Below, piece by piece: positions 1-64,000 of a stretch of DNA of 64,000 bases. The DNA is from Pseudobacteriovorax antillogorgiicola. Lineage in GTDB: Bacteria > Bdellovibrionota_B > Oligoflexia > Oligoflexales > RGVZ01. Every line of letters starts with the position of its first letter. Position 1 is the first letter of the stretch. The DNA lies in contig CAMBEK010000001.1 of assembly GCA_945865565.1 (NCBI GenBank), positions 1-64,000 on the forward strand, given 5' to 3'. The translations under genes and the position numbers were made by a program. The notes below the pieces were generated by a model. It worked only from the letters and a program-made list of their open reading frames with translations, searched no databases and was not told the origin of the DNA.

Positions 1-833
1 ACCGAAACACCAGCCTGCTGAAGGATCTTGGACTGGGTAAAGGTCGCACTTGCAGAAGCGAAATCAACGTCACGGATACGGCTGTTGGCTGCTTTGTAGT
101 TCTCAACCTGCGAGCTCAAACTCGTCACGGCTGATTGCAGACGGTTCTGCTGGGCACCCATGTTTGCACGGGTGGAAGCAAGGCGCTGCATGGCGGTGTC
201 GATAACACCGAGTTTATCCACTGCCGTCTGGCGGTCGAAGGAATCTCCGACAGCGATCGGCCCAATTTCAGCTCCTTGACCAAGGGCGAAATCTTCACCC
301 GGGACCAACTTCATATCATCGATATTAATTCTGATGGAGTCGGTGTTTTCGGCCTTGCCGTCACCAGCACCCACATGAATCGTCAAAAGGTTTTCACCGA
401 CGTTTGCTTCGGCGCCTTTGAGCAGCTTCACGCCGTTGAACTCGGTGCTGTTGGCGATCCGGTCAAGTTCCTGGACCATCTGCGTGTATTCACGGTTGGC
501 GTAGGAGCGCTCCGTATTGCCGATGGTGTCAGATGACGATTGCACTGCCAGTTCACGCAGACGGGTCAGGATGTTCGACATTTCGTTCATGCCGGATTCA
601 GCGACTTGCACGAGCGAAATACCGTCGCTTGCGTTACGGGAAGCCTGCTCAAGGCTCCGGACCCTGCCGGTCAAGTTAGTACTGATCGCCAACCCTGCTG
701 CGTCGTCTGCCGCTTTATTAATGCGGTAACCGCTGGACAACTGGGCTGCCGTTTCGCTCATTGCATTGGTCGATGTGGCGACGCCGCGTTGAGCCTGAAG
801 GGACGCAATGTTTGTTCTAATACGAAGACCCAT
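1..833 (-). CDS. Flagellin, partial (C-terminus lies beyond the window edge)
   Basis: Structural protein of the flagellar filament, exported by the flagellar type III apparatus. The reverse strand reads from an ATG at 833 with GGAGG just upstream. The N-terminus begins MGLRIRTNIASLQAQR and continues through SSGYRINKAADDAAGLAIS, the conserved D0/D1 flagellin core. The C-terminal core starts (SRIRDVDFASASATFTQSKI) and then runs off at base 1 after about 277 residues. Probably only about 15 residues are missing, judging from the two complete flagellins near 19-21 kb. A sigma-28-like promoter lies upstream. Flagellin identity is certain; which paralog is exported or dominant cannot be told. Confidence 0.95.
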   Translation of the reverse strand, partial: MGLRIRTNIASLQAQRGVATSTNAMSETAAQLSSGYRINKAADDAAGLAISTNLTGRVRSLEQASRNASDGISLVQVAESGMNEMSNILTRLRELAVQSSSDTIGNTERSYANREYTQMVQELDRIANSTEFNGVKLLKGAEANVGENLLTIHVGAGDGKAENTDSIRINIDDMKLVPGEDFALGQGAEIGPIAVGDSFDRQTAVDKLGVIDTAMQRLASTRANMGAQQNRLQSAVTSLSSQVENYKAANSRIRDVDFASASATFTQSKILQQAGVS

Positions 834-932
834 GATCAAATTCCTCCAATTTACGTTTCGTTCGTGTTCCTCAAGCAAGGAACAGTTAACAAATCAAACA
901 ACCGCTATTGACAGGAGGTTCTTCGACAATAG

Positions 933-959
933 TTATTTGTTATTTAATAAAAAGCTTTA
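933..959 (-). promoter_or_regulatory. Candidate sigma-28 (FliA) flagellin promoter
   Basis: On the reverse strand TAAAGCTT (952-959) is followed after 11 bases by ACAAATAA (933-940). This resembles the FliA pattern TAAA(G)TTT-N11-GCCGATAA, with a weak -10. The same TAAAGCTT-N11 arrangement occurs upstream of the third flagellin at 21417-21443, and this repetition is the main support. A 6-bp inverted repeat (CTATTG/CAATAG, 905-910 and 927-932) lies between promoter and gene. Confidence 0.45.
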
Positions 960-1018
960 GTATTTATTTTAAAAAATATTATAGAAAATGGTAATCACGG
1001 GACAAAAATAAAAGATTT

Positions 1019-1888
1019 TCATTTTTGACAAGCACCGCAGAAGTAGGTGGCGCGGTTTAAATGGCGGGTTTCCCTGACCGGACTGAGGCATTTTCGACAG
1101 GCCTCACCAGAGCGACCGTACACGTTGAGCTGCAAGGCGTACGAGCCTTCTGAACCGTCCGAATGAAGGTAATCGCGAAAAGATGTCCCGCCCGCCTCAA
1201 TGGCGGCCCCCAGAACGGTTTGAATGGCCTGGGCCAAAATGCGGTATTCCTGGCGCGTAACACGCCCTGCAGCGCGTCCTGGCCTGATCCCGGCAAGATA
1301 CAGGGATTCACTCGCATAGATGTTTCCAACGCCGACAACCACCGCTCCATCCATGATGAAAGGCTTAACCGCAGGTTTGCGGCCGCGGCTTTTTCGCCAC
1401 AGGTGCTCTGCGAGGGCATCAGCTGTTATTTCGAGGGGCTCTGGACCAAGTTTGCTCAGCCATGGATGTGTCGACAAGTCGGTCCCCGCAGGGACAGCCG
1501 TCAATCGCCCAAACCTGCGCGGATCCACAAAATGAAGATACTTGGGCTTTCCGCCGTCATTCTGAGGCGCAGCCGAAGAATCCTTTCTTCTCAACTCAAA
1601 AATGACGTGGGTATGCGTCTTGACCGGGTCTGGACTGTCCATCGAAAGCAGTTGACCACTCATTCCAAGATGCAGGATTGCCGTGCCACGATCTGTTTCA
1701 ATCAAAAGGTACTTTGAACGGCGCCGGACACTTCGCAGGTTCGCCCCAACAAGAGCCGATTTTATTGCGTCAACTGGCATTGGCTCGCGCAGGTCTGGGC
1801 GCAAAAAATTTACGCCCGTAAATCGGCATCCCCGCGTTTCTTCGCGGACGGCACGGGCAAGGCATTCAACTTCTGGCAGTTCCGGCAT
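1019..1888 (-). CDS. mutM: Formamidopyrimidine-DNA glycosylase (Fpg/MutM)
   Basis: Base-excision repair enzyme that removes oxidised purines such as 8-oxoguanine and cuts the backbone by beta,delta-elimination. The N-terminus MPELPEVE supplies the catalytic Pro2 and Glu3. Lys59 lies in SKYLLIE, HLGMSG is at about 73-78 and DPRRFG at about 122-127. The C-terminal zinc finger has Cys at 264, 267, 284 and 287. At 289 residues it is longer than typical Fpg (about 270). The extra length is mostly a loop at about 100-111, just before the DPRRFG strand, and it is encoded by a copy of the dispersed repeat found elsewhere in the window (1556-1606). All catalytic residues remain, so the gene is probably active. 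It lies 24 bases downstream of the OmpA-like gene on the same strand. Confidence 0.95.
   Translation of the reverse strand: MPELPEVECLARAVREETRGCRFTGVNFLRPDLREPMPVDAIKSALVGANLRSVRRRSKYLLIETDRGTAILHLGMSGQLLSMDSPDPVKTHTHVIFELRRKDSSAAPQNDGGKPKYLHFVDPRRFGRLTAVPAGTDLSTHPWLSKLGPEPLEITADALAEHLWRKSRGRKPAVKPFIMDGAVVVGVGNIYASESLYLAGIRPGRAAGRVTRQEYRILAQAIQTVLGAAIEAGGTSFRDYLHSDGSEGSYALQLNVYGRSGEACRKCLSPVRETRHLNRATYFCGACQK
1556..1606 (+). repeat. Dispersed hairpin repeat inside mutM
   Basis: A copy of the window's dispersed repeat sits within the mutM reading frame. The hairpin core 1559-1581 reads ATTCT-GA-GGC-GCA-GCC-GA-AGAAT and is followed by TCCTTTCTT, as in intergenic copies. GTCATT at 1556-1561 and AATGAC at 1601-1606 form outer inverted ends. 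Total span is 51 bases (17 codons) with no stop in the mutM frame. It encodes the loop residues RRKDSSAAPQND plus adjoining residues. Confidence 0.85.
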
Positions 1889-1912
1889 TAAAGACCCAAA
1901 GGAATTGAGCGG

Positions 1913-2692
1913 CTACGTCCCCGGAATGACCTTTATCACAATGCGACGGTTTCTCTCGGCAGAACCTGACAGATTGCTGGTGTCGATGGGCTCTTGCTCG
2001 CCCATCCCAAAGGCCTTCACCCGTTCTGGATCAAACCCGAGGCTTTCCACGAGAAACCTTCTGGCTGTCATGGCCCGCTCGTAAGACTCAACCTGATTGG
2101 ACTCGGAATCGCCACTTGGGTCGGTATAGCCCTCGACCGACACCATGCCAGTCCGGACTGATCCCATCGATTCAACCGCAGCCGCCAGTGCCTCGCGGCC
2201 CGAAGGCGACATTTCAAGGGCGGCGGAACCGGCATTTGGATCGGCAAAGAGGGTGTTGTAGTCGATTGTGACCTCTGGCGTGATGGCCAATGCTGGCTTG
2301 ATCGCAACGGCGACCGCCCGGACCGTATCCCCTGCCATGACCTTGTTGAAATGACGAAGAACACGGGACGATCCAGCGGCACCATCGGCCTGAATTGTGG
2401 CCAAGGCGCGGGCGCCGTCAACTTTGGCAACCTTCAGGTGTCCGGTCGCGAATCGCACCCGGCCAACGGTCTGGTCCAGAACCGAGCGTTCCGAGACCAA
2501 CAAATCCCCGGAGAGCAGCGACGCCACCCCTTCGCCACGCAGCGAGACGAGGATATCTGTTGCGCCACTCCCAAACGGAGTCAAAAATGATTCAACATGA
2601 AGGGGGGCGAGTTCCTGGGAAGCAGCATTGGCTGCAATTCCAACCACCGGAACACTCCAAATTGAAACAGCCAAGAAAATAAATGCTTTCAT
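1913..2692 (-). CDS. Secreted OmpA-family C-terminal domain protein
   Basis: Predicted periplasmic or outer-membrane-associated protein that would bind peptidoglycan. It has an N-terminal signal peptide (hydrophobic to about residue 23, cleavage near ANAAS). A region without obvious family (about 30-135) is followed by an OmpA-like domain (about 140-255), with VEGYTDPSGDSESN, an ERAMTARRFLVE helix and the end motif ERNRRIVIKV. The Asp and Arg that contact diaminopimelate in this family appear to be present. It reads in the same direction as mutM downstream, with a short gap. No beta-barrel N-terminal half is evident, so it is not a classical OmpA porin. Function beyond peptidoglycan anchoring is unknown. 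Confidence 0.8.
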   Translation of the reverse strand: MKAFIFLAVSIWSVPVVGIAANAASQELAPLHVESFLTPFGSGATDILVSLRGEGVASLLSGDLLVSERSVLDQTVGRVRFATGHLKVAKVDGARALATIQADGAAGSSRVLRHFNKVMAGDTVRAVAVAIKPALAITPEVTIDYNTLFADPNAGSAALEMSPSGREALAAAVESMGSVRTGMVSVEGYTDPSGDSESNQVESYERAMTARRFLVESLGFDPERVKAFGMGEQEPIDTSNLSGSAERNRRIVIKVIPGT

Positions 2693-2832
2693 GATGGTGT
2701 CCTCCCATCAGAGCAGTCGGCATCTGGTGAAAAAAGTTTAGTCAGCCGACCGACAAGGCTATGATTATCAACGGAGATCAGGCAAAAATTGCCGGGTACC
2801 ACGTCATTTCAATCGAGGGGAAATCTCTTTTT

Positions 2833-3675
2833 ATGGCCCAGAACCAAATTTTGGTTGCCGTCACGAGCATGACCACCACGCGGGACCGTGCCGCCAATTT
2901 AAAGCAGGCCGAAAGGCTGGTTCGAGATGCTGCCAAGGCGGGAGCCGGCTGGGTTGTCCTGCCGGAAATGTTTGTCTACCAAGGCCCCTACGACACCCTT
3001 TATGAAGAGGCCGAGCCCTTTCACGGACCAGCCTGGCAGATGATGTCGGGTCTGGCGAAGGAACTCGGCATTGTTTTATTCGGGGGGTCGATAGCAGAAC
3101 GGCCTGACAAGTCCCCGTCCGAGCGTAAGGTTTACAACGTTGCCTACGTCTTTGGACGCGACGGCGGAGAGATCGCCTGCTACCGCAAGGTCCACCTCTT
3201 CAACTTGAAAACCCCCGACGGAAAACCACTTTACTGTGAATCTGATGGCTATCTGTCGGGCGACGAGGCCGTTGTCCTGGAAGTCGACGGATTCAAGGTC
3301 GCCATGGCGATTTGCTACGACCTGCGCTTTCATGAGTTTTTTGCCATGCTGGCCCGCAAGGCACAATTTGACGCGATCGTTATGCCTGCGGCCTTCACCC
3401 AGCGTACGGGGATGGACCACTGGGAGGTTCTCATCCGCGCACGCGCCATTGAGCATCAGGCGTACTTCATTGCTGCAAACCAGACGGGGGAGCATGCCCC
3501 CGGAAAAAACAGCTACGGCCATTCGATGATTGTAGACCCGTGGGGACACAAGATTTGCGACACGGGCGACCGCATTGGAAATGCTTTCGCACCGATCAGC
3601 CATGAAGTCCTGGCCCGTTACCGCGCGCAACTTCCTGCGATTTCTGATCGTCGGCCAGGGGTTTATGCACGGTGA
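2833..3675 (+). CDS. Carbon-nitrogen hydrolase (nitrilase superfamily)
   Basis: Cytoplasmic amidase/nitrilase-fold enzyme with the Glu-Lys-Cys triad: Glu45 in LPEMF, Lys119 in YRKVHLFN and Cys161 in MAICYDLRF. The form GxSIAER.....YN resembles the Nit1/Nit2 branch (omega-amidase or deaminated-glutathione amidase), but the substrate cannot be fixed from sequence. The frame is open from 2761. The ATG at 2833 is preferred because it follows GAGGGG at about 12 bases and begins MAQNQILVAV, the usual first strand. Its stop overlaps the GTG start of the next gene (GTGA), so the two are probably co-translated. Confidence 0.85.
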   Translation: MAQNQILVAVTSMTTTRDRAANLKQAERLVRDAAKAGAGWVVLPEMFVYQGPYDTLYEEAEPFHGPAWQMMSGLAKELGIVLFGGSIAERPDKSPSERKVYNVAYVFGRDGGEIACYRKVHLFNLKTPDGKPLYCESDGYLSGDEAVVLEVDGFKVAMAICYDLRFHEFFAMLARKAQFDAIVMPAAFTQRTGMDHWEVLIRARAIEHQAYFIAANQTGEHAPGKNSYGHSMIVDPWGHKICDTGDRIGNAFAPISHEVLARYRAQLPAISDRRPGVYAR

Positions 3676-4754
3676 CCCGCGCCAGCCACATTTTTGAGAC
3701 GAAGATCCCGAACGGACCGAGCGGTGATCCAGTCCTTTACTGCCTGTCACAAAAAACAGGGGAAGCTCTGCTCTTGGACTTGGGCGACCTCTCGAATTTG
3801 AGCAACAAGGAAATCCTGAAGGTCCGCCACATTGCCGTGTCGCATACGCATCTGGACCACTTCATCGGTTTTGATCGGTTGCTGCGCGTCAATGTTGCGC
3901 ACTTCAAACCTTTTGAACTTTGTGGGCCGCCGGGGCTGATCAAAAACGTCCAGGGCAAAATGAACGGCTATTGCTGGAACCTGCTGGAACCTGGGCAGAT
4001 CCAGATTCGGGTTCATGAAGTTGATCCCTCTGGCGCGGTAACCAGCGCCCTTATTTCAAGCGACCACGCCTTCGTCCCGGTTTCAGAAAGGCGCGACACC
4101 CTTAAAATATCTGCCGATGATCCGCCCCTTCCCACACGGCCTGCAGCCTGCGCGATGATCCTGGAAGACGGCACCCGCGTGGAAACGATTGTCGTCGATC
4201 ATGGCACACCGGTTTGCGCTTACATGCTGCAATCACCGAGTCGCTACTATGTCCGTGACGGCGCCCTGGACGCCCATGGGCTGGAGGCCGGATCGTGGAT
4301 CCGCGAACTGCAAATGGCCATGTCTGATCATGACACGGGCAGAATTTTTGAAATCAATGGCAAGTCCTGGCAGGCTGGAGATTTAAGTGGAAAAATCCTG
4401 AACCGCGTTCAAACCAAGCCATTGGCATACTTGACTGATTTTATTTTCAGCCAAGAAAATCTCTCACGCCTGCAACATGCCTTTACCGGTGTCGACAAAA
4501 TTTTCTGCGAGACCAATTACCGAACGACAGAACGCCATCGCGCCACGCAAAAAAAACATCTGACCACAAAGCAAGCGGCCTTGATTGCAGCTAGCCTTGG
4601 TGCAAGCGAATTGGAAACATTTCATATTTCAAACTTGTACGCCGACCGCGTTGACTTGGCGCAAGACGAGGCCCAGGAATTCTTTCAAGAATTTAAAAGC
4701 ATGCCAGCCGATGAACTCTCTCGCGCCCTTGACGCGGAGCTTCACGAGGCGTGA
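3672..4754 (+). CDS. Metallo-beta-lactamase fold protein, RNase Z-like
   Basis: Predicted zinc-dependent hydrolase related to tRNA 3'-processing RNase Z/ElaC. HTHLDH (residues 58-63) is the first metal motif, VDHGTPVCAYML (about 175) matches the central region of RNase Z-like proteins, and HLTTKQAALIAASLGA followed by ETFHIS fits the C-terminal strand with its last His. The start is GTG at 3672, overlapping the upstream stop. At 360 residues it is longer than bacterial RNase Z (about 300-310), with an added C-terminal helix-rich tail. It could be the genuine tRNase Z or a paralog; nothing in the window decides this. Confidence 0.75.
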   Translation: MTRASHIFETKIPNGPSGDPVLYCLSQKTGEALLLDLGDLSNLSNKEILKVRHIAVSHTHLDHFIGFDRLLRVNVAHFKPFELCGPPGLIKNVQGKMNGYCWNLLEPGQIQIRVHEVDPSGAVTSALISSDHAFVPVSERRDTLKISADDPPLPTRPAACAMILEDGTRVETIVVDHGTPVCAYMLQSPSRYYVRDGALDAHGLEAGSWIRELQMAMSDHDTGRIFEINGKSWQAGDLSGKILNRVQTKPLAYLTDFIFSQENLSRLQHAFTGVDKIFCETNYRTTERHRATQKKHLTTKQAALIAASLGASELETFHISNLYADRVDLAQDEAQEFFQEFKSMPADELSRALDAELHEA

Positions 4755-4826
4755 AGAACAATAGCGCTCGTGACGGATTCCCAGCCTTCTCTGATGGCTG
4801 ATCATAGCGGCACTCAAAGCCAGTTC

Positions 4827-4857
4827 TTGACTATTTTGGAATACAATTCCATAATAG
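4827..4857 (+). promoter_or_regulatory. Sigma-70 promoter overlapping a palindromic operator
   Basis: TTGACT (4827-4832) and CATAAT (4850-4855) are separated by exactly 17 bases. An imperfect palindrome, CTATTTTGGAAT-ACA-ATTCCATAATAG (4831-4857), fills the spacer and covers the -10. The ATG at 4862 is only 7 bases past the -10, so the transcript would be leaderless or nearly so. Confidence 0.65.
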
Positions 4858-4861
4858 CCAA

Positions 4862-6058
4862 ATGATCGTTAAAAGACATTTTTTCAGAACTCTACAGGCC
4901 ACGCCACGGATGGAATCCATCCTTTTGTGGGGACCGCGCCAGGTCGGCAAGACCACTCTGCTTGACCTTTTGCCCCTCGGGGGCCGACTTTTTCTTGATG
5001 ACCTTGGATCACGCCAAAGAGCACAGAACGATCCCGCCCTGTTGCTCGATGGCGTGCGCCTGCCTTGCCTGATCGACGAGGTGCAATATGCACCCAATCT
5101 TTTCCCGGAGATCAAGTCGCGCATTGACCGCGCCCGCCGGGAACGCCTTCGCAGCGAGTCCCCACCAGCCACTGAAACGGTCTATTACTTGACCGGCTCG
5201 AACAAGATCATGCTGGACGACAGGGCGAAGGAATCCCTGGCCGGGCGTTGCAGCATGTTTGTGTTACACGGCCTCTCCGTGGCGGAAATCAGGGAGGCCA
5301 TTCCGGACCTGCCGCTGAAGACGATCCTCTTTCGCGGGGGCATGCCCGAACTCTACCGGCGCCCCGAGTTGAGTCCCTGTGACTACTACAATGACTACAT
5401 TCGCAGTTACGTGGAAAAGGATGTTGCCCTGACCTCCGGCGTCACAAAACTGGATGCGTTCAACGACGTCCTGCGACTTCTGGCTGCACGTACAGGACAG
5501 TTCCTGAATGTCAGTGAGGTTGCCAACGCCGCCGGCGTGGAACAGAAAACCGTCGGGGCATGGATTGGGCTGCTGGAACGCAGCGGCATCTGCGCGACCG
5601 TCGAGCCGTTTCACACCAATTTAAGCAAGCGCGTCATCAAAATGCCCAAATTTTACTTCATGGACACTGGCCTGTGCGCACGGTTGCAAGGCTATACGAC
5701 CGAGGACGCACTGTGGAACTCACCCCAGGCAGGCGGCCTGTTCGAAAGTCTTGTGTTTTCTGAACTCGTCAAAACTCGGGACAACTTCCTTCTCGACTGG
5801 AAGGTCTTTACCTGGCGCACCAAAGAGAAAGACGAAATCGACTTTGTGATTCAATCAGGAGACCGGATGTTTTTTGCCGAGGCCAAGATGGCCGTTCAGA
5901 ACGTGAAATCCTTTGCCTTGGACCGCGAGGCCCTGAAAGTATTCCCGCCGCCTCACCAAAAGATCCTGGTTTACGCTGGATCTGAAACGACGCGCCTGGA
6001 TCCCGCCACACACGCCTTACCCGTGGCACAATTGGGCGCTTACCTTCGCGGAGCGTGA
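4862..6058 (+). CDS. AAA_14/DUF4143 family ATPase
   Basis: P-loop ATPase of the AAA_14 plus DUF4143 architecture, common in accessory regions and of poorly understood cellular role. Walker A is GPRQVGKTT (about 24-32) and Walker B is LIDEVQYAP. A DUF4143 region follows (DYIRSYVEKDV, then a helix-turn-helix-like stretch with EVANAAGVEQKTVGAWI). The C-terminal core has DEIDFVI and FFAEAKM, reminiscent of restriction-endonuclease-like folds. A strong promoter with a palindrome lies immediately upstream. A dispersed repeat cluster begins two bases after the stop. A second, divergent family member is at 7667-8821. Confidence 0.85.
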   Translation: MIVKRHFFRTLQATPRMESILLWGPRQVGKTTLLDLLPLGGRLFLDDLGSRQRAQNDPALLLDGVRLPCLIDEVQYAPNLFPEIKSRIDRARRERLRSESPPATETVYYLTGSNKIMLDDRAKESLAGRCSMFVLHGLSVAEIREAIPDLPLKTILFRGGMPELYRRPELSPCDYYNDYIRSYVEKDVALTSGVTKLDAFNDVLRLLAARTGQFLNVSEVANAAGVEQKTVGAWIGLLERSGICATVEPFHTNLSKRVIKMPKFYFMDTGLCARLQGYTTEDALWNSPQAGGLFESLVFSELVKTRDNFLLDWKVFTWRTKEKDEIDFVIQSGDRMFFAEAKMAVQNVKSFALDREALKVFPPPHQKILVYAGSETTRLDPATHALPVAQLGAYLRGA

Positions 6059-6060
6059 GT

Positions 6061-6210
6061 CAATCTGAGGCCGCAGGCCGAAGAATCCTTTCCCCGACCC
6101 GTCATTCTGAGGCCGCAGGCCGAAGAATCCTGTCTTACGGTTTAAGAAAGGATCCTTCCCCTTCGCTACGCTCAGGGTCAGGATGACGAGGTGAGGCTCA
6201 GGATGCCGAC
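6061..6210. repeat. Dispersed hairpin repeat cluster (about 3-4 units)
   Basis: Two units carry the core CTGAGGCCGCAGGCCGAAG (near 6064-6086 and 6107-6129), which folds as GA-GGCC-GCA-GGCC-GA. An inverted unit of the GGATCCTTCGCT...CTCAGGATGAC type follows at about 6150-6186, with a fragment ending near 6206. The same elements occur at 18.6, 19.2 and 61.1 kb and inside mutM. Confidence 0.85.
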
Positions 6211-6239
6211 AAATATGCTCAGGACGGCGACAGTTCGCT

Positions 6240-6923
6240 TTACTGCTGAATGGTGTCTTCAGAGATATACGGCGTCAGAGCTTCGCCGCGTGCAAAGGTG
6301 GCTGGATCGACTTTGTAGCAACGCTGGGCAAACTTGCGGGTGGTGTTGGCACCGGCCAATTTGAAGTCGTCTTGATGGTCGCACTGGATCAGTTGAAGGG
6401 TCCCGCCAGAACCAGACGCTGTTTCCGAAGGGGTTGCATCTTTGTAGATCATCCGCATCAGGTCGCCCTGGAGTTTGATCGCAAAGCTCATGCCGCGTCC
6501 GGTTGGGTCTTTGCCTTCCATCCCGGCATAGCTGACGTAACGGGCAAAGCCGACGACGTCACCCGTAGAGGTCAACTCTTGGGCCTCAAACCGAACCACC
6601 ATGGCCCGGTCGCGACGGCGAACGGTTTTGTCACCAGCACTAGACGTAAAAGTATCCGTTTGCGCAATGTTCACCACGGCGTCAAATGCCAGGCCTTTGC
6701 CGGATTTCGACAGGTTGGCAAAGGTCCACCGGCGGGCCACTTCCGAAAGATGCTCTTCACCTGATGCATCGCGGCTCGAGCTGGCACTTTGTGTGACAAA
6801 GGTCCGGTCAATCAGGTTGTTTTGAAGTGCCTCGGCGACGCCGTCACGGTTGGCGGCACGGCCGGTGGCTGCAAAGACGCCGACAGACAAGGATACTGAC
6901 AACAATTTCAGTGATTTATGCAT
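6240..6923 (-). CDS. Secreted protein of unknown function
   Basis: 227 residues with a signal peptide (MHKSLKLLSVSLSVGVFA, cleavage near ATGRA). The mature part is soluble-looking, with a probable disulfide pair in the C-terminal third (IQCDHQDDF and RCYKVDP). I do not recognise a family. A good ribosome site (GAGGGGG) precedes the ATG. The gene ends 30 bases from the repeat cluster and is preceded by an AT-rich stretch that probably holds its promoter. Confidence 0.6.
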   Translation of the reverse strand: MHKSLKLLSVSLSVGVFAATGRAANRDGVAEALQNNLIDRTFVTQSASSSRDASGEEHLSEVARRWTFANLSKSGKGLAFDAVVNIAQTDTFTSSAGDKTVRRRDRAMVVRFEAQELTSTGDVVGFARYVSYAGMEGKDPTGRGMSFAIKLQGDLMRMIYKDATPSETASGSGGTLQLIQCDHQDDFKLAGANTTRKFAQRCYKVDPATFARGEALTPYISEDTIQQ

Positions 6924-7042
6924 AAATGCCCCCTCAAACGATAAAAAGACGGGGAATCTAATAACATAATTAAAATAATAATAAAGCGACTAAAAATAAC
7001 TATGCTTTTTTATCACTTCTCTGCTCCGTGTGTGCATCGTGT

Positions 7043-7060
7043 CACTTTCCGCGGAAAGTG
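7043..7060. repeat. 18-bp perfect palindrome with ACTTTCCGCGGAAAGT core
   Basis: CACTTTCCGCGGAAAGTG is a perfect palindrome in gene-free DNA just upstream of the higBA remnant. The same 16-bp core occurs once more, at 61218-61235, inside another repeat-rich intergenic region. It could be an operator or the footprint of an accessory element. Confidence 0.6.
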
Positions 7061-7147
7061 CGCTGTTACTGGAGGGTTCAGATGTCACTTCTACGGACTA
7101 GCTGCATCGGTTAGCCATCACATGACGGCGGGCGAGTATCCGGCGTT

Positions 7148-7179
7148 ATACCTCGCGTAGGTATACCTAATTTAGGTAT
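7148..7179. promoter_or_regulatory. Two overlapping operator-like inverted repeats
   Basis: ATACCT-N5-AGGTAT occurs twice at a 15-base period (7148-7164 and 7163-7179), sharing two bases. Paired operators of this kind are typical upstream of type II toxin-antitoxin operons, where the HigA/Xre antitoxin binds. They sit directly upstream of the higB remnant. Confidence 0.6.
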
Positions 7180-7180
7180 T

Positions 7181-7411
7181 ACGAGAAAGCTAGGGTGGCG
7201 ATCCGTCGCTAATATCGCTGCGCGAAAGCTCGACTACCTGGATTACGCCGTCGTCCTGTCAGATCTTGCGGCGCCTCCTGGTAACCGCCTTGAAGCCCTG
7301 TTGGGCAGACTTGAGGGCTTTCACAGCATCAGGATAAATCGCCAGTGGCGACTGGTCTTCTGCTGGACAGAAGATGGCCCTGACCAGGTGAGTCTCGTCG
7401 ACTATCACCCA
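7181..7411 (+). pseudogene. HigB-type toxin remnant (N-terminus lost)
   Basis: The + strand frame starting ITRKLGWRSVANIAARKL and containing PPGNRLEALLGRLEGFHSIR, QWRLVFCW and VSLVDYH matches the RelE/HigB plasmid-maintenance killer family from its second helix to the final VDYH strand. No start codon or the usual first 20 or so residues can be found; the operators run straight into the middle of helix 1. The frame then collides with the antitoxin remnant in another frame, without an intergenic region. This is judged a deletion-damaged gene. Confidence 0.75.
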
Positions 7412-7415
7412 GAAG

Positions 7416-7622
7416 AGGCTAGCCGATCATCTGGGAATCGACATAAAGACCGTCAACCGCATCATTAACGGGCGATCTCCGGTTACGCCAGAGCTGGCGA
7501 TCATGTTGGGGTTTACCTTCGGCACCACACCCCTTGTGTGGATCAACGCCCAACTCGCCGTCGACCTGTATGACGCAGAAAAGAACCTGAAACACCGACC
7601 GGGACGAATGCAGGCGGGTTGA
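7416..7622 (+). pseudogene. HigA-type antitoxin remnant (N-terminus lost)
   Basis: The frame RLADHLGIDIKTVNRIINGR, then VTPELAIMLGFTFGTTPLVW and NAQLAVDLYDAEK, to a TGA at 7620-7622, matches the helix-turn-helix and C-terminal helices of HigA (Xre family, VapI-like). The N-terminal portion that normally precedes RLAxHLGI is missing and the sequence abuts higB in a different frame. A deletion therefore removed the higB stop, the junction and the start of higA. Confidence 0.75.
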
Positions 7623-7666
7623 CTCCGGCATCGCAGGGCACGGATGTGTTGCAGGCCTGAATTCGA

Positions 7667-8821
7667 TCATCTCGAAAAAATTTCCTTAATTCCATCCTGC
7701 CAAAAAAGACACTTGATGGGTCCCCTCATGGTTGCGTGGGGATCGCGTGAAAGAAGGATAGGGCATACATTCGGGTCCTTCGAAAAAGCAAGTAGCGTCC
7801 GGCAGTCCTCTTGACTTATTTGTCCGCTGGATTTGATCTCAAGATAAACTCTGCTCATGCCTGGTCGATCAATGATCAAGTCAATTTCCGCATCGTCTTT
7901 CGTTCGCAAAAAGCTGAATGAAAAATCTCGAGCGTGGTAGGCATTCAATCGAATGATCTCGCAAATTATGAAATGCTCGAACGAGTCACCATACGCGAAG
8001 GTTTGCGGTAAAAGATGGACGGTCAGTGTGTGTTCTAGCGCCCGCTTGACGCCCAAATCGAAGAAATAAAACTTCGGCTTCTGTGCTTGTCGTTTACGAA
8101 TGGACTCATGAAACGCATCTAAACGAAAACCCAGTAGAGTGTCCTCCAGAATATCAAAATATGAAATGATGGTGGTCGTATCGACGCCGACGTCACGCGC
8201 AATTTTTGCGTAGTTTAAAATCTTGCCATTCATTTGAGCTGCAATGGGAAGAAATTTGCGGAATGGTTCTATTTTGCGCACCCATTGTTCCGCCTGGATC
8301 TCCGTCGTCACATAATTCAATCCATAGGACCGCAGGTACGCAGCTCGCGCGTCGTCAGTCGTAAGGCTAAAAAGTTTAGGCAGACTTCCCCACTGCAAAA
8401 CATCCTGAAGTGAAAAATCTTCTCCAAGCTCAATGTGAGTCAATGGAAAGGCGTAATTGGTAAATGCGCGACCAGCGAGCAGGTTCACACCCTTTTGCTT
8501 GAGTCGTCGGGCGCTAGATCCCGTCAACGCGAACTTTAGTTTTTTTGTTTCAATTAGATGATGAACCAAATTCAAAAGCTTGGGGACTTTTTGGATTTCA
8601 TCCACGACCACCCAGCTACCCGGCGCGGCGCCTGAAACTCGTGCGGAGAATTCCTCGGGTTTGCGTACAAAAAGGTCCTCCTCCACCGGATCGAGAAGGT
8701 TGACCCAGATCACGGGCAGGTCCTTAAAAAACTCCGTCAAAAACGTTGTTTTGCCCGTGCCACGCGCGCCAAATAGGAAAAAACTATCCGATATTATTGG
8801 ATTTATGAGTCTTTTGACCAT
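7667..8821 (-). CDS. AAA_14/DUF4143 family ATPase (second copy, divergent)
   Basis: 384 residues with Walker A GARGTGKTT (about 18-26), Walker B VVVDEIQKVP, a sensor-like LTGSSARRLKQKGVNLLAGR, and a C-terminal nuclease-like core (DDAEIDLIIDRPG, YLEIKSSGQ). It belongs to the same architecture as the protein at 4862-6058 but to a different branch. Its promoter (TTGACC-N17-TACAAT) again leaves almost no leader. With the higBA debris and the first ATPase it forms an accessory island. Physiological role unknown. Confidence 0.85.
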   Translation of the reverse strand: MVKRLINPIISDSFFLFGARGTGKTTFLTEFFKDLPVIWVNLLDPVEEDLFVRKPEEFSARVSGAAPGSWVVVDEIQKVPKLLNLVHHLIETKKLKFALTGSSARRLKQKGVNLLAGRAFTNYAFPLTHIELGEDFSLQDVLQWGSLPKLFSLTTDDARAAYLRSYGLNYVTTEIQAEQWVRKIEPFRKFLPIAAQMNGKILNYAKIARDVGVDTTTIISYFDILEDTLLGFRLDAFHESIRKRQAQKPKFYFFDLGVKRALEHTLTVHLLPQTFAYGDSFEHFIICEIIRLNAYHARDFSFSFLRTKDDAEIDLIIDRPGMSRVYLEIKSSGQISQEDCRTLLAFSKDPNVCPILLSRDPHATMRGPIKCLFWQDGIKEIFSR

Positions 8822-8829
8822 ATCCTATA

Positions 8830-8858
8830 ATTGTACGCCATTTATTGGGTATGGTCAA
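8830..8858 (-). promoter_or_regulatory. Sigma-70 promoter, near-leaderless
   Basis: On the reverse strand TTGACC (8853-8858) and TACAAT (8830-8835) are spaced by 17 bases. The ATG at 8821 begins 9 bases after the -10, which predicts a leader of about 0-3 bases. This repeats the arrangement seen before the first DUF4143 ATPase. Confidence 0.6.
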
Positions 8859-8880
8859 GATCAGCAAATCCGCGACGAGG

Positions 8881-9768
8881 TCAATCGACGTGTCCAGTCT
8901 GGGCATCCGACTGCGCGGACTTCAACATGTCGACTGTGATTTTAATTCCTTCCAGATCACCACCTGGACCACTGGCCCGATTGCGCGATTCAAGGATTTC
9001 AGCCAATTCAACGGTTCGCTTGACCAGAAGGTCACGGCGGGCCCGCAGTTCTCCGTTGGTGATGCGTCCCATCGATGCGGCCTCAATCAAGTAATCATCC
9101 ATGGTTTTGAAGTTATAGAGGGCAGACTCCGAGCTAAACGCCGGCATTTCATCCGCGTTGTGGATCACCTGGCCACGGACGTTTTCGCTGTCAATTGGAC
9201 CTTGGTCCGGATTGGAGGCACGCGACAGAACAAAACGATCGACGGATTCAGCGACTTTCTGGTTCAGCGCCGCGGCCGGGGCTTCGACAAACTTCTTGGC
9301 CTTCATAGTGGAAAGCCAATCTCTCAAGCTCATTGCGCCGCCCGTGGACCCTGGAGCAAGTGCTGGATCTAGAACCATCTCATGGCCGTTGACCACGATA
9401 ACGGGCGCCACATGATAGACCCACGCCGCAGGATCCAGCAACGGTGCGTCGACTTTCCAATCTTGACTGGCCTCGTCATAGGTCGTGCGAATGAATACGA
9501 CCCGTGACGGAATATTGGCCGCAAAAAGCTCCATCTGCATGTAGGTGGCACGGGCGTAACAACCGTCGGCCGAGTATTCGTACGGCAGATACGCCTTGGT
9601 TCCCTCGACAATCCGGTAGGCTTCGGCGGCTTCTGTAGACCGGACGAGAGCGTCTTGCAGACTGCCGCGACTACGGGACTTGCATCCACCGACACCCAAG
9701 ATCAGGCCGAACACGAAAAGTAAAACTAGCAACTGCCCGCGATTTAAATAACTTGGATCCCTATTCAT
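8881..9768 (-). CDS. Predicted lipoprotein with protein-glutaminase-like domain
   Basis: 295 residues. The N-terminus carries a hydrophobic signal ending LILGVGGC, a lipobox with Cys29. The region 60-140 resembles bacterial protein-glutaminase (protein deamidase, papain-like fold): SADGCYARATYM (Cys70), AAWVYHVAPVIVVNG (His119) and MVLDPALA (Asp134), in the order of the Cys-His-Asp triad of that family. Such enzymes convert glutamine side chains of proteins to glutamate. The C-terminal half is helical and not recognised. The ATG overlaps the stop of the upstream sigma-54 regulator by one base (TAATG), implying translational coupling. Assignment rests on motif memory; activity is unproven. Confidence 0.65.
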   Translation of the reverse strand: MNRDPSYLNRGQLLVLLFVFGLILGVGGCKSRSRGSLQDALVRSTEAAEAYRIVEGTKAYLPYEYSADGCYARATYMQMELFAANIPSRVVFIRTTYDEASQDWKVDAPLLDPAAWVYHVAPVIVVNGHEMVLDPALAPGSTGGAMSLRDWLSTMKAKKFVEAPAAALNQKVAESVDRFVLSRASNPDQGPIDSENVRGQVIHNADEMPAFSSESALYNFKTMDDYLIEAASMGRITNGELRARRDLLVKRTVELAEILESRNRASGPGGDLEGIKITVDMLKSAQSDAQTGHVD

Positions 9769-11378
9769 TACGCAACTCCGGTACGCTCACCACGTTTTTC
9801 AAGGCCGTATTTCTCGACTTTCATGATCAGGCCCGCCCGGCTGATGCCAAGTTCTTTAGCCAACTTGGACTTGTTCCAGCGCGTGCGCTCCAGACCTTGG
9901 CGGATCATTTCACGCTCAAGATCTTCCAGGGCTTCCTTTAGTTTTCCGTCGAGTCGGTATTGGGTGTTTGGAGATTTCGCGACGGCATCCTTGATGCGCG
10001 GGCTGAGAAAATCATTGCTGACCTCCTTGTCTTCGCCAGCCAAAACACAGAGGCGTTCAATCTCATTTTCGAGTTCGCGGACGTTGCCCGGCCACTCGTG
10101 ATTGAGCAGATCTTCCATGCAGTGGCTCGACAGGCTCTTCACAGGCTTGTTGGTCTGTTTGGCATAACTTCCAAGGAAGTGTTCTACCAAAAGTGGAATG
10201 TCCTCCCTGCGATCACGAAGGGGCGGCACAGTCACGTTGATGACATTCAGCCGGTAAAACAAATCTTCGCGGAAGGTGCCCTGCTTGACCATGGCTCCCA
10301 GATCGCGATTTGTTGCGGCAAGGATTCGTGCGTTGGAAGAACGCATCTCGTTGCTACCAACCGGAGTGAACGTGCCTTCTTGAAGAACACGCAGCATCTT
10401 CACCTGCATTGCCATCGACGTCTCGCCAATCTCGTCAAGAAATAGAGTCCCACCGTCAGCCTCTTCAAAAAGGCCCTTCTTGTCCCGGATGGCGCCGGTG
10501 AACGAACCCTTCACGTGGCCAAAAAGTTCTGACTCGAGAAGATTTTCGTTGAAGGCACCACAGTTCACGAGCAAAAACTTTTTGCCCTTGCGCTGGGAAT
10601 TGTAATGCAGGGCCTTGGCAATCAGTTCTTTACCGGTCCCGTTTTCACCCTGCACGAGAACCGTCGCTTCGGATGGCGCCACGCGCTCGAGCATGCGGTA
10701 GAGCGACTGCATGGCGCCAGACTTACCAATCATCGAGTCAAAGCCGTAGCGAGTTCCGAGTTCCTTGCGGAGGTCGGCCACCTTCTTTTGCGAATCTGCG
10801 ACGTTCTTGTTTGCCAATGCCATTTCATCGACGACAAGTTCGATTAGTTCCGTCAGGTAGGCCACCTCTTTCGAGGTCAAAACGGGCAGCTTGTCCACTT
10901 CGGCTTGAAGTTCTCTGGCACGACTAGGAAAAGTGCGTTCCAAATAGGATTTGATTAGAACTCGCTGCTCGGCAGCCGTTTCCTCGACCAAGAATCCATC
11001 GCCGAAGACGCAGCCGAGGTACTGGTTGTTGACGCGGATTGGCACCGAGATGGCGGAGAATCCGGCGTGGCATTTAAACAAACGTGAATCCTTGCTGTTC
11101 GTTGCGTCGACCGTGGTTTTACGCGCGGTACCCAAGCAACTCTGGAAACCTTTTTGGTCCCCCGTCACAGCCTTGCAAACAGAATTCAAGGGATTGAAAA
11201 AACGACCTTCCGGCACGCCGCGAAGAAAGCCCTTCGTATCGGTAAAGTTCAACTGGATATTCCACCAGCGACCCACCAAGTCACGCAGGCTGCGAATCAC
11301 ATGCAGCTTGTCAAACTCATCCCACTTGACGGCTTCTGAACCTGATGACGAACTTGGTAATGAACCCGATGATGACAT
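9768..11378 (-). CDS. Sigma-54-dependent activator with PocR sensory domain
   Basis: Transcriptional activator with three parts. The N-terminal PocR-type ligand-sensing domain (about 25-160) has Cys-rich spots at [24 protein letters not shown] and LGCVFGDGF. The AAA+ sigma-54 interaction domain has Walker A GENGTGKE, then [17 protein letters not shown], and the Arg-finger region [11 protein letters not shown] Fis-type helix-turn-helix lies at the C-terminus ([15 protein letters not shown]). The sigma-54 loop reads GSFTGA instead of the usual GAFTGA. The frame is open to 11405, but the ATG at 11378 starts the Ser-rich leader. It is followed by, and coupled to, the protein-glutaminase-like lipoprotein gene, a likely target or partner. 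Confidence 0.88.
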
Positions 11379-11404
11379 TGCGTGACCCTCGTCGTGATGT
11401 GGCA

Positions 11405-11416
11405 CGTCAATTGACG
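11405..11416. promoter_or_regulatory. 12-bp palindrome upstream of the sigma-54 regulator
   Basis: CGTCAATTGACG lies 27 bases upstream of the preferred start of the PocR regulator. It could be an autoregulatory operator. The support is only its position and symmetry. Confidence 0.25.
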
Positions 11417-11544
11417 CTCACTCAGGTCATCGGCAGAAATGTAGATAATTTTAACAGGATAAAAAATACAATAAATACAGTGACTTGGGATTTGGCCTGC
11501 AACCACACCCGTCAAAGTGTCGCTTTTGCAGGCGTTCTACATGT

Positions 11545-12222
11545 CTACATTATGTCGTTCACTTTGACACCAGAGGGTAGGGCAAAGGACAGCGGAGTGA
11601 GTCCGCGACGGTCTGGATTCGAGAAATCCACCGACAAACTTGCCTTGTTGCGCAGGGTAAAATGAACGCGCGAAACAAAACCAGCGTCCTCGTCGACCGT
11701 GAGTTCTAGATTGTCGATCTCATCGTTGTCCGTATTTGCTGGTTTGAACTGCAGGTGAACAAACTTTCCGTCGCGTTTTCCTGAGACCAACTGATAAGTT
11801 TTGAAAATCGAACCCACATTAAGAACAAAATCGACCACTCTTTTTACTTCCTTCGCCTGCTGCCCTTTTGCACTGTAACGGGCAGCGACGTTATCTCTTG
11901 GCAAAAATTTGATCAGGTCTTTCCCATTAAAAATGGTTTCTTCATTGATCGGTTCACCAAGAACCCAACGAAAACGATCCGGCTTTTGAAAGAGGGCGTA
12001 GCCCTTGACCACAACCGGGCGATTTGGGCGTGATGGACTTGTTTTCTTTTGCACCATGTCAACACGAAGGCATTCGCTGGCCTGAAGTTTTTTCTGGATT
12101 CCTTCAAGGTCACCCTTGGTGAGATCCGCAAAAGCCTGGCCGGATACCAGCAAAAGGAAGATGGCAAATTGACGCCGTGTTAGGCGGAATATTTGTAAAA
12201 CGAACTGGATTTGGCTTTTCAT
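11545..12222 (-). CDS. lolA: LolA-like outer-membrane lipoprotein carrier protein
   Basis: Periplasmic chaperone that shuttles lipoproteins from LolCDE to the outer membrane. A signal peptide ends near GQAFA. The mature protein has the LolA-type half-barrel pattern: ASECLRVDMVQKK, GYALFQKPDRFRWVL, NEETIFNGKDLIKFLP, and a late strand with DNLELTVDEDAGFVSRVHF. Sequence similarity to enterobacterial LolA is limited, as usual outside gammaproteobacteria. Its ATG overlaps the pncC stop (ATGA). The many predicted lipoproteins in the window fit the need for this carrier. Confidence 0.8.
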   Translation of the reverse strand: MKSQIQFVLQIFRLTRRQFAIFLLLVSGQAFADLTKGDLEGIQKKLQASECLRVDMVQKKTSPSRPNRPVVVKGYALFQKPDRFRWVLGEPINEETIFNGKDLIKFLPRDNVAARYSAKGQQAKEVKRVVDFVLNVGSIFKTYQLVSGKRDGKFVHLQFKPANTDNDEIDNLELTVDEDAGFVSRVHFTLRNKASLSVDFSNPDRRGLTPLSFALPSGVKVNDIM

Positions 12223-12746
12223 CCGATTTTCTCCATCAGAAAGCGAATTGTATGCATGGCGGCATCTTCCCGGATCGCCGTCCGGTCGCCCGTCAACTTC
12301 AACAGCCTGGCTTCAACCCCGGTTGGACCAGCGACCGCACACCAAACGGTACCAACTGGTTTGTCCACGGTTCCGCCGTCTGGACCCGCGACACCTGAAA
12401 CTCCGACCGACCAGGTTGTCTTAAAACGCTCACGGGCACTGCTTGCCATGGCCTTGACGACCGTCTCCGAGACCGCACCGTGCCTGACAATCACACTTGG
12501 ATCGATCCCCAAAATGGCTGTCTTGGCTTCGTTGGCATAGGCGCAAACTCCACCAAGGAAAAAACGGGAACTTCCGGCTGGCATCGTGAGCCAAGTCGAA
12601 ATCAGCCCGCCCGTGCAACTTTCAGCCGTTGCTATGGTTCCTCCGGATGCCCCGAGCCTGTGGTACAAGTCAGAAATCACGACCAATATTTGTTCCGGAG
12701 AGATGCGGGGTCCGGTATCGTGTAAGTTCTTAGATATCGTATCCAT
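12219..12746 (-). CDS. pncC: Nicotinamide-nucleotide amidohydrolase (CinA C-terminal family)
   Basis: Pyridine-nucleotide salvage enzyme that deamidates NMN to nicotinate mononucleotide. Family signatures: TIATAESCTGGLIS, a GSSRFFLGGVCAYANEAK loop, GVSGVAGPDGG and KPVGTVWCAV. It is a stand-alone CinA-C domain without the N-terminal MoaB-like domain. The frame extends upstream to a GTG at 12785; the ATG at 12746 is preferred because it leaves room for a divergent promoter before fadD. Coupled to lolA downstream. Confidence 0.88.
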   Translation of the reverse strand: MDTISKNLHDTGPRISPEQILVVISDLYHRLGASGGTIATAESCTGGLISTWLTMPAGSSRFFLGGVCAYANEAKTAILGIDPSVIVRHGAVSETVVKAMASSARERFKTTWSVGVSGVAGPDGGTVDKPVGTVWCAVAGPTGVEARLLKLTGDRTAIREDAAMHTIRFLMEKIG

Positions 12747-12798
12747 GTAACAAGCGTTTCCAAGTGAGCTGGGATCTCGACTCACGCAGGAGGTTGAA

Positions 12799-14517
12799 AT
12801 GGTTGCCCCCGGAATCAGTTCCGGCTTTGACTGGACACACTACTACGCCAGCGATGCCCCGACCAAGCTGGACTTTTCTCAAGCCAAAAACATTCCAGCA
12901 AAAATCGAGTCTGCATGCCTCCGTTTTGCCAATAATCCGGCGATCACAGCCATGGATGCCACATTGACCTACCGGCAGCTGGACCGGCTTGCAACCCGGT
13001 TCGCGGCCTATCTTCAGCAAAATCTCGGCCTAAAAAAGGGCGACCGCATGGCCATCATGCTACCTAATATCCTGCAATTCCCCATAGCCTTTCTGGCGGC
13101 ACAGAAAATCGGGGTCATCTGCGTCAACACCAACCCGCTCTACACGCCTCGGGAAATGCGGCACCAGTTTTCCGACAGCGGCGTCACGGCCATCGTCATC
13201 ATGGATCTTTTCCTCGACAAACTGGAGCAGGTCATCAAAGACACTCCAATCAAACACGTGATCGCAACGGGGATAGCCGACCAATTGCCGGTCTGGAAGG
13301 GCGTTGCGGTGAAGGCCATGATGCACTTCAAAAAGATGATCCCGGCGCACGACTTGCGGGTTCACTCCTTTCGAAAGGCTCTTTCAAAAGGTGACGAATC
13401 AAAATTTGAACGGCCTGAATTGAATCTCGATGATCTCGCCCTGCTGCAATACACGGGCGGCACAACCGGTATTTCGAAAGGTGCGATGCTGACCCACGGC
13501 AACATCCTGGCCAACATGCAACAGATCCGTCATGCGGCATGGGGACAGATTGATGAAGGGACTGAAATAGTACTTACCGCCCTGCCGCTCTACCATATCT
13601 TTGCCCTAACGGTGAATTTCCTGTCGTTTCTAGCGCTCGGTGAACATTTGATCTTCGTGCCAAAACCGGTTCCGATCGCAAACACCGTCAAAATGTTCAA
13701 GAAACACGACATTACTGTCATGACCGGCGTCAACACCCTCTACAACACAATGACGCACGACAAGGATTTCAAAAAAATTGGCGTACGCTCCATCAAGTTT
13801 GCACTGGCCGGCGGGATGGCGCTTCAGGAAAGCGTGGCAAAGGCCTGGCAGTTGATCACCGGCAATCGCATTGTGGAGGGTTTTGGCCTCACGGAATCCT
13901 CTCCCGTGACTCACGTTAATCCTTTGGGGCAAACTCCCCGTGCTGGTTCCATCGGCATTCCCGTCCTCGGCACCGATGCCATGGTGGTGAATGATCAGGG
14001 TGAACCGGTGGCTACTGGACAAACCGGAGAACTCATTGTCAAAGGACCACAAGTGATGGCTGGCTACTGGCAACGCCCCGATGAAACCGCAGCCTCCATC
14101 AAGAACGGCTGGCTGTGGACCGGCGACATCGCAAAGATGGATCAGGACGGCTACTTCTTCATCGTTGACCGAAAAAAAGACATGATCCTTGTCTCGGGAT
14201 TCAATGTTTACCCCAACGAGATCGAAGAGGTCATTGCGTCGCACCCGAAGGTGCTTGAAGCCGCGGTCATCGGCTTGCCGGACGCTTCCTCTGGCGAGAG
14301 TGTCAATGCCTACGTCGTTGCTAAAGACTCGAGCCTGACAGTTGCAGAACTGCGAACCTTTTGCCGCGAGCAGCTGACGGGATACAAGCGTCCACGTCAG
14401 ATTCAAATTCGCGACTCCTTGCCTAAGACAAATGTTGGAAAAATACTGCGCCGGGAACTTCGCGAGGAGGCGCTCAAAAATGGAATAAGATCCAACGCCG
14501 AGGAGTCCGCGACTTGA
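12799..14517 (+). CDS. fadD: Long-chain fatty-acid-CoA ligase
   Basis: Acyl-adenylate-forming enzyme that activates fatty acids with ATP and CoA for beta-oxidation or lipid synthesis. The P-loop is YTGGTTGISKGAMLTH. LPLYHIFALT, the motif GFGLTESSPVTHVNPL, the TGDIAKMDQDGYFFIVDRKKD hinge region and the C-terminal catalytic Lys in PKTNVGKILRREL are all present. The 572-residue length matches FadD. A strong ribosome site (AGGAGG) precedes the ATG. It is transcribed divergently from pncC-lolA and overlaps the next gene's TTG start. Confidence 0.93.
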   Translation: MVAPGISSGFDWTHYYASDAPTKLDFSQAKNIPAKIESACLRFANNPAITAMDATLTYRQLDRLATRFAAYLQQNLGLKKGDRMAIMLPNILQFPIAFLAAQKIGVICVNTNPLYTPREMRHQFSDSGVTAIVIMDLFLDKLEQVIKDTPIKHVIATGIADQLPVWKGVAVKAMMHFKKMIPAHDLRVHSFRKALSKGDESKFERPELNLDDLALLQYTGGTTGISKGAMLTHGNILANMQQIRHAAWGQIDEGTEIVLTALPLYHIFALTVNFLSFLALGEHLIFVPKPVPIANTVKMFKKHDITVMTGVNTLYNTMTHDKDFKKIGVRSIKFALAGGMALQESVAKAWQLITGNRIVEGFGLTESSPVTHVNPLGQTPRAGSIGIPVLGTDAMVVNDQGEPVATGQTGELIVKGPQVMAGYWQRPDETAASIKNGWLWTGDIAKMDQDGYFFIVDRKKDMILVSGFNVYPNEIEEVIASHPKVLEAAVIGLPDASSGESVNAYVVAKDSSLTVAELRTFCREQLTGYKRPRQIQIRDSLPKTNVGKILRRELREEALKNGIRSNAEESAT

Positions 14518-15077
14518 TTCGCACGAGTTGCCTCATTGCTTTGCTTGCCTTGGTTGGCCTCAGCTGCCCAAGGCCATGCCTTGCGGCGAGTAAATGGAGC
14601 ACTGCTACTTATATTGGGGCCGGCACCATCCAACAGCCTTCCAGCCAGTATTTCTTGCTGGCCTACAGCGCTGGCGTCTCCCTCGAATACAGGCCCGCGA
14701 AAGCGGGGGTTTCCTTCGTCGCCGTTGGACGACCGGTTTATTCCTCCTCAGGCTATGAAGATCAGGACTACGGTGGGTTTGCAGAACTTCAAAAGGTCGT
14801 CGCGGAACGGGGGAAATTTGCCCTCGGCGCGGGATTTGGCTTTGGGCAGATGCGTGGCTATATCAAATCAACAGACGAAAATGGGGGACGCAGCGATGTG
14901 CGGATGAATGGACCGGCGGCCACGATCGATCTGAGATATGCGGCAAAGAAAGACCGGTCTTTCACAGTCAAACTGAGCCACACAATCCTGCCAGGACTCA
15001 GCACAGCAGCTCAAACCAAGGCGTGGGTGGCTTGGCCGTGGTCTGTTGTCATGCTTGGCATCGGATACCAGACATGA
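14514..15077 (+). CDS. Secreted or outer-membrane protein, unknown
   Basis: 187 residues beginning at a TTG that overlaps the fadD stop (TTGA). The signal peptide ends near PCLAA. The mature part alternates short amphipathic strands (YFLLAYSAGVSLEYRP, KFALGAGFGFGQMRGY, ATIDLRYAAK, SFTVKLSHTI) typical of a small beta-barrel. No family recognised. It overlaps the next gene by four bases (ATGA), so fadD and the following two or three genes probably form one transcript. Confidence 0.6.
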   Translation: MIRTSCLIALLALVGLSCPRPCLAASKWSTATYIGAGTIQQPSSQYFLLAYSAGVSLEYRPAKAGVSFVAVGRPVYSSSGYEDQDYGGFAELQKVVAERGKFALGAGFGFGQMRGYIKSTDENGGRSDVRMNGPAATIDLRYAAKKDRSFTVKLSHTILPGLSTAAQTKAWVAWPWSVVMLGIGYQT

Positions 15078-15586
15078 ACGGCATCTTGAATTCATTTGCT
15101 GCAATCGTCCTGTTCACTGCGATGCTGACGGGTCCCTTGCATGTGACGCGGGCTATGGCTGACGACAAACTGATCAAGGTCTCTCTGCAATATGCGGCCT
15201 TTGCCCCAAACGCCGGCGGTCAAATCACCTATGGATTTCGTGGGCTTCGCAACAACCGCGAAATTGCGATTTTTCAAAACCAGTATTTAACGGCAGGATC
15301 TGAACCCTTGCTTGGCGCACTATATGCGTGGCGGTTCCCCATCTGTAACGAATCCTGCATGGTCCACATTCACACCCAGGCCGGAGTCGGCGTGACCACT
15401 GCTGGACCACTCGTCGAATTTCTGTGGGGAACTGAAATCCCCGTGCTGCCATTGGGACTGAATGGCGGTACAATTCGATATGTACCCATGCTGCGTTTTG
15501 ACATAGCCAGTCATTGGATAGCAACGCGCAGCCGCCTGATAACCTGGAGTTATCCTTTTTGGATTGGCGTAACCTTACCCTTTTAA
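15074..15586 (+). CDS. Secreted or outer-membrane protein, unknown
   Basis: 170 residues from the ATG at 15074, which overlaps the upstream stop; the open frame extends further but without a better start. The signal peptide ends near VTRAMA. It has strand-rich sequence with a Cys pair (FPICNESCMVH) and ends in Phe (WIGVTLPF), the terminal aromatic residue preferred by the outer-membrane assembly machinery. Possibly a small barrel. Its 3' end overlaps the start of the matrixin gene. Confidence 0.55.
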   Translation: MNGILNSFAAIVLFTAMLTGPLHVTRAMADDKLIKVSLQYAAFAPNAGGQITYGFRGLRNNREIAIFQNQYLTAGSEPLLGALYAWRFPICNESCMVHIHTQAGVGVTTAGPLVEFLWGTEIPVLPLGLNGGTIRYVPMLRFDIASHWIATRSRLITWSYPFWIGVTLPF

Positions 15587-16278
15587 TTTCGCTCGTCGGA
15601 TTTTCCGGTGCCGCTGCGGCTTATCCAATTCCAGTTGATTTTTCAGGCACATTGTTGCGCTGGAAGATCTTGGGTGCTGATGACCCGGTCTATTATGAAA
15701 TCACCAACGACTCCACCATCGACATGGAATTAGCCACACAGTTGGTGTCATCCTCGACCGACATCTGGTCGAACGTAGAGGGATCCGACCTGCGTTTGGC
15801 CAACGCAGCTGAAACCGCGGGATCGTCGCCAAAGATCACCGTCAATTTCAACTCTACGTTCGATGGTGGAGATTTTGCCGCAGCATATGCTGCGATGGAT
15901 GAATACGATCTGGATGGTAACCCCGCCCACTGTTCGGTGCACATTGCGATTCGCGGCGGAGAGCAGACTTCAGATCTAGAGAAAACCATCCTGCACGAAC
16001 TTGGTCACTGCCTTGGACTTGGACATTCGCTTTTTCCAAAGGCCATCATGAGCTACCGGCTCGAGGAAAACTCATTCGCCCTGGATGTGGACGACATGGT
16101 CGCCATTCGCCGGCATTACGCGGCTGATGGCACAGGTGCAGCCCTTCCACCCGGGTGCACCATCGGAAGAAAATCAGGCAAGAAAAGCCAAGCATCCAAT
16201 ATCACTTGGTTTATTGATCCATTTATCCTTCTCCTTCCCGCGATCGCTTGGTTGACGGGACGGCGCCTGCGGGGCTAA
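15559..16278 (+). CDS. Matrixin-family zinc metalloprotease with C-terminal membrane tail
   Basis: Secreted metzincin: HELGHCLGLGHS is the HExxHxxGxxH zinc site and AIMSYRL supplies the Met-turn. I place the start at TTG 15559 because GGAG lies 9 bases upstream and the product then begins with a clean signal peptide (NLTLLISLVGFSGAAA). An ATG frame start at 15514 is the alternative. No long propeptide with a cysteine switch is evident. The C-terminus has Cys in PPGCTIG, a hydrophobic helix (ITWFIDPFILLLPAIAWLTG) and a basic end RRLRG. This layout resembles sorting or anchoring tails such as MYXO-CTERM and PEP-CTERM. Confidence 0.82.
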   Translation: MDWRNLTLLISLVGFSGAAAAYPIPVDFSGTLLRWKILGADDPVYYEITNDSTIDMELATQLVSSSTDIWSNVEGSDLRLANAAETAGSSPKITVNFNSTFDGGDFAAAYAAMDEYDLDGNPAHCSVHIAIRGGEQTSDLEKTILHELGHCLGLGHSLFPKAIMSYRLEENSFALDVDDMVAIRRHYAADGTGAALPPGCTIGRKSGKKSQASNITWFIDPFILLLPAIAWLTGRRLRG

Positions 16279-16320
16279 AACGTCCCTGACCCGGTAAACA
16301 CCGCACCAGGACGATCGTTT

Positions 16321-17418
16321 ATGACGCTACTGCAGCCCGCACTTCCTGATCTTTTCAAGTCGATGTCTGACGATGACGTCCATCAACTCATCAGCGCATC
16401 CAGAAAAAAACTTGGCGAGCGTTGCGTGATCCTTGGTCATCACTACCAACGGGACGAGGTCATTCGTCACGCGGACTACACGGGCGACAGCCTGAAATTG
16501 GCAAGGATCGCGCGAGATTTAAAAGAGACTCCTTATATCGTTTTCTGCGGCGTTCACTTTATGGCGGAGACTGCAGACATCCTGACAACGGGGCAGCAGC
16601 AAGTATCCCTGCCCGATCTGCAAGCCGGCTGCGAGATGGCTGACATGGCAGAGACGTGGGACGTCGAGGCCTCTTGGGCAGAAGCCGTGGCCGCCGGTGC
16701 CGGCACGATCGTTCCCGTGACTTACATCAATTCAAAAGCAAGCCTCAAAGCCTTTGTCGGTGACCACGGTGGCACGATTTGCACCAGTGGCAATGCGCGT
16801 GAAGTGATCGACTGGGCTCTTGCGCGGGGCGAACATCTTTTCTTTTTTCCCGATCAACACCTTGGGCGCAACGTGTGCAAGGCCATGGGTTTTGACACTG
16901 AAAAAGACATGCTGCTGTGGGATCCGAAAAAACCACTGGGTGGACATTCGCCGGAAAAAATCCGGGAAACCCGCATTTGGCTTTGGCAAGGGCACTGCCC
17001 CGTCCATGCCCTCTTTACCCTGCATCAGATTAAAAAACTGCGGACTGAAAAGCCTGGAATCAAAATCATTGTGCATCCCGAGTGTGCCATGGAAGTCGTT
17101 GATGCTTCCGACATGTCGGGATCAACCGAACAAATCATCCAGGCCATTGAGGCATCGCCGGCAGGAACTGTTTGGGCCGTGGGAACTGAAAAACATCTGG
17201 TTGAACGCCTTGCCACAAACAATCCCGACAAGGAAATAACAAGCCTCAATCCTTACACGTGCCTTTGTGGAACGATGAACCGGATCACGTCGCGCCATCT
17301 CGCCTGGGTTTTGGACGACCTTGTTCAAGGCAAGCCACTGCGCAACCCGATCACCGTCGACGAAAAGACAGCGTCCTCGTCGCTCGTGGCTTTGGACCGG
17401 ATGTTCAACCTGCACTGA
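16321..17418 (+). CDS. nadA: Quinolinate synthase
   Basis: [4Fe-4S] enzyme that condenses iminoaspartate with dihydroxyacetone phosphate to quinolinate in de novo NAD synthesis. Conserved stretches: GHHYQRDEVIRHADYTGDS, FCGVHFMAETADIL, TYINSKASLKAFVGDHGG, CTSGNAREV, FPDQHLGRNV, HPECAMEVVD and CLCGTMNRITSRHL. The cluster cysteines are in FCGVHFMAE, HPECAME and LCGTMN. The 365-residue length is that of the long NadA form. A cysteine desulfurase gene follows after 37 bases and could supply sulfur for the cluster. No nadB or nadC lies nearby. Confidence 0.95.
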   Translation: MTLLQPALPDLFKSMSDDDVHQLISASRKKLGERCVILGHHYQRDEVIRHADYTGDSLKLARIARDLKETPYIVFCGVHFMAETADILTTGQQQVSLPDLQAGCEMADMAETWDVEASWAEAVAAGAGTIVPVTYINSKASLKAFVGDHGGTICTSGNAREVIDWALARGEHLFFFPDQHLGRNVCKAMGFDTEKDMLLWDPKKPLGGHSPEKIRETRIWLWQGHCPVHALFTLHQIKKLRTEKPGIKIIVHPECAMEVVDASDMSGSTEQIIQAIEASPAGTVWAVGTEKHLVERLATNNPDKEITSLNPYTCLCGTMNRITSRHLAWVLDDLVQGKPLRNPITVDEKTASSSLVALDRMFNLH

Positions 17419-17455
17419 GATGAACTAACTATCCACGCTAAGGAAACCAAGATCC

Positions 17456-18613
17456 ATGGCCATCTACATCGATCATTGCGGAACAACTCCACTGGCGCGT
17501 GAAGTGCGCGATGCAATGGTTGCCTTCATGGACAGCGGATCTTTTGCAAATCCAGCGGCACATCATCACGCAGCCGGAAGGGCGGCTTACATCTCCGTTG
17601 AGACTGCGCGCGCCAGCATCGCCGCCCACTTGAACGCGAAACCAGAATGGGTGCATTTCGCTGGTGGCGCCAGCGAGGCGAACAATATCGTCATCCACGG
17701 ATTCGCCAAACGCTTTCGCCTTCACGGGTGCCGGATCCTGGTTGGTGCAACAGAACACAAGTCTGTTCTTGATTCCGCCTTGGACCTGAAAGATTCGGGC
17801 TTCTGTACGGTTGAAGTACTACCTGTTGGCAAGAGCGACGGATTGATTGATTTGGATGTGCTTGCAGCCAGACTTGCAGATAATCCAGAAAAAAAACCAA
17901 CTTTGGTCGCTGTGATGTGGTCCAACAACGAAGTCCCTGCACGCAATCCCATTGATAAAATTGCCGAGCTCTGTACGAAACACAGGGCCTTCTGGCACTG
18001 TGACGCAGTTCAAGGGCTTGTTCGCGAAAAATGTGACATAAATACCCTTGGCGCATCGTCCATAGTCTTCGCTCCTCATAAGATATATGGCCCAAAGGGC
18101 ATTGGCGTTTTAGTCATCCCGGAAAGAAACCCCATGCTGCGGCTTGAGGCACCCTTTCAAGGCGGCGAACAAGAACGGCGCTTGCGACCAGGTACGCTCA
18201 ACACCCTTGCCATTGTTGGAACGGCTGCGGCGATGGATTTGCACGAACGCCGCCGGGGCGAACTGCTTGAACATCTTCGCGCGTGCGACGATGCCTTTAT
18301 CAACGTCATGACAACAAAAGTCCCAGGTTTCCATCTGACCATTCCGCAGTCCAAGAAATGTCCCGGCATTGTGAATTTTTATATCCACAACGTGGATGCT
18401 CAAAGCCTGGTTCACGACGTCTCTGATAAAGTTTGCGCCAATCGCGGCGCAAGCTGCTCTGGTGCTGGCGGTGAAAAGGTTCGCCACGTCCCGGCTGCCC
18501 TTGGCCTGCCAGTCGAAATCGCCGCCAATGTCATCCGGGTCAGTTTTGGTTTTGTCAGCAGTGTGGAAGATGCAAAAATCGCCGCAGAAATTTTTGCAGC
18601 CGCCGCAACCTGA
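17456..18613 (+). CDS. Cysteine desulfurase / selenocysteine-lyase-like PLP enzyme
   Basis: NifS/IscS-superfamily aminotransferase-fold enzyme that removes sulfur (or selenium) from cysteine. The PLP lysine is in FAPHKIYGPKG, HCDAVQGL carries the PLP Asp, and GGASEANN binds phosphate. The active-site loop reads NRGASCSGAGGEK. This is closer in form to selenocysteine-lyase-like enzymes (GAACHSDHG) than to IscS or NifS (SSGSAC). The N-terminus IDHCGTTPL departs from the common DNAATTP. Placement directly after nadA suggests a role in maturing NadA's iron-sulfur cluster. A repeat cluster begins at the stop codon. Confidence 0.82.
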   Translation: MAIYIDHCGTTPLAREVRDAMVAFMDSGSFANPAAHHHAAGRAAYISVETARASIAAHLNAKPEWVHFAGGASEANNIVIHGFAKRFRLHGCRILVGATEHKSVLDSALDLKDSGFCTVEVLPVGKSDGLIDLDVLAARLADNPEKKPTLVAVMWSNNEVPARNPIDKIAELCTKHRAFWHCDAVQGLVREKCDINTLGASSIVFAPHKIYGPKGIGVLVIPERNPMLRLEAPFQGGEQERRLRPGTLNTLAIVGTAAAMDLHERRRGELLEHLRACDDAFINVMTTKVPGFHLTIPQSKKCPGIVNFYIHNVDAQSLVHDVSDKVCANRGASCSGAGGEKVRHVPAALGLPVEIAANVIRVSFGFVSSVEDAKIAAEIFAAAAT

Positions 18614-18838
18614 CCCGTCATCCTGAGCCGCACCCCGTCATCCTGAGCGAAGCGAAGGATCCTTTCCTAAACCCGTCATCCTGAGCGAAGCGAAGGATCC
18701 TTTCTTACGCGTGGAAGAAAAGATTCTTCGGCCCAAGGCCTCAGAATGACGTGGGCTGCGGCTCAGAATGACGTGGGCTGCGGCTCAGAATGACGTGAGC
18801 TGCGGTTTCGGAATGACGAGAGCTCTGGCTTCGGAACA
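18614..18838. repeat. Dispersed hairpin repeat cluster (left of the GIY-YIG gene)
   Basis: Forward units of the type CATCCTGAGCGAAGCGAAGG (near 18632 and 18676) are followed by inverted units (GATTCTTCGGCCCAAGGCCT near 18722 and several shortened CTCAGAATGACGTG repeats to 18836). The hairpin cores read ATCCT-GA-GC-GAA-GC-GA-AGGAT and, inverted, ATTCT-GA-GGCC-TTG-GGCC-GA-AGAAT. Confidence 0.85.
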
Positions 18839-18845
18839 AATTGGA

Positions 18846-19145
18846 CTAGACATTGTCCATGCAAGTATCCGCAAGATCGTGCCATCGCGGATTCATCTCG
18901 AAAATCATCGCGATTTTCTTTGAACGCGTTTTTCCCTTAATGCTCTTTTCCAGGGCGATTGCATCGTGCATCGAGTCAAGAAACTCAAAATACACAAGCT
19001 TTTTCGTGTGGTATTTGGAACTAAACGCTTCAGTGCCACCTGTCTTGTGCTGCGCAACTCGCAGTTCAATATTGGATGTTACCCCGGTGTACAGAACCGT
19101 ATGTCCAGCGTTCGTCATGATGTAAACGTATCCACCCTTTTTCAT
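18846..19145 (-). CDS. GIY-YIG nuclease family protein
   Basis: 99 residues. The family signature is GYVYIM followed by VLYTGVTSNIELRVAQHK, with the catalytic Arg, a central KLVYFEF strand, a conserved Glu in ALEKSIKG and a conserved C-terminal helix. This is the small UPF0213/YhbQ-like form, usually a complete one-domain protein. It is boxed in by dispersed repeat clusters on both sides (18614-18838 and 19222-19437), which raises the possibility that nuclease and repeats travel together. Function in the cell unknown. Confidence 0.88.
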   Translation of the reverse strand: MKKGGYVYIMTNAGHTVLYTGVTSNIELRVAQHKTGGTEAFSSKYHTKKLVYFEFLDSMHDAIALEKSIKGKTRSKKIAMIFEMNPRWHDLADTCMDNV

Positions 19146-19221
19146 TTCGGCTTATTACCAATTGGAATAGCGCAAGCGCCAAGGATATTTCATGGGACCG
19201 ATGGGTTTAAAAAAATTTGAA

Positions 19222-19437
19222 GACAGGATTCTTCGGCTACGCCTCAGAATGACACGTAAGAGACAGGATTCTTCGGCTACGCATCAGAATGACGGGTTAA
19301 GAAAGGATCCTTCGCTAACGCTCAGGATGACGCGCGGAGGCTCAGGATGACGCGCGGAGGCTCAGGATGACGCGGAGGCTTAGGGCGAATGGGCCTGAGC
19401 GAAGCGAAGAACCCTTCGCTCCGCCCAGGATACCCGA
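19222..19437. repeat. Dispersed hairpin repeat cluster (right of the GIY-YIG gene)
   Basis: Inverted units with GATTCTTCGGCTACGCCTCA (two copies about 41 bases apart) are followed by GGATCCTTCGCTAACGCTCA. After these come three shortened CTCAGGATGACGCGGAGG repeats and a partial unit running to the flagellin stop. The cores fold as ATTCT-GA-GGC-GTA-GCC-GA-AGAAT and ATCCT-GA-GC-GTTA-GC-GA-AGGAT. Confidence 0.85.
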
Positions 19438-19441
19438 CCGC

Positions 19442-20359
19442 TTACCGCAGCAACTGCAAGGCCAGCTCTGAGCTGGTGTTTGCCTGCGACAAGACCGACA
19501 CACCTGCCTGCATAAGGATCTTACTCGTCGCAAACTTCGCCGTTTCACTGGCGTAGTCAACGTCACGGATGCGGCTCATGGCTGCACTCAAGTTCTCGTT
19601 GGAGATCTCGATGTTTGTGATCGTCGAGTTAAGTCGCGACTGAACAGAACCCAATGTTGCACGGTATTCCGCGATGGAATTCAGGGCCGAATCCATCCGG
19701 TTGAACAAGTCCCCGGTTCCCGATGGGCCAAGGTCTTGCGCACCGCCTTCGCCATCAGGAAGGATGGCAATTTCATCCTGAGTGATTAAACTCAAGGCCT
19801 CGTTCAGTTTGGCAACCTCGTCCGTGTTGATCGTCAACACATCCGGATCGGTTGCCGGGTCGATGTCGGGCGGATTGCCGTCCATATCGCTGGCGCGGTT
19901 GGAGGCGCCGACGAACAGTTGAATTGGCCTTGATCCGTCCGACTTCAGAAGTTTCGAGCCGTTGAACTCCGTAGAGTCGACGATCCGGGCAACCTCCTGG
20001 CGCAGCTGCTGGAATTCCTTGTCTAGGAATGTTCGTTCGCGGTTACCCACCGTATCGGAAGCCGCTTGGGCAGCCAATTCCCGCATGCGCACAATGATGT
20101 TGGTGGTTTCATTCAAACCGCCCTCAGCCACTTGCAAGTAACTGATACCGTCGTTGGCATTTCGCTTTGCGACGTCCAAGCTTTTTGTCCTGGCCCGGAT
20201 GCTCTCCGACACCGCAAGGCCCGCGGCATCATCTGCAGAACGGTTGATGCGTTGACCAGACGACATCTTTTCAAGTGATTCTCCGAGTGCCCTACGGTTT
20301 TCGGTCAACCTCCGTTGGGCAATCAACGATTCGACGTTACTTTTGATCCTGAGTCCCAT
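19442..20359 (-). CDS. Flagellin
   Basis: Filament protein of 305 residues with intact N-terminal (MGLRIKSNVESLIAQRRL, GQRINRSADDAAGLAVSES) and C-terminal (SRIRDVDYASETAKFATSKI, then QANTSSELALQLLR) core domains. The central part is short and acidic (DMDGNPPDIDPATDPDVL), so the filament surface would differ from its neighbours. It lies 90 bases downstream of another flagellin on the same strand. No separate TAAAGCTT-type promoter is visible, so it may be read from the upstream one. Confidence 0.95.
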   Translation of the reverse strand: MGLRIKSNVESLIAQRRLTENRRALGESLEKMSSGQRINRSADDAAGLAVSESIRARTKSLDVAKRNANDGISYLQVAEGGLNETTNIIVRMRELAAQAASDTVGNRERTFLDKEFQQLRQEVARIVDSTEFNGSKLLKSDGSRPIQLFVGASNRASDMDGNPPDIDPATDPDVLTINTDEVAKLNEALSLITQDEIAILPDGEGGAQDLGPSGTGDLFNRMDSALNSIAEYRATLGSVQSRLNSTITNIEISNENLSAAMSRIRDVDYASETAKFATSKILMQAGVSVLSQANTSSELALQLLR

Positions 20360-20449
20360 GACACCCTCCCTGGCAAGTCAGCAGCCGCTGTCCTGCACAA
20401 AAAATGTTGAAATCCATTTCATAAAACGTTTTGTAGAAAGCGACTCTGA

Positions 20450-21331
20450 TCAGCCCCTGAGCAAGGACAGAGCTTGCTCCGGCGCGGCATTGGCCTGAGC
20501 CAACACGGACAAACCAGCCTGGGTCAAAATGCGCGACTGGGTCAGACGCGCAGATTCTGCCGCGATGTCGACATCCTTGATGCGGCTACGGGCGGTTTCC
20601 ATGTTTTCCACGTTCACGCCGAGGCCGTTGATCGCAGAGTTCAAACGACTCTGAACGGAACCCAGGGTTGCGCGCTCGGATGCGATCCGGTCAAGGGCAC
20701 TGTCGATCGTGGTTAGCTTGGCCGAAATTTCGTCGCGAGCCGGAGCCGTTCCGCCAAGTTCGGCCGGGCCGATCTCTGAACCCTTACCCAGGCCAAGGCT
20801 TTCGGAATTGAACTTCAGGCCTTCCAGCCCAATGCGGATGGTGTCGATATTTTCTTCCGGGGCGGTACCGTTCGTACCAACCTGGATGACAAACTGGTCT
20901 TGCGTATTGTTTGGGTCGAATATTTTGGTCCCGTTGAATTCCGTGGACGAACCGATCCGGTCCAATTCGTCAACCAGCTGGGTATATTCACGGTTTAGGT
21001 AACCTCTTTCGCGATCCCCAATCGTATCTGTGGAAGATTGAACGGAAAGTTCGCGCAGACGAACCAGGATGTTGGTCATCTCGTTCATGCCGCCCTCGGC
21101 AACCTGAACCAGAGACACCGCATCGTTGGCGTTTCGTTGTGCGACGTTAAGGCCGCGGACTTTACCCCGCAAGCTCTCGGAAATGGCAAGACCGGCGGCA
21201 TCGTCAGCGGATTTGTTGATCCGGTAGCCGGATGACAACTTCTCCATGCTGCTTTGCAACTGGCTGTTGCTGTCTGAAAGGAACCGCTGCGCCGTAAGAC
21301 TCGAGACGTTTGTCCTGATACGCATTCCCAT
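20450..21331 (-). CDS. Flagellin
   Basis: Filament protein of 293 residues from the ATG at 21331, chosen because AGGAGG lies 8 bases upstream and the product starts MGMRIRTNVSSLTAQRF. The open frame extends to 21463 but those residues are not flagellin-like. The N-terminal core (GYRINKSADDAAGLAISESL) and C-terminal core (SRIKDVDIAAESARLTQSRI, then LAQANAAPEQALSLLRG) are complete. It is closest in layout to the partial flagellin at the window start. A sigma-28-like promoter lies about 85 bases upstream. Confidence 0.95.
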   Translation of the reverse strand: MGMRIRTNVSSLTAQRFLSDSNSQLQSSMEKLSSGYRINKSADDAAGLAISESLRGKVRGLNVAQRNANDAVSLVQVAEGGMNEMTNILVRLRELSVQSSTDTIGDRERGYLNREYTQLVDELDRIGSSTEFNGTKIFDPNNTQDQFVIQVGTNGTAPEENIDTIRIGLEGLKFNSESLGLGKGSEIGPAELGGTAPARDEISAKLTTIDSALDRIASERATLGSVQSRLNSAINGLGVNVENMETARSRIKDVDIAAESARLTQSRILTQAGLSVLAQANAAPEQALSLLRG

Positions 21332-21416
21332 GACTAAATCCTCCTTGATCGTCCCCGGGGCCAAACCTTGGTCCCGGTTCATTGAAGCAAGCCTCACCCT
21401 GAAACTTGCAGGGGGT

Positions 21417-21443
21417 ATTTCGTTGTTTTTGTGAAAAGCTTTA
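21417..21443 (-). promoter_or_regulatory. Candidate sigma-28 (FliA) flagellin promoter
   Basis: On the reverse strand TAAAGCTT (21436-21443) is followed after 11 bases by AACGAAAT (21417-21424), a weak match to GCCGATAA. The box and spacing equal those upstream of the first flagellin (933-959). Confidence 0.45.
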
Positions 21444-21507
21444 GAAGTTTTTTGCAAAACCACAAAAAACGAGTAGGTTGACTGTCATCTCGGGTGGTTG
21501 GACAACA

Positions 21508-22521
21508 ATGACTAATAAATTCAGCGACTTGATAAATTTGGTAGAAGCGAAAATATGCCACTTTCCCATGGAAAAACGGATGGTTACTGTCGCTTGCTCG
21601 GGGGGTGTTGATTCTACAGCACTTTTTGCCGTTTTTTGTGAACTTTTAAAGGCAAAAAAGATTTTTTCGCTGAACATGTTTCATTTCAATTACGGGTTGC
21701 GCGGAGAGGAATCCAACGGGGACGAGGCGTTTTGCCGGGATTTGGCCAGCGGTGCCGGCGTACCTTTTATTTCTGTGCGAACTACAAAGGAGCAACGCGA
21801 AACCCGCCTGGGAGAGGGGGTTCAAGAGTGGGCTCGCAGGCTGCGTCGGCAATCCCTGAGTCAATTGGCCGAAGAAGGACAGCTGATTGCCCTGGCTCAT
21901 CACGCAGATGATTCTGCGGAAACGGTGTTCATGCGCATTATGCGAGGAACGTCCCTGGCTGCAATGCGCGGCATGACGGAATGGGATGGTCCCTGGTGGC
22001 GGCCGTGGCTTCGTGTTCCCAAAACAGAAATCATTGCCGCGGCAGAAGAGCGCGGAATGCTGTTTCGCGAGGACTCCACCAACGAGAAACTGGACTACGC
22101 CCGAAACGTCGTCCGCCACAGGGTTTTACCGGAACTTTTGAGGCTCTGGCCGGCAGGCCGGGAAAAGCTTTTGGACCTTGCCGATGACGCACACGAGGTT
22201 GCTTCCTATGCGCTGATAAAGGCGCTCGAAGAGACCCATTTCAAATCAGAGAAAAAAGGGGAGGCAGCTGTTTCGGCTCATTGCAGTCGCGAGCGGCTTT
22301 CAATACTTCCAGATCCAATCGCCCTGGCTGTCTTGGCGCATCTGGCCCAGTCGACATCTGCAGGGGGCTGGAAGCAACTCTCCCGGGCCAACCTCCTAAA
22401 GGTTTTGACGGCGGCCAGGGCCGGAGGCCAGCCGCGGTTTGTCCTTGAATTGAGCAAGGGCCTTTACCTTGAGGCGACCCCGGACAGGGTGCGATCTTTT
22501 CCTGGTCCCGGTCTGACTTGA
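21508..22521 (+). CDS. tilS: tRNA(Ile)-lysidine synthetase
   Basis: Converts C34 of tRNA-Ile(CAU) to lysidine so that it reads AUA. The PP-loop SGGVDSTALFAVF, NYGLRGEESNGDE, LAHHADDSAETVFMRIMRG, WWRPWLRV and the RNVVRHRVLPEL region are all typical. At 337 residues it is shorter than E. coli TilS (432), with a reduced C-terminal domain. A TTG at 21478 is an alternative start, but the ATG at 21508 gives the normal N-terminal helix. tilS-ftsH adjacency is conserved in many bacteria. Confidence 0.92.
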   Translation: MTNKFSDLINLVEAKICHFPMEKRMVTVACSGGVDSTALFAVFCELLKAKKIFSLNMFHFNYGLRGEESNGDEAFCRDLASGAGVPFISVRTTKEQRETRLGEGVQEWARRLRRQSLSQLAEEGQLIALAHHADDSAETVFMRIMRGTSLAAMRGMTEWDGPWWRPWLRVPKTEIIAAAEERGMLFREDSTNEKLDYARNVVRHRVLPELLRLWPAGREKLLDLADDAHEVASYALIKALEETHFKSEKKGEAAVSAHCSRERLSILPDPIALAVLAHLAQSTSAGGWKQLSRANLLKVLTAARAGGQPRFVLELSKGLYLEATPDRVRSFPGPGLT

Positions 22522-22668
22522 ATCACGTGGGCGGTAATTTTTGCCCGCCAGGGGATTTGATGGCATCTTCAGGGTTATGATCAGAAGACGACAGTGCCGT
22601 TGCAATGCCCGGACTCCATTTGCGGAATCCGACTGGTTCTGCAACAAGTGACAGAGCGGAGGAATAAA

Positions 22669-24636
22669 ATGAAGAATCCCCAGAAGCAGACGCCACAAAT
22701 GAAAACCACCCTGGTCATAGCCAGCCTTTTGCTGGTCTATTTGCTCGTCCAGGTCGTATCAAGGCCAGCGGAAGAACAGAAAGCTCTCAAATTTTCTGAG
22801 TTCATCGAAGCCGTGCAATTGCCGGTAACCGACCAAAACCATGTGAAGGAAGTCACCTTTCGCGAGAATGACCTCATCGCCACGCGCGTGGATAACTCCA
22901 CGTTCAAATCATATGGCCCGAATGACGCGGAACTTCGCAAGCAACTTCAAGAGAAGGGTGTGAAGGTCAATTTTGAGCCACCTGAAGAGGCTGGCCTCTG
23001 GAAGACCTTGCTTGTTAATTCGCTGCCGATGCTCCTTCTGCTTTTCTTGTTTTTCTTTTTCATCCGGCAACTCCAAGTCGGTGGCGGCAAGGCGATGTCT
23101 TTTGGGCGCAGCCGCGCCAAGCTCTTGAACGAAAACCAGGTCAAGGTCACTTTTGCAGATGTTGCCGGTATTGATGAGGCAAAAATGGAACTCGAAGAGG
23201 TGGTCGAGTTTCTTAAAGATCCGAAAAAATTCACTCGTCTTGGCGGGCGCATTCCGAAGGGCGTGCTGTTGATCGGATCGCCAGGAACTGGAAAGACCAT
23301 CATGGCAAAGGCCATCGCTGGCGAGGCAGGAGTCCCATTTTTCACCATCTCCGGATCTGACTTTGTCGAAATGTTTGTCGGTGTCGGTGCAAGTCGCGTT
23401 CGCGACCTGTTTGAGCAGGCGAAGAAACATGCTCCCTGCATAGTATTCATCGATGAAATCGATGCCGTTGGTCGTCAACGTGGCGCTGGCCTTGGTGGCG
23501 GTCACGACGAACGCGAGCAGACCCTTAATCAGCTGCTCGTTGAAATGGACGGATTTGAGGCCAATGAAGGAGTCATCATCATTGCGGCAACTAACCGGGC
23601 CGACGTTCTGGACCCGGCGCTTCTGCGCCCGGGACGGTTTGACCGGCGTGTCATGGTGCCAAAGCCAGACATCCGCGGACGAGAAGGCATCTTGAAGGTC
23701 CACACGAAAAAAGTTCCTATTGGAAGCGATGTGTTCTTGGCGAAAATCGCACAGGGGACCCCAGGATTTTCGGGGGCTGATCTTGAAAACCTTGTTAATG
23801 AAGCCGCCCTGATTGCAGCGCGCGCGAACTGCAAAGAGGTTTCGATGTCGCACTTCGAACTGGCGAAGGACAAGGTCCTCATGGGACCGGAGCGTCGCTC
23901 CCTGATCATGAACGAGGCCGAAAAACGCAACACTGCCTACCATGAAGCAGGACATGCAATCGTGGGTCTGTTTACCGAGCATGTAGATCCAGTTCACAAG
24001 ATCAGCATCATCCCGCGAGGGCAGGCACTCGGCGTCACGATCATGCTCCCCACGGAAGACCGCTTGACCCTGACCAAGGAATACGCCGAGGGAATGATCG
24101 CATATGCCATGGGTGGACGGGCGGCCGAGGAACTTATTTTCCACAAGCAGACGACCGGGGCTGGAGACGACATCAACAAGGCTACGGACATTGCCCGCAA
24201 GATGGTCTGCAATTGGGGCATGAGTGAAAAACTTGGGCCACTTTCGTTAGGCAGGAAAAACGAAGAGGTCTTCATGGGCCGCGAAATGGGTCAGAGCCGA
24301 AACTTCTCGGAAAAAATTGCTGAAGAAATTGATTCCGAAATTCACCGCATCGTCACCACGGCCTATAAAAAGGCACTGAACATCTTGCGCGTCAATCGTG
24401 ACAAGTTGGACATTCTCGCAGAGGCGCTCTTGATCAAGGAAACCGTTGAATCAGCGGATATGGCCCGCCTCATGCGCGGCGAGCCGCTGATCACCGAAGA
24501 GGACCGTCGCAACTACGAAGATGCGAAAACCAGAAAAGCGACTCCGGAATTACCCGTGAAACCCGAGGCCGCTGCTGAACACGGAAAGTCTGATGCTCCG
24601 AATCCAATCATGCAACCAGCGGCATCTGCAACCTGA
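22669..24636 (+). CDS. ftsH: ATP-dependent zinc metalloprotease FtsH
   Basis: Inner-membrane AAA+ protease that degrades membrane and regulatory proteins. The ATG at 22669 follows GGAGG; in-frame codons upstream are not part of the protein. Two membrane segments flank a periplasmic domain ([18 protein letters not shown], and [18 protein letters not shown]). Further marks are Walker [20 protein letters not shown], the SRH region [20 protein letters not shown], and the zinc site HEAGHAIVG with a downstream Asp in [19 protein letters not shown]. Length and domains match E. coli FtsH. The stop overlaps the folP start by one base. Confidence 0.97.
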
Positions 24637-25451
24637 TGGTGAGACGTTTTGAGCCGAAACGGTTTTTGATTATGGGCGTCATCAATGTGACGCCCGATTC
24701 CTTTTCAGACGGTGGAAAGTGCGAAACGCCTGATGCCGCCCGTACCGCTGCCTTGCAATTGCTTGAAGATGGTGCAGACATCGTTGATTTCGGTGCTGAA
24801 TCAACCAGACCTGGCGCGACTGAGATTTCTCTACAGGTCGAACTTGATCGTTTGATGCCAGTTTTAGAGCGCGTTCGCCGGGAAATACCTGGGTTCAAAA
24901 TCAGCATCGACTCCCGCAGGGACGAAGTGTTTTTGCAATCGGCAGATACCGGCGTGAAATGGTTCAACCGGGTAGGCAAGGTACCGGCGCACGATGTGTT
25001 GAAGCGTCTGGCGGCGACAGACCAGGCGAAATTGGCGGTGACGCACATGCACGGTATCCCGGAATCCATGCAAACTGATCCCCTCAACCGTGAAGACGCA
25101 TTGGACGCCGTAAACAATTTTTTTGAGGTTGTGGATCGTCAACTGGATCTGGCTGGCTTTGACAGAAACAGGGTCTGGTTTGACCCCGGAATTGGTTTTG
25201 GAAAGGGCATGGCCGGAAATCTTGCACTGCTCGGCGAGATAAGGAAATGGATTGAAACCAGACAGGTGATGGTCGGCGTGTCGCGAAAATCATTCATTGG
25301 CAGACTTTTTGGGATGGAATCCCCGGTTGACCGGGACGGGCCAGGAAAAGCCATCGAATCGATGTGTGCCTTTGCGGGTGCAGGCATTATCAGAACCCAT
25401 GACGTGAAGGGCCTTTCAACAATCAGGCAGAGAATGGCGGGCGGGCATTAA
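24636..25451 (+). CDS. folP: Dihydropteroate synthase
   Basis: Folate pathway enzyme that joins p-aminobenzoate to hydroxymethyl-dihydropterin diphosphate; target of sulfonamides. Signatures: IMGVINVTPDSFSDGG, DIVDFGAESTRPGA, SIDSRRDEV, WFDPGIGFGKGMAGNLALL and VGVSRKSFIGRLFG. The ATG at 24636 shares one base with the ftsH stop. A GTG three bases later is the alternative. The ftsH-folP-cdaA-cdaR-glmM order is a known conserved arrangement. Confidence 0.95.
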   Translation: MVRRFEPKRFLIMGVINVTPDSFSDGGKCETPDAARTAALQLLEDGADIVDFGAESTRPGATEISLQVELDRLMPVLERVRREIPGFKISIDSRRDEVFLQSADTGVKWFNRVGKVPAHDVLKRLAATDQAKLAVTHMHGIPESMQTDPLNREDALDAVNNFFEVVDRQLDLAGFDRNRVWFDPGIGFGKGMAGNLALLGEIRKWIETRQVMVGVSRKSFIGRLFGMESPVDRDGPGKAIESMCAFAGAGIIRTHDVKGLSTIRQRMAGGH

Positions 25452-26302
25452 TGCGAGAGATTCTGGAACAGTTTAGCGTTTGGGCGATTGTTGACATTGC
25501 GATCATCGCATTTGTCATCTATCAGGCTCTTTTGCTGATCCGGGGCACCCGCGCTGCGCAGATTCTGACCGGCATTCTTTTTGTTGTTGCGGCGTTTTTG
25601 CTCTCGTCTATCGTACCGTTGACCACATTGAACTGGGTGATGAACAAGTTCTACTCCAGTTTCATCATCATATTGATCATCTTGTTTCAAGACGACATCC
25701 GCCATGTACTGTCGCGGATGGGAAAAAAATCATTTATTCCTGGTGCTGACCGCGTGGCGTCGCACCATGTCCTTGATGAGATTGTCCGCGCCGCCACGTC
25801 AATGGCCAGTAAACGTATCGGGGGACTGATCGTCCTCGAGCGTAACATCATCCTGGGCCGTTACATTGATGTCGGCGTGCTAATCGACGGACGGATTTCC
25901 AAGGAACTTCTTGTTTCCATTTTTCACCCGTCCTCTCCAATCCACGACGGCGCCGTAATCATCCAGCGTGGCCGCGTCGCGGCTGCCGGATGTTTTCTGC
26001 CCCTCACGCGAGAAGAAAATCTGGATCCGAACATGGGAACTCGCCATCGTGCCGCCATTGGGATCAGCCAGGAAACTGATGCCGTCGTCGTTCTTGTATC
26101 CGAGGAAATCGGGTCTGTGACCCTTGTGGTAGACGGCAAGGTGTCACGAAAACTCGACGCAAGGCAGCTTCGCGAACAACTCAATGACCTGTTGATGGGT
26201 GAAGAGGAATTCAGTGACCGTGCGGATAGTTCGGGCGGCAATGGGTCGGCCAAAGGAATCACAAAAGCTCCGACTCCAGCTGTCGAGGGTCAGTCAAAAT
26301 GA
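25451..26302 (+). CDS. cdaA: Diadenylate cyclase CdaA
   Basis: Membrane-bound enzyme that makes cyclic di-AMP from two ATP. Three N-terminal membrane helices (about residues 8-75) are followed by the DAC domain with the catalytic DGA in PIHDGAVIIQRGR and the RHR motif in GTRHRAAIGIS. A disordered Ser/Gly-rich tail ends the protein. It starts at TAATG with folP and overlaps cdaR by four bases. As in Firmicutes, cdaA-cdaR-glmM are consecutive; both CdaR and GlmM are known to modulate CdaA there. Confidence 0.94.
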   Translation: MREILEQFSVWAIVDIAIIAFVIYQALLLIRGTRAAQILTGILFVVAAFLLSSIVPLTTLNWVMNKFYSSFIIILIILFQDDIRHVLSRMGKKSFIPGADRVASHHVLDEIVRAATSMASKRIGGLIVLERNIILGRYIDVGVLIDGRISKELLVSIFHPSSPIHDGAVIIQRGRVAAAGCFLPLTREENLDPNMGTRHRAAIGISQETDAVVVLVSEEIGSVTLVVDGKVSRKLDARQLREQLNDLLMGEEEFSDRADSSGGNGSAKGITKAPTPAVEGQSK

Positions 26303-27237
26303 AACCTCGCATCCGGGGCTTGGTCCTCGAAAACCTCCCCTATAAAATCACGGCCGTCATCCTTTCTTGCATGCTGTGGTACATCGTCCAAGGTGAAGAA
26401 ATCCTTGAGGTCAGCAAGCGCATTGCCGTTACGGTAGCTGTGCCGGATGGATATACGATCAAAGGACCGACCCTTCGCTACAAGGATGCGACCTTGCGGG
26501 GGCCACGCGTTTTGCTCGGCCAATACCTCGAAGGGAAAAAACCCTTGGATGCTACGATCAAGATTCCTCCTGGCAAGGCCGGACAACTGCGTTACCGGGT
26601 CGACCGGGAAAATTTGACGACCTTCGACCCAAGGGTAAAGCTCACGATTCATGACCCCTTTATTGTGGTCACAGTGGATGAGGTTGCTTCCAAGAAGGTC
26701 ACCGTTCGGGAGGTCCTTCAGGGTGTTCCAGCGGCGGGTTATATGCTGGAAAAAGTGGTTATTGATCCGGACACCATTACCATCAGCGGGCTAAAGGTGG
26801 ATCTGGCAAAAATCACCCAGGTCGTAACCGAACAAATGAACGTCTCTGGCCTCAACCAGCCCAAGGTATTTGAAGTCAATCTGGTAAAGACCGGGCTTGG
26901 GGATGTTCAATTCTCTGCCACCAGGGTGAACGTCAGCGTTGCCATCGGGGAACAAAAGGTAAACAAAAAATTCTCTTCAATCCCGATAGAAGTGGTGGGG
27001 GCAGAGTACCTTAACCATGTTCGCCCACAATTTGCATCCATCGTGGTTCAGGGCACGCCAGGCGTGCTCAGCTTTATCAAGAAGTCCGACCTGCGGGCAT
27101 TTGTTGATGTGCGTGATTTAACCCCGGGAAGGTATGAACGTGAGCTTCAAGTGAAAATTCCGTCTGAAACGGTATTGATTGAAACATATCCGAAGGCCAC
27201 ATCCGTTGAGATTTATAATCAACGACGCCTGCGCTAG
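26299..27237 (+). CDS. cdaR: CdaR/YbbR-domain regulator of diadenylate cyclase
   Basis: Single-pass membrane protein (helix about 13-30, ITAVILSCMLWYIVQG) followed by about three extracytoplasmic YbbR repeats, each an extended domain with a V.GxPxxGY-like core (VLQGVPAAGYMLEKVVIDPD). At 312 residues it is within the family range. Its position right after cdaA supports a role in controlling cyclic di-AMP synthesis. Confidence 0.88.
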   Translation: MKPRIRGLVLENLPYKITAVILSCMLWYIVQGEEILEVSKRIAVTVAVPDGYTIKGPTLRYKDATLRGPRVLLGQYLEGKKPLDATIKIPPGKAGQLRYRVDRENLTTFDPRVKLTIHDPFIVVTVDEVASKKVTVREVLQGVPAAGYMLEKVVIDPDTITISGLKVDLAKITQVVTEQMNVSGLNQPKVFEVNLVKTGLGDVQFSATRVNVSVAIGEQKVNKKFSSIPIEVVGAEYLNHVRPQFASIVVQGTPGVLSFIKKSDLRAFVDVRDLTPGRYERELQVKIPSETVLIETYPKATSVEIYNQRRLR

Positions 27238-27277
27238 AAGTTCGGGATTCACAAGGGAATCGTGAAAGGACGTTTGA

Positions 27278-28672
27278 ATGACTAGGTTATTTGGTACAGA
27301 TGGAATTCGCGGAGAAGCCAATACATATCCCATGTCGCCCGATCTAGTCCTTCGACTTGGCCAGGCCATCGGCGTTTACTTTCGCACCAAGATGGCACAT
27401 CCGAGGATCTTGATTGGCAAAGACACACGGCGAAGCGGTTACATGCTTGAGCAGGCTTTGTGCTCTGGAATTTGTAGCGTTGGCGTAGACGCATTTTTTC
27501 TTGGTCCATTGCCGACCCCAGGCATTGCTTATCTTACCAGGGGCCTTCGGGCATGCGCAGGAATCGTGATCTCGGCATCACACAATCCATTTCATGACAA
27601 CGGAATTAAGATATTCAGCAGCACGGGTTTCAAGCTGCCAGACGAAGATGAAGACAAACTGGAAGCTCTTTTGAAGAGCGACGATCTGGAAAATCACGCT
27701 GTCCACGGCGCAGATATCGGCGCCGCGCGCCGCATTGAGGACGCCATTGGCCAGTACGCCGTTTTTCTGAAAGAACAGTTCCCCAAGCATTTGACGTTGG
27801 ATGGTTTGCGTGTGGTCATCGACTGCGCCAACGGAGCGTCCTACCGGGTCGCCCCAAAAGTTTTTTCGGAACTTGGCGCTGAAATTTTTATGCTTGGTGT
27901 TGACCCTAATGGAATCAATATCAACGAGCACTGCGGTGCCCTTCATCCACAAACTTTGCGCGAAAAAGTAATGCTCTACAAAGCAGATATCGGCATCGCA
28001 CTTGACGGTGACGCCGACCGCCTGGTCGTGGTGGACGACAAGGGTGAAATTTTGGATGGTGATGAACTGCTCGCCATCTGCGGCATTCACATGCTGCAGA
28101 AGAACAAGTTGCGCAACCGGGCTCTAGTTTCAACCATCATGAGTAACATGGGTCTGGAGATCGCCATGGCCCGTCACGGTGGCAAAGTCGTCCGGACGAA
28201 GGTGGGCGACCGCTACGTCATGGAGGCCATGATCAACGGCGACTACAATCTGGGCGGGGAACAGTCTGGTCATTTGATCTTTCGGGATTGCGCTACGACG
28301 GGTGACGGTCTCATGGCGGCGCTCAACCTGCTTGAAATCATGGTCGAGAGTGGCAAAAAGGTTTCGGAACTTCGCCATTGCATGGAGCGTGTGCCGCAGA
28401 CCATGCGCAACATCAAAGTGAAAGACAAGGTCCCACTGGATCAAATGCCCGACTTGACCGGCTTCATCAAACTCTGTGAAGCAAAATTGGCCGGAAAAGG
28501 TCGCGTGCTCGTTCGTTATTCCGGCACGGAGAACCTTGCCCGCATCATGGTCGAAGGCGAAGATGAAAGTGTTATCGACAACATGGTCGATGAGATCGCA
28601 GATCAAATGCAAAAGTCCATCATCAATCATCAACAGGCAAAAGCAGCTGCGCCAACGGGTAAAAAATCGTGA
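27278..28672 (+). CDS. glmM: Phosphoglucosamine mutase
   Basis: Converts glucosamine-6-phosphate to glucosamine-1-phosphate for UDP-GlcNAc, feeding peptidoglycan and LPS. The phosphoserine loop is VISASHNPFHDNGIK, the metal site is ALDGDADRLVV, the sugar loop is GGEQSGHLIF, and RYSGTENLARIMVEG binds phosphate. At 464 residues it is slightly longer than usual (about 445), with a basic tail. The ribosome site GAAAGGA precedes the ATG. It overlaps the pdxJ start by four bases. Confidence 0.96.
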   Translation: MTRLFGTDGIRGEANTYPMSPDLVLRLGQAIGVYFRTKMAHPRILIGKDTRRSGYMLEQALCSGICSVGVDAFFLGPLPTPGIAYLTRGLRACAGIVISASHNPFHDNGIKIFSSTGFKLPDEDEDKLEALLKSDDLENHAVHGADIGAARRIEDAIGQYAVFLKEQFPKHLTLDGLRVVIDCANGASYRVAPKVFSELGAEIFMLGVDPNGININEHCGALHPQTLREKVMLYKADIGIALDGDADRLVVVDDKGEILDGDELLAICGIHMLQKNKLRNRALVSTIMSNMGLEIAMARHGGKVVRTKVGDRYVMEAMINGDYNLGGEQSGHLIFRDCATTGDGLMAALNLLEIMVESGKKVSELRHCMERVPQTMRNIKVKDKVPLDQMPDLTGFIKLCEAKLAGKGRVLVRYSGTENLARIMVEGEDESVIDNMVDEIADQMQKSIINHQQAKAAAPTGKKS

Positions 28673-29412
28673 TCCGGCTTGGCGTCAACATTGACCACAT
28701 TGCAACCGTTCGCCAAGCGCGAGGTGAGTCGTATCCTGACCCCGTGCAGGCTGCCGTTTTTTGCGAACTCGGTGGGGCCGACAACATCACATGCCATCTG
28801 AGAGAAGACCGTCGCCACATTCAAGACCGCGATGTTCCTTCTTTGAAGGACTCCATCAAGATTCCGCTTAATTTTGAAATTGCCGGAACGGAAGCCATGA
28901 TTCGCCTTGCCCAACAAATCATGCCCCATGCGGTAACGCTCGTCCCTGAGAAACGAGAGGAGCGAACCACAGAAGGTGGCCTCGATGTCGCTGGTCAAAT
29001 GCGCGACTTGAAACCAAAAATTGCGCGACTGAAAGACTGCGGGATCCTCGTCAGCCTTTTCATTGAGCCAGAGGACCACGCCATTGAAGTCTCTGCTGAA
29101 CTTGGCGCAGATGCCGTCGAGTTTCACACGGGATCTTGGTGCCATCAGATGTCGGCCTGCCGTCGTACGCGAGAACAGGTGGCCCTGACTGCCAAGTTAA
29201 ACCATGCCTCGGCCCTGGCGCACCGATTGGGTCTTCAAGCGCATTTTGGCCACGGCCTGAATTACACGAATGCCATGTGGCTTCAGCATGTCGAGCATGC
29301 CGAAGAGGCCAACATCGGGCACGCCATTGTGGCCCGGGCACTCTTCACCGGCCTCAAGGAAGCCGTCCAGAACATGAAAGAACTTCTAAATGACCCGCGC
29401 CATCGCCCATAA
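28669..29412 (+). CDS. pdxJ: Pyridoxine 5'-phosphate synthase
   Basis: Last step of the DXP-dependent vitamin B6 pathway. Signatures: RLGVNIDHIATVRQARGE, PDPVQAA, CHLREDRRHIQD, LVPEKREERTTEGGLD and the terminal GHAIVARALFTGL. It starts at GTG 28669 overlapping the glmM stop. The 247-residue length is normal. It overlaps tsaE by 23 bases. Confidence 0.96.
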   Translation: MIRLGVNIDHIATVRQARGESYPDPVQAAVFCELGGADNITCHLREDRRHIQDRDVPSLKDSIKIPLNFEIAGTEAMIRLAQQIMPHAVTLVPEKREERTTEGGLDVAGQMRDLKPKIARLKDCGILVSLFIEPEDHAIEVSAELGADAVEFHTGSWCHQMSACRRTREQVALTAKLNHASALAHRLGLQAHFGHGLNYTNAMWLQHVEHAEEANIGHAIVARALFTGLKEAVQNMKELLNDPRHRP

Positions 29413-29872
29413 ACGACTGTGGGAGCGTGTGGCCGGAGAAGACGATCTCCGGGACATCGCCACGGCCACGAGCCTTGCCTTGGCAGGCACTTCGCCTTTT
29501 TGCCTGTGGCTCGTGGGACCCGTCGGGGCTGGAAAAACGACCCTCTCCGGAGCCCTGTTGCATGCCATGGGGTTGCCTGAAAAAGTCCCGGTGCTTTCTC
29601 CTACCTATACATACCTCCAAGAATACACGCTCCCCGATGGCCGCCGCGTGGCTCACCTGGACCTCTACCGCGGAACCGCTTTGGAGGCCCTTGAAGACGC
29701 TGGAGTTTTCGCTGATTTAATCAATTATTCTGGTGTGTTAATTGAGTGGCCGCCGATGGATGGTGCGTCCATTTCGGCAGCCGAAATGGGTTTTGCCCCG
29801 TCGCATATTATGGTCATCACACCGGTGGAAAGTGGTGCCAAACGCCACTACCAATTAGCGGTTGCAGGATAG
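29390..29872 (+). CDS. tsaE: tRNA threonylcarbamoyladenosine biosynthesis ATPase TsaE
   Basis: ATPase partner of TsaD/TsaB in forming t6A37 of ANN-decoding tRNAs. P-loop GPVGAGKTTLSGALL, then SPTYTYLQEYTL, HLDLYRGTALEAL and IEWPP are all family hallmarks. 160 residues, normal size. It overlaps the 3' end of pdxJ and is followed 38 bases later by tRNA-Arg. Confidence 0.93.
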   Translation: MTRAIAHKRLWERVAGEDDLRDIATATSLALAGTSPFCLWLVGPVGAGKTTLSGALLHAMGLPEKVPVLSPTYTYLQEYTLPDGRRVAHLDLYRGTALEALEDAGVFADLINYSGVLIEWPPMDGASISAAEMGFAPSHIMVITPVESGAKRHYQLAVAG

Positions 29873-29910
29873 AGGCCTCTTGGATATACACCTCCACTCG
29901 TTCTGAGGAT

Positions 29911-29987
29911 GCACCCGTAGTTCAGCTGGATAGAATACTAGACTACGAATCTAGGGGTCGGAGGTTCGAATCCTTCCGGGTGCGCCA
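29911..29987 (+). tRNA. tRNA-Arg (anticodon ACG)
   Basis: 77 bases including an encoded CCA. Acceptor stem GCACCCG pairs with CGGGTGC. The D-arm contains AGCTGGATAGA, the anticodon stem CTAGA/TCTAG encloses CTACGAA (anticodon ACG), and the T-arm is GGAGG-TTCGAAT-CCTTC. A34 would be deaminated to inosine by TadA. Confidence 0.95.
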
Positions 29988-30098
29988 CTCTCTCCTTCTC
30001 CCTCTCCCTCATCATATCAATTCCGTCATCCTGTGCCGCATCTCGCGATCCTGAGCTGCAGTCGATGCCAGGCGCACTCTAGTAGAGCAGTTCTAAAC

Positions 30099-30806
30099 TC
30101 AATGAGCGACTCCTTCGGATGGAATTCGGGGAGTAGCTTCATCCTGATCCACCTCTGGCAAAACAAAACCAATTTGACCACTTGCCTGCATCTGAATGCA
30201 GCCAAGTTTAGTTTCTAAGTTTCCATCAGGATCGTCCCGTCCGGTCGGAAGCGATGACGTTTCATCCAGCGAACCCAGGCTCTGTTTTAAAAATGGCAAC
30301 TCGGTCTGATTTTTGATGGCTTCGAAAATAAAATTTCGCGTGGAAAATTCATCCATCAGGAGGCTCTGGCCAACTCCACTTTCCATGATCAAATGTGAGT
30401 CCAGCCCAAGACGCGGAAGGCAGGTTGACTTCAGTGGAACGCCTATAGAAATCCCCGAGCCATGAATTCCATATTTTCCAATATTGACTTCCGACACCAT
30501 GAGGGCTTTGCCAGAGCCAACCGTTTGATCGACGTAGAAATAACCATGACGCATCATGTAATGGCCGGAGCTGCTCAGGATCAGTTGGACGAATCCACCT
30601 GTCTCCAGTTCAAGGCGCCATTCACGCAGGGTATGACGGGGAGCTGCTGCACGCCCTGACCCCGCCTGGTTCAGGACGGAATTTGCATCAGCCAATGCAG
30701 ACTTGGCCCGGCCAACTGAGGCACACCCATGCACCAGAAAGGCTAGACCGACTGCAGCCCAGCCTGTGAGAGCAAATCTGGCAAAACGGAAGTTTCCGCT
30801 CTGCAT
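30099..30806 (-). CDS. Putative lipoprotein, unknown
   Basis: 235 residues from the ATG at 30806, selected because GAGGAGG lies just upstream; the frame runs back to 30866 without such a site. The N-terminal hydrophobic stretch ends AFLVHGC, a plausible lipobox. The mature protein has no recognised domain and ends in an acidic, Pro-rich tail. Repeat debris lies just beyond its 3' end (about 30018-30060), between it and tRNA-Arg. Confidence 0.55.
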   Translation of the reverse strand: MQSGNFRFARFALTGWAAVGLAFLVHGCASVGRAKSALADANSVLNQAGSGRAAAPRHTLREWRLELETGGFVQLILSSSGHYMMRHGYFYVDQTVGSGKALMVSEVNIGKYGIHGSGISIGVPLKSTCLPRLGLDSHLIMESGVGQSLLMDEFSTRNFIFEAIKNQTELPFLKQSLGSLDETSSLPTGRDDPDGNLETKLGCIQMQASGQIGFVLPEVDQDEATPRIPSEGVAH

Positions 30807-30957
30807 GACAAAAACCTCCTCTTGAGAACCGGCGAAGGCCGGCCACAGAAGGCTTTTGCGGAACAATCAAGGGAAACTAAAGAAATAAGTTTGTAAGAAA
30901 CTATATTTATTGAACTTAATGATTTCAATTGGCGAAAAAACAACAGTTGAAATCGCC

Positions 30958-31341
30958 TCAGTAGGCGACTTCCAGAAGGGTTGCCTTGTTGATCTGGCAA
31001 GTTTGCCCGGGAGAGCGCGCGTTGCGATTAAAGAAAACGACAACCTGATAGTGCTCGCGAGCCGGCCAGATGCCGCCGCGGTAATCATCGTAGGCCCGCA
31101 AGGAAAAATCGTAAGCGAAGGTGTTGTTGGACCGGCTGAAGGATTCGGGGCTGCGGTCCTCATAAACCTTTGGGTCTGCGGCATTGCCGGCCTTCAAGCG
31201 TTCCATTGAATCATTAACAGCCGCCAGTCGGGCCTCTTCCAAACAAGGGGTCACCCGATGGCTTGAAACCGAGGCAGCAAGGCTCACGGTGGCACTGGCC
31301 AGCATCAAGCCGAAACGGAACATGTTTGCGTTGATCATCAA
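30958..31341 (-). CDS. Small secreted protein, unknown
   Basis: 127 residues with a signal peptide (MFRFGLMLASATVSLAASV) and two Cys (TPCLEE and QTCQIN), possibly a disulfide. GGGAGG precedes the ATG. No family recognised. The downstream gap to the lipoprotein gene is 150 bases of AT-rich sequence, so the two may be separate transcripts. Confidence 0.5.
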   Translation of the reverse strand: MMINANMFRFGLMLASATVSLAASVSSHRVTPCLEEARLAAVNDSMERLKAGNAADPKVYEDRSPESFSRSNNTFAYDFSLRAYDDYRGGIWPAREHYQVVVFFNRNARSPGQTCQINKATLLEVAY

Positions 31342-31420
31342 GGCGCCTCCCGGCAGAAGTGTCTGCCTCAGGATTGCGCGTATAATGCTAGTTGGGCAAG
31401 GGTTACAAGGATATTTTGGA

Positions 31421-32056
31421 TCATTTCACCGTGAGCACGGGAAAGGCTCCAAGGATACCGTTCAAGATAAATTGGACCGCAACGGCCGTGAGGATCACGC
31501 CCATGATCCGGGTCAACAGGTTAAGACCCGTTCGACCAAGCACCTTGTAGAGCAGAGGCGCGCCCTTTAACGTCAAGTGCGATGCCCCTAGCGCGCCAGC
31601 AATGGCAACCAGCAGGCCCGTCATCTGCCCGATGCCCCGGGCCTCGCTTGCAAATAGAACAACTGTTGAAATGGCACCTGGGCCGGCCAGTAGCGGCATT
31701 CCCAAAGGAAATACGGAAATGTCGTCACGGGCCATGCCCTCATACTGTTCTTCCGGTTGGACCCGCGAGCGGCTCGAATTGAGTTGGGCGATCCCCAAAA
31801 GGAGCAGGAGGATTCCACCAGCAATCTGAAATGCCGGCAGCGTGATGCCAAAGATTCGAAAGATACCCATACCTGTCAGGCCAAAGGTGCAAAGAATCGC
31901 CAGCGCAATCTTTGTCGCCTTGTGCCGGGTTTGACGAAGCGCCGCTGGTGAATACCCCTCCGTCAGGCTCAAATAAATCGGGACGACTGCAAATGGATCC
32001 ACAATCACAAAAATTGCGACGAAGGTGTTGAAAGTGAAGAGTAAATGTTGGATCAA
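31421..32056 (-). CDS. MarC family integral membrane protein
   Basis: 211 residues with six predicted membrane helices. Family features are FVIVDPFAVVPIYLSLT near the N-terminus, FPLGMPLLAGPGAISTVVL in the middle and a final LTRIMGVILTAVAVQFILNG. MarC/UPF0056 proteins were once linked to multiple antibiotic resistance but their transport substrate is unclear. It is transcribed away from the pot operon. Confidence 0.88.
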   Translation of the reverse strand: MIQHLLFTFNTFVAIFVIVDPFAVVPIYLSLTEGYSPAALRQTRHKATKIALAILCTFGLTGMGIFRIFGITLPAFQIAGGILLLLLGIAQLNSSRSRVQPEEQYEGMARDDISVFPLGMPLLAGPGAISTVVLFASEARGIGQMTGLLVAIAGALGASHLTLKGAPLLYKVLGRTGLNLLTRIMGVILTAVAVQFILNGILGAFPVLTVK

Positions 32057-32177
32057 TGCCGTTGGCTCCGGGGAGGTTTGGCAAGCTCGCGCCTGCCTCT
32101 ATCTTACGGGTTCGATTTAACCTTTACAAACTTGCGGCCTTGCCGTATCCCGAACCCTCTTTTTGCCAGGTTGGGGC

Positions 32178-33260
32178 ATGTACGAACTCCGCTGTGAATC
32201 GCTAGAAAAATCATTCGGAAGCTTCGTGCTTCAGCCGCTGGATCTTGCTATCCAACCGGGTGAATTTTTTTCGCTTCTTGGCCCATCGGGCTGCGGGAAA
32301 ACGACGGTTCTCAGGCTCCTTGGCGGATTTGAACAGGCAACGGGCGGCAGGATCATGCTTGGCGACCGTGACATCACCCGGCTCCAGCCCCACAAACGCA
32401 ACATCCACACCGTATTTCAACGTTACGCCCTCTTTCCGCACCTGAGTGTTTTTGAAAACGTGGCCTTCAGCCTGCGCCTAAAGGGACTAGCCAAGACCGA
32501 AATCCAGCGCCGCGTGGACGAAATCATGAATTTGACTGAGATTGGCACGCTGGCTGATCGGCGCATCCACCAACTCAGTGGTGGTCAGTCCCAACGCGTT
32601 GCCCTGGCCCGCGCTCTGGTCGACCAACCTGCCGTACTGCTCCTTGACGAGCCGTTTTCGGCCCTTGACCCATCCCTGCGCGTGCGGGTCCGGGAGGAGA
32701 TGCGAACCATCTGCAAAAAGGTTGGCGCGACCTTTATCCTGGTTACCCACGACCAGGAGGAAGCCCTTCAGCTGTCTGACCGTCTGGCTGTCATGAAGGA
32801 CGGGCGTTGCCTTCAAGTCGGGACCCCAAAGGCCATCTACGAGGATCCGTCGGACGCCTTTGTCGCCAGTTTCATAGGACCGGTGAATGAAATCCGCGGT
32901 GAACTTGCCGAAAACAAACCAGGCGAATGGACGGTTTCGTCTGCCATGGGGACGTTCAAAGTCAGGAAAAACGGAATTGCCCTGCCGCGGGATGTCTCCA
33001 TGCTCCTGCGCCCTGAAAAAATGCGCCTCTTGCGCCAGCGTTCCAACACCCAGGAAAACCTTCTCGAAGGCGAAATCCAGGACCTGACTTATCTGGGCTC
33101 GCGAACGGAATACACCATCAAGACACACGACAACGTCTTCAAGGTCTCTGAGGCTGAGTTGGAGCGCCAAAAAAAGCGCCTCCTCAACCGGCGTGACCGC
33201 GTCTTCCTGACCTGGAAGACCGAGGACGCCATCTTGCTCCCCCAGAGTGCTCCTAAATGA
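32178..33260 (+). CDS. potA: Spermidine/putrescine ABC transporter ATP-binding protein
   Basis: ATPase subunit of the polyamine importer. Walker A GPSGCGKTTVLRLLGGFE, Q-loop VFQRYALFPHLSVFENV, signature LSGGQSQRVALARAL, Walker B VLLLDEPFSALD, H-loop VTHDQEEAL, and a C-terminal TOBE-type regulatory region beginning near FIGPVNEI. The ATG at 32178 is preferred to a TTG at 32163. The stop overlaps the potB start (ATGA). Confidence 0.93.
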   Translation: MYELRCESLEKSFGSFVLQPLDLAIQPGEFFSLLGPSGCGKTTVLRLLGGFEQATGGRIMLGDRDITRLQPHKRNIHTVFQRYALFPHLSVFENVAFSLRLKGLAKTEIQRRVDEIMNLTEIGTLADRRIHQLSGGQSQRVALARALVDQPAVLLLDEPFSALDPSLRVRVREEMRTICKKVGATFILVTHDQEEALQLSDRLAVMKDGRCLQVGTPKAIYEDPSDAFVASFIGPVNEIRGELAENKPGEWTVSSAMGTFKVRKNGIALPRDVSMLLRPEKMRLLRQRSNTQENLLEGEIQDLTYLGSRTEYTIKTHDNVFKVSEAELERQKKRLLNRRDRVFLTWKTEDAILLPQSAPK

Positions 33261-34129
33261 AAAAGCTGGTTCTGCGCCTGCGCGACTTGCCACCGAGCGC
33301 CTGGATCTTTTTCGCTTGGCTCGTCACCCTGAGTGTTCTGCCTTTTTTAATCATCCTCGCCATGAGTTTTGCGGTCCGTTCTGAATCAGGTCTGATTTCA
33401 TGGACCTTCACGCTGGCAAACTATGAACGTGCGTTTCACCTGGTGTACTTGAAGGTTCTCGCCAAAACGATTTTCCTGTCCCTTGGCGCAACCATTACCT
33501 GCCTGCTGGTAGGTTTCCCCGTGGCGTACTATCTGGCACGAGCGACTCCAGAAAAGCGCCAGATGGGGCTCATGCTTCTGTTCATTCCGTTTTGGACGAA
33601 TTTTATTTTGCGGATTTACGGGATCGTGTCGATATTTGGCAACCACGGCCTATTGAACCAGACCATCATGCGCCTTGGATTAACCGACTCGCCCATTGAA
33701 ATCCTTTACACACGCTTTGGGATTTACCTTGGACTCGTTTACAACTACCTGCCATTTCTTGTGGTCCCGATTTTTTCTGCCCTTGAGAAATTTGACCTTT
33801 CACTGCGCGAGGCAGCGATGGATCTCGGGGCAAACCGTTGGCAGACTTTCACTCGCGTGCTGCTCCCCAACGTGCGCGAGGGGATCGCCATTGGCAGCCT
33901 GTTTGTCTTCATCCCCATGATGGGTGAGTACGTGATCCCGGATATTCTGGGCGGGGCAAAGGAAGTGTTTCTGGGCCGCGTGATGGTTGAGCAGTTTTTT
34001 ACCATGCAGGACTGGCCGTTTGGATCGGCTCTGGCCAGTGTGCTGTCCATGGGACTCATGATTGCAGTATGGGTCCGTATGCGGTTCGAACAAAGAAAGG
34101 CGGGACCAACAAGTCATGGCCTTCGCTAA
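33257..34129 (+). CDS. potB: Polyamine ABC transporter permease PotB
   Basis: Six-helix inner-membrane permease. The EAA loop that docks on PotA reads REAAMDLGANRWQTFTRVLLPN. 290 residues, matching PotB. First of two permeases in the order potA-potB-potC-potD. Its end overlaps the preferred potC start by 14 bases. Confidence 0.93.
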   Translation: MKKLVLRLRDLPPSAWIFFAWLVTLSVLPFLIILAMSFAVRSESGLISWTFTLANYERAFHLVYLKVLAKTIFLSLGATITCLLVGFPVAYYLARATPEKRQMGLMLLFIPFWTNFILRIYGIVSIFGNHGLLNQTIMRLGLTDSPIEILYTRFGIYLGLVYNYLPFLVVPIFSALEKFDLSLREAAMDLGANRWQTFTRVLLPNVREGIAIGSLFVFIPMMGEYVIPDILGGAKEVFLGRVMVEQFFTMQDWPFGSALASVLSMGLMIAVWVRMRFEQRKAGPTSHGLR

Positions 34130-34961
34130 AACTACAACTCCAAGGTCCACCCCGCCTGAATCAGCGGCTGTCGTCCGGCCGAACAATATTTTCATTACGA
34201 CCATGTTCTGGGCCACAATGGGTTTTCTTTACCTGCCCCTTGCCTACTTGGTGGTCCAGGCCTTTCTGACCGACCCAGGAAACATCGCGAGCGGCTTCAC
34301 CATGGAGTGGGTGCTTGCCCTCCTTCACGGCGACTCCCTCTGGGAACCCCTCATGAACAGCCTCATCATCGGGGTTGCCTCGGCCACGATTGCCACGTTC
34401 ATTGGGACTCTTGGAGCCGTTGGTTTTGGGCCGTTTTCAACCGTCCTGCCGCCGAGCCTTACCGCACTCATCATGCTCCCGATTCTAATTCCAGAAGTGA
34501 TTACAGGACTGTCTTTACTGCTGTTTTTTCTGCTGTTCCGCTTTGAACTTGGTGCCACGACGGTCGTGCTCGCCCATGCCAGTTTCAGTGCTAGCTTTGT
34601 TTATTTCATCATGATTGAGCAGCTGCGAAAGCTGGACCCGAACCTGGGCGAAGCGGCCTATGACCTCGGAGCCGAGCCCGGCCAAATTTTCTGGAAGGTG
34701 ATCCTGCCCAACATCGTCCCGGGTCTCATTGCGGGATGGCTGCTCTCGTTCACCATCTCATTTGACGACTTTTTAATTTCTTTTTTCACCAGCGGAGCTG
34801 GTTTGATCACATTACCCTTGAAAATTTACTCGCTCATGCGCATAGGTTTTTCACCTGAGTTAAATGCCATGTCTCTGGTTATGATCTGCCTGTCGACCGG
34901 GTTGGTCATGGTTTTGTGGTCGAAGGAGCAAAGCCGTAAATGGGTGATCAGCGGATCTTGA
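34116..34961 (+). CDS. potC: Polyamine ABC transporter permease PotC
   Basis: Second permease. The EAA loop is GEAAYDLGAEPGQIFWKVIL, followed by the family's ISFDDFLISFFTSG. The open frame starts at 34062 inside potB; the ATG at 34116 gives a normal N-terminus. A hydrophilic lead of about 25 residues precedes the first helix. It overlaps potD by 22 bases. Confidence 0.92.
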   Translation: MAFAKTTTPRSTPPESAAVVRPNNIFITTMFWATMGFLYLPLAYLVVQAFLTDPGNIASGFTMEWVLALLHGDSLWEPLMNSLIIGVASATIATFIGTLGAVGFGPFSTVLPPSLTALIMLPILIPEVITGLSLLLFFLLFRFELGATTVVLAHASFSASFVYFIMIEQLRKLDPNLGEAAYDLGAEPGQIFWKVILPNIVPGLIAGWLLSFTISFDDFLISFFTSGAGLITLPLKIYSLMRIGFSPELNAMSLVMICLSTGLVMVLWSKEQSRKWVISGS

Positions 34962-36010
34962 AGGTTCTTCTAAATGGCATGCTTGCCATAATCCTGATCG
35001 GCGGAGCCGGTTTTTGGTTCGCACGCAAGTCGAACGACTCCGCCCAACCAGTCCTTCGCATCTGTGCCTGGAGCAATTACTTGCCCCAGAATGTTCTGAC
35101 TCAATTTCAAAAACAAACCGGAATCAGAGTCGAGCTGTCTTTTGTCAGCAGCAACGAGGAACTCTTTGCGAAACTAAAAGCTGGCGCAACCGGATTCGAC
35201 CTTATTCAGCCGTCAGACTATATGTCACGCCAGATGATTCGCCTTGGAATGCTGCGGGAACTCGACCATGGCCAGCTAAAAAACCTGGGCAATCTCATGG
35301 AAGATGTCCGGAGCCCGGCTTGGGATCCTGGACTGAAATACACAGTCCCGTTTTCTTGGGGGACAACGGGGCTGGTCATCAACACAGCCAAGGTCCCTCT
35401 GTCACCCGGTGAAATTCCTGGGTGGGGAATGTTGTTTGAATCTCCGGACCCCAAACGCACGTCGCTTTTGGATGACATGCGCGAGGTTTTTTCCGCAATG
35501 TTGATCTGGAAAGGTTCAACTCCCAACGAACGAAATCATCAAAAGCTAGAAGAGACCTTGGCGGGACTTCGCAACATTCGTGAAAATATTCTGATGTTTA
35601 CTTCGGAACCGCGCCAATATCTGGCCCGATCTGAACTGAATATTTCTCATGCCTATTCGATGGATGCCCTGCAAGCAGCCGAGATGAAACCAGAATTCAA
35701 ATACTTCATCCCACGCGAGGGCGCTGTCCGGTGGGCAGATAATTTTGCCATCCCCACCTCTGCAAAACATGTTGCAGAAGCCTACCGTTTCCTGGATTTC
35801 ATTCTGGATGCGAAGGTGGCCAGTGAATTGGCTTTAAAAGGTCATTTCTCAACGCAAAATCAGCCCGCCTGGGATCTTCTTCCTGAAGCCGAGAAAAACA
35901 ACCCGGTCCTGTATCCAGACCAAGCCACAAAAGCACGGCTATATTATCTGGAAGACCTTGGTGATTTGCTGGTTCTCATGAACCGGATGTGGGCCGAGTT
36001 AAAAATCTGA
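34940..36010 (+). CDS. potD: Polyamine-binding protein PotD, membrane-anchored form
   Basis: Extracytoplasmic binding protein of the transporter: LRICAWSNYLPQNVLTQFQK, GFDLIQPSDYMSRQMI, VPFSWGTTGLVINTAK and WADNFAIPTSAKHVAEAYRF fit PotD/PotF. The N-terminus (residues 8-28) is a hydrophobic helix with no lipobox Cys and no clear signal-peptidase site, so the protein may stay anchored as a single-pass membrane protein. Last gene of the operon; it converges with the LPP20-like genes. Confidence 0.88.
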   Translation: MGDQRILKVLLNGMLAIILIGGAGFWFARKSNDSAQPVLRICAWSNYLPQNVLTQFQKQTGIRVELSFVSSNEELFAKLKAGATGFDLIQPSDYMSRQMIRLGMLRELDHGQLKNLGNLMEDVRSPAWDPGLKYTVPFSWGTTGLVINTAKVPLSPGEIPGWGMLFESPDPKRTSLLDDMREVFSAMLIWKGSTPNERNHQKLEETLAGLRNIRENILMFTSEPRQYLARSELNISHAYSMDALQAAEMKPEFKYFIPREGAVRWADNFAIPTSAKHVAEAYRFLDFILDAKVASELALKGHFSTQNQPAWDLLPEAEKNNPVLYPDQATKARLYYLEDLGDLLVLMNRMWAELKI

Positions 36011-36037
36011 AGTTAAAAATCAAACCATGGGCCAGCT

Positions 36038-37078
36038 TTATTCCTTGCGGGCCAGCTTGCGGCGCGCCTCAGAAAGAGCCTCTTCCCGCGTTTCGCCAAG
36101 TCCGTTACCAAGATAAGCCCGAGTCAAACCGATCACAGGATCTCCGGATCCTGCCGTGAAAGTGACGTTACACAAGATTTCCGTAACCATGTACCCGGTC
36201 TGGACCATAGGCGGAAAATCCTTTCGCTGGCAACTTAGTCCAGCTTCGTTGTTGTTTTGTGCTGTTGCCATTGCAAACCCTTCTTCCGAGAGCAGCCGAG
36301 CAACCACCGTGCTCACTGCAGCCGCTTCTTGATCTTTCGGTTGAAGGGAAAAAGCGAACCTGGCAAAAACTTCGCCCGCCGTCGCATCAAGATCAGCGAG
36401 ATCGGAATCATTCAACATTGCGCATGAATTGAAGGTTCTGCAAACGGCAATCAGATCTTTGGCAGCCGCACCTTCCGCACGCGAAAGGTAGCGCGCGCGG
36501 GCAGCAGTAGACAAAAGATCTTGACGAGATGTGGAAACAGTCCGCAAGGTCTGCCGCAGGGAAGATGCCTCTCGAAGAACCGGCTGAACGCGAAGCTGGA
36601 TATTGCGGAAGAACACCGCTTTTTCAAGTTTAGTGACCACCTGCCAACGGGCGCCGTCGCGGCACCGCTTGGCCACGCCCATTCCGGTGAGCATGGCATC
36701 TACCGTCGACTGGGTCAGGTTTGAGATTTCGACCGAACGGTTGGATTCTTGAGTTGTACCAGACGATGAAATCTTGGTTTGAATCTGCCGGACGAGATCT
36801 GCGGCAGCCGCGTTCGTTGCATCATCGGAAGTGAAGGACTCACCAAATCCGACGAAAATCGAAGCCTCATTCTGAAGCCTCAGTTTTTCTGACGCCTCGA
36901 GGCAATTAGCCGCATGATCGTGTGACGGGTCTTGCTCTTGGACGCTGCCCCGAACCGGCTCGGACTTTAATGCTGCGCTCAATTCTTGACGCGCAGAACA
37001 GGAGGCCGAGGCCGCCGCAAGTGCGACGCCCCCGACCGCCCCGATTAAAGTTGCAATGTGCCGGCGTCGGCGCCTCAC
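36038..37078 (-). CDS. LPP20-like secreted protein or lipoprotein
   Basis: 346 residues. The start is Arg-rich (MRRRRRHIATLIGAVGG), followed by a hydrophobic stretch ending ASASC, which may be a lipobox. The middle region has ASIFVGFGESFTSDDATNAA followed by a helix, the pattern of LPP20-domain proteins that recurs in outer-membrane and flagellum-associated lipoproteins. The C-terminal part repeats a similar fold (ILCNVTFTAG, EALSEARRKLARKE). The ATG overlaps the upstream gene's stop by four bases, so the two are co-translated. Confidence 0.6.
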   Translation of the reverse strand: MRRRRRHIATLIGAVGGVALAAASASCSARQELSAALKSEPVRGSVQEQDPSHDHAANCLEASEKLRLQNEASIFVGFGESFTSDDATNAAAADLVRQIQTKISSSGTTQESNRSVEISNLTQSTVDAMLTGMGVAKRCRDGARWQVVTKLEKAVFFRNIQLRVQPVLREASSLRQTLRTVSTSRQDLLSTAARARYLSRAEGAAAKDLIAVCRTFNSCAMLNDSDLADLDATAGEVFARFAFSLQPKDQEAAAVSTVVARLLSEEGFAMATAQNNNEAGLSCQRKDFPPMVQTGYMVTEILCNVTFTAGSGDPVIGLTRAYLGNGLGETREEALSEARRKLARKE

Positions 37079-37758
37079 TGGGCGCTCTCGGCTTCTGCTG
37101 GCGCGGCACCCTCTTTGGCAATCTGGTCCAAAAATGCCTTCTGGCCTTCGAGTAACTTCTTTCTGATTTCCGGGTTGGTTGCATTGGTCTCTGTCGCCTT
37201 GCGGATTTGCTGGTCGAGCAAGGTTTTTTGAATGGCGACTTTAGCGGCGCAACGAACCTTCAAAACACGGCTTCGGCTGGAATCGCTCTCTTCAAACTTC
37301 TCCCAATAACGCTCGGAAATCTTGGCGCCACTTAGCTTGAGGTTGCTCAAGTAGGCGACGTTGCTTTCGATGGCCACATCCGCCGTGGCGGAGTTTTCGG
37401 TGACTTGACCGGCAGCCGTTATTCCGTCCTTGATTTGGCGGACAAATTCGGCGCGGGCCATATCGCTCGCCGCCTTGACGCATGCTTCGGGGCGGGAATT
37501 TCCGTCCATGGTCAACGTCTGGATGTAAATTACGTTCCCTTTTTCCTCAAGCATAGGCTCTATTCCGGTAGCCCACTTCGGAGTTTCCTTCAGACCACCA
37601 ATTCGTTCGATGACTCGCGAGGCATCGAAACCAGGAGCAGCAACCGCCTCTTCCGCGCCCTTGGACTGGGCGGCTTTGTCGCTTGTGCAGCCCGAAAACG
37701 CAGCCAAAGGAAGTGCAAGCAAGGCAACGGATTTGATCATTCGCGTACAAAAGCTCAT
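37075..37758 (-). CDS. LPP20-like lipoprotein
   Basis: 227 residues with a lipoprotein signal (SVALLALPLAAFSGC). The mature part includes NVIYIQTLTMDGNSRPEACV and a helix ASDMARAEFVRQIKDGI, an arrangement comparable to its downstream partner (helix of the form AxxLVRQIxxxI). It probably arose by an old duplication of the same domain. The C-terminus is a charged helix. Role unknown; co-translation suggests the two products act together in the envelope. Confidence 0.6.
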   Translation of the reverse strand: MSFCTRMIKSVALLALPLAAFSGCTSDKAAQSKGAEEAVAAPGFDASRVIERIGGLKETPKWATGIEPMLEEKGNVIYIQTLTMDGNSRPEACVKAASDMARAEFVRQIKDGITAAGQVTENSATADVAIESNVAYLSNLKLSGAKISERYWEKFEESDSSRSRVLKVRCAAKVAIQKTLLDQQIRKATETNATNPEIRKKLLEGQKAFLDQIAKEGAAPAEAESAQ

Positions 37759-37954
37759 CTGACTTTCCCCTTAAAGGAAGACCGGTTGAATTTGAAACAC
37801 AGCGGAACCTTTATCTTATCATGCGCGGCAAGGAACAGGATGGGCCCCCAGGAAGTTAAATTCTTCTTTAGTTCCGGTTGGTTATAATATTCGCAGGACT
37901 GACCGCCGGACGAAGAAACGGACTTATCGAGTCCTCACACCAAACGGTGCAGTG

Positions 37955-37970
37955 TGGCACGCACCTTGCT
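37955..37970 (+). promoter_or_regulatory. Consensus sigma-54 promoter (-24/-12)
   Basis: TGGCACGCACCTTGCT matches TGGCACG-N4-TTGCW exactly, with the invariant GG and GC separated by 10 bases. The predicted start of transcription (about 37981) lies about 20 bases before the ATG of the lipoprotein at 38003, which has its own GGAGG site. A sigma-54 activator is encoded at 9768-11378, but no link between them is shown. Confidence 0.75.
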
Positions 37971-38002
37971 CAAGTCGGCCCAGCAACACTTTGGAGGTTT
38001 CC

Positions 38003-38772
38003 ATGAAGTTCGCCGTGAGAAAATCAGTTAACGTTTCGGTGGCATCCATTTCATTCCTGTTTTTAGTGAATGCCTGTGGCGCGAAAGCAAATGAAAATGC
38101 CTTTCTGCGCTTTGCACAAGCCGACCTGGAAGTTTCTGGCGAGCATGCTGAGGCTCTGTTTCGGTTGCTTGAAGAGGCTGGCATCAAGGCCGATACCGTT
38201 GACGGGCGCGTGATTATTGGCGCTACGACCCTGACCGCTGACAAGGTCCATTGTTCGGTTGCATCCACGGCCAACCAGGACAAGCGTTGTGAAATCAAAA
38301 AATCGGGCGAGGCTTACGACGTGTCCAAGGCCTCTGTTGCGGCAAGAGCGGTTAAATCCCTAGACAGCCTTGGCGCTCAGGTTGACCCGCGACTCGTTGG
38401 AGCCATCAATTACGAAATCAAAAATGTCAGTTGCACTTCGCCGGTCGTGCCAAATCCGGAAATATCTTGCTCCTACGAATTGAGCCAGGGCCGGAGCGAC
38501 CTCGGCCTGGAACTTTCTGGTGTTGACGCGTCAACTTTTTTTGACTCGATGGAAGCCTCTGGCCTCCAACCAGCTACCATCGATGGTCAGGTGATCTATG
38601 GATCAACGACGCTGCCATGGCACGCAAGATGGTCGAGGTGATGGAACGCATCGGGGCAAAAGTGAACCTACAACTGGTTGGCGCCAACAACTACCAGGTC
38701 CTTGAAGTGAGCTGCACGAAGCCGGTGGTTCCGAACCCGGAAGTGTCTTGCCACCTTAAGCTGGTTAAATAA
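38003..38772 (+). pseudogene. Duplicated-domain lipoprotein gene, broken by a frameshifting deletion
   Basis: The ATG at 38003 follows GGAGG and gives a lipoprotein signal ending FLFLVNAC. The protein has two copies of one domain. Copy 1 runs from LEVSGEHAEALFRLLEEAG to INYEIKNVSCTSPVVPNPE. Copy 2 starts LELSGVDASTFFDSMEASG and proceeds to YGSTTL. There the frame shifts: the annotated frame ends at TGA 38639-38641 after a nonsense WHARWSR. Copy 2 resumes from about 38614 in another frame (AMARKMVEVMERIGAKVN, YQVLEVSCTKPVVPNPE) to TAA 38770-38772. About 32 residues of copy 2 are missing at the junction. The first 229-residue frame could still yield a truncated protein. Confidence 0.8.
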
Positions 38773-38842
38773 TCGCCTCATCGCATGATAAGGTTAAAGG
38801 CGGGGAGTTGTGGCATGATCAAGATCGGGGTAACCTCGAGTC

Positions 38843-40180
38843 ATGCTGCCCCGTCATTCAAGCCCTAAGTCATCAATCCCCTGGATTATCGGCGGCGGCG
38901 CGTTGATCGCTGGTGCCATACTTCGCTTCTACATGACCTACGTCGTGTTCCGGCCGAGCGAACACATTTTTAGCGACATGCAAGGCTACGTCACTTTGGC
39001 GCAACGCCTGTTGAACTCAAATTACACCTTGAATTCCTTTGACCTGATCCAACCACTTGGGACAGGCCTGCTTTTGGCTGGAAGTTTCCGCCTTACAGGC
39101 GGCCTCCATGCGGCTGACGCCCTGTGGCTTTTCATGTCCATTGCCGCCCCCGTCTTTTGGTTTATTGCAGCCCGCAAAATGGCAGGGCCCGTGTTGGCTG
39201 CTGCCGTCGCCGTCTGGGCTTCACTCGATTTCAGTATGATTTCATTCGGCAGCCTTTTCATGTCAGAGACACCTTTCGCTTTTTTTATTGCGGCAGGAAC
39301 TGCCTGCCTTGCGATGGCGATGACAAGTCAGGGGCGTTTTTCCAAACCCTGGTCGTTCGCTGCCGGAATTTTATGGGGAATCAGCCTGTTGTTTCGTCCC
39401 CACGGGATCTGCATGCTGTTTACGATCGTGGTTGTCGCGGGCGTTGGAATTTGGAACAGGCGGTACGATAAGAATGCCATCCGGGGGCAGGCCGAAACGG
39501 CTGTTGTACAAACCCTTCTGCCTTTTCTTTTTATCGCAACCATCTTTGGGGGCTATTTCTCCTTCAAATCTGGACGGCCAATGCTCACCTCGTTGGGTGC
39601 CGGTTGTAATATGGTGATGGGGCGCCTGCCGGATGCGGCCGAATCACGATTTGAAGAACCGGGAACAGGCATTTTCCACTTTTACGGAAGCCCCGTTGCC
39701 CATCAAAGAAACCCGAAGGGAAAATTCAAATTTGATTTCAGTATTGTGGACAATGCGGCTGCCATGAAGGAAGCCATGAGGATGTTCGGAAGAGATCCTG
39801 TCCAGTATCTGACCCTTTCCTTTAAAAATGCGAATGATTCGATTTTCGGAAACGACCCTTGGCCCGCGAACCAGATGCCAACCGCAACGCTGCTTAAGTT
39901 TTACGAAGTTCTATTTTTACTTTTTGGAATAATCCCTGCGCTTGCCTTGGTATTTCCACCGTTCAGGATCGTGAGGGGCAGCGAAGTTTTAACCGCAAGC
40001 CTCGCCCTGCCGCTGCTTGGCCTGTGGCTCTTGGGTTTCGTTGCGATTGGTGAAACCCGCTACAGAATCCCATTTGACGGGTTGATTATCATCATGGCCT
40101 GCATGAAATGGGGCGAGATTCTTGAATGGATCCGTGAATGGGTCCGAAACAACCAGAAGAAAACATCCACAGCTAGCTGA
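38843..40180 (+). CDS. GT39-like polytopic membrane glycosyltransferase
   Basis: 445 residues with about ten membrane helices. The first periplasmic loop has FSDMQGYVTLAQRLL, the acidic motif expected of GT-C enzymes that use lipid-linked sugars (Pmt/ArnT type), and GETRYRIPFDG lies near the end. Likely adds a sugar to a surface polysaccharide or lipid A. Donor and acceptor are not predictable. It is the first gene of a polysaccharide-related block and overlaps the convergent FemAB-like gene by 8 bases. Confidence 0.75.
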   Translation: MLPRHSSPKSSIPWIIGGGALIAGAILRFYMTYVVFRPSEHIFSDMQGYVTLAQRLLNSNYTLNSFDLIQPLGTGLLLAGSFRLTGGLHAADALWLFMSIAAPVFWFIAARKMAGPVLAAAVAVWASLDFSMISFGSLFMSETPFAFFIAAGTACLAMAMTSQGRFSKPWSFAAGILWGISLLFRPHGICMLFTIVVVAGVGIWNRRYDKNAIRGQAETAVVQTLLPFLFIATIFGGYFSFKSGRPMLTSLGAGCNMVMGRLPDAAESRFEEPGTGIFHFYGSPVAHQRNPKGKFKFDFSIVDNAAAMKEAMRMFGRDPVQYLTLSFKNANDSIFGNDPWPANQMPTATLLKFYEVLFLLFGIIPALALVFPPFRIVRGSEVLTASLALPLLGLWLLGFVAIGETRYRIPFDGLIIIMACMKWGEILEWIREWVRNNQKKTSTAS

Positions 40181-41120
40181 AGACACCCATCAGCTTTAAA
40201 ACATCACCGCCCATCCCGGACTTGAACGCGGTCAGACCCTCGGCTGCGTGGGGTTCAATCCCACCAAGGTCAAGGTAGGCGTACCCTTTGGATTTGAGCA
40301 ATTTGATTGCATACCACAGCAAAACGTTGTGGGCGTTGGCCTTACGCCCCTCGTCCGTCGTCCAGCTGATCCTATAGGTCGCACTATTGCCGTGCATCAA
40401 AATCAAAATTGACGCGACTGGCACCTTATTTTCACACGCCCAGATAAAAACAGCCTCGCGCGATCTCAGAGCAAGCGCCAGTTCGGCTGCAATAAAACGG
40501 GGAGACCGGCCGTAATATTTCTTGATCGATTTATCGATATCGTATTGCTGCAAAAATGCCTTACCGGTTGATCCGGTCCAGTCTTCGACGATTTCAAGAT
40601 TGCAACGCTCACCCTTATTTAAAGCGTTGCGCCATTTCGGATGCAACCCTGCGCGAAGCTCGGCCTCAGAAAGTCCAAGGTCCATCCAAACCGTTTCAAA
40701 CGACATTGGCTTCGCCTTGAAACCAATGGCGCACATAACTTGGCGTGCGACTTCCGAATCACGCCACTCAGGCAGCCAACGCCTGCGCCTTAGGATCCGC
40801 CGCGGAAAGGTCTGATTGAATAAACGGGCAAAATCAGACAGCCAGGACTCCGGCGGATTTTCTGAAAACCAAAGGGGACCACGGTAGAGGTCCACAATGT
40901 GGACGGGGCCGAGTTTAATTTCTTGAATGGCCATCAAGCCAACACCTTCACCAGCGCGCTCGATTACCGCCAATCTGGTCGCTTTTCGGTCAAGAAGGCG
41001 TGCGGCACGAGCAAATGGCATCGATTGAAGGACGTTGAGGCGAGGGATTTTTTCGTACAGCTGTCGCCAGTCGGCAACACTGCGATCGGTCCAATCAAAT
41101 TGCATGATCTGATTTGTCAT
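40173..41120 (-). CDS. FemAB/GNAT-fold transferase (BioF2-like acyl- or aminoacyltransferase)
   Basis: 315 residues with two GNAT-like halves. The C-terminal half has LRSREAVFIWACENKVPVAS, a nearby NSATYRISWT strand, LLWYAIKLLKSKGYAYLDLG and GIEPHAAEGLTAFKSGMGG, the typical end of FemAB/FemX-like proteins. These transfer amino acids to peptidoglycan precursors or acyl groups to exopolysaccharide. The neighbourhood (GT39, flippase) points to surface polysaccharide modification. It is convergent with the GT gene and divergent from the flippase. Confidence 0.75.
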   Translation of the reverse strand: MTNQIMQFDWTDRSVADWRQLYEKIPRLNVLQSMPFARAARLLDRKATRLAVIERAGEGVGLMAIQEIKLGPVHIVDLYRGPLWFSENPPESWLSDFARLFNQTFPRRILRRRRWLPEWRDSEVARQVMCAIGFKAKPMSFETVWMDLGLSEAELRAGLHPKWRNALNKGERCNLEIVEDWTGSTGKAFLQQYDIDKSIKKYYGRSPRFIAAELALALRSREAVFIWACENKVPVASILILMHGNSATYRISWTTDEGRKANAHNVLLWYAIKLLKSKGYAYLDLGGIEPHAAEGLTAFKSGMGGDVLKLMGVFS

Positions 41121-41168
41121 CCGTCTATTCTTTGACCTCTATATAATAATGTAAAGTGGAAACGCCCC

Positions 41169-42617
41169 ATGCCATACTCGTCACGCATGCAAAAAAAACG
41201 AATAGCGTGGACCATGCTGGCAGCCCTTGCCAGTGAAACCGTCAACAAGGTCGCCCCCCTTCTGACGATGCATTTTGCAGCGTCACGCCTTGGTGCCGCA
41301 GGATTTGGTGTTTCCCAATTTGCCCTGTGGCTTCTTGAATGGGGAATTATCCTGGTCGCCTTTGGCTATCCCCAGGCGATTCCTGTTGCCCTGCGTCGCG
41401 CGGAAAGCCCGCAGGAGAAAAAAGAGCTGGCCGGAGCCCTGGTCCTGAATCGCCTCGTTCAGGCCGCCTGCGCAATCCTTGCCGTATGGGTCATCGTGCG
41501 ATCCAATCCAGAATATGGTGTCTATTGGCCCGCAGTTGCGTCTTCACTTTTCATTTTACTGCTGTCGGCATTTGACATGAGCGGTGTCCTCATTGCGGTA
41601 CAAAGGGTCGGCAGTTACAGCATGGTGATGGTTGGCGCGAAATTGGCCAGCCTCGTTGCGGTTTGGATGCTGATCCAATCCACCGGGGATGCAAGCCTCT
41701 ATGTCCTGATCACGAACGGCGCCAATGGCTTGATTTGCGTTGGTTCATTTTTGCTCGCCTGGCATTTCATGGGCCTTTCCATGCCGTCCCTTACCCAAAT
41801 GCGAAAGATGTTCCGGCTGTCGGTGCCATTTGCCATATCTGTCTTTGCTCTGGTTTTGGTCGAGCGGTTTGACCTGTATCTGATTGAACGGTCGATGGGA
41901 CCCGTGGGAGCAGGATGGTATTCGGGTCCAATGAAACTGATGCAAAGCATCATTCCACTGATCGCCTCTGTCAGTACCGTTTTTTATTCCGAAATGGTTG
42001 GCATTCATGACGCCGACAGTATGAAAAAGCATCTCAAGTTTAGCCTTCTCAGCGTTATGCTGTTCATCATGCCCCTCATCGTCGGTACTTGGTTCACTGG
42101 GGCAGAGATTCTAAAACTCATTTTCGGAGCTGGCTTTGAAAATCAGGGGCATACCCTGTCCATTCTGGTCCTGAACTCCTTGGCCCATGCTGTGATTCTT
42201 ATGATTGGATTTCAGACCCTTGGTCTGCGCCACAGGATGCGTCCCGTTTACAGTGCATTGTTCCTGGGCTTGCTTGCCGGGGTAATCTTCGGGCCAACAT
42301 TGGTCGAAAATTTTGACTACGCGGGGGCAGCGGCTGCCAGCGTGATTTCACGCTGGATCGCCGCAGGAATCATCCTTCTAATAGCCCGTAACGTGGGCCT
42401 GGTTGGCTTCCGGGAATTCATCCGGCCGCTCTTGCAGGCAGGACTACCCGCCCTTGCGATGGGAGTTGTTTTAGCATTGGCGGAACAAGCCGGTGCAAAG
42501 TCGTTGGCCACACTGCTTGGTTTGGGTGCTGCAAGTTACATTGCGTTTTTTCTCGCAATCAACCGCAGCGATGCCAAAAAAATCTACGCAATCATCTTGA
42601 AGCCCAGACTGGGTTGA
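41169..42617 (+). CDS. Polysaccharide flippase (Wzx/MOP family)
   Basis: 482 residues with about 12-14 membrane helices. The N-terminus MLAALASETVNKVAPLLTMH, the LVERFDLYLIERSMGPVGAG helix pair (two Arg/Asp-containing helices) and a long hydrophobic C-terminal half fit the oligosaccharidyl-lipid flippase branch of the MOP superfamily. Such proteins turn lipid-linked sugars to the periplasmic face. Exact substrate unknown. Confidence 0.8.
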   Translation: MPYSSRMQKKRIAWTMLAALASETVNKVAPLLTMHFAASRLGAAGFGVSQFALWLLEWGIILVAFGYPQAIPVALRRAESPQEKKELAGALVLNRLVQAACAILAVWVIVRSNPEYGVYWPAVASSLFILLLSAFDMSGVLIAVQRVGSYSMVMVGAKLASLVAVWMLIQSTGDASLYVLITNGANGLICVGSFLLAWHFMGLSMPSLTQMRKMFRLSVPFAISVFALVLVERFDLYLIERSMGPVGAGWYSGPMKLMQSIIPLIASVSTVFYSEMVGIHDADSMKKHLKFSLLSVMLFIMPLIVGTWFTGAEILKLIFGAGFENQGHTLSILVLNSLAHAVILMIGFQTLGLRHRMRPVYSALFLGLLAGVIFGPTLVENFDYAGAAAASVISRWIAAGIILLIARNVGLVGFREFIRPLLQAGLPALAMGVVLALAEQAGAKSLATLLGLGAASYIAFFLAINRSDAKKIYAIILKPRLG

Positions 42618-42623
42618 ACAACC

Positions 42624-44243
42624 TCAGTAAAGGGCCTCGCGCATGGCAGCGATCGCAGGATCATCGAGGTACTCGTCGTAGGTCATGATTTTGTCGATGA
42701 CGCCCTTTGGCGTCACTTCCAGAATTCGTGTGGCGACGGTATTTACGAATTCACGATCTTGCGAGGTGAACAAGATCGTACCCTTGTAATTGATTAGTCC
42801 GTTGTTCAGGGCCGTAATCGATTCCAAATCAAGATGGTTGGTCGGTTCGTCCATGACGAGAACATTGCCACGCATCATCATCATGCGAGACAACATGCAG
42901 CGGACCTTCTCGCCCCCGGAGAGGACGCGCGCTTTTTTCATGGCCTCTTCGCCGCTAAATAGCATCCGGCCCAGAAAGCCCCGGACGTATTCCTCATCCC
43001 TCTCGCTGTCTTTGGTTGCATACTGGCGCAGCCAGTCGATCAGATTCAGGTCGGTGTCAAAGTAGGGGGCATTGTCTTTTGGAAAATAGGCGCGTGACGT
43101 GGTTACGCCCCAGCGGAATTCACCACTTTTAGCTGGCAGTTCACCCGTCAGGACTTGCAGCAGAGCCGAGGCCACCTGGCCATCCTTGCCGACGAGGGCG
43201 ACCTTTTCGCCTTTGCTGATGGTCAAATTAAGGCCCTTGAACATCACCCGTCCGTTGAGCTCTCCCGTCAGGCCCGTGGTGAGAAGCAGGTCTTTTCCCG
43301 CCTCACGCTCCTCGGTGAAATGGACGTGAGGATATTTTCTGGACGAGGGTTTGATTTCATCAACACTCAACTTGCTGATCATTTTTTTGCGTGAAGTGGC
43401 TTGGCGAGATTTTGACGCGTTGGCTGAAAAGCGTTCAATGAATGTCTTAAGTTCCTTGATCTTGTCTTCTGATTTCCGGTTCTGCTCGCGCTGCTGCTTC
43501 AATGCAAGTTGACTGGCCTGGTACCAAAACGTGTAATTGCCGGTGTACTGCATCAATTTACCGAAATCGATATCGGCAATGTGGGTGCAAACTTTATCAA
43601 GAAAATGCCGGTCGTGGGAAACAACGACCACCGTGTTCTTGAACTCACAAAGGAATTCTTCGAGCCACATGATCGACGCCATGTCCAGGTTGTTGGTCGG
43701 TTCGTCGAGCAACAAAATATCTGGATTTCCAAAAAGTGCCTGAGCCAAAAGAACGCGAACCTTGACGCCAGCGTCCAGATCCTTCATCAGCATGGCATGG
43801 GCCTGATCCGGAACACCAAGGGAATGAAGCATTTCGCCAGCTTGAGACTCCGCATCCCAGCCATTCAATTCGGCGAATCGGGCTTCCAGTTCCGAGGCAC
43901 GGATTCCGTCCTCGTCGGTGAAGTCTTCCTTTTCATAGAGGGCTTCTTTTTCCGTCATGACCTCGTAGAGAAACTTGTTCCCCAAGATGACCGTTTTCAG
44001 GACGTTGATTTCGTCAAATTCAAACTGGTTTTGTTTCAGAACTGCAATGCGCTGACCAGGCGTGACAAAGACATCGCCAAAATCTGGTTCAATTTGCCCG
44101 GAGAGGATCTTCAAAAAAGTCGACTTGCCGGCACCGTTGGCACCAATCAGGCCATAGCAGTTGCCGGGCAGGAACTTGGCCGTAACTTCCTGAAATAGCG
44201 CCCTTTGGCCGTATGAAAGTGAGACGTTGCTCGTACTGATCAT
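42624..44243 (-). CDS. ABC-F ATPase, YbiT/YkpA type, with a degenerate second P-loop
   Basis: Cytoplasmic ribosome-associated type ABC-F protein of 539 residues with two ATPase domains and no membrane part. Domain 1 is standard (GANGAGKSTFLKIL at 34-47, LLLDEPTNNLD, VVVSHDRHFLDKV). The linker is helical (SANASKSRQATSRKKM). Domain 2 keeps LSGGEKVRCMLSRM and VLVMDEPTNHLDLES, but its Walker A position reads LVGKDGQVASALLQVL, without the GKS/T lysine. I recall a similar lapse in YkpA-like members, so it may mark the subfamily. Domain 2 also has TSQDREF in place of a SHDREF H-loop. Confidence 0.88.
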   Translation of the reverse strand: MISTSNVSLSYGQRALFQEVTAKFLPGNCYGLIGANGAGKSTFLKILSGQIEPDFGDVFVTPGQRIAVLKQNQFEFDEINVLKTVILGNKFLYEVMTEKEALYEKEDFTDEDGIRASELEARFAELNGWDAESQAGEMLHSLGVPDQAHAMLMKDLDAGVKVRVLLAQALFGNPDILLLDEPTNNLDMASIMWLEEFLCEFKNTVVVVSHDRHFLDKVCTHIADIDFGKLMQYTGNYTFWYQASQLALKQQREQNRKSEDKIKELKTFIERFSANASKSRQATSRKKMISKLSVDEIKPSSRKYPHVHFTEEREAGKDLLLTTGLTGELNGRVMFKGLNLTISKGEKVALVGKDGQVASALLQVLTGELPAKSGEFRWGVTTSRAYFPKDNAPYFDTDLNLIDWLRQYATKDSERDEEYVRGFLGRMLFSGEEAMKKARVLSGGEKVRCMLSRMMMMRGNVLVMDEPTNHLDLESITALNNGLINYKGTILFTSQDREFVNTVATRILEVTPKGVIDKIMTYDEYLDDPAIAAMREALY

Positions 44244-44391
44244 TGAATGGCTCCCATGGAGGCCGCAAAATGCCTCTCTTTAAGGGAAACCACCAGATAA
44301 AATTAAGCGCGCGAGGTTCTCGATCCGGGGCGACGCCCCTTGAGACCCCGGGGTATGCATGTAAGAATATAATAATACGGGGGAATTTTGA

Positions 44392-45846
44392 TTGATCCAG
44401 GAGCATAGACTTAAACTACCTGAACGCCTTTGCCTCTATGGAATGGGCGCCATCCTGCTCATTCTGCTCTTCAGGCTGTTTGACTCCTTCACCCTTGATG
44501 AATCTGGGATGATCTACGTCCTGTCTCTCCCGGCCAAGGTGGCGTTTGAGGAATACACGCGAAACCTGCCGATGCTCTCCTTGTACGAAGCCTTCATGTG
44601 GATTTGGCTGCGCCTTGTCGGGACAGCCGAGTTTCTGGTTCGAATTCCATCCATCGTGTTCTTTCTGGCAACCTTGCTGGCCATCTACCGCATCGCAAGA
44701 ATCCAACTTGAGAGAAAACACGCCTTGCTTACCTGCCTGATTGCCACGGCAACACCCCAGGTCCAGGTTTTCGCTACCACGGCGAGGCCTTATATGATGA
44801 CGATTTTTTTCTGTACCCTATCGTTGCTGCAATTTGCGAAATGGCACGAAAAACCTAGCTCGAAAAATTTGCTGAATGGTGGTGCATGGCTCGCCATGGC
44901 TGTGTTCACGAAAATATTCGCCGTCACCCAGTTGGCCATGATCGCACCACTGGTGTGGTTAAAGGGCAAACGAGAAGACCGGTTTAAAAACATGCTGGCC
45001 TTGATCGTTTTACCGGCAATGGCCGCGGCAGTTCAGCTGCCGTTGGTGATTCACTTTCAAAAAAATGCCCACATGCACATGTTTACCAGGCAACCACCCG
45101 GGTTTCGGTATTTTCAGCATCTTGTCTTGGAACCAATCTTCACCGTCGAGGTTTGGGGGGCGATCGCAGCGCTTTTGATCCTGCGCCTGCTGAACCGCCA
45201 GGAGGATCGGTTCAAAAATTGGAAGTTTTTTTGGGCGCTGGGTTTTATGGCGTTAACGACTCCCGTTTTGATTGGACTCGCTACTTGGGCCACTGGAACA
45301 TTTCTACTTTCAGGAAAATATGCCGTTGCCGCCTACCTGCCAGCGATCCTGCTTGCCGGTTTTCTGGCCGCAACTGCAACGCAGTTGAAGTTTGCATTTC
45401 CGTTCATTTGCCTTCACCTCGGATTTGTCGGAGCGCTCTCCGCAGCAAGCCTGCCCTCCGAAAAGGAAAATTGGCGCCGGGCATTCCAACTTGCCCGCAA
45501 TACGGAGGCGGAAAGGGCGCCGACGTTGTTGCTTCATACTGGTTTTTTTGAAACGCAATTCAAGGAGTTCGAGGGCTCAGGTTTTCTCTTGTCACCCGCG
45601 CTGGTCTACAAGGTCCCTGGTCCGGTTCTTGCCGTACCTGCTTATGGAAAGAATGAATTGATAAGTTGGATCGAAAAAAATCTAAAACAGGGCGGCATCG
45701 CTTCGGATCGCAGGCCACTCCTGTTTATATCAAAGAGGCCCATGGCCCAAAAAAAGGCACTGCTGATTGCAGAAATGCTGGGCTGGGGGATTACAGGAAT
45801 TGAATTCGACCAAACTCAAGTTTGGTGGATTTTTCCGCCACATTGA
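44392..45846 (+). CDS. GT39-like polytopic membrane glycosyltransferase
   Basis: 484 residues starting at TTG with GGGGGA 7 bases upstream. About ten membrane helices. The first loop carries DSFTLDESGMIYVLSLP (acidic GT-C motif), and FATTARPYMMTIFFCTLSLL follows the pattern of ArnT/Pmt-like enzymes. The C-terminal part is soluble. A collapsed partial copy of this gene lies directly downstream (45955-46181), so this locus once held a tandem duplicate. Confidence 0.75.
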   Translation: MIQEHRLKLPERLCLYGMGAILLILLFRLFDSFTLDESGMIYVLSLPAKVAFEEYTRNLPMLSLYEAFMWIWLRLVGTAEFLVRIPSIVFFLATLLAIYRIARIQLERKHALLTCLIATATPQVQVFATTARPYMMTIFFCTLSLLQFAKWHEKPSSKNLLNGGAWLAMAVFTKIFAVTQLAMIAPLVWLKGKREDRFKNMLALIVLPAMAAAVQLPLVIHFQKNAHMHMFTRQPPGFRYFQHLVLEPIFTVEVWGAIAALLILRLLNRQEDRFKNWKFFWALGFMALTTPVLIGLATWATGTFLLSGKYAVAAYLPAILLAGFLAATATQLKFAFPFICLHLGFVGALSAASLPSEKENWRRAFQLARNTEAERAPTLLLHTGFFETQFKEFEGSGFLLSPALVYKVPGPVLAVPAYGKNELISWIEKNLKQGGIASDRRPLLFISKRPMAQKKALLIAEMLGWGITGIEFDQTQVWWIFPPH

Positions 45847-45878
45847 ATGGCCAATTACACAAGTTAAGATCGATTGAA

Positions 45879-45916
45879 ATGCATGCATGCATGCATAACT
45901 CATGCATAATGCATGC
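45879..45916. repeat. ATGC microsatellite-like tract
   Basis: Four and a half ATGC units in a row (45879-45896) are followed by CATGCAT and ATGCATGC blocks to 45916. Every block is self-complementary. It sits between the GT39 gene and its decayed copy, and may mark the recombination endpoint. Confidence 0.7.
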
Positions 45917-45954
45917 TGGCTAGAGTCGGGGAGGTGCAGTTTATGGCGAGCTTG

Positions 45955-46181
45955 CAAATTTGCGAAATGGCACGAAAAATCAGGCACTAAAAATTTGCTG
46001 AATGGTGGTGCATGGCTCGCCATGGCTGTGTTCACGAAAATATTCGCAGTCACCGCCTACCTGCCACCGATCCTCCTCGCTGGTTTTTTTGAAACGCAAT
46101 TCAAGGAGTTCGGGGGCTCAGGTTTTCTCTTGTCACCGGCGCTGGTCTAAAAGGTCCCCGGTCCAATTCTGGCCGTACCTG
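45955..46181 (+). pseudogene. Collapsed partial copy of the upstream GT39 gene
   Basis: Three segments of 44392-45846 are joined in order: 44830-44929, about 45330-45362 and about 45541-45640, with few base changes. The joins fall where source ends share short sequence (ACC/GCC and GGTTTT). The frame happens to stay open from 45902 to a TAA at 46148-46150, where the source has TAC. No membrane topology or catalytic loop is retained, so a functional product is unlikely. Confidence 0.85.
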
Positions 46182-46331
46182 ACCTCATGTCGGTCAGAAT
46201 TGCGAGCGCCCAGACTTCGTAAAATCTGTGACGCACAGCCTTTACTTCGAGCAGAAGAATCTATTATCTTTAAAGCCTATGGTGATTATTCCATACTTTA
46301 TATTTAGCTCATTTTACCAAGGGGCTTCGGA

Positions 46332-47381
46332 ATGTTATATCGTCGATACTTGTTTTTAATTTTAACTACCCTGTTTTACACAAATTGCTCTAACTCCAAA
46401 GATTCCCCAGGAGCAGATGGAGGACAGGCCTATGCTTTCACCGCCTCCGTCAATAGCAAAATATCGATAAAAAGTAGCGTAGCGAGTTTACATGGGAACG
46501 CGCTGATTCAAGAGAAACCATCCATGAAATTAGCGACAGGCCCTACGTTATGTTCGAGTGTTGTTTGTTTTACCCCGACTGCTCTGACCGGAAAATACTA
46601 CGGAACTGGATTCTTGATTCAATCCGCAGGTAATGGGATGACGGCATATTTTGGCCAAAACACATGGTCCGACATTACAGGAACATCCATCTCATACGAT
46701 TTTGATGCGGCGAATCCAATAACCAATGCCGGAACATTAAACTGTTGCAATGGTACCGGGGATCTCTCCTCAGAGAATACTTATATCGAAAACGTTATTT
46801 ACCTTTTTGGCTATCTGGATGCGACATTTACCGTTTCTGGCGTCACAAGTAACACAGCAATGAATCAAGAATTTACTGTGCGATTTGTTTTGGCTGACGA
46901 CGCAGTGGCCGGCGGAAAGCGGGGGGATTTATTGCTCAAGGATCCAAGCGACGGAATCTTTAAATGGATCGACAAATCCACATCGGCAGGTGGTATTGTA
47001 GGTGAGGGTGCGTTAGTGGCATCGCGTCCCACTGTGCCTATCACCATGAATACGTCTGTGGCTAACTGGACTAATCCTTTTGGCACAGACAAAGGTAATC
47101 AAAAGATTCCGGTCATCTATGCACCCGTAGTGACAGCCGTTGAAAATGACAAGTTTGTGGTCACGGAATCTGAACTTGCTACCGCCGGTCGCACCTACAA
47201 CTTCGGATTTGACCCAACAAATTTTGTGATGTTTCCCGAACTCCTGACTGCTGACAAGAACATGATCTATTCGTACGTTCAACTGCTGTCAAAAATCCAT
47301 CTTGGCGGGCTTCCTCATAGTGCGCAATCAATGGGCGTCGGCAATCCCGCAGGTACCCTTTTAAAAGTTACAGGGCCCTAA
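46332..47381 (+). CDS. Putative lipoprotein, unknown
   Basis: 349 residues. The N-terminus MLYRRYLFLILTTLFYTNC is a short lipoprotein signal with Cys19. The mature protein is Thr/Ser/Gly-rich and strand-like with Cys clusters (LCSSVVCF, LNCCNGTGD). No family recognised. Base composition looks more AT-rich than neighbours (AAA, ATA and TTA codons common near the start). Together with the flanking pseudogene and tRNA this suggests an acquired gene. RBS GGGGCTTCGG is modest. Confidence 0.6.
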   Translation: MLYRRYLFLILTTLFYTNCSNSKDSPGADGGQAYAFTASVNSKISIKSSVASLHGNALIQEKPSMKLATGPTLCSSVVCFTPTALTGKYYGTGFLIQSAGNGMTAYFGQNTWSDITGTSISYDFDAANPITNAGTLNCCNGTGDLSSENTYIENVIYLFGYLDATFTVSGVTSNTAMNQEFTVRFVLADDAVAGGKRGDLLLKDPSDGIFKWIDKSTSAGGIVGEGALVASRPTVPITMNTSVANWTNPFGTDKGNQKIPVIYAPVVTAVENDKFVVTESELATAGRTYNFGFDPTNFVMFPELLTADKNMIYSYVQLLSKIHLGGLPHSAQSMGVGNPAGTLLKVTGP

Positions 47382-47451
47382 AACTTTGCGGAGCGCTTTG
47401 ACGCGATGGTTATGCCGTCCCGGTTCAGCTCAAGTCTCGCGGCAGCGGCTA

Positions 47452-47517
47452 GCCTCGTTGAGAAGCCTTACCGAATATTCTTGCTGCTGGTAGCACCCAC
47501 TGGCAGCAAATCGAGGC
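47452..47517. other. Nested inverted repeats, possible structured RNA
   Basis: Outer arms GCCTCG (47452-47457) and CGAGGC (47512-47517) enclose inner arms TTGCTGC (47481-47487) and GCAGCAA (47503-47509). It sits in the 250-base gap between the lipoprotein gene and tRNA-Pro. No poly-T follows, so it is not a standard terminator. Nothing else is visible in this gap. Confidence 0.35.
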
Positions 47518-47629
47518 ATCGCCGGTAAATCTCGCGAAATGGTAGTAATGGTTTTGATTTCGGATCTGAAGTCAGTTCTAGTTACTTTGGTTAGTCAGAA
47601 CTTACTGACTTGTTACTGGTCTAAAAAAA

Positions 47630-47705
47630 TGGTCGGGGTGACAGGATTCGAACCTGCGACCTCGTCGTCCCGAACGACGCGCGCTACCAACTGCGCTACA
47701 CCCCG
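47630..47705 (-). tRNA. tRNA-Pro (anticodon CGG)
   Basis: 76 bases on the reverse strand with encoded CCA. Acceptor CGGGGTG pairs with CACCCCG. The anticodon arm CGTCG-TTCGGGA-CGACG gives anticodon CGG, and the T-arm is GCAGG-TTCGAAT-CCTGT. It lies 44 bases past the stop of the GH13 gene. Confidence 0.95.
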
Positions 47706-47749
47706 ATTTGGATGGGATCCCCCGAAGGGATTTTCTGAAAGAGAGCCGA

Positions 47750-49471
47750 TTATGTACTGCGCTTTTTGCGGGTTGTCGATAGGACAATCATCGACCCGTC
47801 GGTGAGTTCTACCGGCAAAACACCGGCCTTAACGGCGTACTCGCGACCAGTCAAAATGTCCTCGTAAAGTCCATCTGGCATCGTCAAGTCCCTGATTTCA
47901 AAGCGGTCTGAACCAGTGCGGGGATTTTTCGAGGTCGCGAAGAAAACCTTATGTTCGCCGTCGACCCGTTCAAAAGCCACAATGTGCTTGGTCAGGTGAA
48001 CCAAGTGGGTTGAACCGTAACGCAAGGCTGGATTGGACTTGCGAAGTCCAGCCAGGCGCTGGATCAAACGATAGAAGTCGTGGCCCTCATTAAAGGACTG
48101 CATCATTGGACGATTGTAGGGATCGCCGTTGTCGCCGGGAATAAAAAGATCCTGTTCGAGTCCGTAATAAACGCAGGGGACACCACGCATCGCAAACATG
48201 AGGCCGATTGTTTGGCGCATCCGCCGGGCTTCAAGGCCTTCCCCACGCAGGCGTGACATGTCGTGATTGTCGATGAAGGTGACCAAGCCACGCGCGTCGC
48301 CCAACTCAGGATCCGCAGACCACAGGCGGGGCAACAGGTCAAAGCTGGCGTCTTCCATAAATGCTTTTTTTGCCGCATAGCGAAGTTCAAAATCAAAGAG
48401 GGTCATCTTGTTGCGGCGGTAAAAATCACGGAAAGTCGGCATGCCGGTCCACTCGCCGTAGAATTCTCCGATGTTTTCCATACGGCCGTAGCGGTTTTCC
48501 AGATAGCCTTCAAGGTCTTGCCAAAACGGGGTCGGGACGTGTCGGACGGCATCAAACCGGAAGCCAACCAGATTTGGGACCTTTTCCATCCAAAAATCGT
48601 GGGAATCATAGAGGTATTTTTTTACCTCCGGAACCGTCTGGTCAAGATCGCCCAGAGACACGAGCTGGTGGTTTTCAAGTTCAAAAGTGTCGCTGAAGTC
48701 CTGGATTGGGCCGTAGGGGTGAAACCAGCCGTCTCCGGAATCCAAACTGGCCATGAATTCGCCATTGCGGAAGATGCTGCCGCGGCGGGCGGCTGCCGGA
48801 AGTCCCGGGACTGGATTCACCCGGTTCAAGTATTCCAAGCTTTCAAGCGTGGCGTTGGCAGGGTTGGTATGGTTGTTCACCGTGTCCATGTAGATGCCAA
48901 GCTCTGGTCCTGACTTGCGGCCGAGTTCTTCCATGATGGAAAAATCCTGCGTGCCCTTGTCAGTAAAGAACGGATTCAGCCGGAAGGCGTCTGCCATCCA
49001 GTAGCCATGATAGGAGGTAACTTCGACGCGCTTGCCGTTGCGGGTAAACGGAACCACAACGTGTTGATTTTCAAAAACTGGCGTCAGCCAAAGGCGTGTT
49101 GCACCAAGGCGCTTGATGTAGGGCAGGTGGTTGATGACTCCACGCAGGTCGCCCCCAAAATACTTCATGAAATTCTGGTGTTTCGGATCGCAAAACCGGC
49201 CTTCGTGAAGGCAGTCGTTGGACTTGTTGCCGTTGGCAAAGCGGTCGATAAAAACCTGGTAGATGACTTCGTTTCCGATGGCTTTCGGTGGAGTAGAAGA
49301 CGCTGGATCGTGATGGCGGAACCAGTCGTTGCGTGAGGCACTTTCGACATCTGCACTGCGGTCGATGCCACGAGCGACGGGTGGTTTCGCCTGGGTGGTG
49401 GTTGCGCAAATACCGCACGTCATTGCAAAAACAAAAAACCACTTCGACATGTTGGACGTCATATAAATCAT
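47750..49471 (-). CDS. Secreted alpha-amylase family (GH13) enzyme
   Basis: 573 residues. Signal peptide SKWFFVFAMTCGICATTTQA. The (beta/alpha)8 barrel shows all four GH13 regions: DTVNNH (region I), GFRFDAVRH with the nucleophile Asp (II), GEFYGEW with the acid/base Glu (III) and FIDNHD (IV). VIYQVFIDRFANGN and KYFGGDLRGVINHLPYIK resemble cyclodextrin glucanotransferase or maltogenic-amylase-type enzymes. A short beta domain ends the protein; no starch-binding module is visible. The ATG at 49471 overlaps the GT9 stop (ATGA). Starch or glycogen-like glucans are the likely substrate. Confidence 0.9.
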   Translation of the reverse strand: MIYMTSNMSKWFFVFAMTCGICATTTQAKPPVARGIDRSADVESASRNDWFRHHDPASSTPPKAIGNEVIYQVFIDRFANGNKSNDCLHEGRFCDPKHQNFMKYFGGDLRGVINHLPYIKRLGATRLWLTPVFENQHVVVPFTRNGKRVEVTSYHGYWMADAFRLNPFFTDKGTQDFSIMEELGRKSGPELGIYMDTVNNHTNPANATLESLEYLNRVNPVPGLPAAARRGSIFRNGEFMASLDSGDGWFHPYGPIQDFSDTFELENHQLVSLGDLDQTVPEVKKYLYDSHDFWMEKVPNLVGFRFDAVRHVPTPFWQDLEGYLENRYGRMENIGEFYGEWTGMPTFRDFYRRNKMTLFDFELRYAAKKAFMEDASFDLLPRLWSADPELGDARGLVTFIDNHDMSRLRGEGLEARRMRQTIGLMFAMRGVPCVYYGLEQDLFIPGDNGDPYNRPMMQSFNEGHDFYRLIQRLAGLRKSNPALRYGSTHLVHLTKHIVAFERVDGEHKVFFATSKNPRTGSDRFEIRDLTMPDGLYEDILTGREYAVKAGVLPVELTDGSMIVLSTTRKKRST

Positions 49472-50643
49472 TTCTTCCCACCAAAAACATCACTAGTCAG
49501 GATATCAGCCGTGGCAGAACGGATGGCCTCCACGGAAACCTCGTTGAAACACTTGGGCTCGTTGGTGCAGCTTTTTTTCCAGCACGGCGAACACCCCACC
49601 GCCGCCTGGATCTTGGCACCACGGTCGTAAAGATCGACCTCTTGGGAACAGCTCACGCCAAACCAGGCGATGACTGGCTTCTTCAAGGCAATCGCAATGT
49701 GCATGCCAAGGGAACAGCCCGAAAGAACCAAATCTGCAGCATCCATCCACAGCATGCCTGAACGAAGGCCACCTGTAGTCGGCGTATTGATCACGCCGTC
49801 GTCATTGGCAAAGGCTGCTTTCATTGCTGCCTGACGCTCGGTGTCCTCGCGCCCGCCAAGCAGCGCCACAGCGCAGTCCGGAAAAGCCTCGCGCCACATG
49901 CGGATCACTTCGATCGAACGCTCGACGGTAAATTTCTTGTAAGGGTAAAGCAGCGAACAGCCCGTGTTGTATCCAATGATGGCACGCCAAGGTGCGACTT
50001 CGTTGCTCGCGCTGGAGGCGCCCTCGCCGTTGCGATTCAGCAGGCCCGCACGACGCACGGCAACTTCAGCAATCTCTGCCTCGCGCAAGTCGAGGACATA
50101 AGGATCACGCCGCCAGGGCAAAGCCATCGACTCTGTGATTTGCTGGGTCTCGGCTTTCTGATTGATAAAGAACTTGAGCTCGTCGCTCAGACCAACGTCG
50201 TACTGGTAGTTGGCCTCTGGATTCAGGGGCCGGATGACGCCGTTGGTGTCCAAGCCAAAACCGCGCTTGTCCGTTGCCTGGATGCGTTCGGCCAAGGCTC
50301 CGGCTTCGATGGATTTGTCGACAGCGAGCATCACGTCAAACTTCAAATGTTCCAAGACAGGCTGAGTGGCGGCATCCACCACCAGCAAGCGGTCGATCAA
50401 ACGATTGTTATCCAGCAGGGCTTTGGCGTTGGGGTAGGTGATCCAAGTCACGTGACAACCAGGCCATTGGCGTTTTATGGCCGGCAGCAGGCAGGTGGAC
50501 CGCAAGACGGCTCCCAAAGCCTCAAGGCTCAAGACCGCAATTCGTTTGGTGACAGGCTCATAGTGCGAACAGCCGTCGCAGGGCCGCTTCCATGCGCATG
50601 GCTTGTAGCCGGTGAAGTATTTACAATCGAAACGATACGCCAT
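49468..50643 (-). CDS. Glycosyltransferase family 9 (heptosyltransferase-like)
   Basis: Cytoplasmic GT-B enzyme of the LPS heptosyltransferase family. KRIAVLSLEALGAVLRSTCLLP is the N-terminal Rossmann start, VALLGGREDTER and DLVLSGCSLGMHIAIALKKPV form the nucleotide-sugar site. Ahead of this is a Cys-rich leader (DCKYFTGYKPCAWKRPCDGC, four Cys), and CSPCWKKSCTNEPKC near the C-terminus adds four more. That could be a metal site. Start chosen at ATG 50643; a TTG at 50667 is the alternative. Coupled to the GH13 gene. Confidence 0.85.
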   Translation of the reverse strand: MAYRFDCKYFTGYKPCAWKRPCDGCSHYEPVTKRIAVLSLEALGAVLRSTCLLPAIKRQWPGCHVTWITYPNAKALLDNNRLIDRLLVVDAATQPVLEHLKFDVMLAVDKSIEAGALAERIQATDKRGFGLDTNGVIRPLNPEANYQYDVGLSDELKFFINQKAETQQITESMALPWRRDPYVLDLREAEIAEVAVRRAGLLNRNGEGASSASNEVAPWRAIIGYNTGCSLLYPYKKFTVERSIEVIRMWREAFPDCAVALLGGREDTERQAAMKAAFANDDGVINTPTTGGLRSGMLWMDAADLVLSGCSLGMHIAIALKKPVIAWFGVSCSQEVDLYDRGAKIQAAVGCSPCWKKSCTNEPKCFNEVSVEAIRSATADILTSDVFGGKK

Positions 50644-50686
50644 AGCGATACCGATTCCATCCGCCAAGGGTTATAATCTTGTCACC

Positions 50687-51679
50687 ATGACAAAAAAACA
50701 CACAGTGACATCCACAGCAAGCACAACGACCACCATCCGGATCCTCCGGACATCCAGCCGCGAACAGCAGGATCTTCTTCCCGGCAAGCTCAAGGAGTTT
50801 GAACGCGCGGGATTCCAGGTGATCTTTGAAGATCTTCCGGCAGATCCCGAGTGGGCTTACGTCGCGGCTCCGACTGAACTTAGAGCCAACCTGCTTAGCA
50901 CAGCTCTGCTCGAAAATGAATCATCTGTTGTGATGTGCGCCCGGGGTGGCTACGGCGCGTCGGATCTCCTGCCCTTATTGCCGTGGGATTTGCTGCGCAA
51001 AAAAGCAGCAGCGCCAAAATTATTGATAGGATTTTCAGACACTTCCGCCTTGCACAGCGCTCTGTGGCAACAACTCGGATGGGTTGGTGTCCACGGCCCC
51101 ATGCCGGCGACTTCCCTTTGGCCTGAAGGTGCCATTGAAAACCAAGCCCTGGCTCCCGACGTTGGACGGTTGCTGGATTTGATTCGCGGAAAGATTGATG
51201 GAAGCTCTGTGAACCTGCAGTACGTTCCGTCGAACAACATTCCAGGACCGGTCGAGGTGCACGGCTGGCTTTTTGGCGGATGCTTTTCGGTACTAACCAA
51301 TTTAATCGGAACCCCCTATTTGCCAGCAAGTTTTGACGGGGCGATTTTGTTTTTCGAAGATATCGGAGAACACCCTGCGCGCCTCGCCAGATTTCTGAAT
51401 CAGTGGCAGCAGGCCGGACTTTTAAATGGCGTCCGCGCGATCGTCTGGGGGACCTTGACCCAACTCGGTCAAAACATCCCGGACTGTAGTGATTTCGTTT
51501 ACTCTGAGTTGGCCAAGCGCGTCGGCCATATCCCGAGCTATCGCAGCCAGGAATTTGGTCATGTTGCCCCGAACTGGCCCCTTGGAATCGGTGCGAAGGC
51601 AAAGGTTTCTCATTCCAAAACAGGTGCCGTTAAACTCGAGTGGAACTTCGGGCAATCATCACAGGGAGCCGTATCGTGA
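50687..51679 (+). CDS. ldcA: LD-carboxypeptidase (peptidase S66 family)
   Basis: Serine peptidase that trims the terminal D-Ala from murein tetrapeptides in the cytoplasm. SVVMCARGGYGASDLLPLL, the nucleophile region LIGFSDTSALHSALW, Glu in FFEDIGEHPARLARFLN and His in FGHVAPNWPLGIG make the Ser-Glu-His triad. The Thr/Ser-rich first 20 residues are unlike the family. The ATG at 50687 is preferred over in-frame codons further upstream that overlap the divergent GT9 gene. Its stop overlaps the GTG of mpl, so the two are translationally coupled. Confidence 0.9.
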   Translation: MTKKHTVTSTASTTTTIRILRTSSREQQDLLPGKLKEFERAGFQVIFEDLPADPEWAYVAAPTELRANLLSTALLENESSVVMCARGGYGASDLLPLLPWDLLRKKAAAPKLLIGFSDTSALHSALWQQLGWVGVHGPMPATSLWPEGAIENQALAPDVGRLLDLIRGKIDGSSVNLQYVPSNNIPGPVEVHGWLFGGCFSVLTNLIGTPYLPASFDGAILFFEDIGEHPARLARFLNQWQQAGLLNGVRAIVWGTLTQLGQNIPDCSDFVYSELAKRVGHIPSYRSQEFGHVAPNWPLGIGAKAKVSHSKTGAVKLEWNFGQSSQGAVS

Positions 51680-53133
51680 AAAAGAAGAAAATTTATTTCG
51701 TGGGTATCGGCGGAACCGGAATGGCCTCGGTGGCTGGATTGCTGCAGGAGGCCGGTTATGAAATATCTGGCAGTGACGTTGGTATTTACCCGCCGATGTC
51801 GACCATGCTTGAAGAACTAAAGATTCCAGTTTTCACTCCATATAATGAAGAGAACTTAAAACGGACAAAGCCCGATCTGGCGGTCATCGCCAATGCATTG
51901 AGCCGGGGAAATCCCGAACTGGAATACGTCCTGGCAGCCGGAATCCCCTACACAAGTTTTCCGGCGATTTGCGGCGAAACTTTCATCAAATCGCGAATTG
52001 GCGTGGTGGTGACGGGAACCCACGGTAAAACCACAACGACTTCGATCCTTGCGCACATGCTGACCGAACTTGGCGAAGATCCAAGCTTCGTGGTCGGTGG
52101 CATTCCGCGCAATTTCCCGCGCAGCTTTCATCTTGGCAACGGAAAAACTTTCGTCATTGAGGGCGATGAATACGATACAGCCTTCTTCGATAAGGGACCC
52201 AAGTTCCTGCACTATCACCCGCACCATCTGATTTTGAACAACCTTGAATTTGACCATGCCGACATCTATCCAAACGTCGAGGCAATCGAGGCACAGTTTG
52301 TAAAATTATGCGCATTAGTACCTTCTGAAGGAGTCATTTTTGCCAATGTCGACGACCCTGGAATTGCCCGCCTGATAAAAAAAATATCGCCAAAGGCCAA
52401 AGTGATTCGCGTGGCCGCAATGGGCGAGTCCAGCGAGGCTGACGTCTCGGTGGGCGATGTCACTGCGACGGCGGAACGCCCGGGTGAGCAGACGTGGAGG
52501 GCAAGCATCAAAACGAGAACCCTCGGGACGGTCACAATCCAAACCCATCTGTCGGGCAAACATAACATTGCCAATATCGCCCAGGTCATCGCCTGTGTGG
52601 AGTCACTGGCCGAAGGCGGACATTTAAAAAACAAGCTGGACGGGGCGCGAATCCAAGCGGCTCTGGCCTCGTTTAAAAACGTAAAGCGGCGCCTGGACCA
52701 TCTCGTAAGCGTTGGGGGAGTAGATGTTTACGAAGATTTCGCCCACCATCCAACCGCCGTTGGACTGGTGATTGATGGCTTTCGCACGGTTTTTCCACAA
52801 CGCCGCCTTTTGGTCGCCTTTGACCCTAGAAACGCAACGAGCCGCCGCAACGTATTTCAGGATGCGTTTGCTCAAAAATTAGGCAAAGCGGACCGGGTTT
52901 TTATTGGCCCCTGTCCCGAGGACAAACGGATTCCTGAAGGGCAGCGAATGAATACCGACGCCATGGCTCAAGCTATTGGCGGGAAAGCCAAAGCCTACGT
53001 GACCCATGAGGATTTATTGGACGAGCTTGGGGCCGAACTCAAACCAGGGGATGCCGTTATTTTCATGTCCAGCGGAAGCTTCAACGGCATCCAACACCAG
53101 CTCGCTGAAAAGCTGAAATCGATCCAACCATAA
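51676..53133 (+). CDS. mpl: UDP-N-acetylmuramate:L-Ala-gamma-D-Glu-meso-DAP ligase
   Basis: Recycling ligase that reattaches the murein tripeptide to UDP-MurNAc. The GTG at 51676 follows GGGAG and overlaps the ldcA stop. KIYFVGIGGTGMASVAGLLQ opens the Rossmann domain, VTGTHGKTTTTSILAHML is the P-loop of Mur ligases, and FVIEGDEYDTAFFDKGPKFL distinguishes Mpl from MurC. The C-terminal DYAHHPT-like motif here reads DFAHHPTAVGLVI. 485 residues, slightly longer than E. coli Mpl (457). Confidence 0.94.
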   Translation: MKKKKIYFVGIGGTGMASVAGLLQEAGYEISGSDVGIYPPMSTMLEELKIPVFTPYNEENLKRTKPDLAVIANALSRGNPELEYVLAAGIPYTSFPAICGETFIKSRIGVVVTGTHGKTTTTSILAHMLTELGEDPSFVVGGIPRNFPRSFHLGNGKTFVIEGDEYDTAFFDKGPKFLHYHPHHLILNNLEFDHADIYPNVEAIEAQFVKLCALVPSEGVIFANVDDPGIARLIKKISPKAKVIRVAAMGESSEADVSVGDVTATAERPGEQTWRASIKTRTLGTVTIQTHLSGKHNIANIAQVIACVESLAEGGHLKNKLDGARIQAALASFKNVKRRLDHLVSVGGVDVYEDFAHHPTAVGLVIDGFRTVFPQRRLLVAFDPRNATSRRNVFQDAFAQKLGKADRVFIGPCPEDKRIPEGQRMNTDAMAQAIGGKAKAYVTHEDLLDELGAELKPGDAVIFMSSGSFNGIQHQLAEKLKSIQP

Positions 53134-53211
53134 ATCAGTGATGTTAAGAGCTTGCAATTTTAACCGGGACTCGGCAGGCTACCCTTAGCGATTAATCGAA
53201 GGAGACCTCGC

Positions 53212-53706
53212 ATGTTGTTCAAGAAGGTTTTGTCTGTTGCAGCAGTTGTTGTTGCTGTTGGTTTTTCAGCCGCCGGTTGTACAGATGACAAGAAGAAGAC
53301 CTCTGAAGCCGTTGGTACGGGTGGCTCGGGCGAACCTGCTTCGCCAAATGAAATGAAAACGGTTGGTGGTGTGACGATTGGTCCCGTGTACTTCAGCTTT
53401 GACGACTATACCGTCACCTCCTCGTCTCAGGCGCAACTGACCAAGATGGCAGAGCAATTGAAGACAAATTCGGGCACCGTTCTTCAAATCGAAGGCCACT
53501 GCGACGAACGCGGTTCCATCGAGTACAACTTGGCTCTTGGAGAGCGCCGCGCTCAGGCCGTCAAAACATTCCTCGCCAATTTAGGCGTCGAAGGCGCCCG
53601 CTTGTCGACCATCAGCTACGGCGAAGAGCGTCCGGCAAACGATGGCCACACGGAAGAGTCCTGGCAGAAAAATCGCCGCGCCGAGTTCAATGTCACCAAA
53701 CAGTAG
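53212..53706 (+). CDS. pal: Peptidoglycan-associated lipoprotein Pal
   Basis: Outer-membrane lipoprotein that tethers the membrane to peptidoglycan and works with TolB. The lipoprotein signal ends VGFSAAGC. A short Gly/Ser linker is followed by an OmpA-like domain (about 60-164): VYFSFDDYTVTSSSQAQL, QIEGHCDERGSIEYNLALGE and SYGEERPANDGHTEESWQKN. 164 residues, near the usual length. The RBS GAAGGAGA precedes ATG. tolB is not next to it. A strong terminator follows. Confidence 0.95.
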   Translation: MLFKKVLSVAAVVVAVGFSAAGCTDDKKKTSEAVGTGGSGEPASPNEMKTVGGVTIGPVYFSFDDYTVTSSSQAQLTKMAEQLKTNSGTVLQIEGHCDERGSIEYNLALGERRAQAVKTFLANLGVEGARLSTISYGEERPANDGHTEESWQKNRRAEFNVTKQ

Positions 53707-53752
53707 TTTGATGGCATAAACAAGGCTCTGGACAAGAGTTTGATGCATTAGA

Positions 53753-53778
53753 CCCGGGGGCGAAAGCCTCCGGGTTTT
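53753..53778 (+). terminator. Rho-independent terminator of pal
   Basis: CCCGGGGGC-GAAA-GCCTCCGGG followed by TTTT forms a stem of about nine pairs with a GAAA tetraloop, 47 bases past the pal stop. Confidence 0.88.
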
Positions 53779-53870
53779 ATGTTTTAAGGAATTGAAAAAA
53801 CACGGTCAACCAGATAACTTCACCATTCCGAGAAACGCATCCAGCCCGAGGGCTGTTGGAGGATATCGTT

Positions 53871-55439
53871 GTGGATTCTGTTGTTATTGCTGCCATTGTC
53901 GTGGCCGGTCTGGCCATTGGCGTACTGATCTTTGGAGTTTTCTTCCACCGCCGTCAACTAGCCCTGGCCTTTGAAAATGCCCAGGCCGACTCAAAACGAA
54001 TTCTAGAAGAAGCCCGCCGTGAAGCCGACCACCTGATCAAGTCCGCCGTTCGTGAAACCAAAGAAGAAAGCCGGCGCAATCGCCAAACTTTTGAAGACGA
54101 AGCGCGCCAACGCAAAGCCGAAGTTCAAAAGCTGGAGCAAAAGCTCAAGCAACGAGAAGAGTCCCTTGACGGGAAAATCACGACCGTTGAGCGACGCGAA
54201 CAAGAATTGATCACCCAAGAGACCAAGTCCCTGGCCGAAGAACAACGTTTCCAGCGACTCAATTCTGAATACGAAAAATCAATCGAGCGGACCTCAAAAC
54301 TGCTCGAACAAATTGCCAACATGTCGCCCGAAGACGCCAAACGCGAACTCATGCGCAACATGGAAGCCGAAGCGCGCAGGGAAGCCCAAGAAGTAATCCG
54401 GCGCATCGAAGAGGAAACAAAAGCCGAAGCCGAAAACCGTGCCCGCTCGGCTTTGAGCCTTGCCGTTCAAAGAATCTCCGGCGAATTCGTGAGTGACTCC
54501 ACCGTCTCTGTGGTTGCACTGCCTTCGGAAGATACCAAAGGTCGCATCATCGGTCGTGAAGGCCGCAACATCCGCGCCCTGGAGCAAGCAACTGGAGTCG
54601 ACCTGATCATCGACGACACCCCTGAGGCCGTCATCATTTCGTGCTTCAATCCACTGCGCCGTGAAATTGCCAAGGTCACTCTGGAACGCCTTATTGGTGA
54701 CGGTCGTATCCACCCGGCGCGCATTGAAGAAACCGCCAAGCGCGTCGAAGCCGAATTTGATCAGATCCTGCAAGAAACCGGAGACCAGGCTTGTTTCGAA
54801 ACTGGACTCACCGATCTGCACCCAGAGCTCGTCAAGTTGCTTGGCAAATTGAAGTACCGGACGAGCGGGCAGAAAAGCGTTTTGGCTCACGCTGTGGAAA
54901 CCGCCCACCTTTGCGGAATGCTCGCAAGCGAAATGGGGCTCAACGTGAAAAAGGCCAAACGCGCTGGTTTGTTGCATGACATTGGCAAGGCCGTTGGTCA
55001 GGAGGTTGAGGGACACCACTCGCAAATTGGTGCCGACTACTGCGCCCGCTACAACGAACCATCTGACATTGTGGATGCAATCCGCGCACATCACGCCGAG
55101 GACTTGACCCTTTCATCTCCTCTCGCCGTGATCCTGCACACAGCCAACATCCTGTCGGGAACAAGGACCGGAGCCCGCAAGGAACAACTTGAATCTTACG
55201 TAAAACGTCTTGAAGACATGGAAAATGTTGTGCGCGGAATGCGCGGTGTCGATGAAACTTATGTCATCCAGGCAGGGCGCGAGATCAGAGTCATCGTCAA
55301 CCCGACAACCCTTGGTGACCAGGAGGCCATTGATCTTTCAAATGAAATCGCTTCCCGCTTGCGCCAAGAAATCAACTTCCCTGGTCAGGTAAAAATCACC
55401 GTACTTCGGGAAAGCAAAGGCGTGGACTTCGCCAAGTGA
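53871..55439 (+). CDS. rny: Ribonuclease Y
   Basis: Membrane-anchored endoribonuclease that starts mRNA decay. N-terminal helix (VVIAAIVVAGLAIGVLIFGV), a long coiled coil (about 30-200) rich in Glu/Arg/Lys, a KH domain (SEDTKGRIIGREGRNIRALE), and an HD domain with HAVETAHLCGML and LLHDIGKAVGQEVEGHHSQI. Start at GTG 53871 because GGAGG lies 8 bases upstream; a TTG at 53856 is in frame. 522 residues, full length. It shares one base with the ymdB-like start (TGATG), a common pairing. Confidence 0.96.
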   Translation: MDSVVIAAIVVAGLAIGVLIFGVFFHRRQLALAFENAQADSKRILEEARREADHLIKSAVRETKEESRRNRQTFEDEARQRKAEVQKLEQKLKQREESLDGKITTVERREQELITQETKSLAEEQRFQRLNSEYEKSIERTSKLLEQIANMSPEDAKRELMRNMEAEARREAQEVIRRIEEETKAEAENRARSALSLAVQRISGEFVSDSTVSVVALPSEDTKGRIIGREGRNIRALEQATGVDLIIDDTPEAVIISCFNPLRREIAKVTLERLIGDGRIHPARIEETAKRVEAEFDQILQETGDQACFETGLTDLHPELVKLLGKLKYRTSGQKSVLAHAVETAHLCGMLASEMGLNVKKAKRAGLLHDIGKAVGQEVEGHHSQIGADYCARYNEPSDIVDAIRAHHAEDLTLSSPLAVILHTANILSGTRTGARKEQLESYVKRLEDMENVVRGMRGVDETYVIQAGREIRVIVNPTTLGDQEAIDLSNEIASRLRQEINFPGQVKITVLRESKGVDFAK

Positions 55440-56266
55440 TGCGTATCCTTGCCATCGGTGACATCATGGGTAAGGCTGGCCGCCAGGCTCTAGCCCACTT
55501 TCTTCCGTCGCTGCGCCTGGAATTCAATCCGGATGTTGTCCTCGTCAACGGGGAAAATGCCGCCGGCGGATTTGGACTCACAGAAAAAATCTACGAACAA
55601 TTGACCTCTCAGCTCGGTGTCGATTGCGTCACGATGGGCAATCACTGGCACGATAAGCGCGAATTCGTCCGGTTTGCGGAGCAATGCGAACGGATCGTCC
55701 TTCCTGCCAACATGATGAACGTGAACAATCCCGCAAAAGGGGTCCGGGTTCTTCGCTCCAAGAGCGGAAAAAATTTCGCCGTCATGAATGTGATTGGTAA
55801 GACCTTCATGCATGCCGACAATCTTTCGCCATTTGTGCACCTAGAGCGAATGATGGACCTGATTCCGCAAGCCGTTAAAGTCCGGATCCTGGACATCCAC
55901 GCCGAAGCGACCAGCGAAAAGCAGGGCGTTGCGCAACATCTGGCGGGCAGGGTTTCTCTTGTCTACGGAACACACTCCCACGTTCCAACCGCCGATGAAC
56001 GCATTCTCGCTGGCAAAACAGGTTTCATAACGGATGTCGGCATGACTGGCCCGTATGACTCGGTGATCGGAATCCGCAAGGAAGCCGCGATAAAAAGACT
56101 CATGACTGGCGAGAAGAAAAATTTTCAACCCGCCAATCGCGACCGCTGGTTGTGTGCCGTGATGGCAGACATCGATGAAGATTCTGGGAGCTGCATAAAA
56201 ATCCAGCGCCTGAGGCTTGAAGTTCCAGACCGTCCGGACGATGGACCGGAAGAAAAGGATGATTAA
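55439..56266 (+). CDS. ymdB: YmdB-family metallophosphoesterase
   Basis: Calcineurin-like phosphoesterase with 2',3'-cyclic-nucleotide phosphodiesterase activity in characterised relatives. ILAIGDIMGKAGRQAL gives the first metal motif, NGENAAGGFGLTEK and TMGNHWHDKREF follow, and THSHVPTADERIL is the last. The C-terminal tail is acidic. It directly follows rny and overlaps it by one base. The symbol is used in the Bacillus sense, unrelated to E. coli YmdB. Confidence 0.9.
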   Translation: MRILAIGDIMGKAGRQALAHFLPSLRLEFNPDVVLVNGENAAGGFGLTEKIYEQLTSQLGVDCVTMGNHWHDKREFVRFAEQCERIVLPANMMNVNNPAKGVRVLRSKSGKNFAVMNVIGKTFMHADNLSPFVHLERMMDLIPQAVKVRILDIHAEATSEKQGVAQHLAGRVSLVYGTHSHVPTADERILAGKTGFITDVGMTGPYDSVIGIRKEAAIKRLMTGEKKNFQPANRDRWLCAVMADIDEDSGSCIKIQRLRLEVPDRPDDGPEEKDD

Positions 56267-56268
56267 AA

Positions 56269-57927
56269 ATGGCTGATACCAAAAAACGCATCGCATTTGC
56301 GATGGCACTTTCTCTCTCAACAGTAATTGCTGCCGGCAAGGCTCAGGCTTTTTTTCTTGATGGCAATGGCCACTACGCCTTGCGTGGCGCGACGGAAAAA
56401 AATCCTGGCTTTGCGACAGACCGCGGAACCTATCAAGCAATCGAGCAAAGCTTTCGCCTAGAGGCCGAAGCCCGCATGAACGACCGCTCTAGCTTTTTCA
56501 CCGAAATGCGCCTCACCGATGATCCGCGCTCTTCATTTCTAGGGGACACGGCAAGGCCACATGATTGCCCAACGCGTCGCGTTCCTGTTGGCGATGGGAC
56601 CTACACCACCTCCGACGACTGCACCGGTCGTCATCAAGATTCAGGTCACCCCGGATATCAGTCCTACACTCCGGTCATAACTCGCGCTTACGCACGGCAA
56701 GCCTTTGACTTTTGCCTTGTCGAAGCCGGACGGCGCCCACGCGACTGGGGCCTTGGCGTGATGATGGACGGTGGTTCAAATCCATTTGATGTGGACTGGA
56801 GCACATACGACGGGATTGACTGTCACGTGAACATCCAGAAATCTCAGAGCATTGGCTTTAAGCTTGGCTATGACAAGATCGCCGAGACCGGTACTTGGAT
56901 CGACAATCCATACGACCGGACCCTCGCCGATACGTCGAGCGAGGCAGAGTTCAATAGCCGCAGTACGACCTTTGGAGCCACAAATCCATCTGACGACCTG
57001 GATCAGTTTTTCTTTACGATTGAATTCGACGATCGCAAGGCCAATGCAGGATCATCCTTCACCAAACAAATTGGAATCTACTTCGCCAATTTGATTGGAA
57101 AGGATTCTAAAACCGACCTCAAACTGGTCGATATTTACACGGGCCTGTTTCTGTCAAATTTCACCCTAAAAAATGAACTCCTCTTCCGCCTCGGGAAATC
57201 TGCTGACCCCAACTGGATCGGCCTTGGCGGAGCCCGCTTTGACAATGGCGACATCGCAACCAACGATTTGCAGTCTGTTGGCTTTGCCGGAGCGCTTGAG
57301 TGGACCTTGGCGCGTGATGGCAGCGCCATTGGCCCGATGGATTACCGTCAAGGGAATGCCTCGCGTCAGGTGGTCTTCATGGACTACGCCTATGCACCGG
57401 GCGACGAAAATGGCTACTACCGCGACGATGCCAATTATTCTGACGCAACCCTCAACACCATTGGTGAATCCCAGCGCACCTCGAAAACGAGCACCATGGG
57501 TTTTCACCGGAACTACCGACCGGCTCTGATCATGTTCAACGGGAAATCAGGGACAGAAGGCACTGGCCTTTCGGGCGTCTACGATCCGCAGCGGGTCATG
57601 AACGCTACGTTGTTTGGTTTTGGCTACCGTTTGGACAGCCTGGAGTACGGCCTTTTTGAGGCAAAAGTCCTGACCGCCCACATGAATGCGTCCATGCCTG
57701 AACCAGTTCACACCTACTATGCATCAGCAGAAGGCAACAAGCCGGTCGGTTACCATGGCAGCAACCTTGGCATTGAACTGGATGTCAAATACGGGGCGAC
57801 CCCATCTCGTGAATTCGAATATGGAATTGAGGCAGGTTATGCCCGGGGCGGAGATGCCCTGAAGGTGTCAGATAGTGCCCCGGCGACCTCGGTACTGGTA
57901 CAATCTTACGCAGCGTTCAAATTCTGA
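56269..57927 (+). CDS. Predicted outer-membrane beta-barrel protein, unknown
   Basis: 552 residues with a signal peptide ending AGKAQA. The mature protein opens GNGHYALRGATEKNPGF and continues with repeated amphipathic strands (SFRLEAEARMNDRSSFFTEM, LKNELLFRLG, LGIELDVKYGATP). It ends in Phe (VQSYAAFKF), as expected of a BAM substrate. Cys pairs (DCPTRR, DDCTGR) may form loops. The overall pattern recalls large porin-like or alginate-export-like barrels, but I cannot name a family. It directly follows the ymdB-like gene. Confidence 0.7.
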   Translation: MADTKKRIAFAMALSLSTVIAAGKAQAFFLDGNGHYALRGATEKNPGFATDRGTYQAIEQSFRLEAEARMNDRSSFFTEMRLTDDPRSSFLGDTARPHDCPTRRVPVGDGTYTTSDDCTGRHQDSGHPGYQSYTPVITRAYARQAFDFCLVEAGRRPRDWGLGVMMDGGSNPFDVDWSTYDGIDCHVNIQKSQSIGFKLGYDKIAETGTWIDNPYDRTLADTSSEAEFNSRSTTFGATNPSDDLDQFFFTIEFDDRKANAGSSFTKQIGIYFANLIGKDSKTDLKLVDIYTGLFLSNFTLKNELLFRLGKSADPNWIGLGGARFDNGDIATNDLQSVGFAGALEWTLARDGSAIGPMDYRQGNASRQVVFMDYAYAPGDENGYYRDDANYSDATLNTIGESQRTSKTSTMGFHRNYRPALIMFNGKSGTEGTGLSGVYDPQRVMNATLFGFGYRLDSLEYGLFEAKVLTAHMNASMPEPVHTYYASAEGNKPVGYHGSNLGIELDVKYGATPSREFEYGIEAGYARGGDALKVSDSAPATSVLVQSYAAFKF

Positions 57928-57975
57928 ATCTGACGTAAGGGGGCTCCTGCCAACGGAGGCTCCGGGAAGGAATCC

Positions 57976-59358
57976 ATGCTGGAACGGCTGTCCATCGATC
58001 CCGCCGCCTGGGCCCGCACAGAAATGGTCCAAACCAGCGAACTTTTAATGGCTGTCGCGGGGGCCCTCAGCACAACAGGGCTCGTCGCAAGCAGGCACAT
58101 CGACTCCCTGCGAAGCGATCTGGCTGCGATGCAAGCAGGCTATTCAGCCTCGCCGCAGCAAGATCCTCCACTCCTTTCATTGTCTCGATCCGGTTGCGAA
58201 TTCCTGACGCTGCTCGAATCAAGGTACGGGTCCAACCGATTGGTCCTCAATCTCTTCCGCCACGGCATCAAAATCTGGTCACGGGAAACCTGTTTGACCT
58301 TGAATCGTTGGGGACAAACCATCCTCAAAAATTATGAACTGGTCCTGAACCGAAGCATAATCATTTACGATAACAACCAAGAGCCTGGTGATGAACGTCT
58401 TTTCTCCAGTTTGATGTTGGACATGGCTGCAAGGATCGACACCTGTGCAGATGCGATTGAATCTCTTTCTGCGCGATTGGACGCCTGGCACGGCAACCCG
58501 CTTCCAAACAGCCCGGAAGATGACAGCGCCGAACAAGTTGTCGCTGAACGAACTGGCATGCGAGGCATTGTCCAAGACACGGCGCCCGGACATGACGAAG
58601 AGTATTTCATTCGTCGCGTGGCCCTGGAACTGGCAACCCTAGCTCAATTCACCAGTCATTTTACGGGCCAGATCACCGCGAATTTAGACCTCCCCACCAA
58701 CGTCCTACTTGAAATGCGAAGTAAATGGCTGCAGACCGAGGCCACTAGATTAGCCAGCTTCACTTGGCCCCATTCCCCTGGAATTGTCGCCATGGAAATC
58801 GCGCGCAATCATGTGATGATGGTTCTATCGAGCATGACGGGGGCCCTTCTCGACATTGAGAATGAAAGCACCCGCCTGCTGCCTGGTCGACTCGGTTCGG
58901 AAATTGATTCACTTCAGCGTCAAAGGGTTGAGTCGCTGAGAGGAAACCTGATCGCCGATGCGATGCTTGCCGGACTCTCTGCAAAGGATGCTGAGAATTC
59001 CGTCATCAGCCTGATAACCTTTACAGAGAAACACGCACTTTCGGCCCGCGAGGTCATCACGAGTGAGCTCAACAAGATCCACCCTTCATTAATGCCCAGG
59101 ACCTTGGACCGTTTTCAAAAATTGACGGCACCGGATCCGCTGTCCCAGAATAAATCTGCGGAGAAATCCAGGGGGGCCTCCAAGGCGATGCACCTTCTAG
59201 GAAGATTCACCGAACGCTCACAACGTCTGCCCTTGATGGCGCTCATGATTGCTGCCCTCTTTGTCGGCGCCATGACTGGCGGATGTGGTTTGAAAACGGC
59301 CCCAAAAAGCGATGTCGATGATCTCCGACCAGAGATCCCATTCAGGAACAAACCATGA
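57976..59358 (+). CDS. 460-residue protein ending in an LptM-like lipoprotein segment
   Basis: The first about 400 residues are soluble and helical. They bear only a faint, unverified likeness to the fumarase/argininosuccinate-lyase fold in their C-terminal helices (LIADAMLAGLSAKDAENSVI). From about 405 the sequence reads like a complete small lipoprotein: MHLLGRFTERSQRLPLMALM, a hydrophobic stretch, then lipobox MTGGC-GLKTAPKSD and a Pro-rich end. LptM/YifL-type lipoproteins (GCGLKGP form) often lie just before DAP or lysine genes, as here before dapA. An in-frame ATG at 59188 with a G-rich tract upstream could start the lipoprotein separately. The end overlaps dapA by four bases. Confidence 0.55.
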   Translation: MLERLSIDPAAWARTEMVQTSELLMAVAGALSTTGLVASRHIDSLRSDLAAMQAGYSASPQQDPPLLSLSRSGCEFLTLLESRYGSNRLVLNLFRHGIKIWSRETCLTLNRWGQTILKNYELVLNRSIIIYDNNQEPGDERLFSSLMLDMAARIDTCADAIESLSARLDAWHGNPLPNSPEDDSAEQVVAERTGMRGIVQDTAPGHDEEYFIRRVALELATLAQFTSHFTGQITANLDLPTNVLLEMRSKWLQTEATRLASFTWPHSPGIVAMEIARNHVMMVLSSMTGALLDIENESTRLLPGRLGSEIDSLQRQRVESLRGNLIADAMLAGLSAKDAENSVISLITFTEKHALSAREVITSELNKIHPSLMPRTLDRFQKLTAPDPLSQNKSAEKSRGASKAMHLLGRFTERSQRLPLMALMIAALFVGAMTGGCGLKTAPKSDVDDLRPEIPFRNKP

Positions 59359-60284
59359 CCAAAACAATGTCCGCGCCAAACGAAAAAAAATCCCCTCATG
59401 CTTTCAGAGGTGTCTGGACGGCCATCGTCACTCCATTCAAGGAAGACCATTCCCTTGACTGGGCTGCCTGGGAAAGTTTGCTACACCTGCAGGCGGAAGG
59501 CGGCGTATCTGGCGTTGTTGTGTCGGGAACGACGGGCGAAAGTCCGACGCTGACCGTCCAGGAAAAAATTTCACTGGTGCGCAAAGCCCGCGCTGTTCTT
59601 CCGAGTTCAATCCGCCTGATGGCGGGTAGCGGTGGCAACAACACGGATCAAAGCGTGGAGCTGTCGCGCCTTTGCGTGGACGCAGGCGCAGATTCACTTC
59701 TAGTTGTAACGCCCCCTTACAACAAACCTTCACCTGCCGGCCTGAAGCTGCACTACACCACCATCACCGAAAGTGTTTCGGTACCGGTGTGCCTTTACCA
59801 CGTGCCAGGCCGGACGGGGCAAATGCTTAGCCCAGAAGTTCTTGCTGACCTTTGCCGGATCAAAGGCGTTGCCTGCGTCAAGGAAGCCACTGGCGACATG
59901 GGTTTTTTGTCTCGAGCAATCAATCAAACCAGATCTGCTGGTACGGCATTTCTTTCGGGAGACGACATCACGTTTCTTCCAAGCCTTGCCTTGGGCGCAA
60001 CGGGCGTCATCAGCGTCCTGTCAAACGTTCTTCCCGGCGAAATGGTCCGGATGTTCAACGCGTGGGAGTCCAATGATCTGGTCGGGGCGCTGCGGCTGCA
60101 CAACATCATGCAGCCTTTGATGGACGTGATGTTTTGTGAATCCAATCCTGGTCCGGTCAAGGAAGCCCTTGCGCAGACTGGCATTATTTCACGAAGCCTG
60201 CGCGCGCCGATGGCGCCTGTGACCGCGCCTAGCGCGTCGTTGATTCAATCTTGCCTTGCCACGACGAGGTCGGCATTAAAATGA
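59355..60284 (+). CDS. dapA: 4-hydroxy-tetrahydrodipicolinate synthase
   Basis: First enzyme of the DAP branch, condensing pyruvate with aspartate semialdehyde. GVWTAIVTPFKEDHSLDW, VVSGTTGESPTLT, TPPYNKPSPAGLKLHY, Tyr in VCLYHVPGRTGQM and the Schiff-base Lys in VACVKEATGDMG are present. 309 residues, normal. ATG overlaps the upstream stop (ATGA) and its own stop overlaps dapB. Supplies meso-DAP for peptidoglycan, consistent with Mpl and LdcA in the same region. Confidence 0.95.
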   Translation: MTKTMSAPNEKKSPHAFRGVWTAIVTPFKEDHSLDWAAWESLLHLQAEGGVSGVVVSGTTGESPTLTVQEKISLVRKARAVLPSSIRLMAGSGGNNTDQSVELSRLCVDAGADSLLVVTPPYNKPSPAGLKLHYTTITESVSVPVCLYHVPGRTGQMLSPEVLADLCRIKGVACVKEATGDMGFLSRAINQTRSAGTAFLSGDDITFLPSLALGATGVISVLSNVLPGEMVRMFNAWESNDLVGALRLHNIMQPLMDVMFCESNPGPVKEALAQTGIISRSLRAPMAPVTAPSASLIQSCLATTRSALK

Positions 60285-61090
60285 AGGCGGGAAATCAAAA
60301 AACCACGCGGGTATGGCTGCATGGAGCCTCTGGCCGGATGGGACTTGAAATTCAGTCCGCTCTTGAAGGTCGCCGCGACTCCGTCATTCTCATGGGCGGT
60401 TCCGGCCGTAAGTTCATCGGAGACAGCCTCCTCACCGGCAGACCTGTTAGTCCAGAAAAACTGGCCCACGCAATTTCCCACGGTGTCGACGTCGTGATTG
60501 ATTTCTCCATTGCCGAGGGCAATGAGTTGCTGCTTCAAGCCATCAAGGCCATCCCACCTGAAAAACGCCCTCAGGTTTTGATTGGCACGACTGGCTTAAG
60601 TGAAAAGATCCGTAAGGAATGGACAAAGATTGCAGCGAAAATGCCCAGAGGCTGCGTTTTTATCGCGCCAAACACGAGCCGTGGCGTTCTTGCAACGATT
60701 GAAGGCGCACTTCGTGTTCAGGAAATGCTGAAGGATTCACGCTGCGACGTCGCCATCATCGAAACCCACCACCGACTGAAAAAAGATGCGCCGAGTGGCA
60801 CAGCGAAAATGTTCTCTGATCGCCTTTCAGAAAATCAGGGGCCGTCCGATCCGACTTTAACGATCGCTTCGGTAAGGGGTGGTGGCGTATTTGGCGAACA
60901 TGAAATTCGTTTCATGGGCGTTCATGACGAAATCATCATCACCCATCGGGCCTATTCGCGTAGCCTTTTCGCAGAGGGTGCCCTTGACCTTGCGATCTGG
61001 CAGCATAAATGCGGCTCGAAATTTAAATCTAAACTAATTTCTTTGGCTGATTTTGCGGGCGCATCACGCGCCAGCCGGTCAGAGAAATAG
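60281..61090 (+). CDS. dapB: 4-hydroxy-tetrahydrodipicolinate reductase
   Basis: Second DAP enzyme, NAD(P)H-dependent. VWLHGASGRMGLEIQSAL is the nucleotide-binding start, VIDFSIAEGNELLL and IGTTGLSEK follow, and ETHHRLKKDAPSGTA is the family signature. The ATG at 60281 overlaps the dapA stop and replaces a non-conserved upstream extension. 269 residues, normal. A repeat cluster starts within a few bases of its stop. Confidence 0.95.
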   Translation: MKAGNQKTTRVWLHGASGRMGLEIQSALEGRRDSVILMGGSGRKFIGDSLLTGRPVSPEKLAHAISHGVDVVIDFSIAEGNELLLQAIKAIPPEKRPQVLIGTTGLSEKIRKEWTKIAAKMPRGCVFIAPNTSRGVLATIEGALRVQEMLKDSRCDVAIIETHHRLKKDAPSGTAKMFSDRLSENQGPSDPTLTIASVRGGGVFGEHEIRFMGVHDEIIITHRAYSRSLFAEGALDLAIWQHKCGSKFKSKLISLADFAGASRASRSEK

Positions 61091-61094
61091 CCAC

Positions 61095-61400
61095 GCCGTC
61101 ATCCTGAGACGCTCCGTAATTCTGAGACGCTCCGTCATCCTGAGCGTTAGCGAAGGATCCTTTCTTCTCCGCTACGGAACAGGATTTTTCGGTTTCGTCT
61201 CAGTAGGACTGATTCTCGACTTTCCGCGGAAAGTCCCATTGTCTGGCGTCGTCAATCTTAAGAAAATCGTTTTTAAAAAAATTTTAAGAAAGGATCCTTC
61301 GCACTAAGCTCAGGATGACGGGTTAAGAAAGGATCCTTCGCTAACGCTCAGGATGACGGAGTGAGGGTCAGGATTACGGAATAAGGCTCAGGATGACGGA
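61095..61400. repeat. Dispersed hairpin repeat cluster between dapB and the 757-residue gene
   Basis: Partial units (GTCATCCTGAGACGCTCCGT and variants), a full unit with CATCCTGAGCGTTAGCGAAGG (about 61136-61165) and, inverted, GGATCCTTCGCACTAAGCTC and GGATCCTTCGCTAACGCTCA at about 61290-61355, then short CTCAGGATGACGG remnants. The palindrome at 61218-61235 lies in the middle. The region holds no gene and lies at the convergent 3' ends of two transcripts. Confidence 0.85.
61218..61235. repeat. 18-bp perfect palindrome, second copy of the ACTTTCCGCGGAAAGT core
   Basis: GACTTTCCGCGGAAAGTC shares a 16-bp core with the palindrome at 7043-7060. Both lie in gene-free, repeat-associated DNA. Confidence 0.6.
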
Positions 61401-61425
61401 GTCTAGTTATCTGACAGGCTGATAC

Positions 61426-63699
61426 CTAGTGATGGGCATCTGCTGCGATGTGCGGAGCCAATTGACTGCCCGACTGCACGACGGACAATGCCTCGCCGTA
61501 AACGCTCACCGTTTCGGCTCCATGCCAACCGCCCGTTTTTGATTCAATGATCAAACTGTAGACGCCCGGCGGGACATTGAAAAACATCGCCTTGGTCAAA
61601 GGCATGTCACTAAAAACCCATGGTTCTGTGACATCGTGCCCGTACTCATTGACCAAACGAAACTCTATTTTTTCCGGGCCCTGACCCTGGCGTGGAGAAA
61701 ATTCAACCAAAACTGATCCTGCCGTAAACTCCTGAGACTGCTGGGCGAAGACTGCCATGTCCTGAACAAAGCCACGGGGAACCGCAGGCAACACCGAGAT
61801 ATTCCGCGAAACACCACTGCCAACCCGGTAGATGGCCGGTTCGAAGTCCGGGCTATCAAGGTAAACGACAGCTGATCCACCTTCTGCTGCGGTTTGAGAA
61901 CCTACGCCCTGTGTTTGATCGCCTGTTGAGAAAAGTTTTTGTGTCGTCGCAACGAGTACGGCCTCCTGCTCGTCTTCAAGCACGTAGCGCTGAAGGGCCG
62001 CCTCTCCACCTAGCTGCTCGTGGGCGGCCGACTCGCGGGCAAACTGCACGTGGAACCCATTAACATCAGAAACAAGGCGGACCTTCTCGTGGGTATGACG
62101 ACCTGCCAGAACAGCAAACTCGCTTGCCATCACCTGCCGGTCTGCCCGCCAGGCAGAAACATTGACTGGTCCCGGATCGATGTTAAACCAACAAGTCCGA
62201 CCGGCCTCGAGTGTCGCGCTTGCCGCGTGATCTAAAACCCCGTCGCTGTTGAAATGAAACGGGCCCTGGGACTTCACATCAAGTTGGGCTCTGATTGCAT
62301 CAACTTGTTTGCCCGTGAAATCAAGACACATCGATCCAAGAGCCGGGTCCTGTACCAAGCCTGCCATCCTCGTCCATGCATCAAAAGCAAAGGTCCTGGG
62401 AACGATCAACTCACGCTGATAAACTCCGGCGCGATTTTGAGCGGCAGGAATATCTACCGTCGCAGCGGTCCGCACGTAGGTGCCGCTTGGATCATTCGAT
62501 GCAATCAGAAGAGATGCGCCCGCCGGCAAATCAGAAAGCGCCACGACTCCGTGAGCGTCGCTTGTTGAAGAAAATTCAGCGCCCGCAACATACACCTGTG
62601 CCGCAGACACTGGATAGGCTCGGTCCCCACTGGATGGGGTCCGGTCATCAGTCAACTTCAGCCTGAGGCTGCTGCGACTGGAAGGTGCTGAAACCCGGCG
62701 GAGTTTAACCTCCTGCGCAGCAGCATCATCTCCAGTGCGGGCCGCGTCTTCTTTGGTGGCGTGAATTCCAACCGTACCCGCAGCCGCTTGTAATTGATCT
62801 TTGGAACCGCTGTCGCCAACGGCGAGCATGGCATGTTTGGAACCACCGGATGTGGGAAGGCGAACAAGCTCTGGTGGTAAGGCTAGTTGCTGCTGATTCG
62901 CGGCAACAATGCCAGGGATCGCTGCCGGCGTTCCCGTGATCACGGGAACAACAACCAGCTGACCTGCGCGTGCAACGTAAAGCTCGGTGCGAACATGGTT
63001 GGCCGTCGCGGTCAAAATGCGCGTCTTGGCATCCCAGTGAAGGAGTGCGGGGTCGCGGGGATAAATTTGAATCGTCTTATCGTTGATCACACCAGAAAGT
63101 TCATCAATTGAAAACTCAACGGCCGAGCCGCTGTGGGAAAAAACGACTTCCGCCGGCTGCACGGAAAGCCCAACGCTTGTAGATAAAACATGAACAACCG
63201 GATGTTCGTCACCAAGGCTGATTGAAATTCCGCGATGTTCTGGTTCGTTGAATTCTGTTGGATCCAGATCTTCTACGGTAACGATAGCGTTCTTGCGCTC
63301 GACGTTTCCTGAGCGATCCTTTTTTTCTACGGCAATCAAAATTCCCTCAGACTGGTCCGCTACGTCAACTGATTGAACTGCGCCGGTCACGACAACCTGA
63401 GTAAATTGAGATGCCGTCATCGAGCCGGACCCCAGGATGTCGGCCAACACGGTCTTGGACGATGGCTTTAACGAGCGCTGTGTTTTTGAGGACTTTGGTT
63501 GAACCTGCACCGATCCATCGAGCGACGGCAAAAGTTCTGACTCTGTCATTTCAATCGCTGCAAAAGCACCATCGAGATTTTTTTTATGAGCGTACGCAGT
63601 TGCAGATATAAAATTTAAAAAAAGAATTGCCGCGGCCATCACCTCTACGAGTGATTGCGTGAACGTTGCCGCTGTGCGAATTACTGGCTTCATCATCAC
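61426..63699 (-). CDS. Large secreted protein with carboxypeptidase-regulatory-like region, unknown
   Basis: 757 residues with an N-terminal signal or anchor (SLVEVMAAAILFLNFISATAYA). The mature protein is strand-rich. A central stretch with PVSAAQVYVAGAEFSSTSDA and ALSDLPAGASLLIASNDPSG resembles carboxypeptidase-regulatory-like beta-sandwich domains. FFNVPPGVYSLIIESKTGGW in the C-terminal part is a second such pattern. A His-ending tail (AADAHH) closes it. Probably an extracellular or surface-exposed beta-sandwich protein; no enzyme motif seen. Three consecutive ATG codons mark the start. Confidence 0.6.
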   Translation of the reverse strand: MMMKPVIRTAATFTQSLVEVMAAAILFLNFISATAYAHKKNLDGAFAAIEMTESELLPSLDGSVQVQPKSSKTQRSLKPSSKTVLADILGSGSMTASQFTQVVVTGAVQSVDVADQSEGILIAVEKKDRSGNVERKNAIVTVEDLDPTEFNEPEHRGISISLGDEHPVVHVLSTSVGLSVQPAEVVFSHSGSAVEFSIDELSGVINDKTIQIYPRDPALLHWDAKTRILTATANHVRTELYVARAGQLVVVPVITGTPAAIPGIVAANQQQLALPPELVRLPTSGGSKHAMLAVGDSGSKDQLQAAAGTVGIHATKEDAARTGDDAAAQEVKLRRVSAPSSRSSLRLKLTDDRTPSSGDRAYPVSAAQVYVAGAEFSSTSDAHGVVALSDLPAGASLLIASNDPSGTYVRTAATVDIPAAQNRAGVYQRELIVPRTFAFDAWTRMAGLVQDPALGSMCLDFTGKQVDAIRAQLDVKSQGPFHFNSDGVLDHAASATLEAGRTCWFNIDPGPVNVSAWRADRQVMASEFAVLAGRHTHEKVRLVSDVNGFHVQFARESAAHEQLGGEAALQRYVLEDEQEAVLVATTQKLFSTGDQTQGVGSQTAAEGGSAVVYLDSPDFEPAIYRVGSGVSRNISVLPAVPRGFVQDMAVFAQQSQEFTAGSVLVEFSPRQGQGPEKIEFRLVNEYGHDVTEPWVFSDMPLTKAMFFNVPPGVYSLIIESKTGGWHGAETVSVYGEALSVVQSGSQLAPHIAADAHH

Positions 63700-63770
63700 C
63701 CGATGAATCGGCGCAAAAGCGCGCTTCTTTACTTAGTCTGTGTACTTAAATTATAGCTTATTGCTGAACG

Positions 63771-63801
63771 AAAAGCCCCCGCAGCAGACGCCAGCGGGGG
63801 C
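63771..63801 (-). terminator. Rho-independent terminator of yqeY
   Basis: On the reverse strand GCCCCCGC (63794-63801) and GCGGGGGC (63775-63782) form an 8-bp GC stem followed by TTTT (63771-63774), 23 bases after the yqeY-like stop. Confidence 0.85.
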
Positions 63802-63823
63802 CTAGGGAAGTCGTCGAATTTGG

Positions 63824-64000
63824 CTATTTTGCTTCGATCCGCTTTTTAATCAACTCACTCACCATCTTACCATCTGCACCGCCACCGAGCTGGGCGAGAA
63901 CCTGTTTCATCAAGACGCCAAACGTCCGATCGGTCGTGGATGCGAAGACAGCTTCAATGGCTCGCGCAGTTTCCTCTGGTCCAATTTTTTTGGGAAGGTA
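63824..64000 (-). CDS. yqeY: GatB/YqeY domain protein, partial (N-terminus beyond the window edge)
   Basis: The reverse strand reads YLPKKIGPEETARAIEAVF, then FGVLMKQVLAQLGGGADGK and MVSELIKKRIEAK before TAG at 63824-63826. This is the typical C-terminal helical domain of YqeY, a small protein related to the tail of GatB and of uncertain role in tRNA or amidotransferase function. About 58 residues are visible. A terminator follows. Confidence 0.85.
   Translation of the reverse strand, partial: YLPKKIGPEETARAIEAVFASTTDRTFGVLMKQVLAQLGGGADGKMVSELIKKRIEAK

Follow-up and report, generated by a model that had tools for sequence, protein, structure and literature searches.

Hairpin repeats and an embedded GIY-YIG gene

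The window analysed here is a stretch of 64,000 nucleotides from a Pseudobacteriovorax antillogorgiicola contig. Hairpin repeats occur in it in both orientations, and the cluster at 18.6-19.4 kb encloses a gene for a 99-aa protein, a putative cognate single-strand nuclease (Table 1). An earlier note on this DNA had listed repeat copies at 1.56, 6.1, 18.6, 19.2 and 61.1 kb, and copies with the anatomy it described are present at 1.56, 6.1, 18.6-18.75, 19.2-19.3 and 61.1-61.36 kb; the 1.56-kb copy lies outside the interval that the note gave for the family and within mutM, and the copy at 6061 is decayed. Tandem 5'-half copies, absent from that list, are also present, and the GIY-YIG gene of the 18.6-19.4 kb cluster had been overlooked.

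Table 1. Repeat copies and the embedded gene in the 64-kb window
Position	Strand	Feature	Remark
1555..1582	+	full copy (ATTCT/AGAAT, GGC/GCC)	inside mutM (1019-1888 minus), in frame
6058..6087	+	decayed full copy (CAATCTGA..GAAGAATC)	
6100..6129	+	full copy (ATTCT/AGAAT, GGCC/GGCC)	
6151..6188	-	nested copy (ATCCT-GA-CCCT-GA-GC..)	two GA/GA steps
6196..6229	-	5'-half copies	upstream (own strand) of nested copy
18616..18635	+	5'-half copy	upstream of full copies at 18.6 kb
18636..18661	+	full copy (ATCCT/AGGAT, GC/GC)	GAA loop
18674..18699	+	full copy (ATCCT/AGGAT, GC/GC)	GAA loop
18722..18751	-	full copy (ATTCT/AGAAT, GGCC/GGCC)	
18752..18818	-	tandem 5'-half copies, units about 22 bp	upstream on own strand
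18846..19145	-	99-aa single-domain GIY-YIG protein, putative cognate single-strand nuclease	enclosed by repeats on both sides
19227..19254	-	full copy (ATTCT/AGAAT, GGC/GCC)	
19267..19294	-	full copy (CATTCTGATGCGTAGCCGAAGAATC)	one inner-stem mismatch
19306..19332	-	full copy (ATCCT/AGGAT, GC/GC)	GTTA loop
19333..19372	-	two 5'-half copies	20 bp each
61097..61132	+	two 5'-half copies	18 bp each
61133..61159	+	full copy (ATCCT/AGGAT, GC/GC)	GTTA loop
61293..61320	-	full copy (ATCCT/AGGAT, inner GC)	loop TTAGT
61332..61358	-	full copy (ATCCT/AGGAT, GC/GC)	GTTA loop
61359..61398	-	two 5'-half copies	20 bp each

The 99-aa protein matches PF01541 (E 5.2e-15) and its fold was modeled with a pLDDT of 90. 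Y8, Y19, R29 and E66 are invariant among 46 aligned homologs, showing that the conserved Tyr, Arg and Glu of the GIY-YIG domain are present. Foldseek matched 1ZG2 (E 1.8e-4) and Slx1 (E 0.02); the fold is thus common to UPF0213/YhbQ-type GIY-YIG proteins (1ZG2) and Slx1, and sequence similarity to 1ZG2 is weak (E 0.046).

Repeat anatomy

A search of the genome with the pattern CATYCTGA-N(4-30)-GAAGRAT found 169 copies (93 forward and 76 reverse matches), and the reversed pattern, used as a control on the same genome, gave 0 matches. The repeats consist of a 5-bp outer stem, a GA/GA step and a 2-4 bp inner stem, with loops mostly of 3-4 nt. The flanks were shared as the earlier note had said: CGTC forms the 5' tag, AT..AT opens the stem in the window copies, and (T)CCTTTCTT(A) lies 3' in most copies, where a C comes after the arm and CTTTCTT is the commonest continuation. 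A pyrimidine-rich TCCTTTCTT tail is found 3' of the repeats.

When GA was left free in the pattern (GTCATYCT-NN ... NN-AGRATC, 373 kb of genome), it was found on both sides in 92/92 copies, as expected if this step never changes. The observation that both sides of arm 1 change together also held: when three variable positions of arm 1 were unconstrained, it was complementary in 113 of the 118 copies in this genome (CCT/AGG 82, TCT/AGA 31, five others). Arm 2 takes the forms already noticed (GGC/GCC, GGCC/GGCC and GC/GC), to which we add GCC/GGC and a nested variant in which the GA/GA step occurs twice (ATCCT-GA-CCCT-GA-GC-GTA-GC-GA-AGGG-GA-AGGAT, as at 6151-6185).

Neighbouring copies were arranged directly in 34 cases, with tags outside in 15 and with tags inside in 4; spacing was fixed at 24 nt in 11 of the 15 tag-outside pairs, giving REPIN-like inverted pairs. 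Half copies are strongly polar in this genome and less so in the cross-genome set, where 5' halves lay upstream in 34 cases and downstream in 4, and 3' halves downstream in 14 and upstream in 7.

Selection on the folded form

Paired changes in the arms had been taken to argue for selection on the fold, with descent from two or three founder sequences named as the finding that would refute it. This genome has only two common arm-1 states, and its paired change amounts to a single T-A to C-G difference, so that in-genome covariation by itself comes close to two founders and the window copies alone do not carry the argument. The founder description, nearly true within the genome, is false across phyla, where 18 arm types occur and all four Watson-Crick pairs are found at arm position 4. 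Among 72 loci from many phyla, 91 of 106 arm pairs were complementary without pairing having been required, compared to a shuffled mean of 20.5 and maximum of 32.

In 246/246 copies across loci, the last arm base ahead of the G-A step is a pyrimidine. Inner stems exchange G-C, A-T and C-G by double changes, with zero one-sided changes and no G-U intermediates counted in this comparison. The first tag base gave TGTC in 124 and CGTC in 103 of the 246 copies; GTCAT was the search anchor, leaving only this base independent, and the AT stem start was anchored as well. These cross-genome comparisons support selection acting on the folded hairpin, with its G-A mismatch motif kept fixed.

Linkage of the gene and the repeats across genomes

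We collected 80 homologs of the 99-aa protein by protein similarity and sought GTC-AT hairpins within 700 bp. GTC-AT-hairpin-AT-C repeats were found at 70 of the 80 loci and on both sides at 58, mostly inverted around the gene, a pattern seen in many phyla. Hairpin density fell from 22 per 10 kb close to the gene to 1.3 per 10 kb at distances above 1.5 kb. As controls, 11.6% of random windows on the same contigs were flanked, and, unlike the locus of the 99-aa protein, only 1/15 other GIY-YIG loci in the sampled genomes.

Copy number also follows the gene. Within the genus, genomes with the gene hold 169 and 190 copies and genomes without it 8 and 4, and gene presence was associated with copies across 58 genomes of the phylum (Fisher p = 0.0015). 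Genome G021 has 59 copies, yet UvrC is its only GIY-YIG protein, indicating that it has lost the gene or that its assembly lacks it. Flanks of 7/17 homologs in the phylum carried other hairpin designs, or none by the same search. When the nifS-flagellin locus was checked for a clean empty site of the gene cassette, G040 and G041 were found to carry a different gene there, which leaves a presence/absence comparison and no precise excision footprint. A second arm family (GTCATCCCGA..GAGGGATC), considered as a switched family in G041, was rejected, having one exact copy in the genus, in G042. The linkage suggests that the repeats are likely single-strand DNA targets of the GIY-YIG nuclease encoded within the repeat cluster, in a partnership extending across many phyla.

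Protein sequence and hairpin class

Mapped onto the protein tree, arm class required 6 changes compared to 26 expected by shuffling, and phylum was loosely clustered (31 changes vs 46). The length of the 3' junction was a better predictor than arm class by base 4: Gly at residue 72 accompanied a 3-nt 3' junction (112 copies vs 1), and a non-Gly residue, mostly Trp or Lys, a 2-nt GA junction (81 copies vs 4). Residue 72 of the GIY-YIG protein thus apparently tracks the geometry of the GA internal loop, a correlation that comes mainly from one deep split of the protein tree, with too few independent switches for significance.

A single-stranded DNA element and its alternatives

Apical loops are mostly GNA or GNNA, closed as C-GNA-G or C-GNNA-G. 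GNA and GNNA loops are exceptionally stable DNA mini-hairpin loops, which is why we read the element as single-stranded DNA rather than RNA. Folding energies of single sequences were unimpressive (z -0.7 to -2.0) and were left out of the evidence. Between genes, 18 repeat clusters lie in convergent and 10 in tandem gaps, with 0/28 in divergent gaps compared to 36/156 of background gaps (p = 0.0017); convergent sites are enriched for clusters (p = 2e-5).

The earlier note had favoured tandem G-A pairs in RNA, and a transcribed hairpin acting as a terminator, processing site or 3'-end stabiliser would fit both this placement and the pyrimidine-rich tail. However, promoter avoidance is expected of any insertion, and copies occur in both orientations and within coding genes such as mutM. 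One-sided G-U states are absent, the loops are DNA mini-hairpin types, the hairpins are linked to a GIY-YIG gene, and Rfam covariance models at the gathering threshold matched two tRNAs in the window and nothing else. We consider an RNA-level element improbable.

We think it probable, from comparison of sequences, that the repeats form a REP-like set of hairpins in single-stranded DNA and that the small GIY-YIG protein encoded at 18846-19145 is a nuclease for which they are the cognate recognition sites. Once single-stranded, on the lagging strand or during repair or DNA uptake, a repeat would fold so that the GTC tag precedes an outer stem (ATNNN), which tandem G-A mismatches separate from an inner stem capped by a GNA-type loop; the structure and its conservation come from the alignments, and physical folding is what they would predict. 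The nuclease may then read the GTC-AT tag and stem together with the GA internal loop and nick the hairpin strand, a step suggested by the association and co-variation above, with cleavage inferred from the fold and from what is said of the Ssn nucleases (below). Nicking would spread, maintain and rearrange the repeats, and the nuclease gene would be carried along with the inverted copies around it. We infer spread and mobilisation because copy number tracks gene presence, flanks are inverted and half-copy amplification is polar. It is also conceivable that the gene does not mobilise the repeats but lives on them as a parasite.

Many homing endonucleases carry a GIY-YIG domain, and the nuclease might be a homing-type passenger that uses older REPs, spread by other means, as insertion or cutting sites and so becomes flanked by them. 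The position of the gene within a repeat cluster agrees with such a history, as does G021, rich in repeats with no gene detected. This is nevertheless unlikely: copy number collapses in same-genus genomes without the gene, no RAYT match was found in this 90% complete genome, the protein clade tracks hairpin class closely and phylum loosely, and in many phyla the gene sits between inverted copies. Mobilisation of ordinary REPs by an HUH tyrosine transposase, as in REPIN/RAYT systems, would account for the inverted pairs of fixed spacing and the REP-like copy number, but is largely refuted and scarcely credible given the CGTC/TGTC tag in place of GTAG and a profile search for Y1_Tnp (PF01797) with zero matches in this 90% complete genome; nor did Di Nocera et al. 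find tyrosine transposase genes flanked by CGTC repeats (PMC3733652). Neutral debris of two founder sequences, with pairing inherited and not selected, fits the two common arm-1 states of this genome but is refuted by the cross-phylum pairing counts, arm types and invariant pyrimidine unless locus sampling was deeply biased, and we hold it very improbable.

Returning to a nuclease with cognate hairpins, a broader and more tentative possibility is that a single-domain GIY-YIG enzyme, with a mobilisation chemistry distinct from that of HUH, DDE and tyrosine/serine recombinase enzymes, copies selfish DNA hairpins in many phyla, reading the tandem G-A loop with residue 72 (Gly, or Trp/Lys) matched to a 2x3 or 2x2 loop, and may be the missing enzyme of CGTC-type REPs. 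A protein sequence that tracks loop geometry offers a concrete, testable enzyme-substrate code and makes repeat spread an experimental question. Covarying conserved hairpins resemble RNA elements, but the loops point to single-stranded DNA, and structured-RNA screens should expect such repeats.

Comparison with known repeat systems

REPIN/RAYT systems (REPtrons) likewise combine a population of short hairpins with a gene flanked by inverted hairpin copies, but use an HUH tyrosine transposase and a GTAG tag where the present system has a GIY-YIG protein and a CGTC tag. Closer are the Ssn proteins of Neisseria, reportedly described in Nature Communications in 2025 as GIY-YIG nucleases that cut only single-stranded DNA, in a site-specific manner, and are paired with NTS repeats; the repeat there is said to be dRS3-like, i.e. 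CGTC-type. By that description they share a small single-domain GIY-YIG protein and a high-copy cognate repeat, and our findings may partially overlap with that work; hairpins with a GA internal loop and a rule for residue 72 are not known to be part of it. Our literature search found no paper joining GIY-YIG proteins to such repeats, and the terms GIY-YIG and RAYT are both absent from the 2025 paper on REPs that describes RepRanger.

The earlier note knew of no described family with these features, which was too strong, since the repeats fit, in their tag and in the AT that opens the stem, the CGTC-REP superfamily (Di Nocera, De Gregorio and Rocco 2013, PMC3733652), which includes Neisseria dRS3 and Rickettsia RPE-4/RPE-6. 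The superfamily, for which CCTC also counts as a tag, and the present repeats both have an unpaired CGTC/TGTC 5' tag, a stem opening with AT and high copy number, and are mostly intergenic, away from divergent promoters, with inverted dimers and some copies within repair genes. In the published families the stem measures 8-9 bp, the loop 4-5 nt and the tail is CCA-like; the repeats found here have an interrupted stem, GNA/GNNA loops and C followed mostly by CTTTCTT. In CGTC-1 to CGTC-4, head-head dimers predominate, direct (HT) dimers are negligible and groups are rare (PMC3733652), whereas direct neighbours outnumber tag-outside pairs in the present repeats. CGTC-type REPs were reported in 2013 without an associated, dedicated enzyme (PMC3733652), and repeats with the same tag are now tied to one small nuclease gene over many phyla. 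The present repeats differ from this superfamily in a stem interrupted by GA and in their linkage to a putative nuclease gene embedded among them.

Hairpin repeats in the window genome

The repeat copies named in an earlier note, GTC-AT hairpins whose outer and inner arms are separated by a GA/GA internal loop, are all present, in both orientations and mostly clustered. A genome-wide pattern search (2.5 Mb, 44 contigs, 90% complete) returned 169 copies versus none for the reversed control pattern. The GA that the note had called invariant was found on both sides in 92 of 92 copies within 373 kb of the genome, in a search that did not demand it. When arm 1, the outer arm, was left free it was complementary in 113 of 118 copies of the window genome, where just two states, CCT/AGG and TCT/AGA, are common. 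Paired change within this genome is therefore nearly a two-founder pattern, and the note's argument from paired arms to selection must rest on other genomes, which support it.

Features of the window discussed in the text
Feature	Position	Strand	Details
mutM/fpg	1019-1888	minus	PF01149, PF06831; in-frame repeat copy inside
Nested repeat	6151-6188		two stacked GA/GA steps, four pairs between; form also in other copies
GIY-YIG gene	18846-19145	minus	99-aa single-domain protein; PF01541, E 5.2e-15; confident GIY-YIG structure model
Isolated half copies	30020-30070		GTCATCCTGTGCCGC, GATCCTGAGCTGCAG; just downstream of tRNA-Arg, no full copy nearby

The hairpin fold is conserved across genomes

The fold was surveyed in 246 distinct copies from 80 loci (70 of 80 fetched loci and 10 of the 17 phylum loci), among which 18 different outer arms occur. 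All 246 have a pyrimidine as the arm base that adjoins the G-A step, and in 224 GA directly follows the 5' arm. Using anchors without a pairing requirement, arms were fully complementary in 91 of 106 cases across loci, compared with 20.5 (maximum 32) when partners were shuffled between loci, and all four Watson-Crick pairs occur at arm position 4. Among copies of the shortest form, with a 2x2 loop, the outer arm but not the inner stem was preselected for pairing; the inner stem there varies between G-C, A-T and C-G, always through substitution of both bases and never of one alone. Apical triloops read C-GNA-G in 95 of 126 cases across loci. The 89 foldable copies of the window genome include 54 GNA and 28 GNNA/GNAB loops, and GNA arose in 5 of 92 shuffled inner sequences. 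We conclude that the repeats are real and selected. In ATTGC-type families a two-step form with just one pair between the steps, GA-G-GA ... GA-C-GAA, is common.

Repeats accompany a small GIY-YIG gene

The GIY-YIG gene sits inside the cluster at 18.6-19.4 kb. Within the genus, copy numbers are 169 and 190 in two genomes that have this gene, and 8 and 4 in two that lack it. Among 58 genomes of the phylum, the gene is present in 5 of 6 with at least 10 copies versus 8 of 52 others (p = 0.0015, ignoring kinship); the exception, genome G021, has 59 copies and UvrC as its sole GIY-YIG protein.

Around 80 homologs gathered by protein similarity alone, GTC-AT-hairpin-AT-C repeats lie within 700 bp of the gene at 70 loci, on both sides at 58, compared with 11.6% of random windows on the same contigs and 1 of 15 other GIY-YIG genes (UPF0213-like, UvrC and others). 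Close to the gene there are 22 repeats per 10 kb, falling to 1.3 per 10 kb at greater distance, and repeats around the gene tend to be inverted. The homologs for which both hairpin label and phylum name are available cover 16 phyla.

Compared genome G041 has several scattered, truncated relatives of the gene (L061, L065, L200); one of them adjoins an ATCCC/GGGAT hairpin, another a perfect hairpin of other sequence (AGTTTCTGGCGC-TTTC-GCGCCAGAAACT). These relatives seem to be what is left of a related element after decay. The flanks of three phylum homologs (L043, L044, L047) hold differently built GTCAT hairpins, such as GTCATCCCGCGGCTTGACCGCGGGATCC and GTCATCCCCAGACCGAAGGTCGTCGGGGATC, some within long tandem half-copy arrays. 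At two homologs, L119 and L123, in Clostridia and Bacteroidota, the flanking GTC-AT hairpins lack the GA/GA step, having a GGA/GAT-type junction in L119 and uninterrupted 8-bp stems in L123; the GA internal loop is thus common, not universal.

Hairpin form follows the protein

On a 93-protein tree, arm class (purine or pyrimidine at outer-arm base 4) changes 6 times versus 26 when shuffled, and both classes are present within several phyla. The protein column with the strongest association is residue 72, in the loop joining the helix of conserved Glu66 to the next helix. Gly72 proteins accompany a three-nucleotide 3' junction, typically GAA, in 112 copies versus 1 with two nucleotides, and Trp, Lys or other residues accompany a two-nucleotide GA junction in 81 copies versus 4, a correlation that is mainly one deep split of the tree. 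Four proteins with Trp inside the Gly half (L066, L134, L139, L047) seem to be independent switches, few and weakly supported.

Polar growth of half copies

In the window genome, truncated 5'-half copies in tandem units of 18-22 bp are found upstream of a same-strand full copy in 66 cases and downstream of one in a single case; 3'-half copies are almost absent. Because this growth is polar, it suggests a strand-specific event at the CGTC tag side, as from a nick there. The one full copy that the window genome has in mutM is present in G041 too and absent from G040; in the sister genome G042 the same copy is preceded by a 72-bp half-copy expansion (24 codons, a multiple of three). Direct neighbours are usually spaced by 13 nt and tag-outside pairs by 24 nt; cluster sites comprise 18 convergent, 10 tandem and no divergent junctions. 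Seven clusters fall within mechanically called ORFs. Further copies occur in long ORFs at L151, L157, L154, L161 and L165, including those for molybdopterin-binding-domain and AIR-synthase-like proteins.

A single DNA strand as the probable selected form, and known systems

The earlier note leaned towards an RNA fold. A pyrimidine-GA-purine context also suits sheared tandem G-A pairs in DNA. GNA/GNNA loops on G-C pairs form exceptionally stable DNA mini-hairpins (GCGAAGC melts at about 78 C; PMC4686876), with a sheared G-A pair within such a loop (PMC6479982). Given these loops, which point to DNA, and this context, we read the selected form as probably a single DNA strand. The sequence comparisons show how the repeats are built, that they are conserved and covary, that they are linked to the gene and that protein and hairpin correlate. 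The best explanation is that the repeats are the single-stranded DNA targets of a small nuclease that evolves together with them; that they fold in cells, are cut and move, and any advantage to the host, is inferred.

A 2025 paper reportedly describes Ssn as GIY-YIG nucleases that are site-specific on single-stranded DNA, with a dRS3-like target in Neisseria; that the window protein may be an Ssn member is a lead. The note knew of no described family, yet by their tag and AT start the repeats belong to the CGTC-REP superfamily, for which an associated transposase is not reported (Di Nocera et al. 2013, PMC3733652). In stem, tail and dimers the window-genome repeats do not fit the definitions of the superfamily's four families, and we therefore leave them outside those families. 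The analogue that works alike is REPIN/RAYT: the window genome has no RAYT match, and a GIY-YIG nuclease stands where that system has an HUH transposase.
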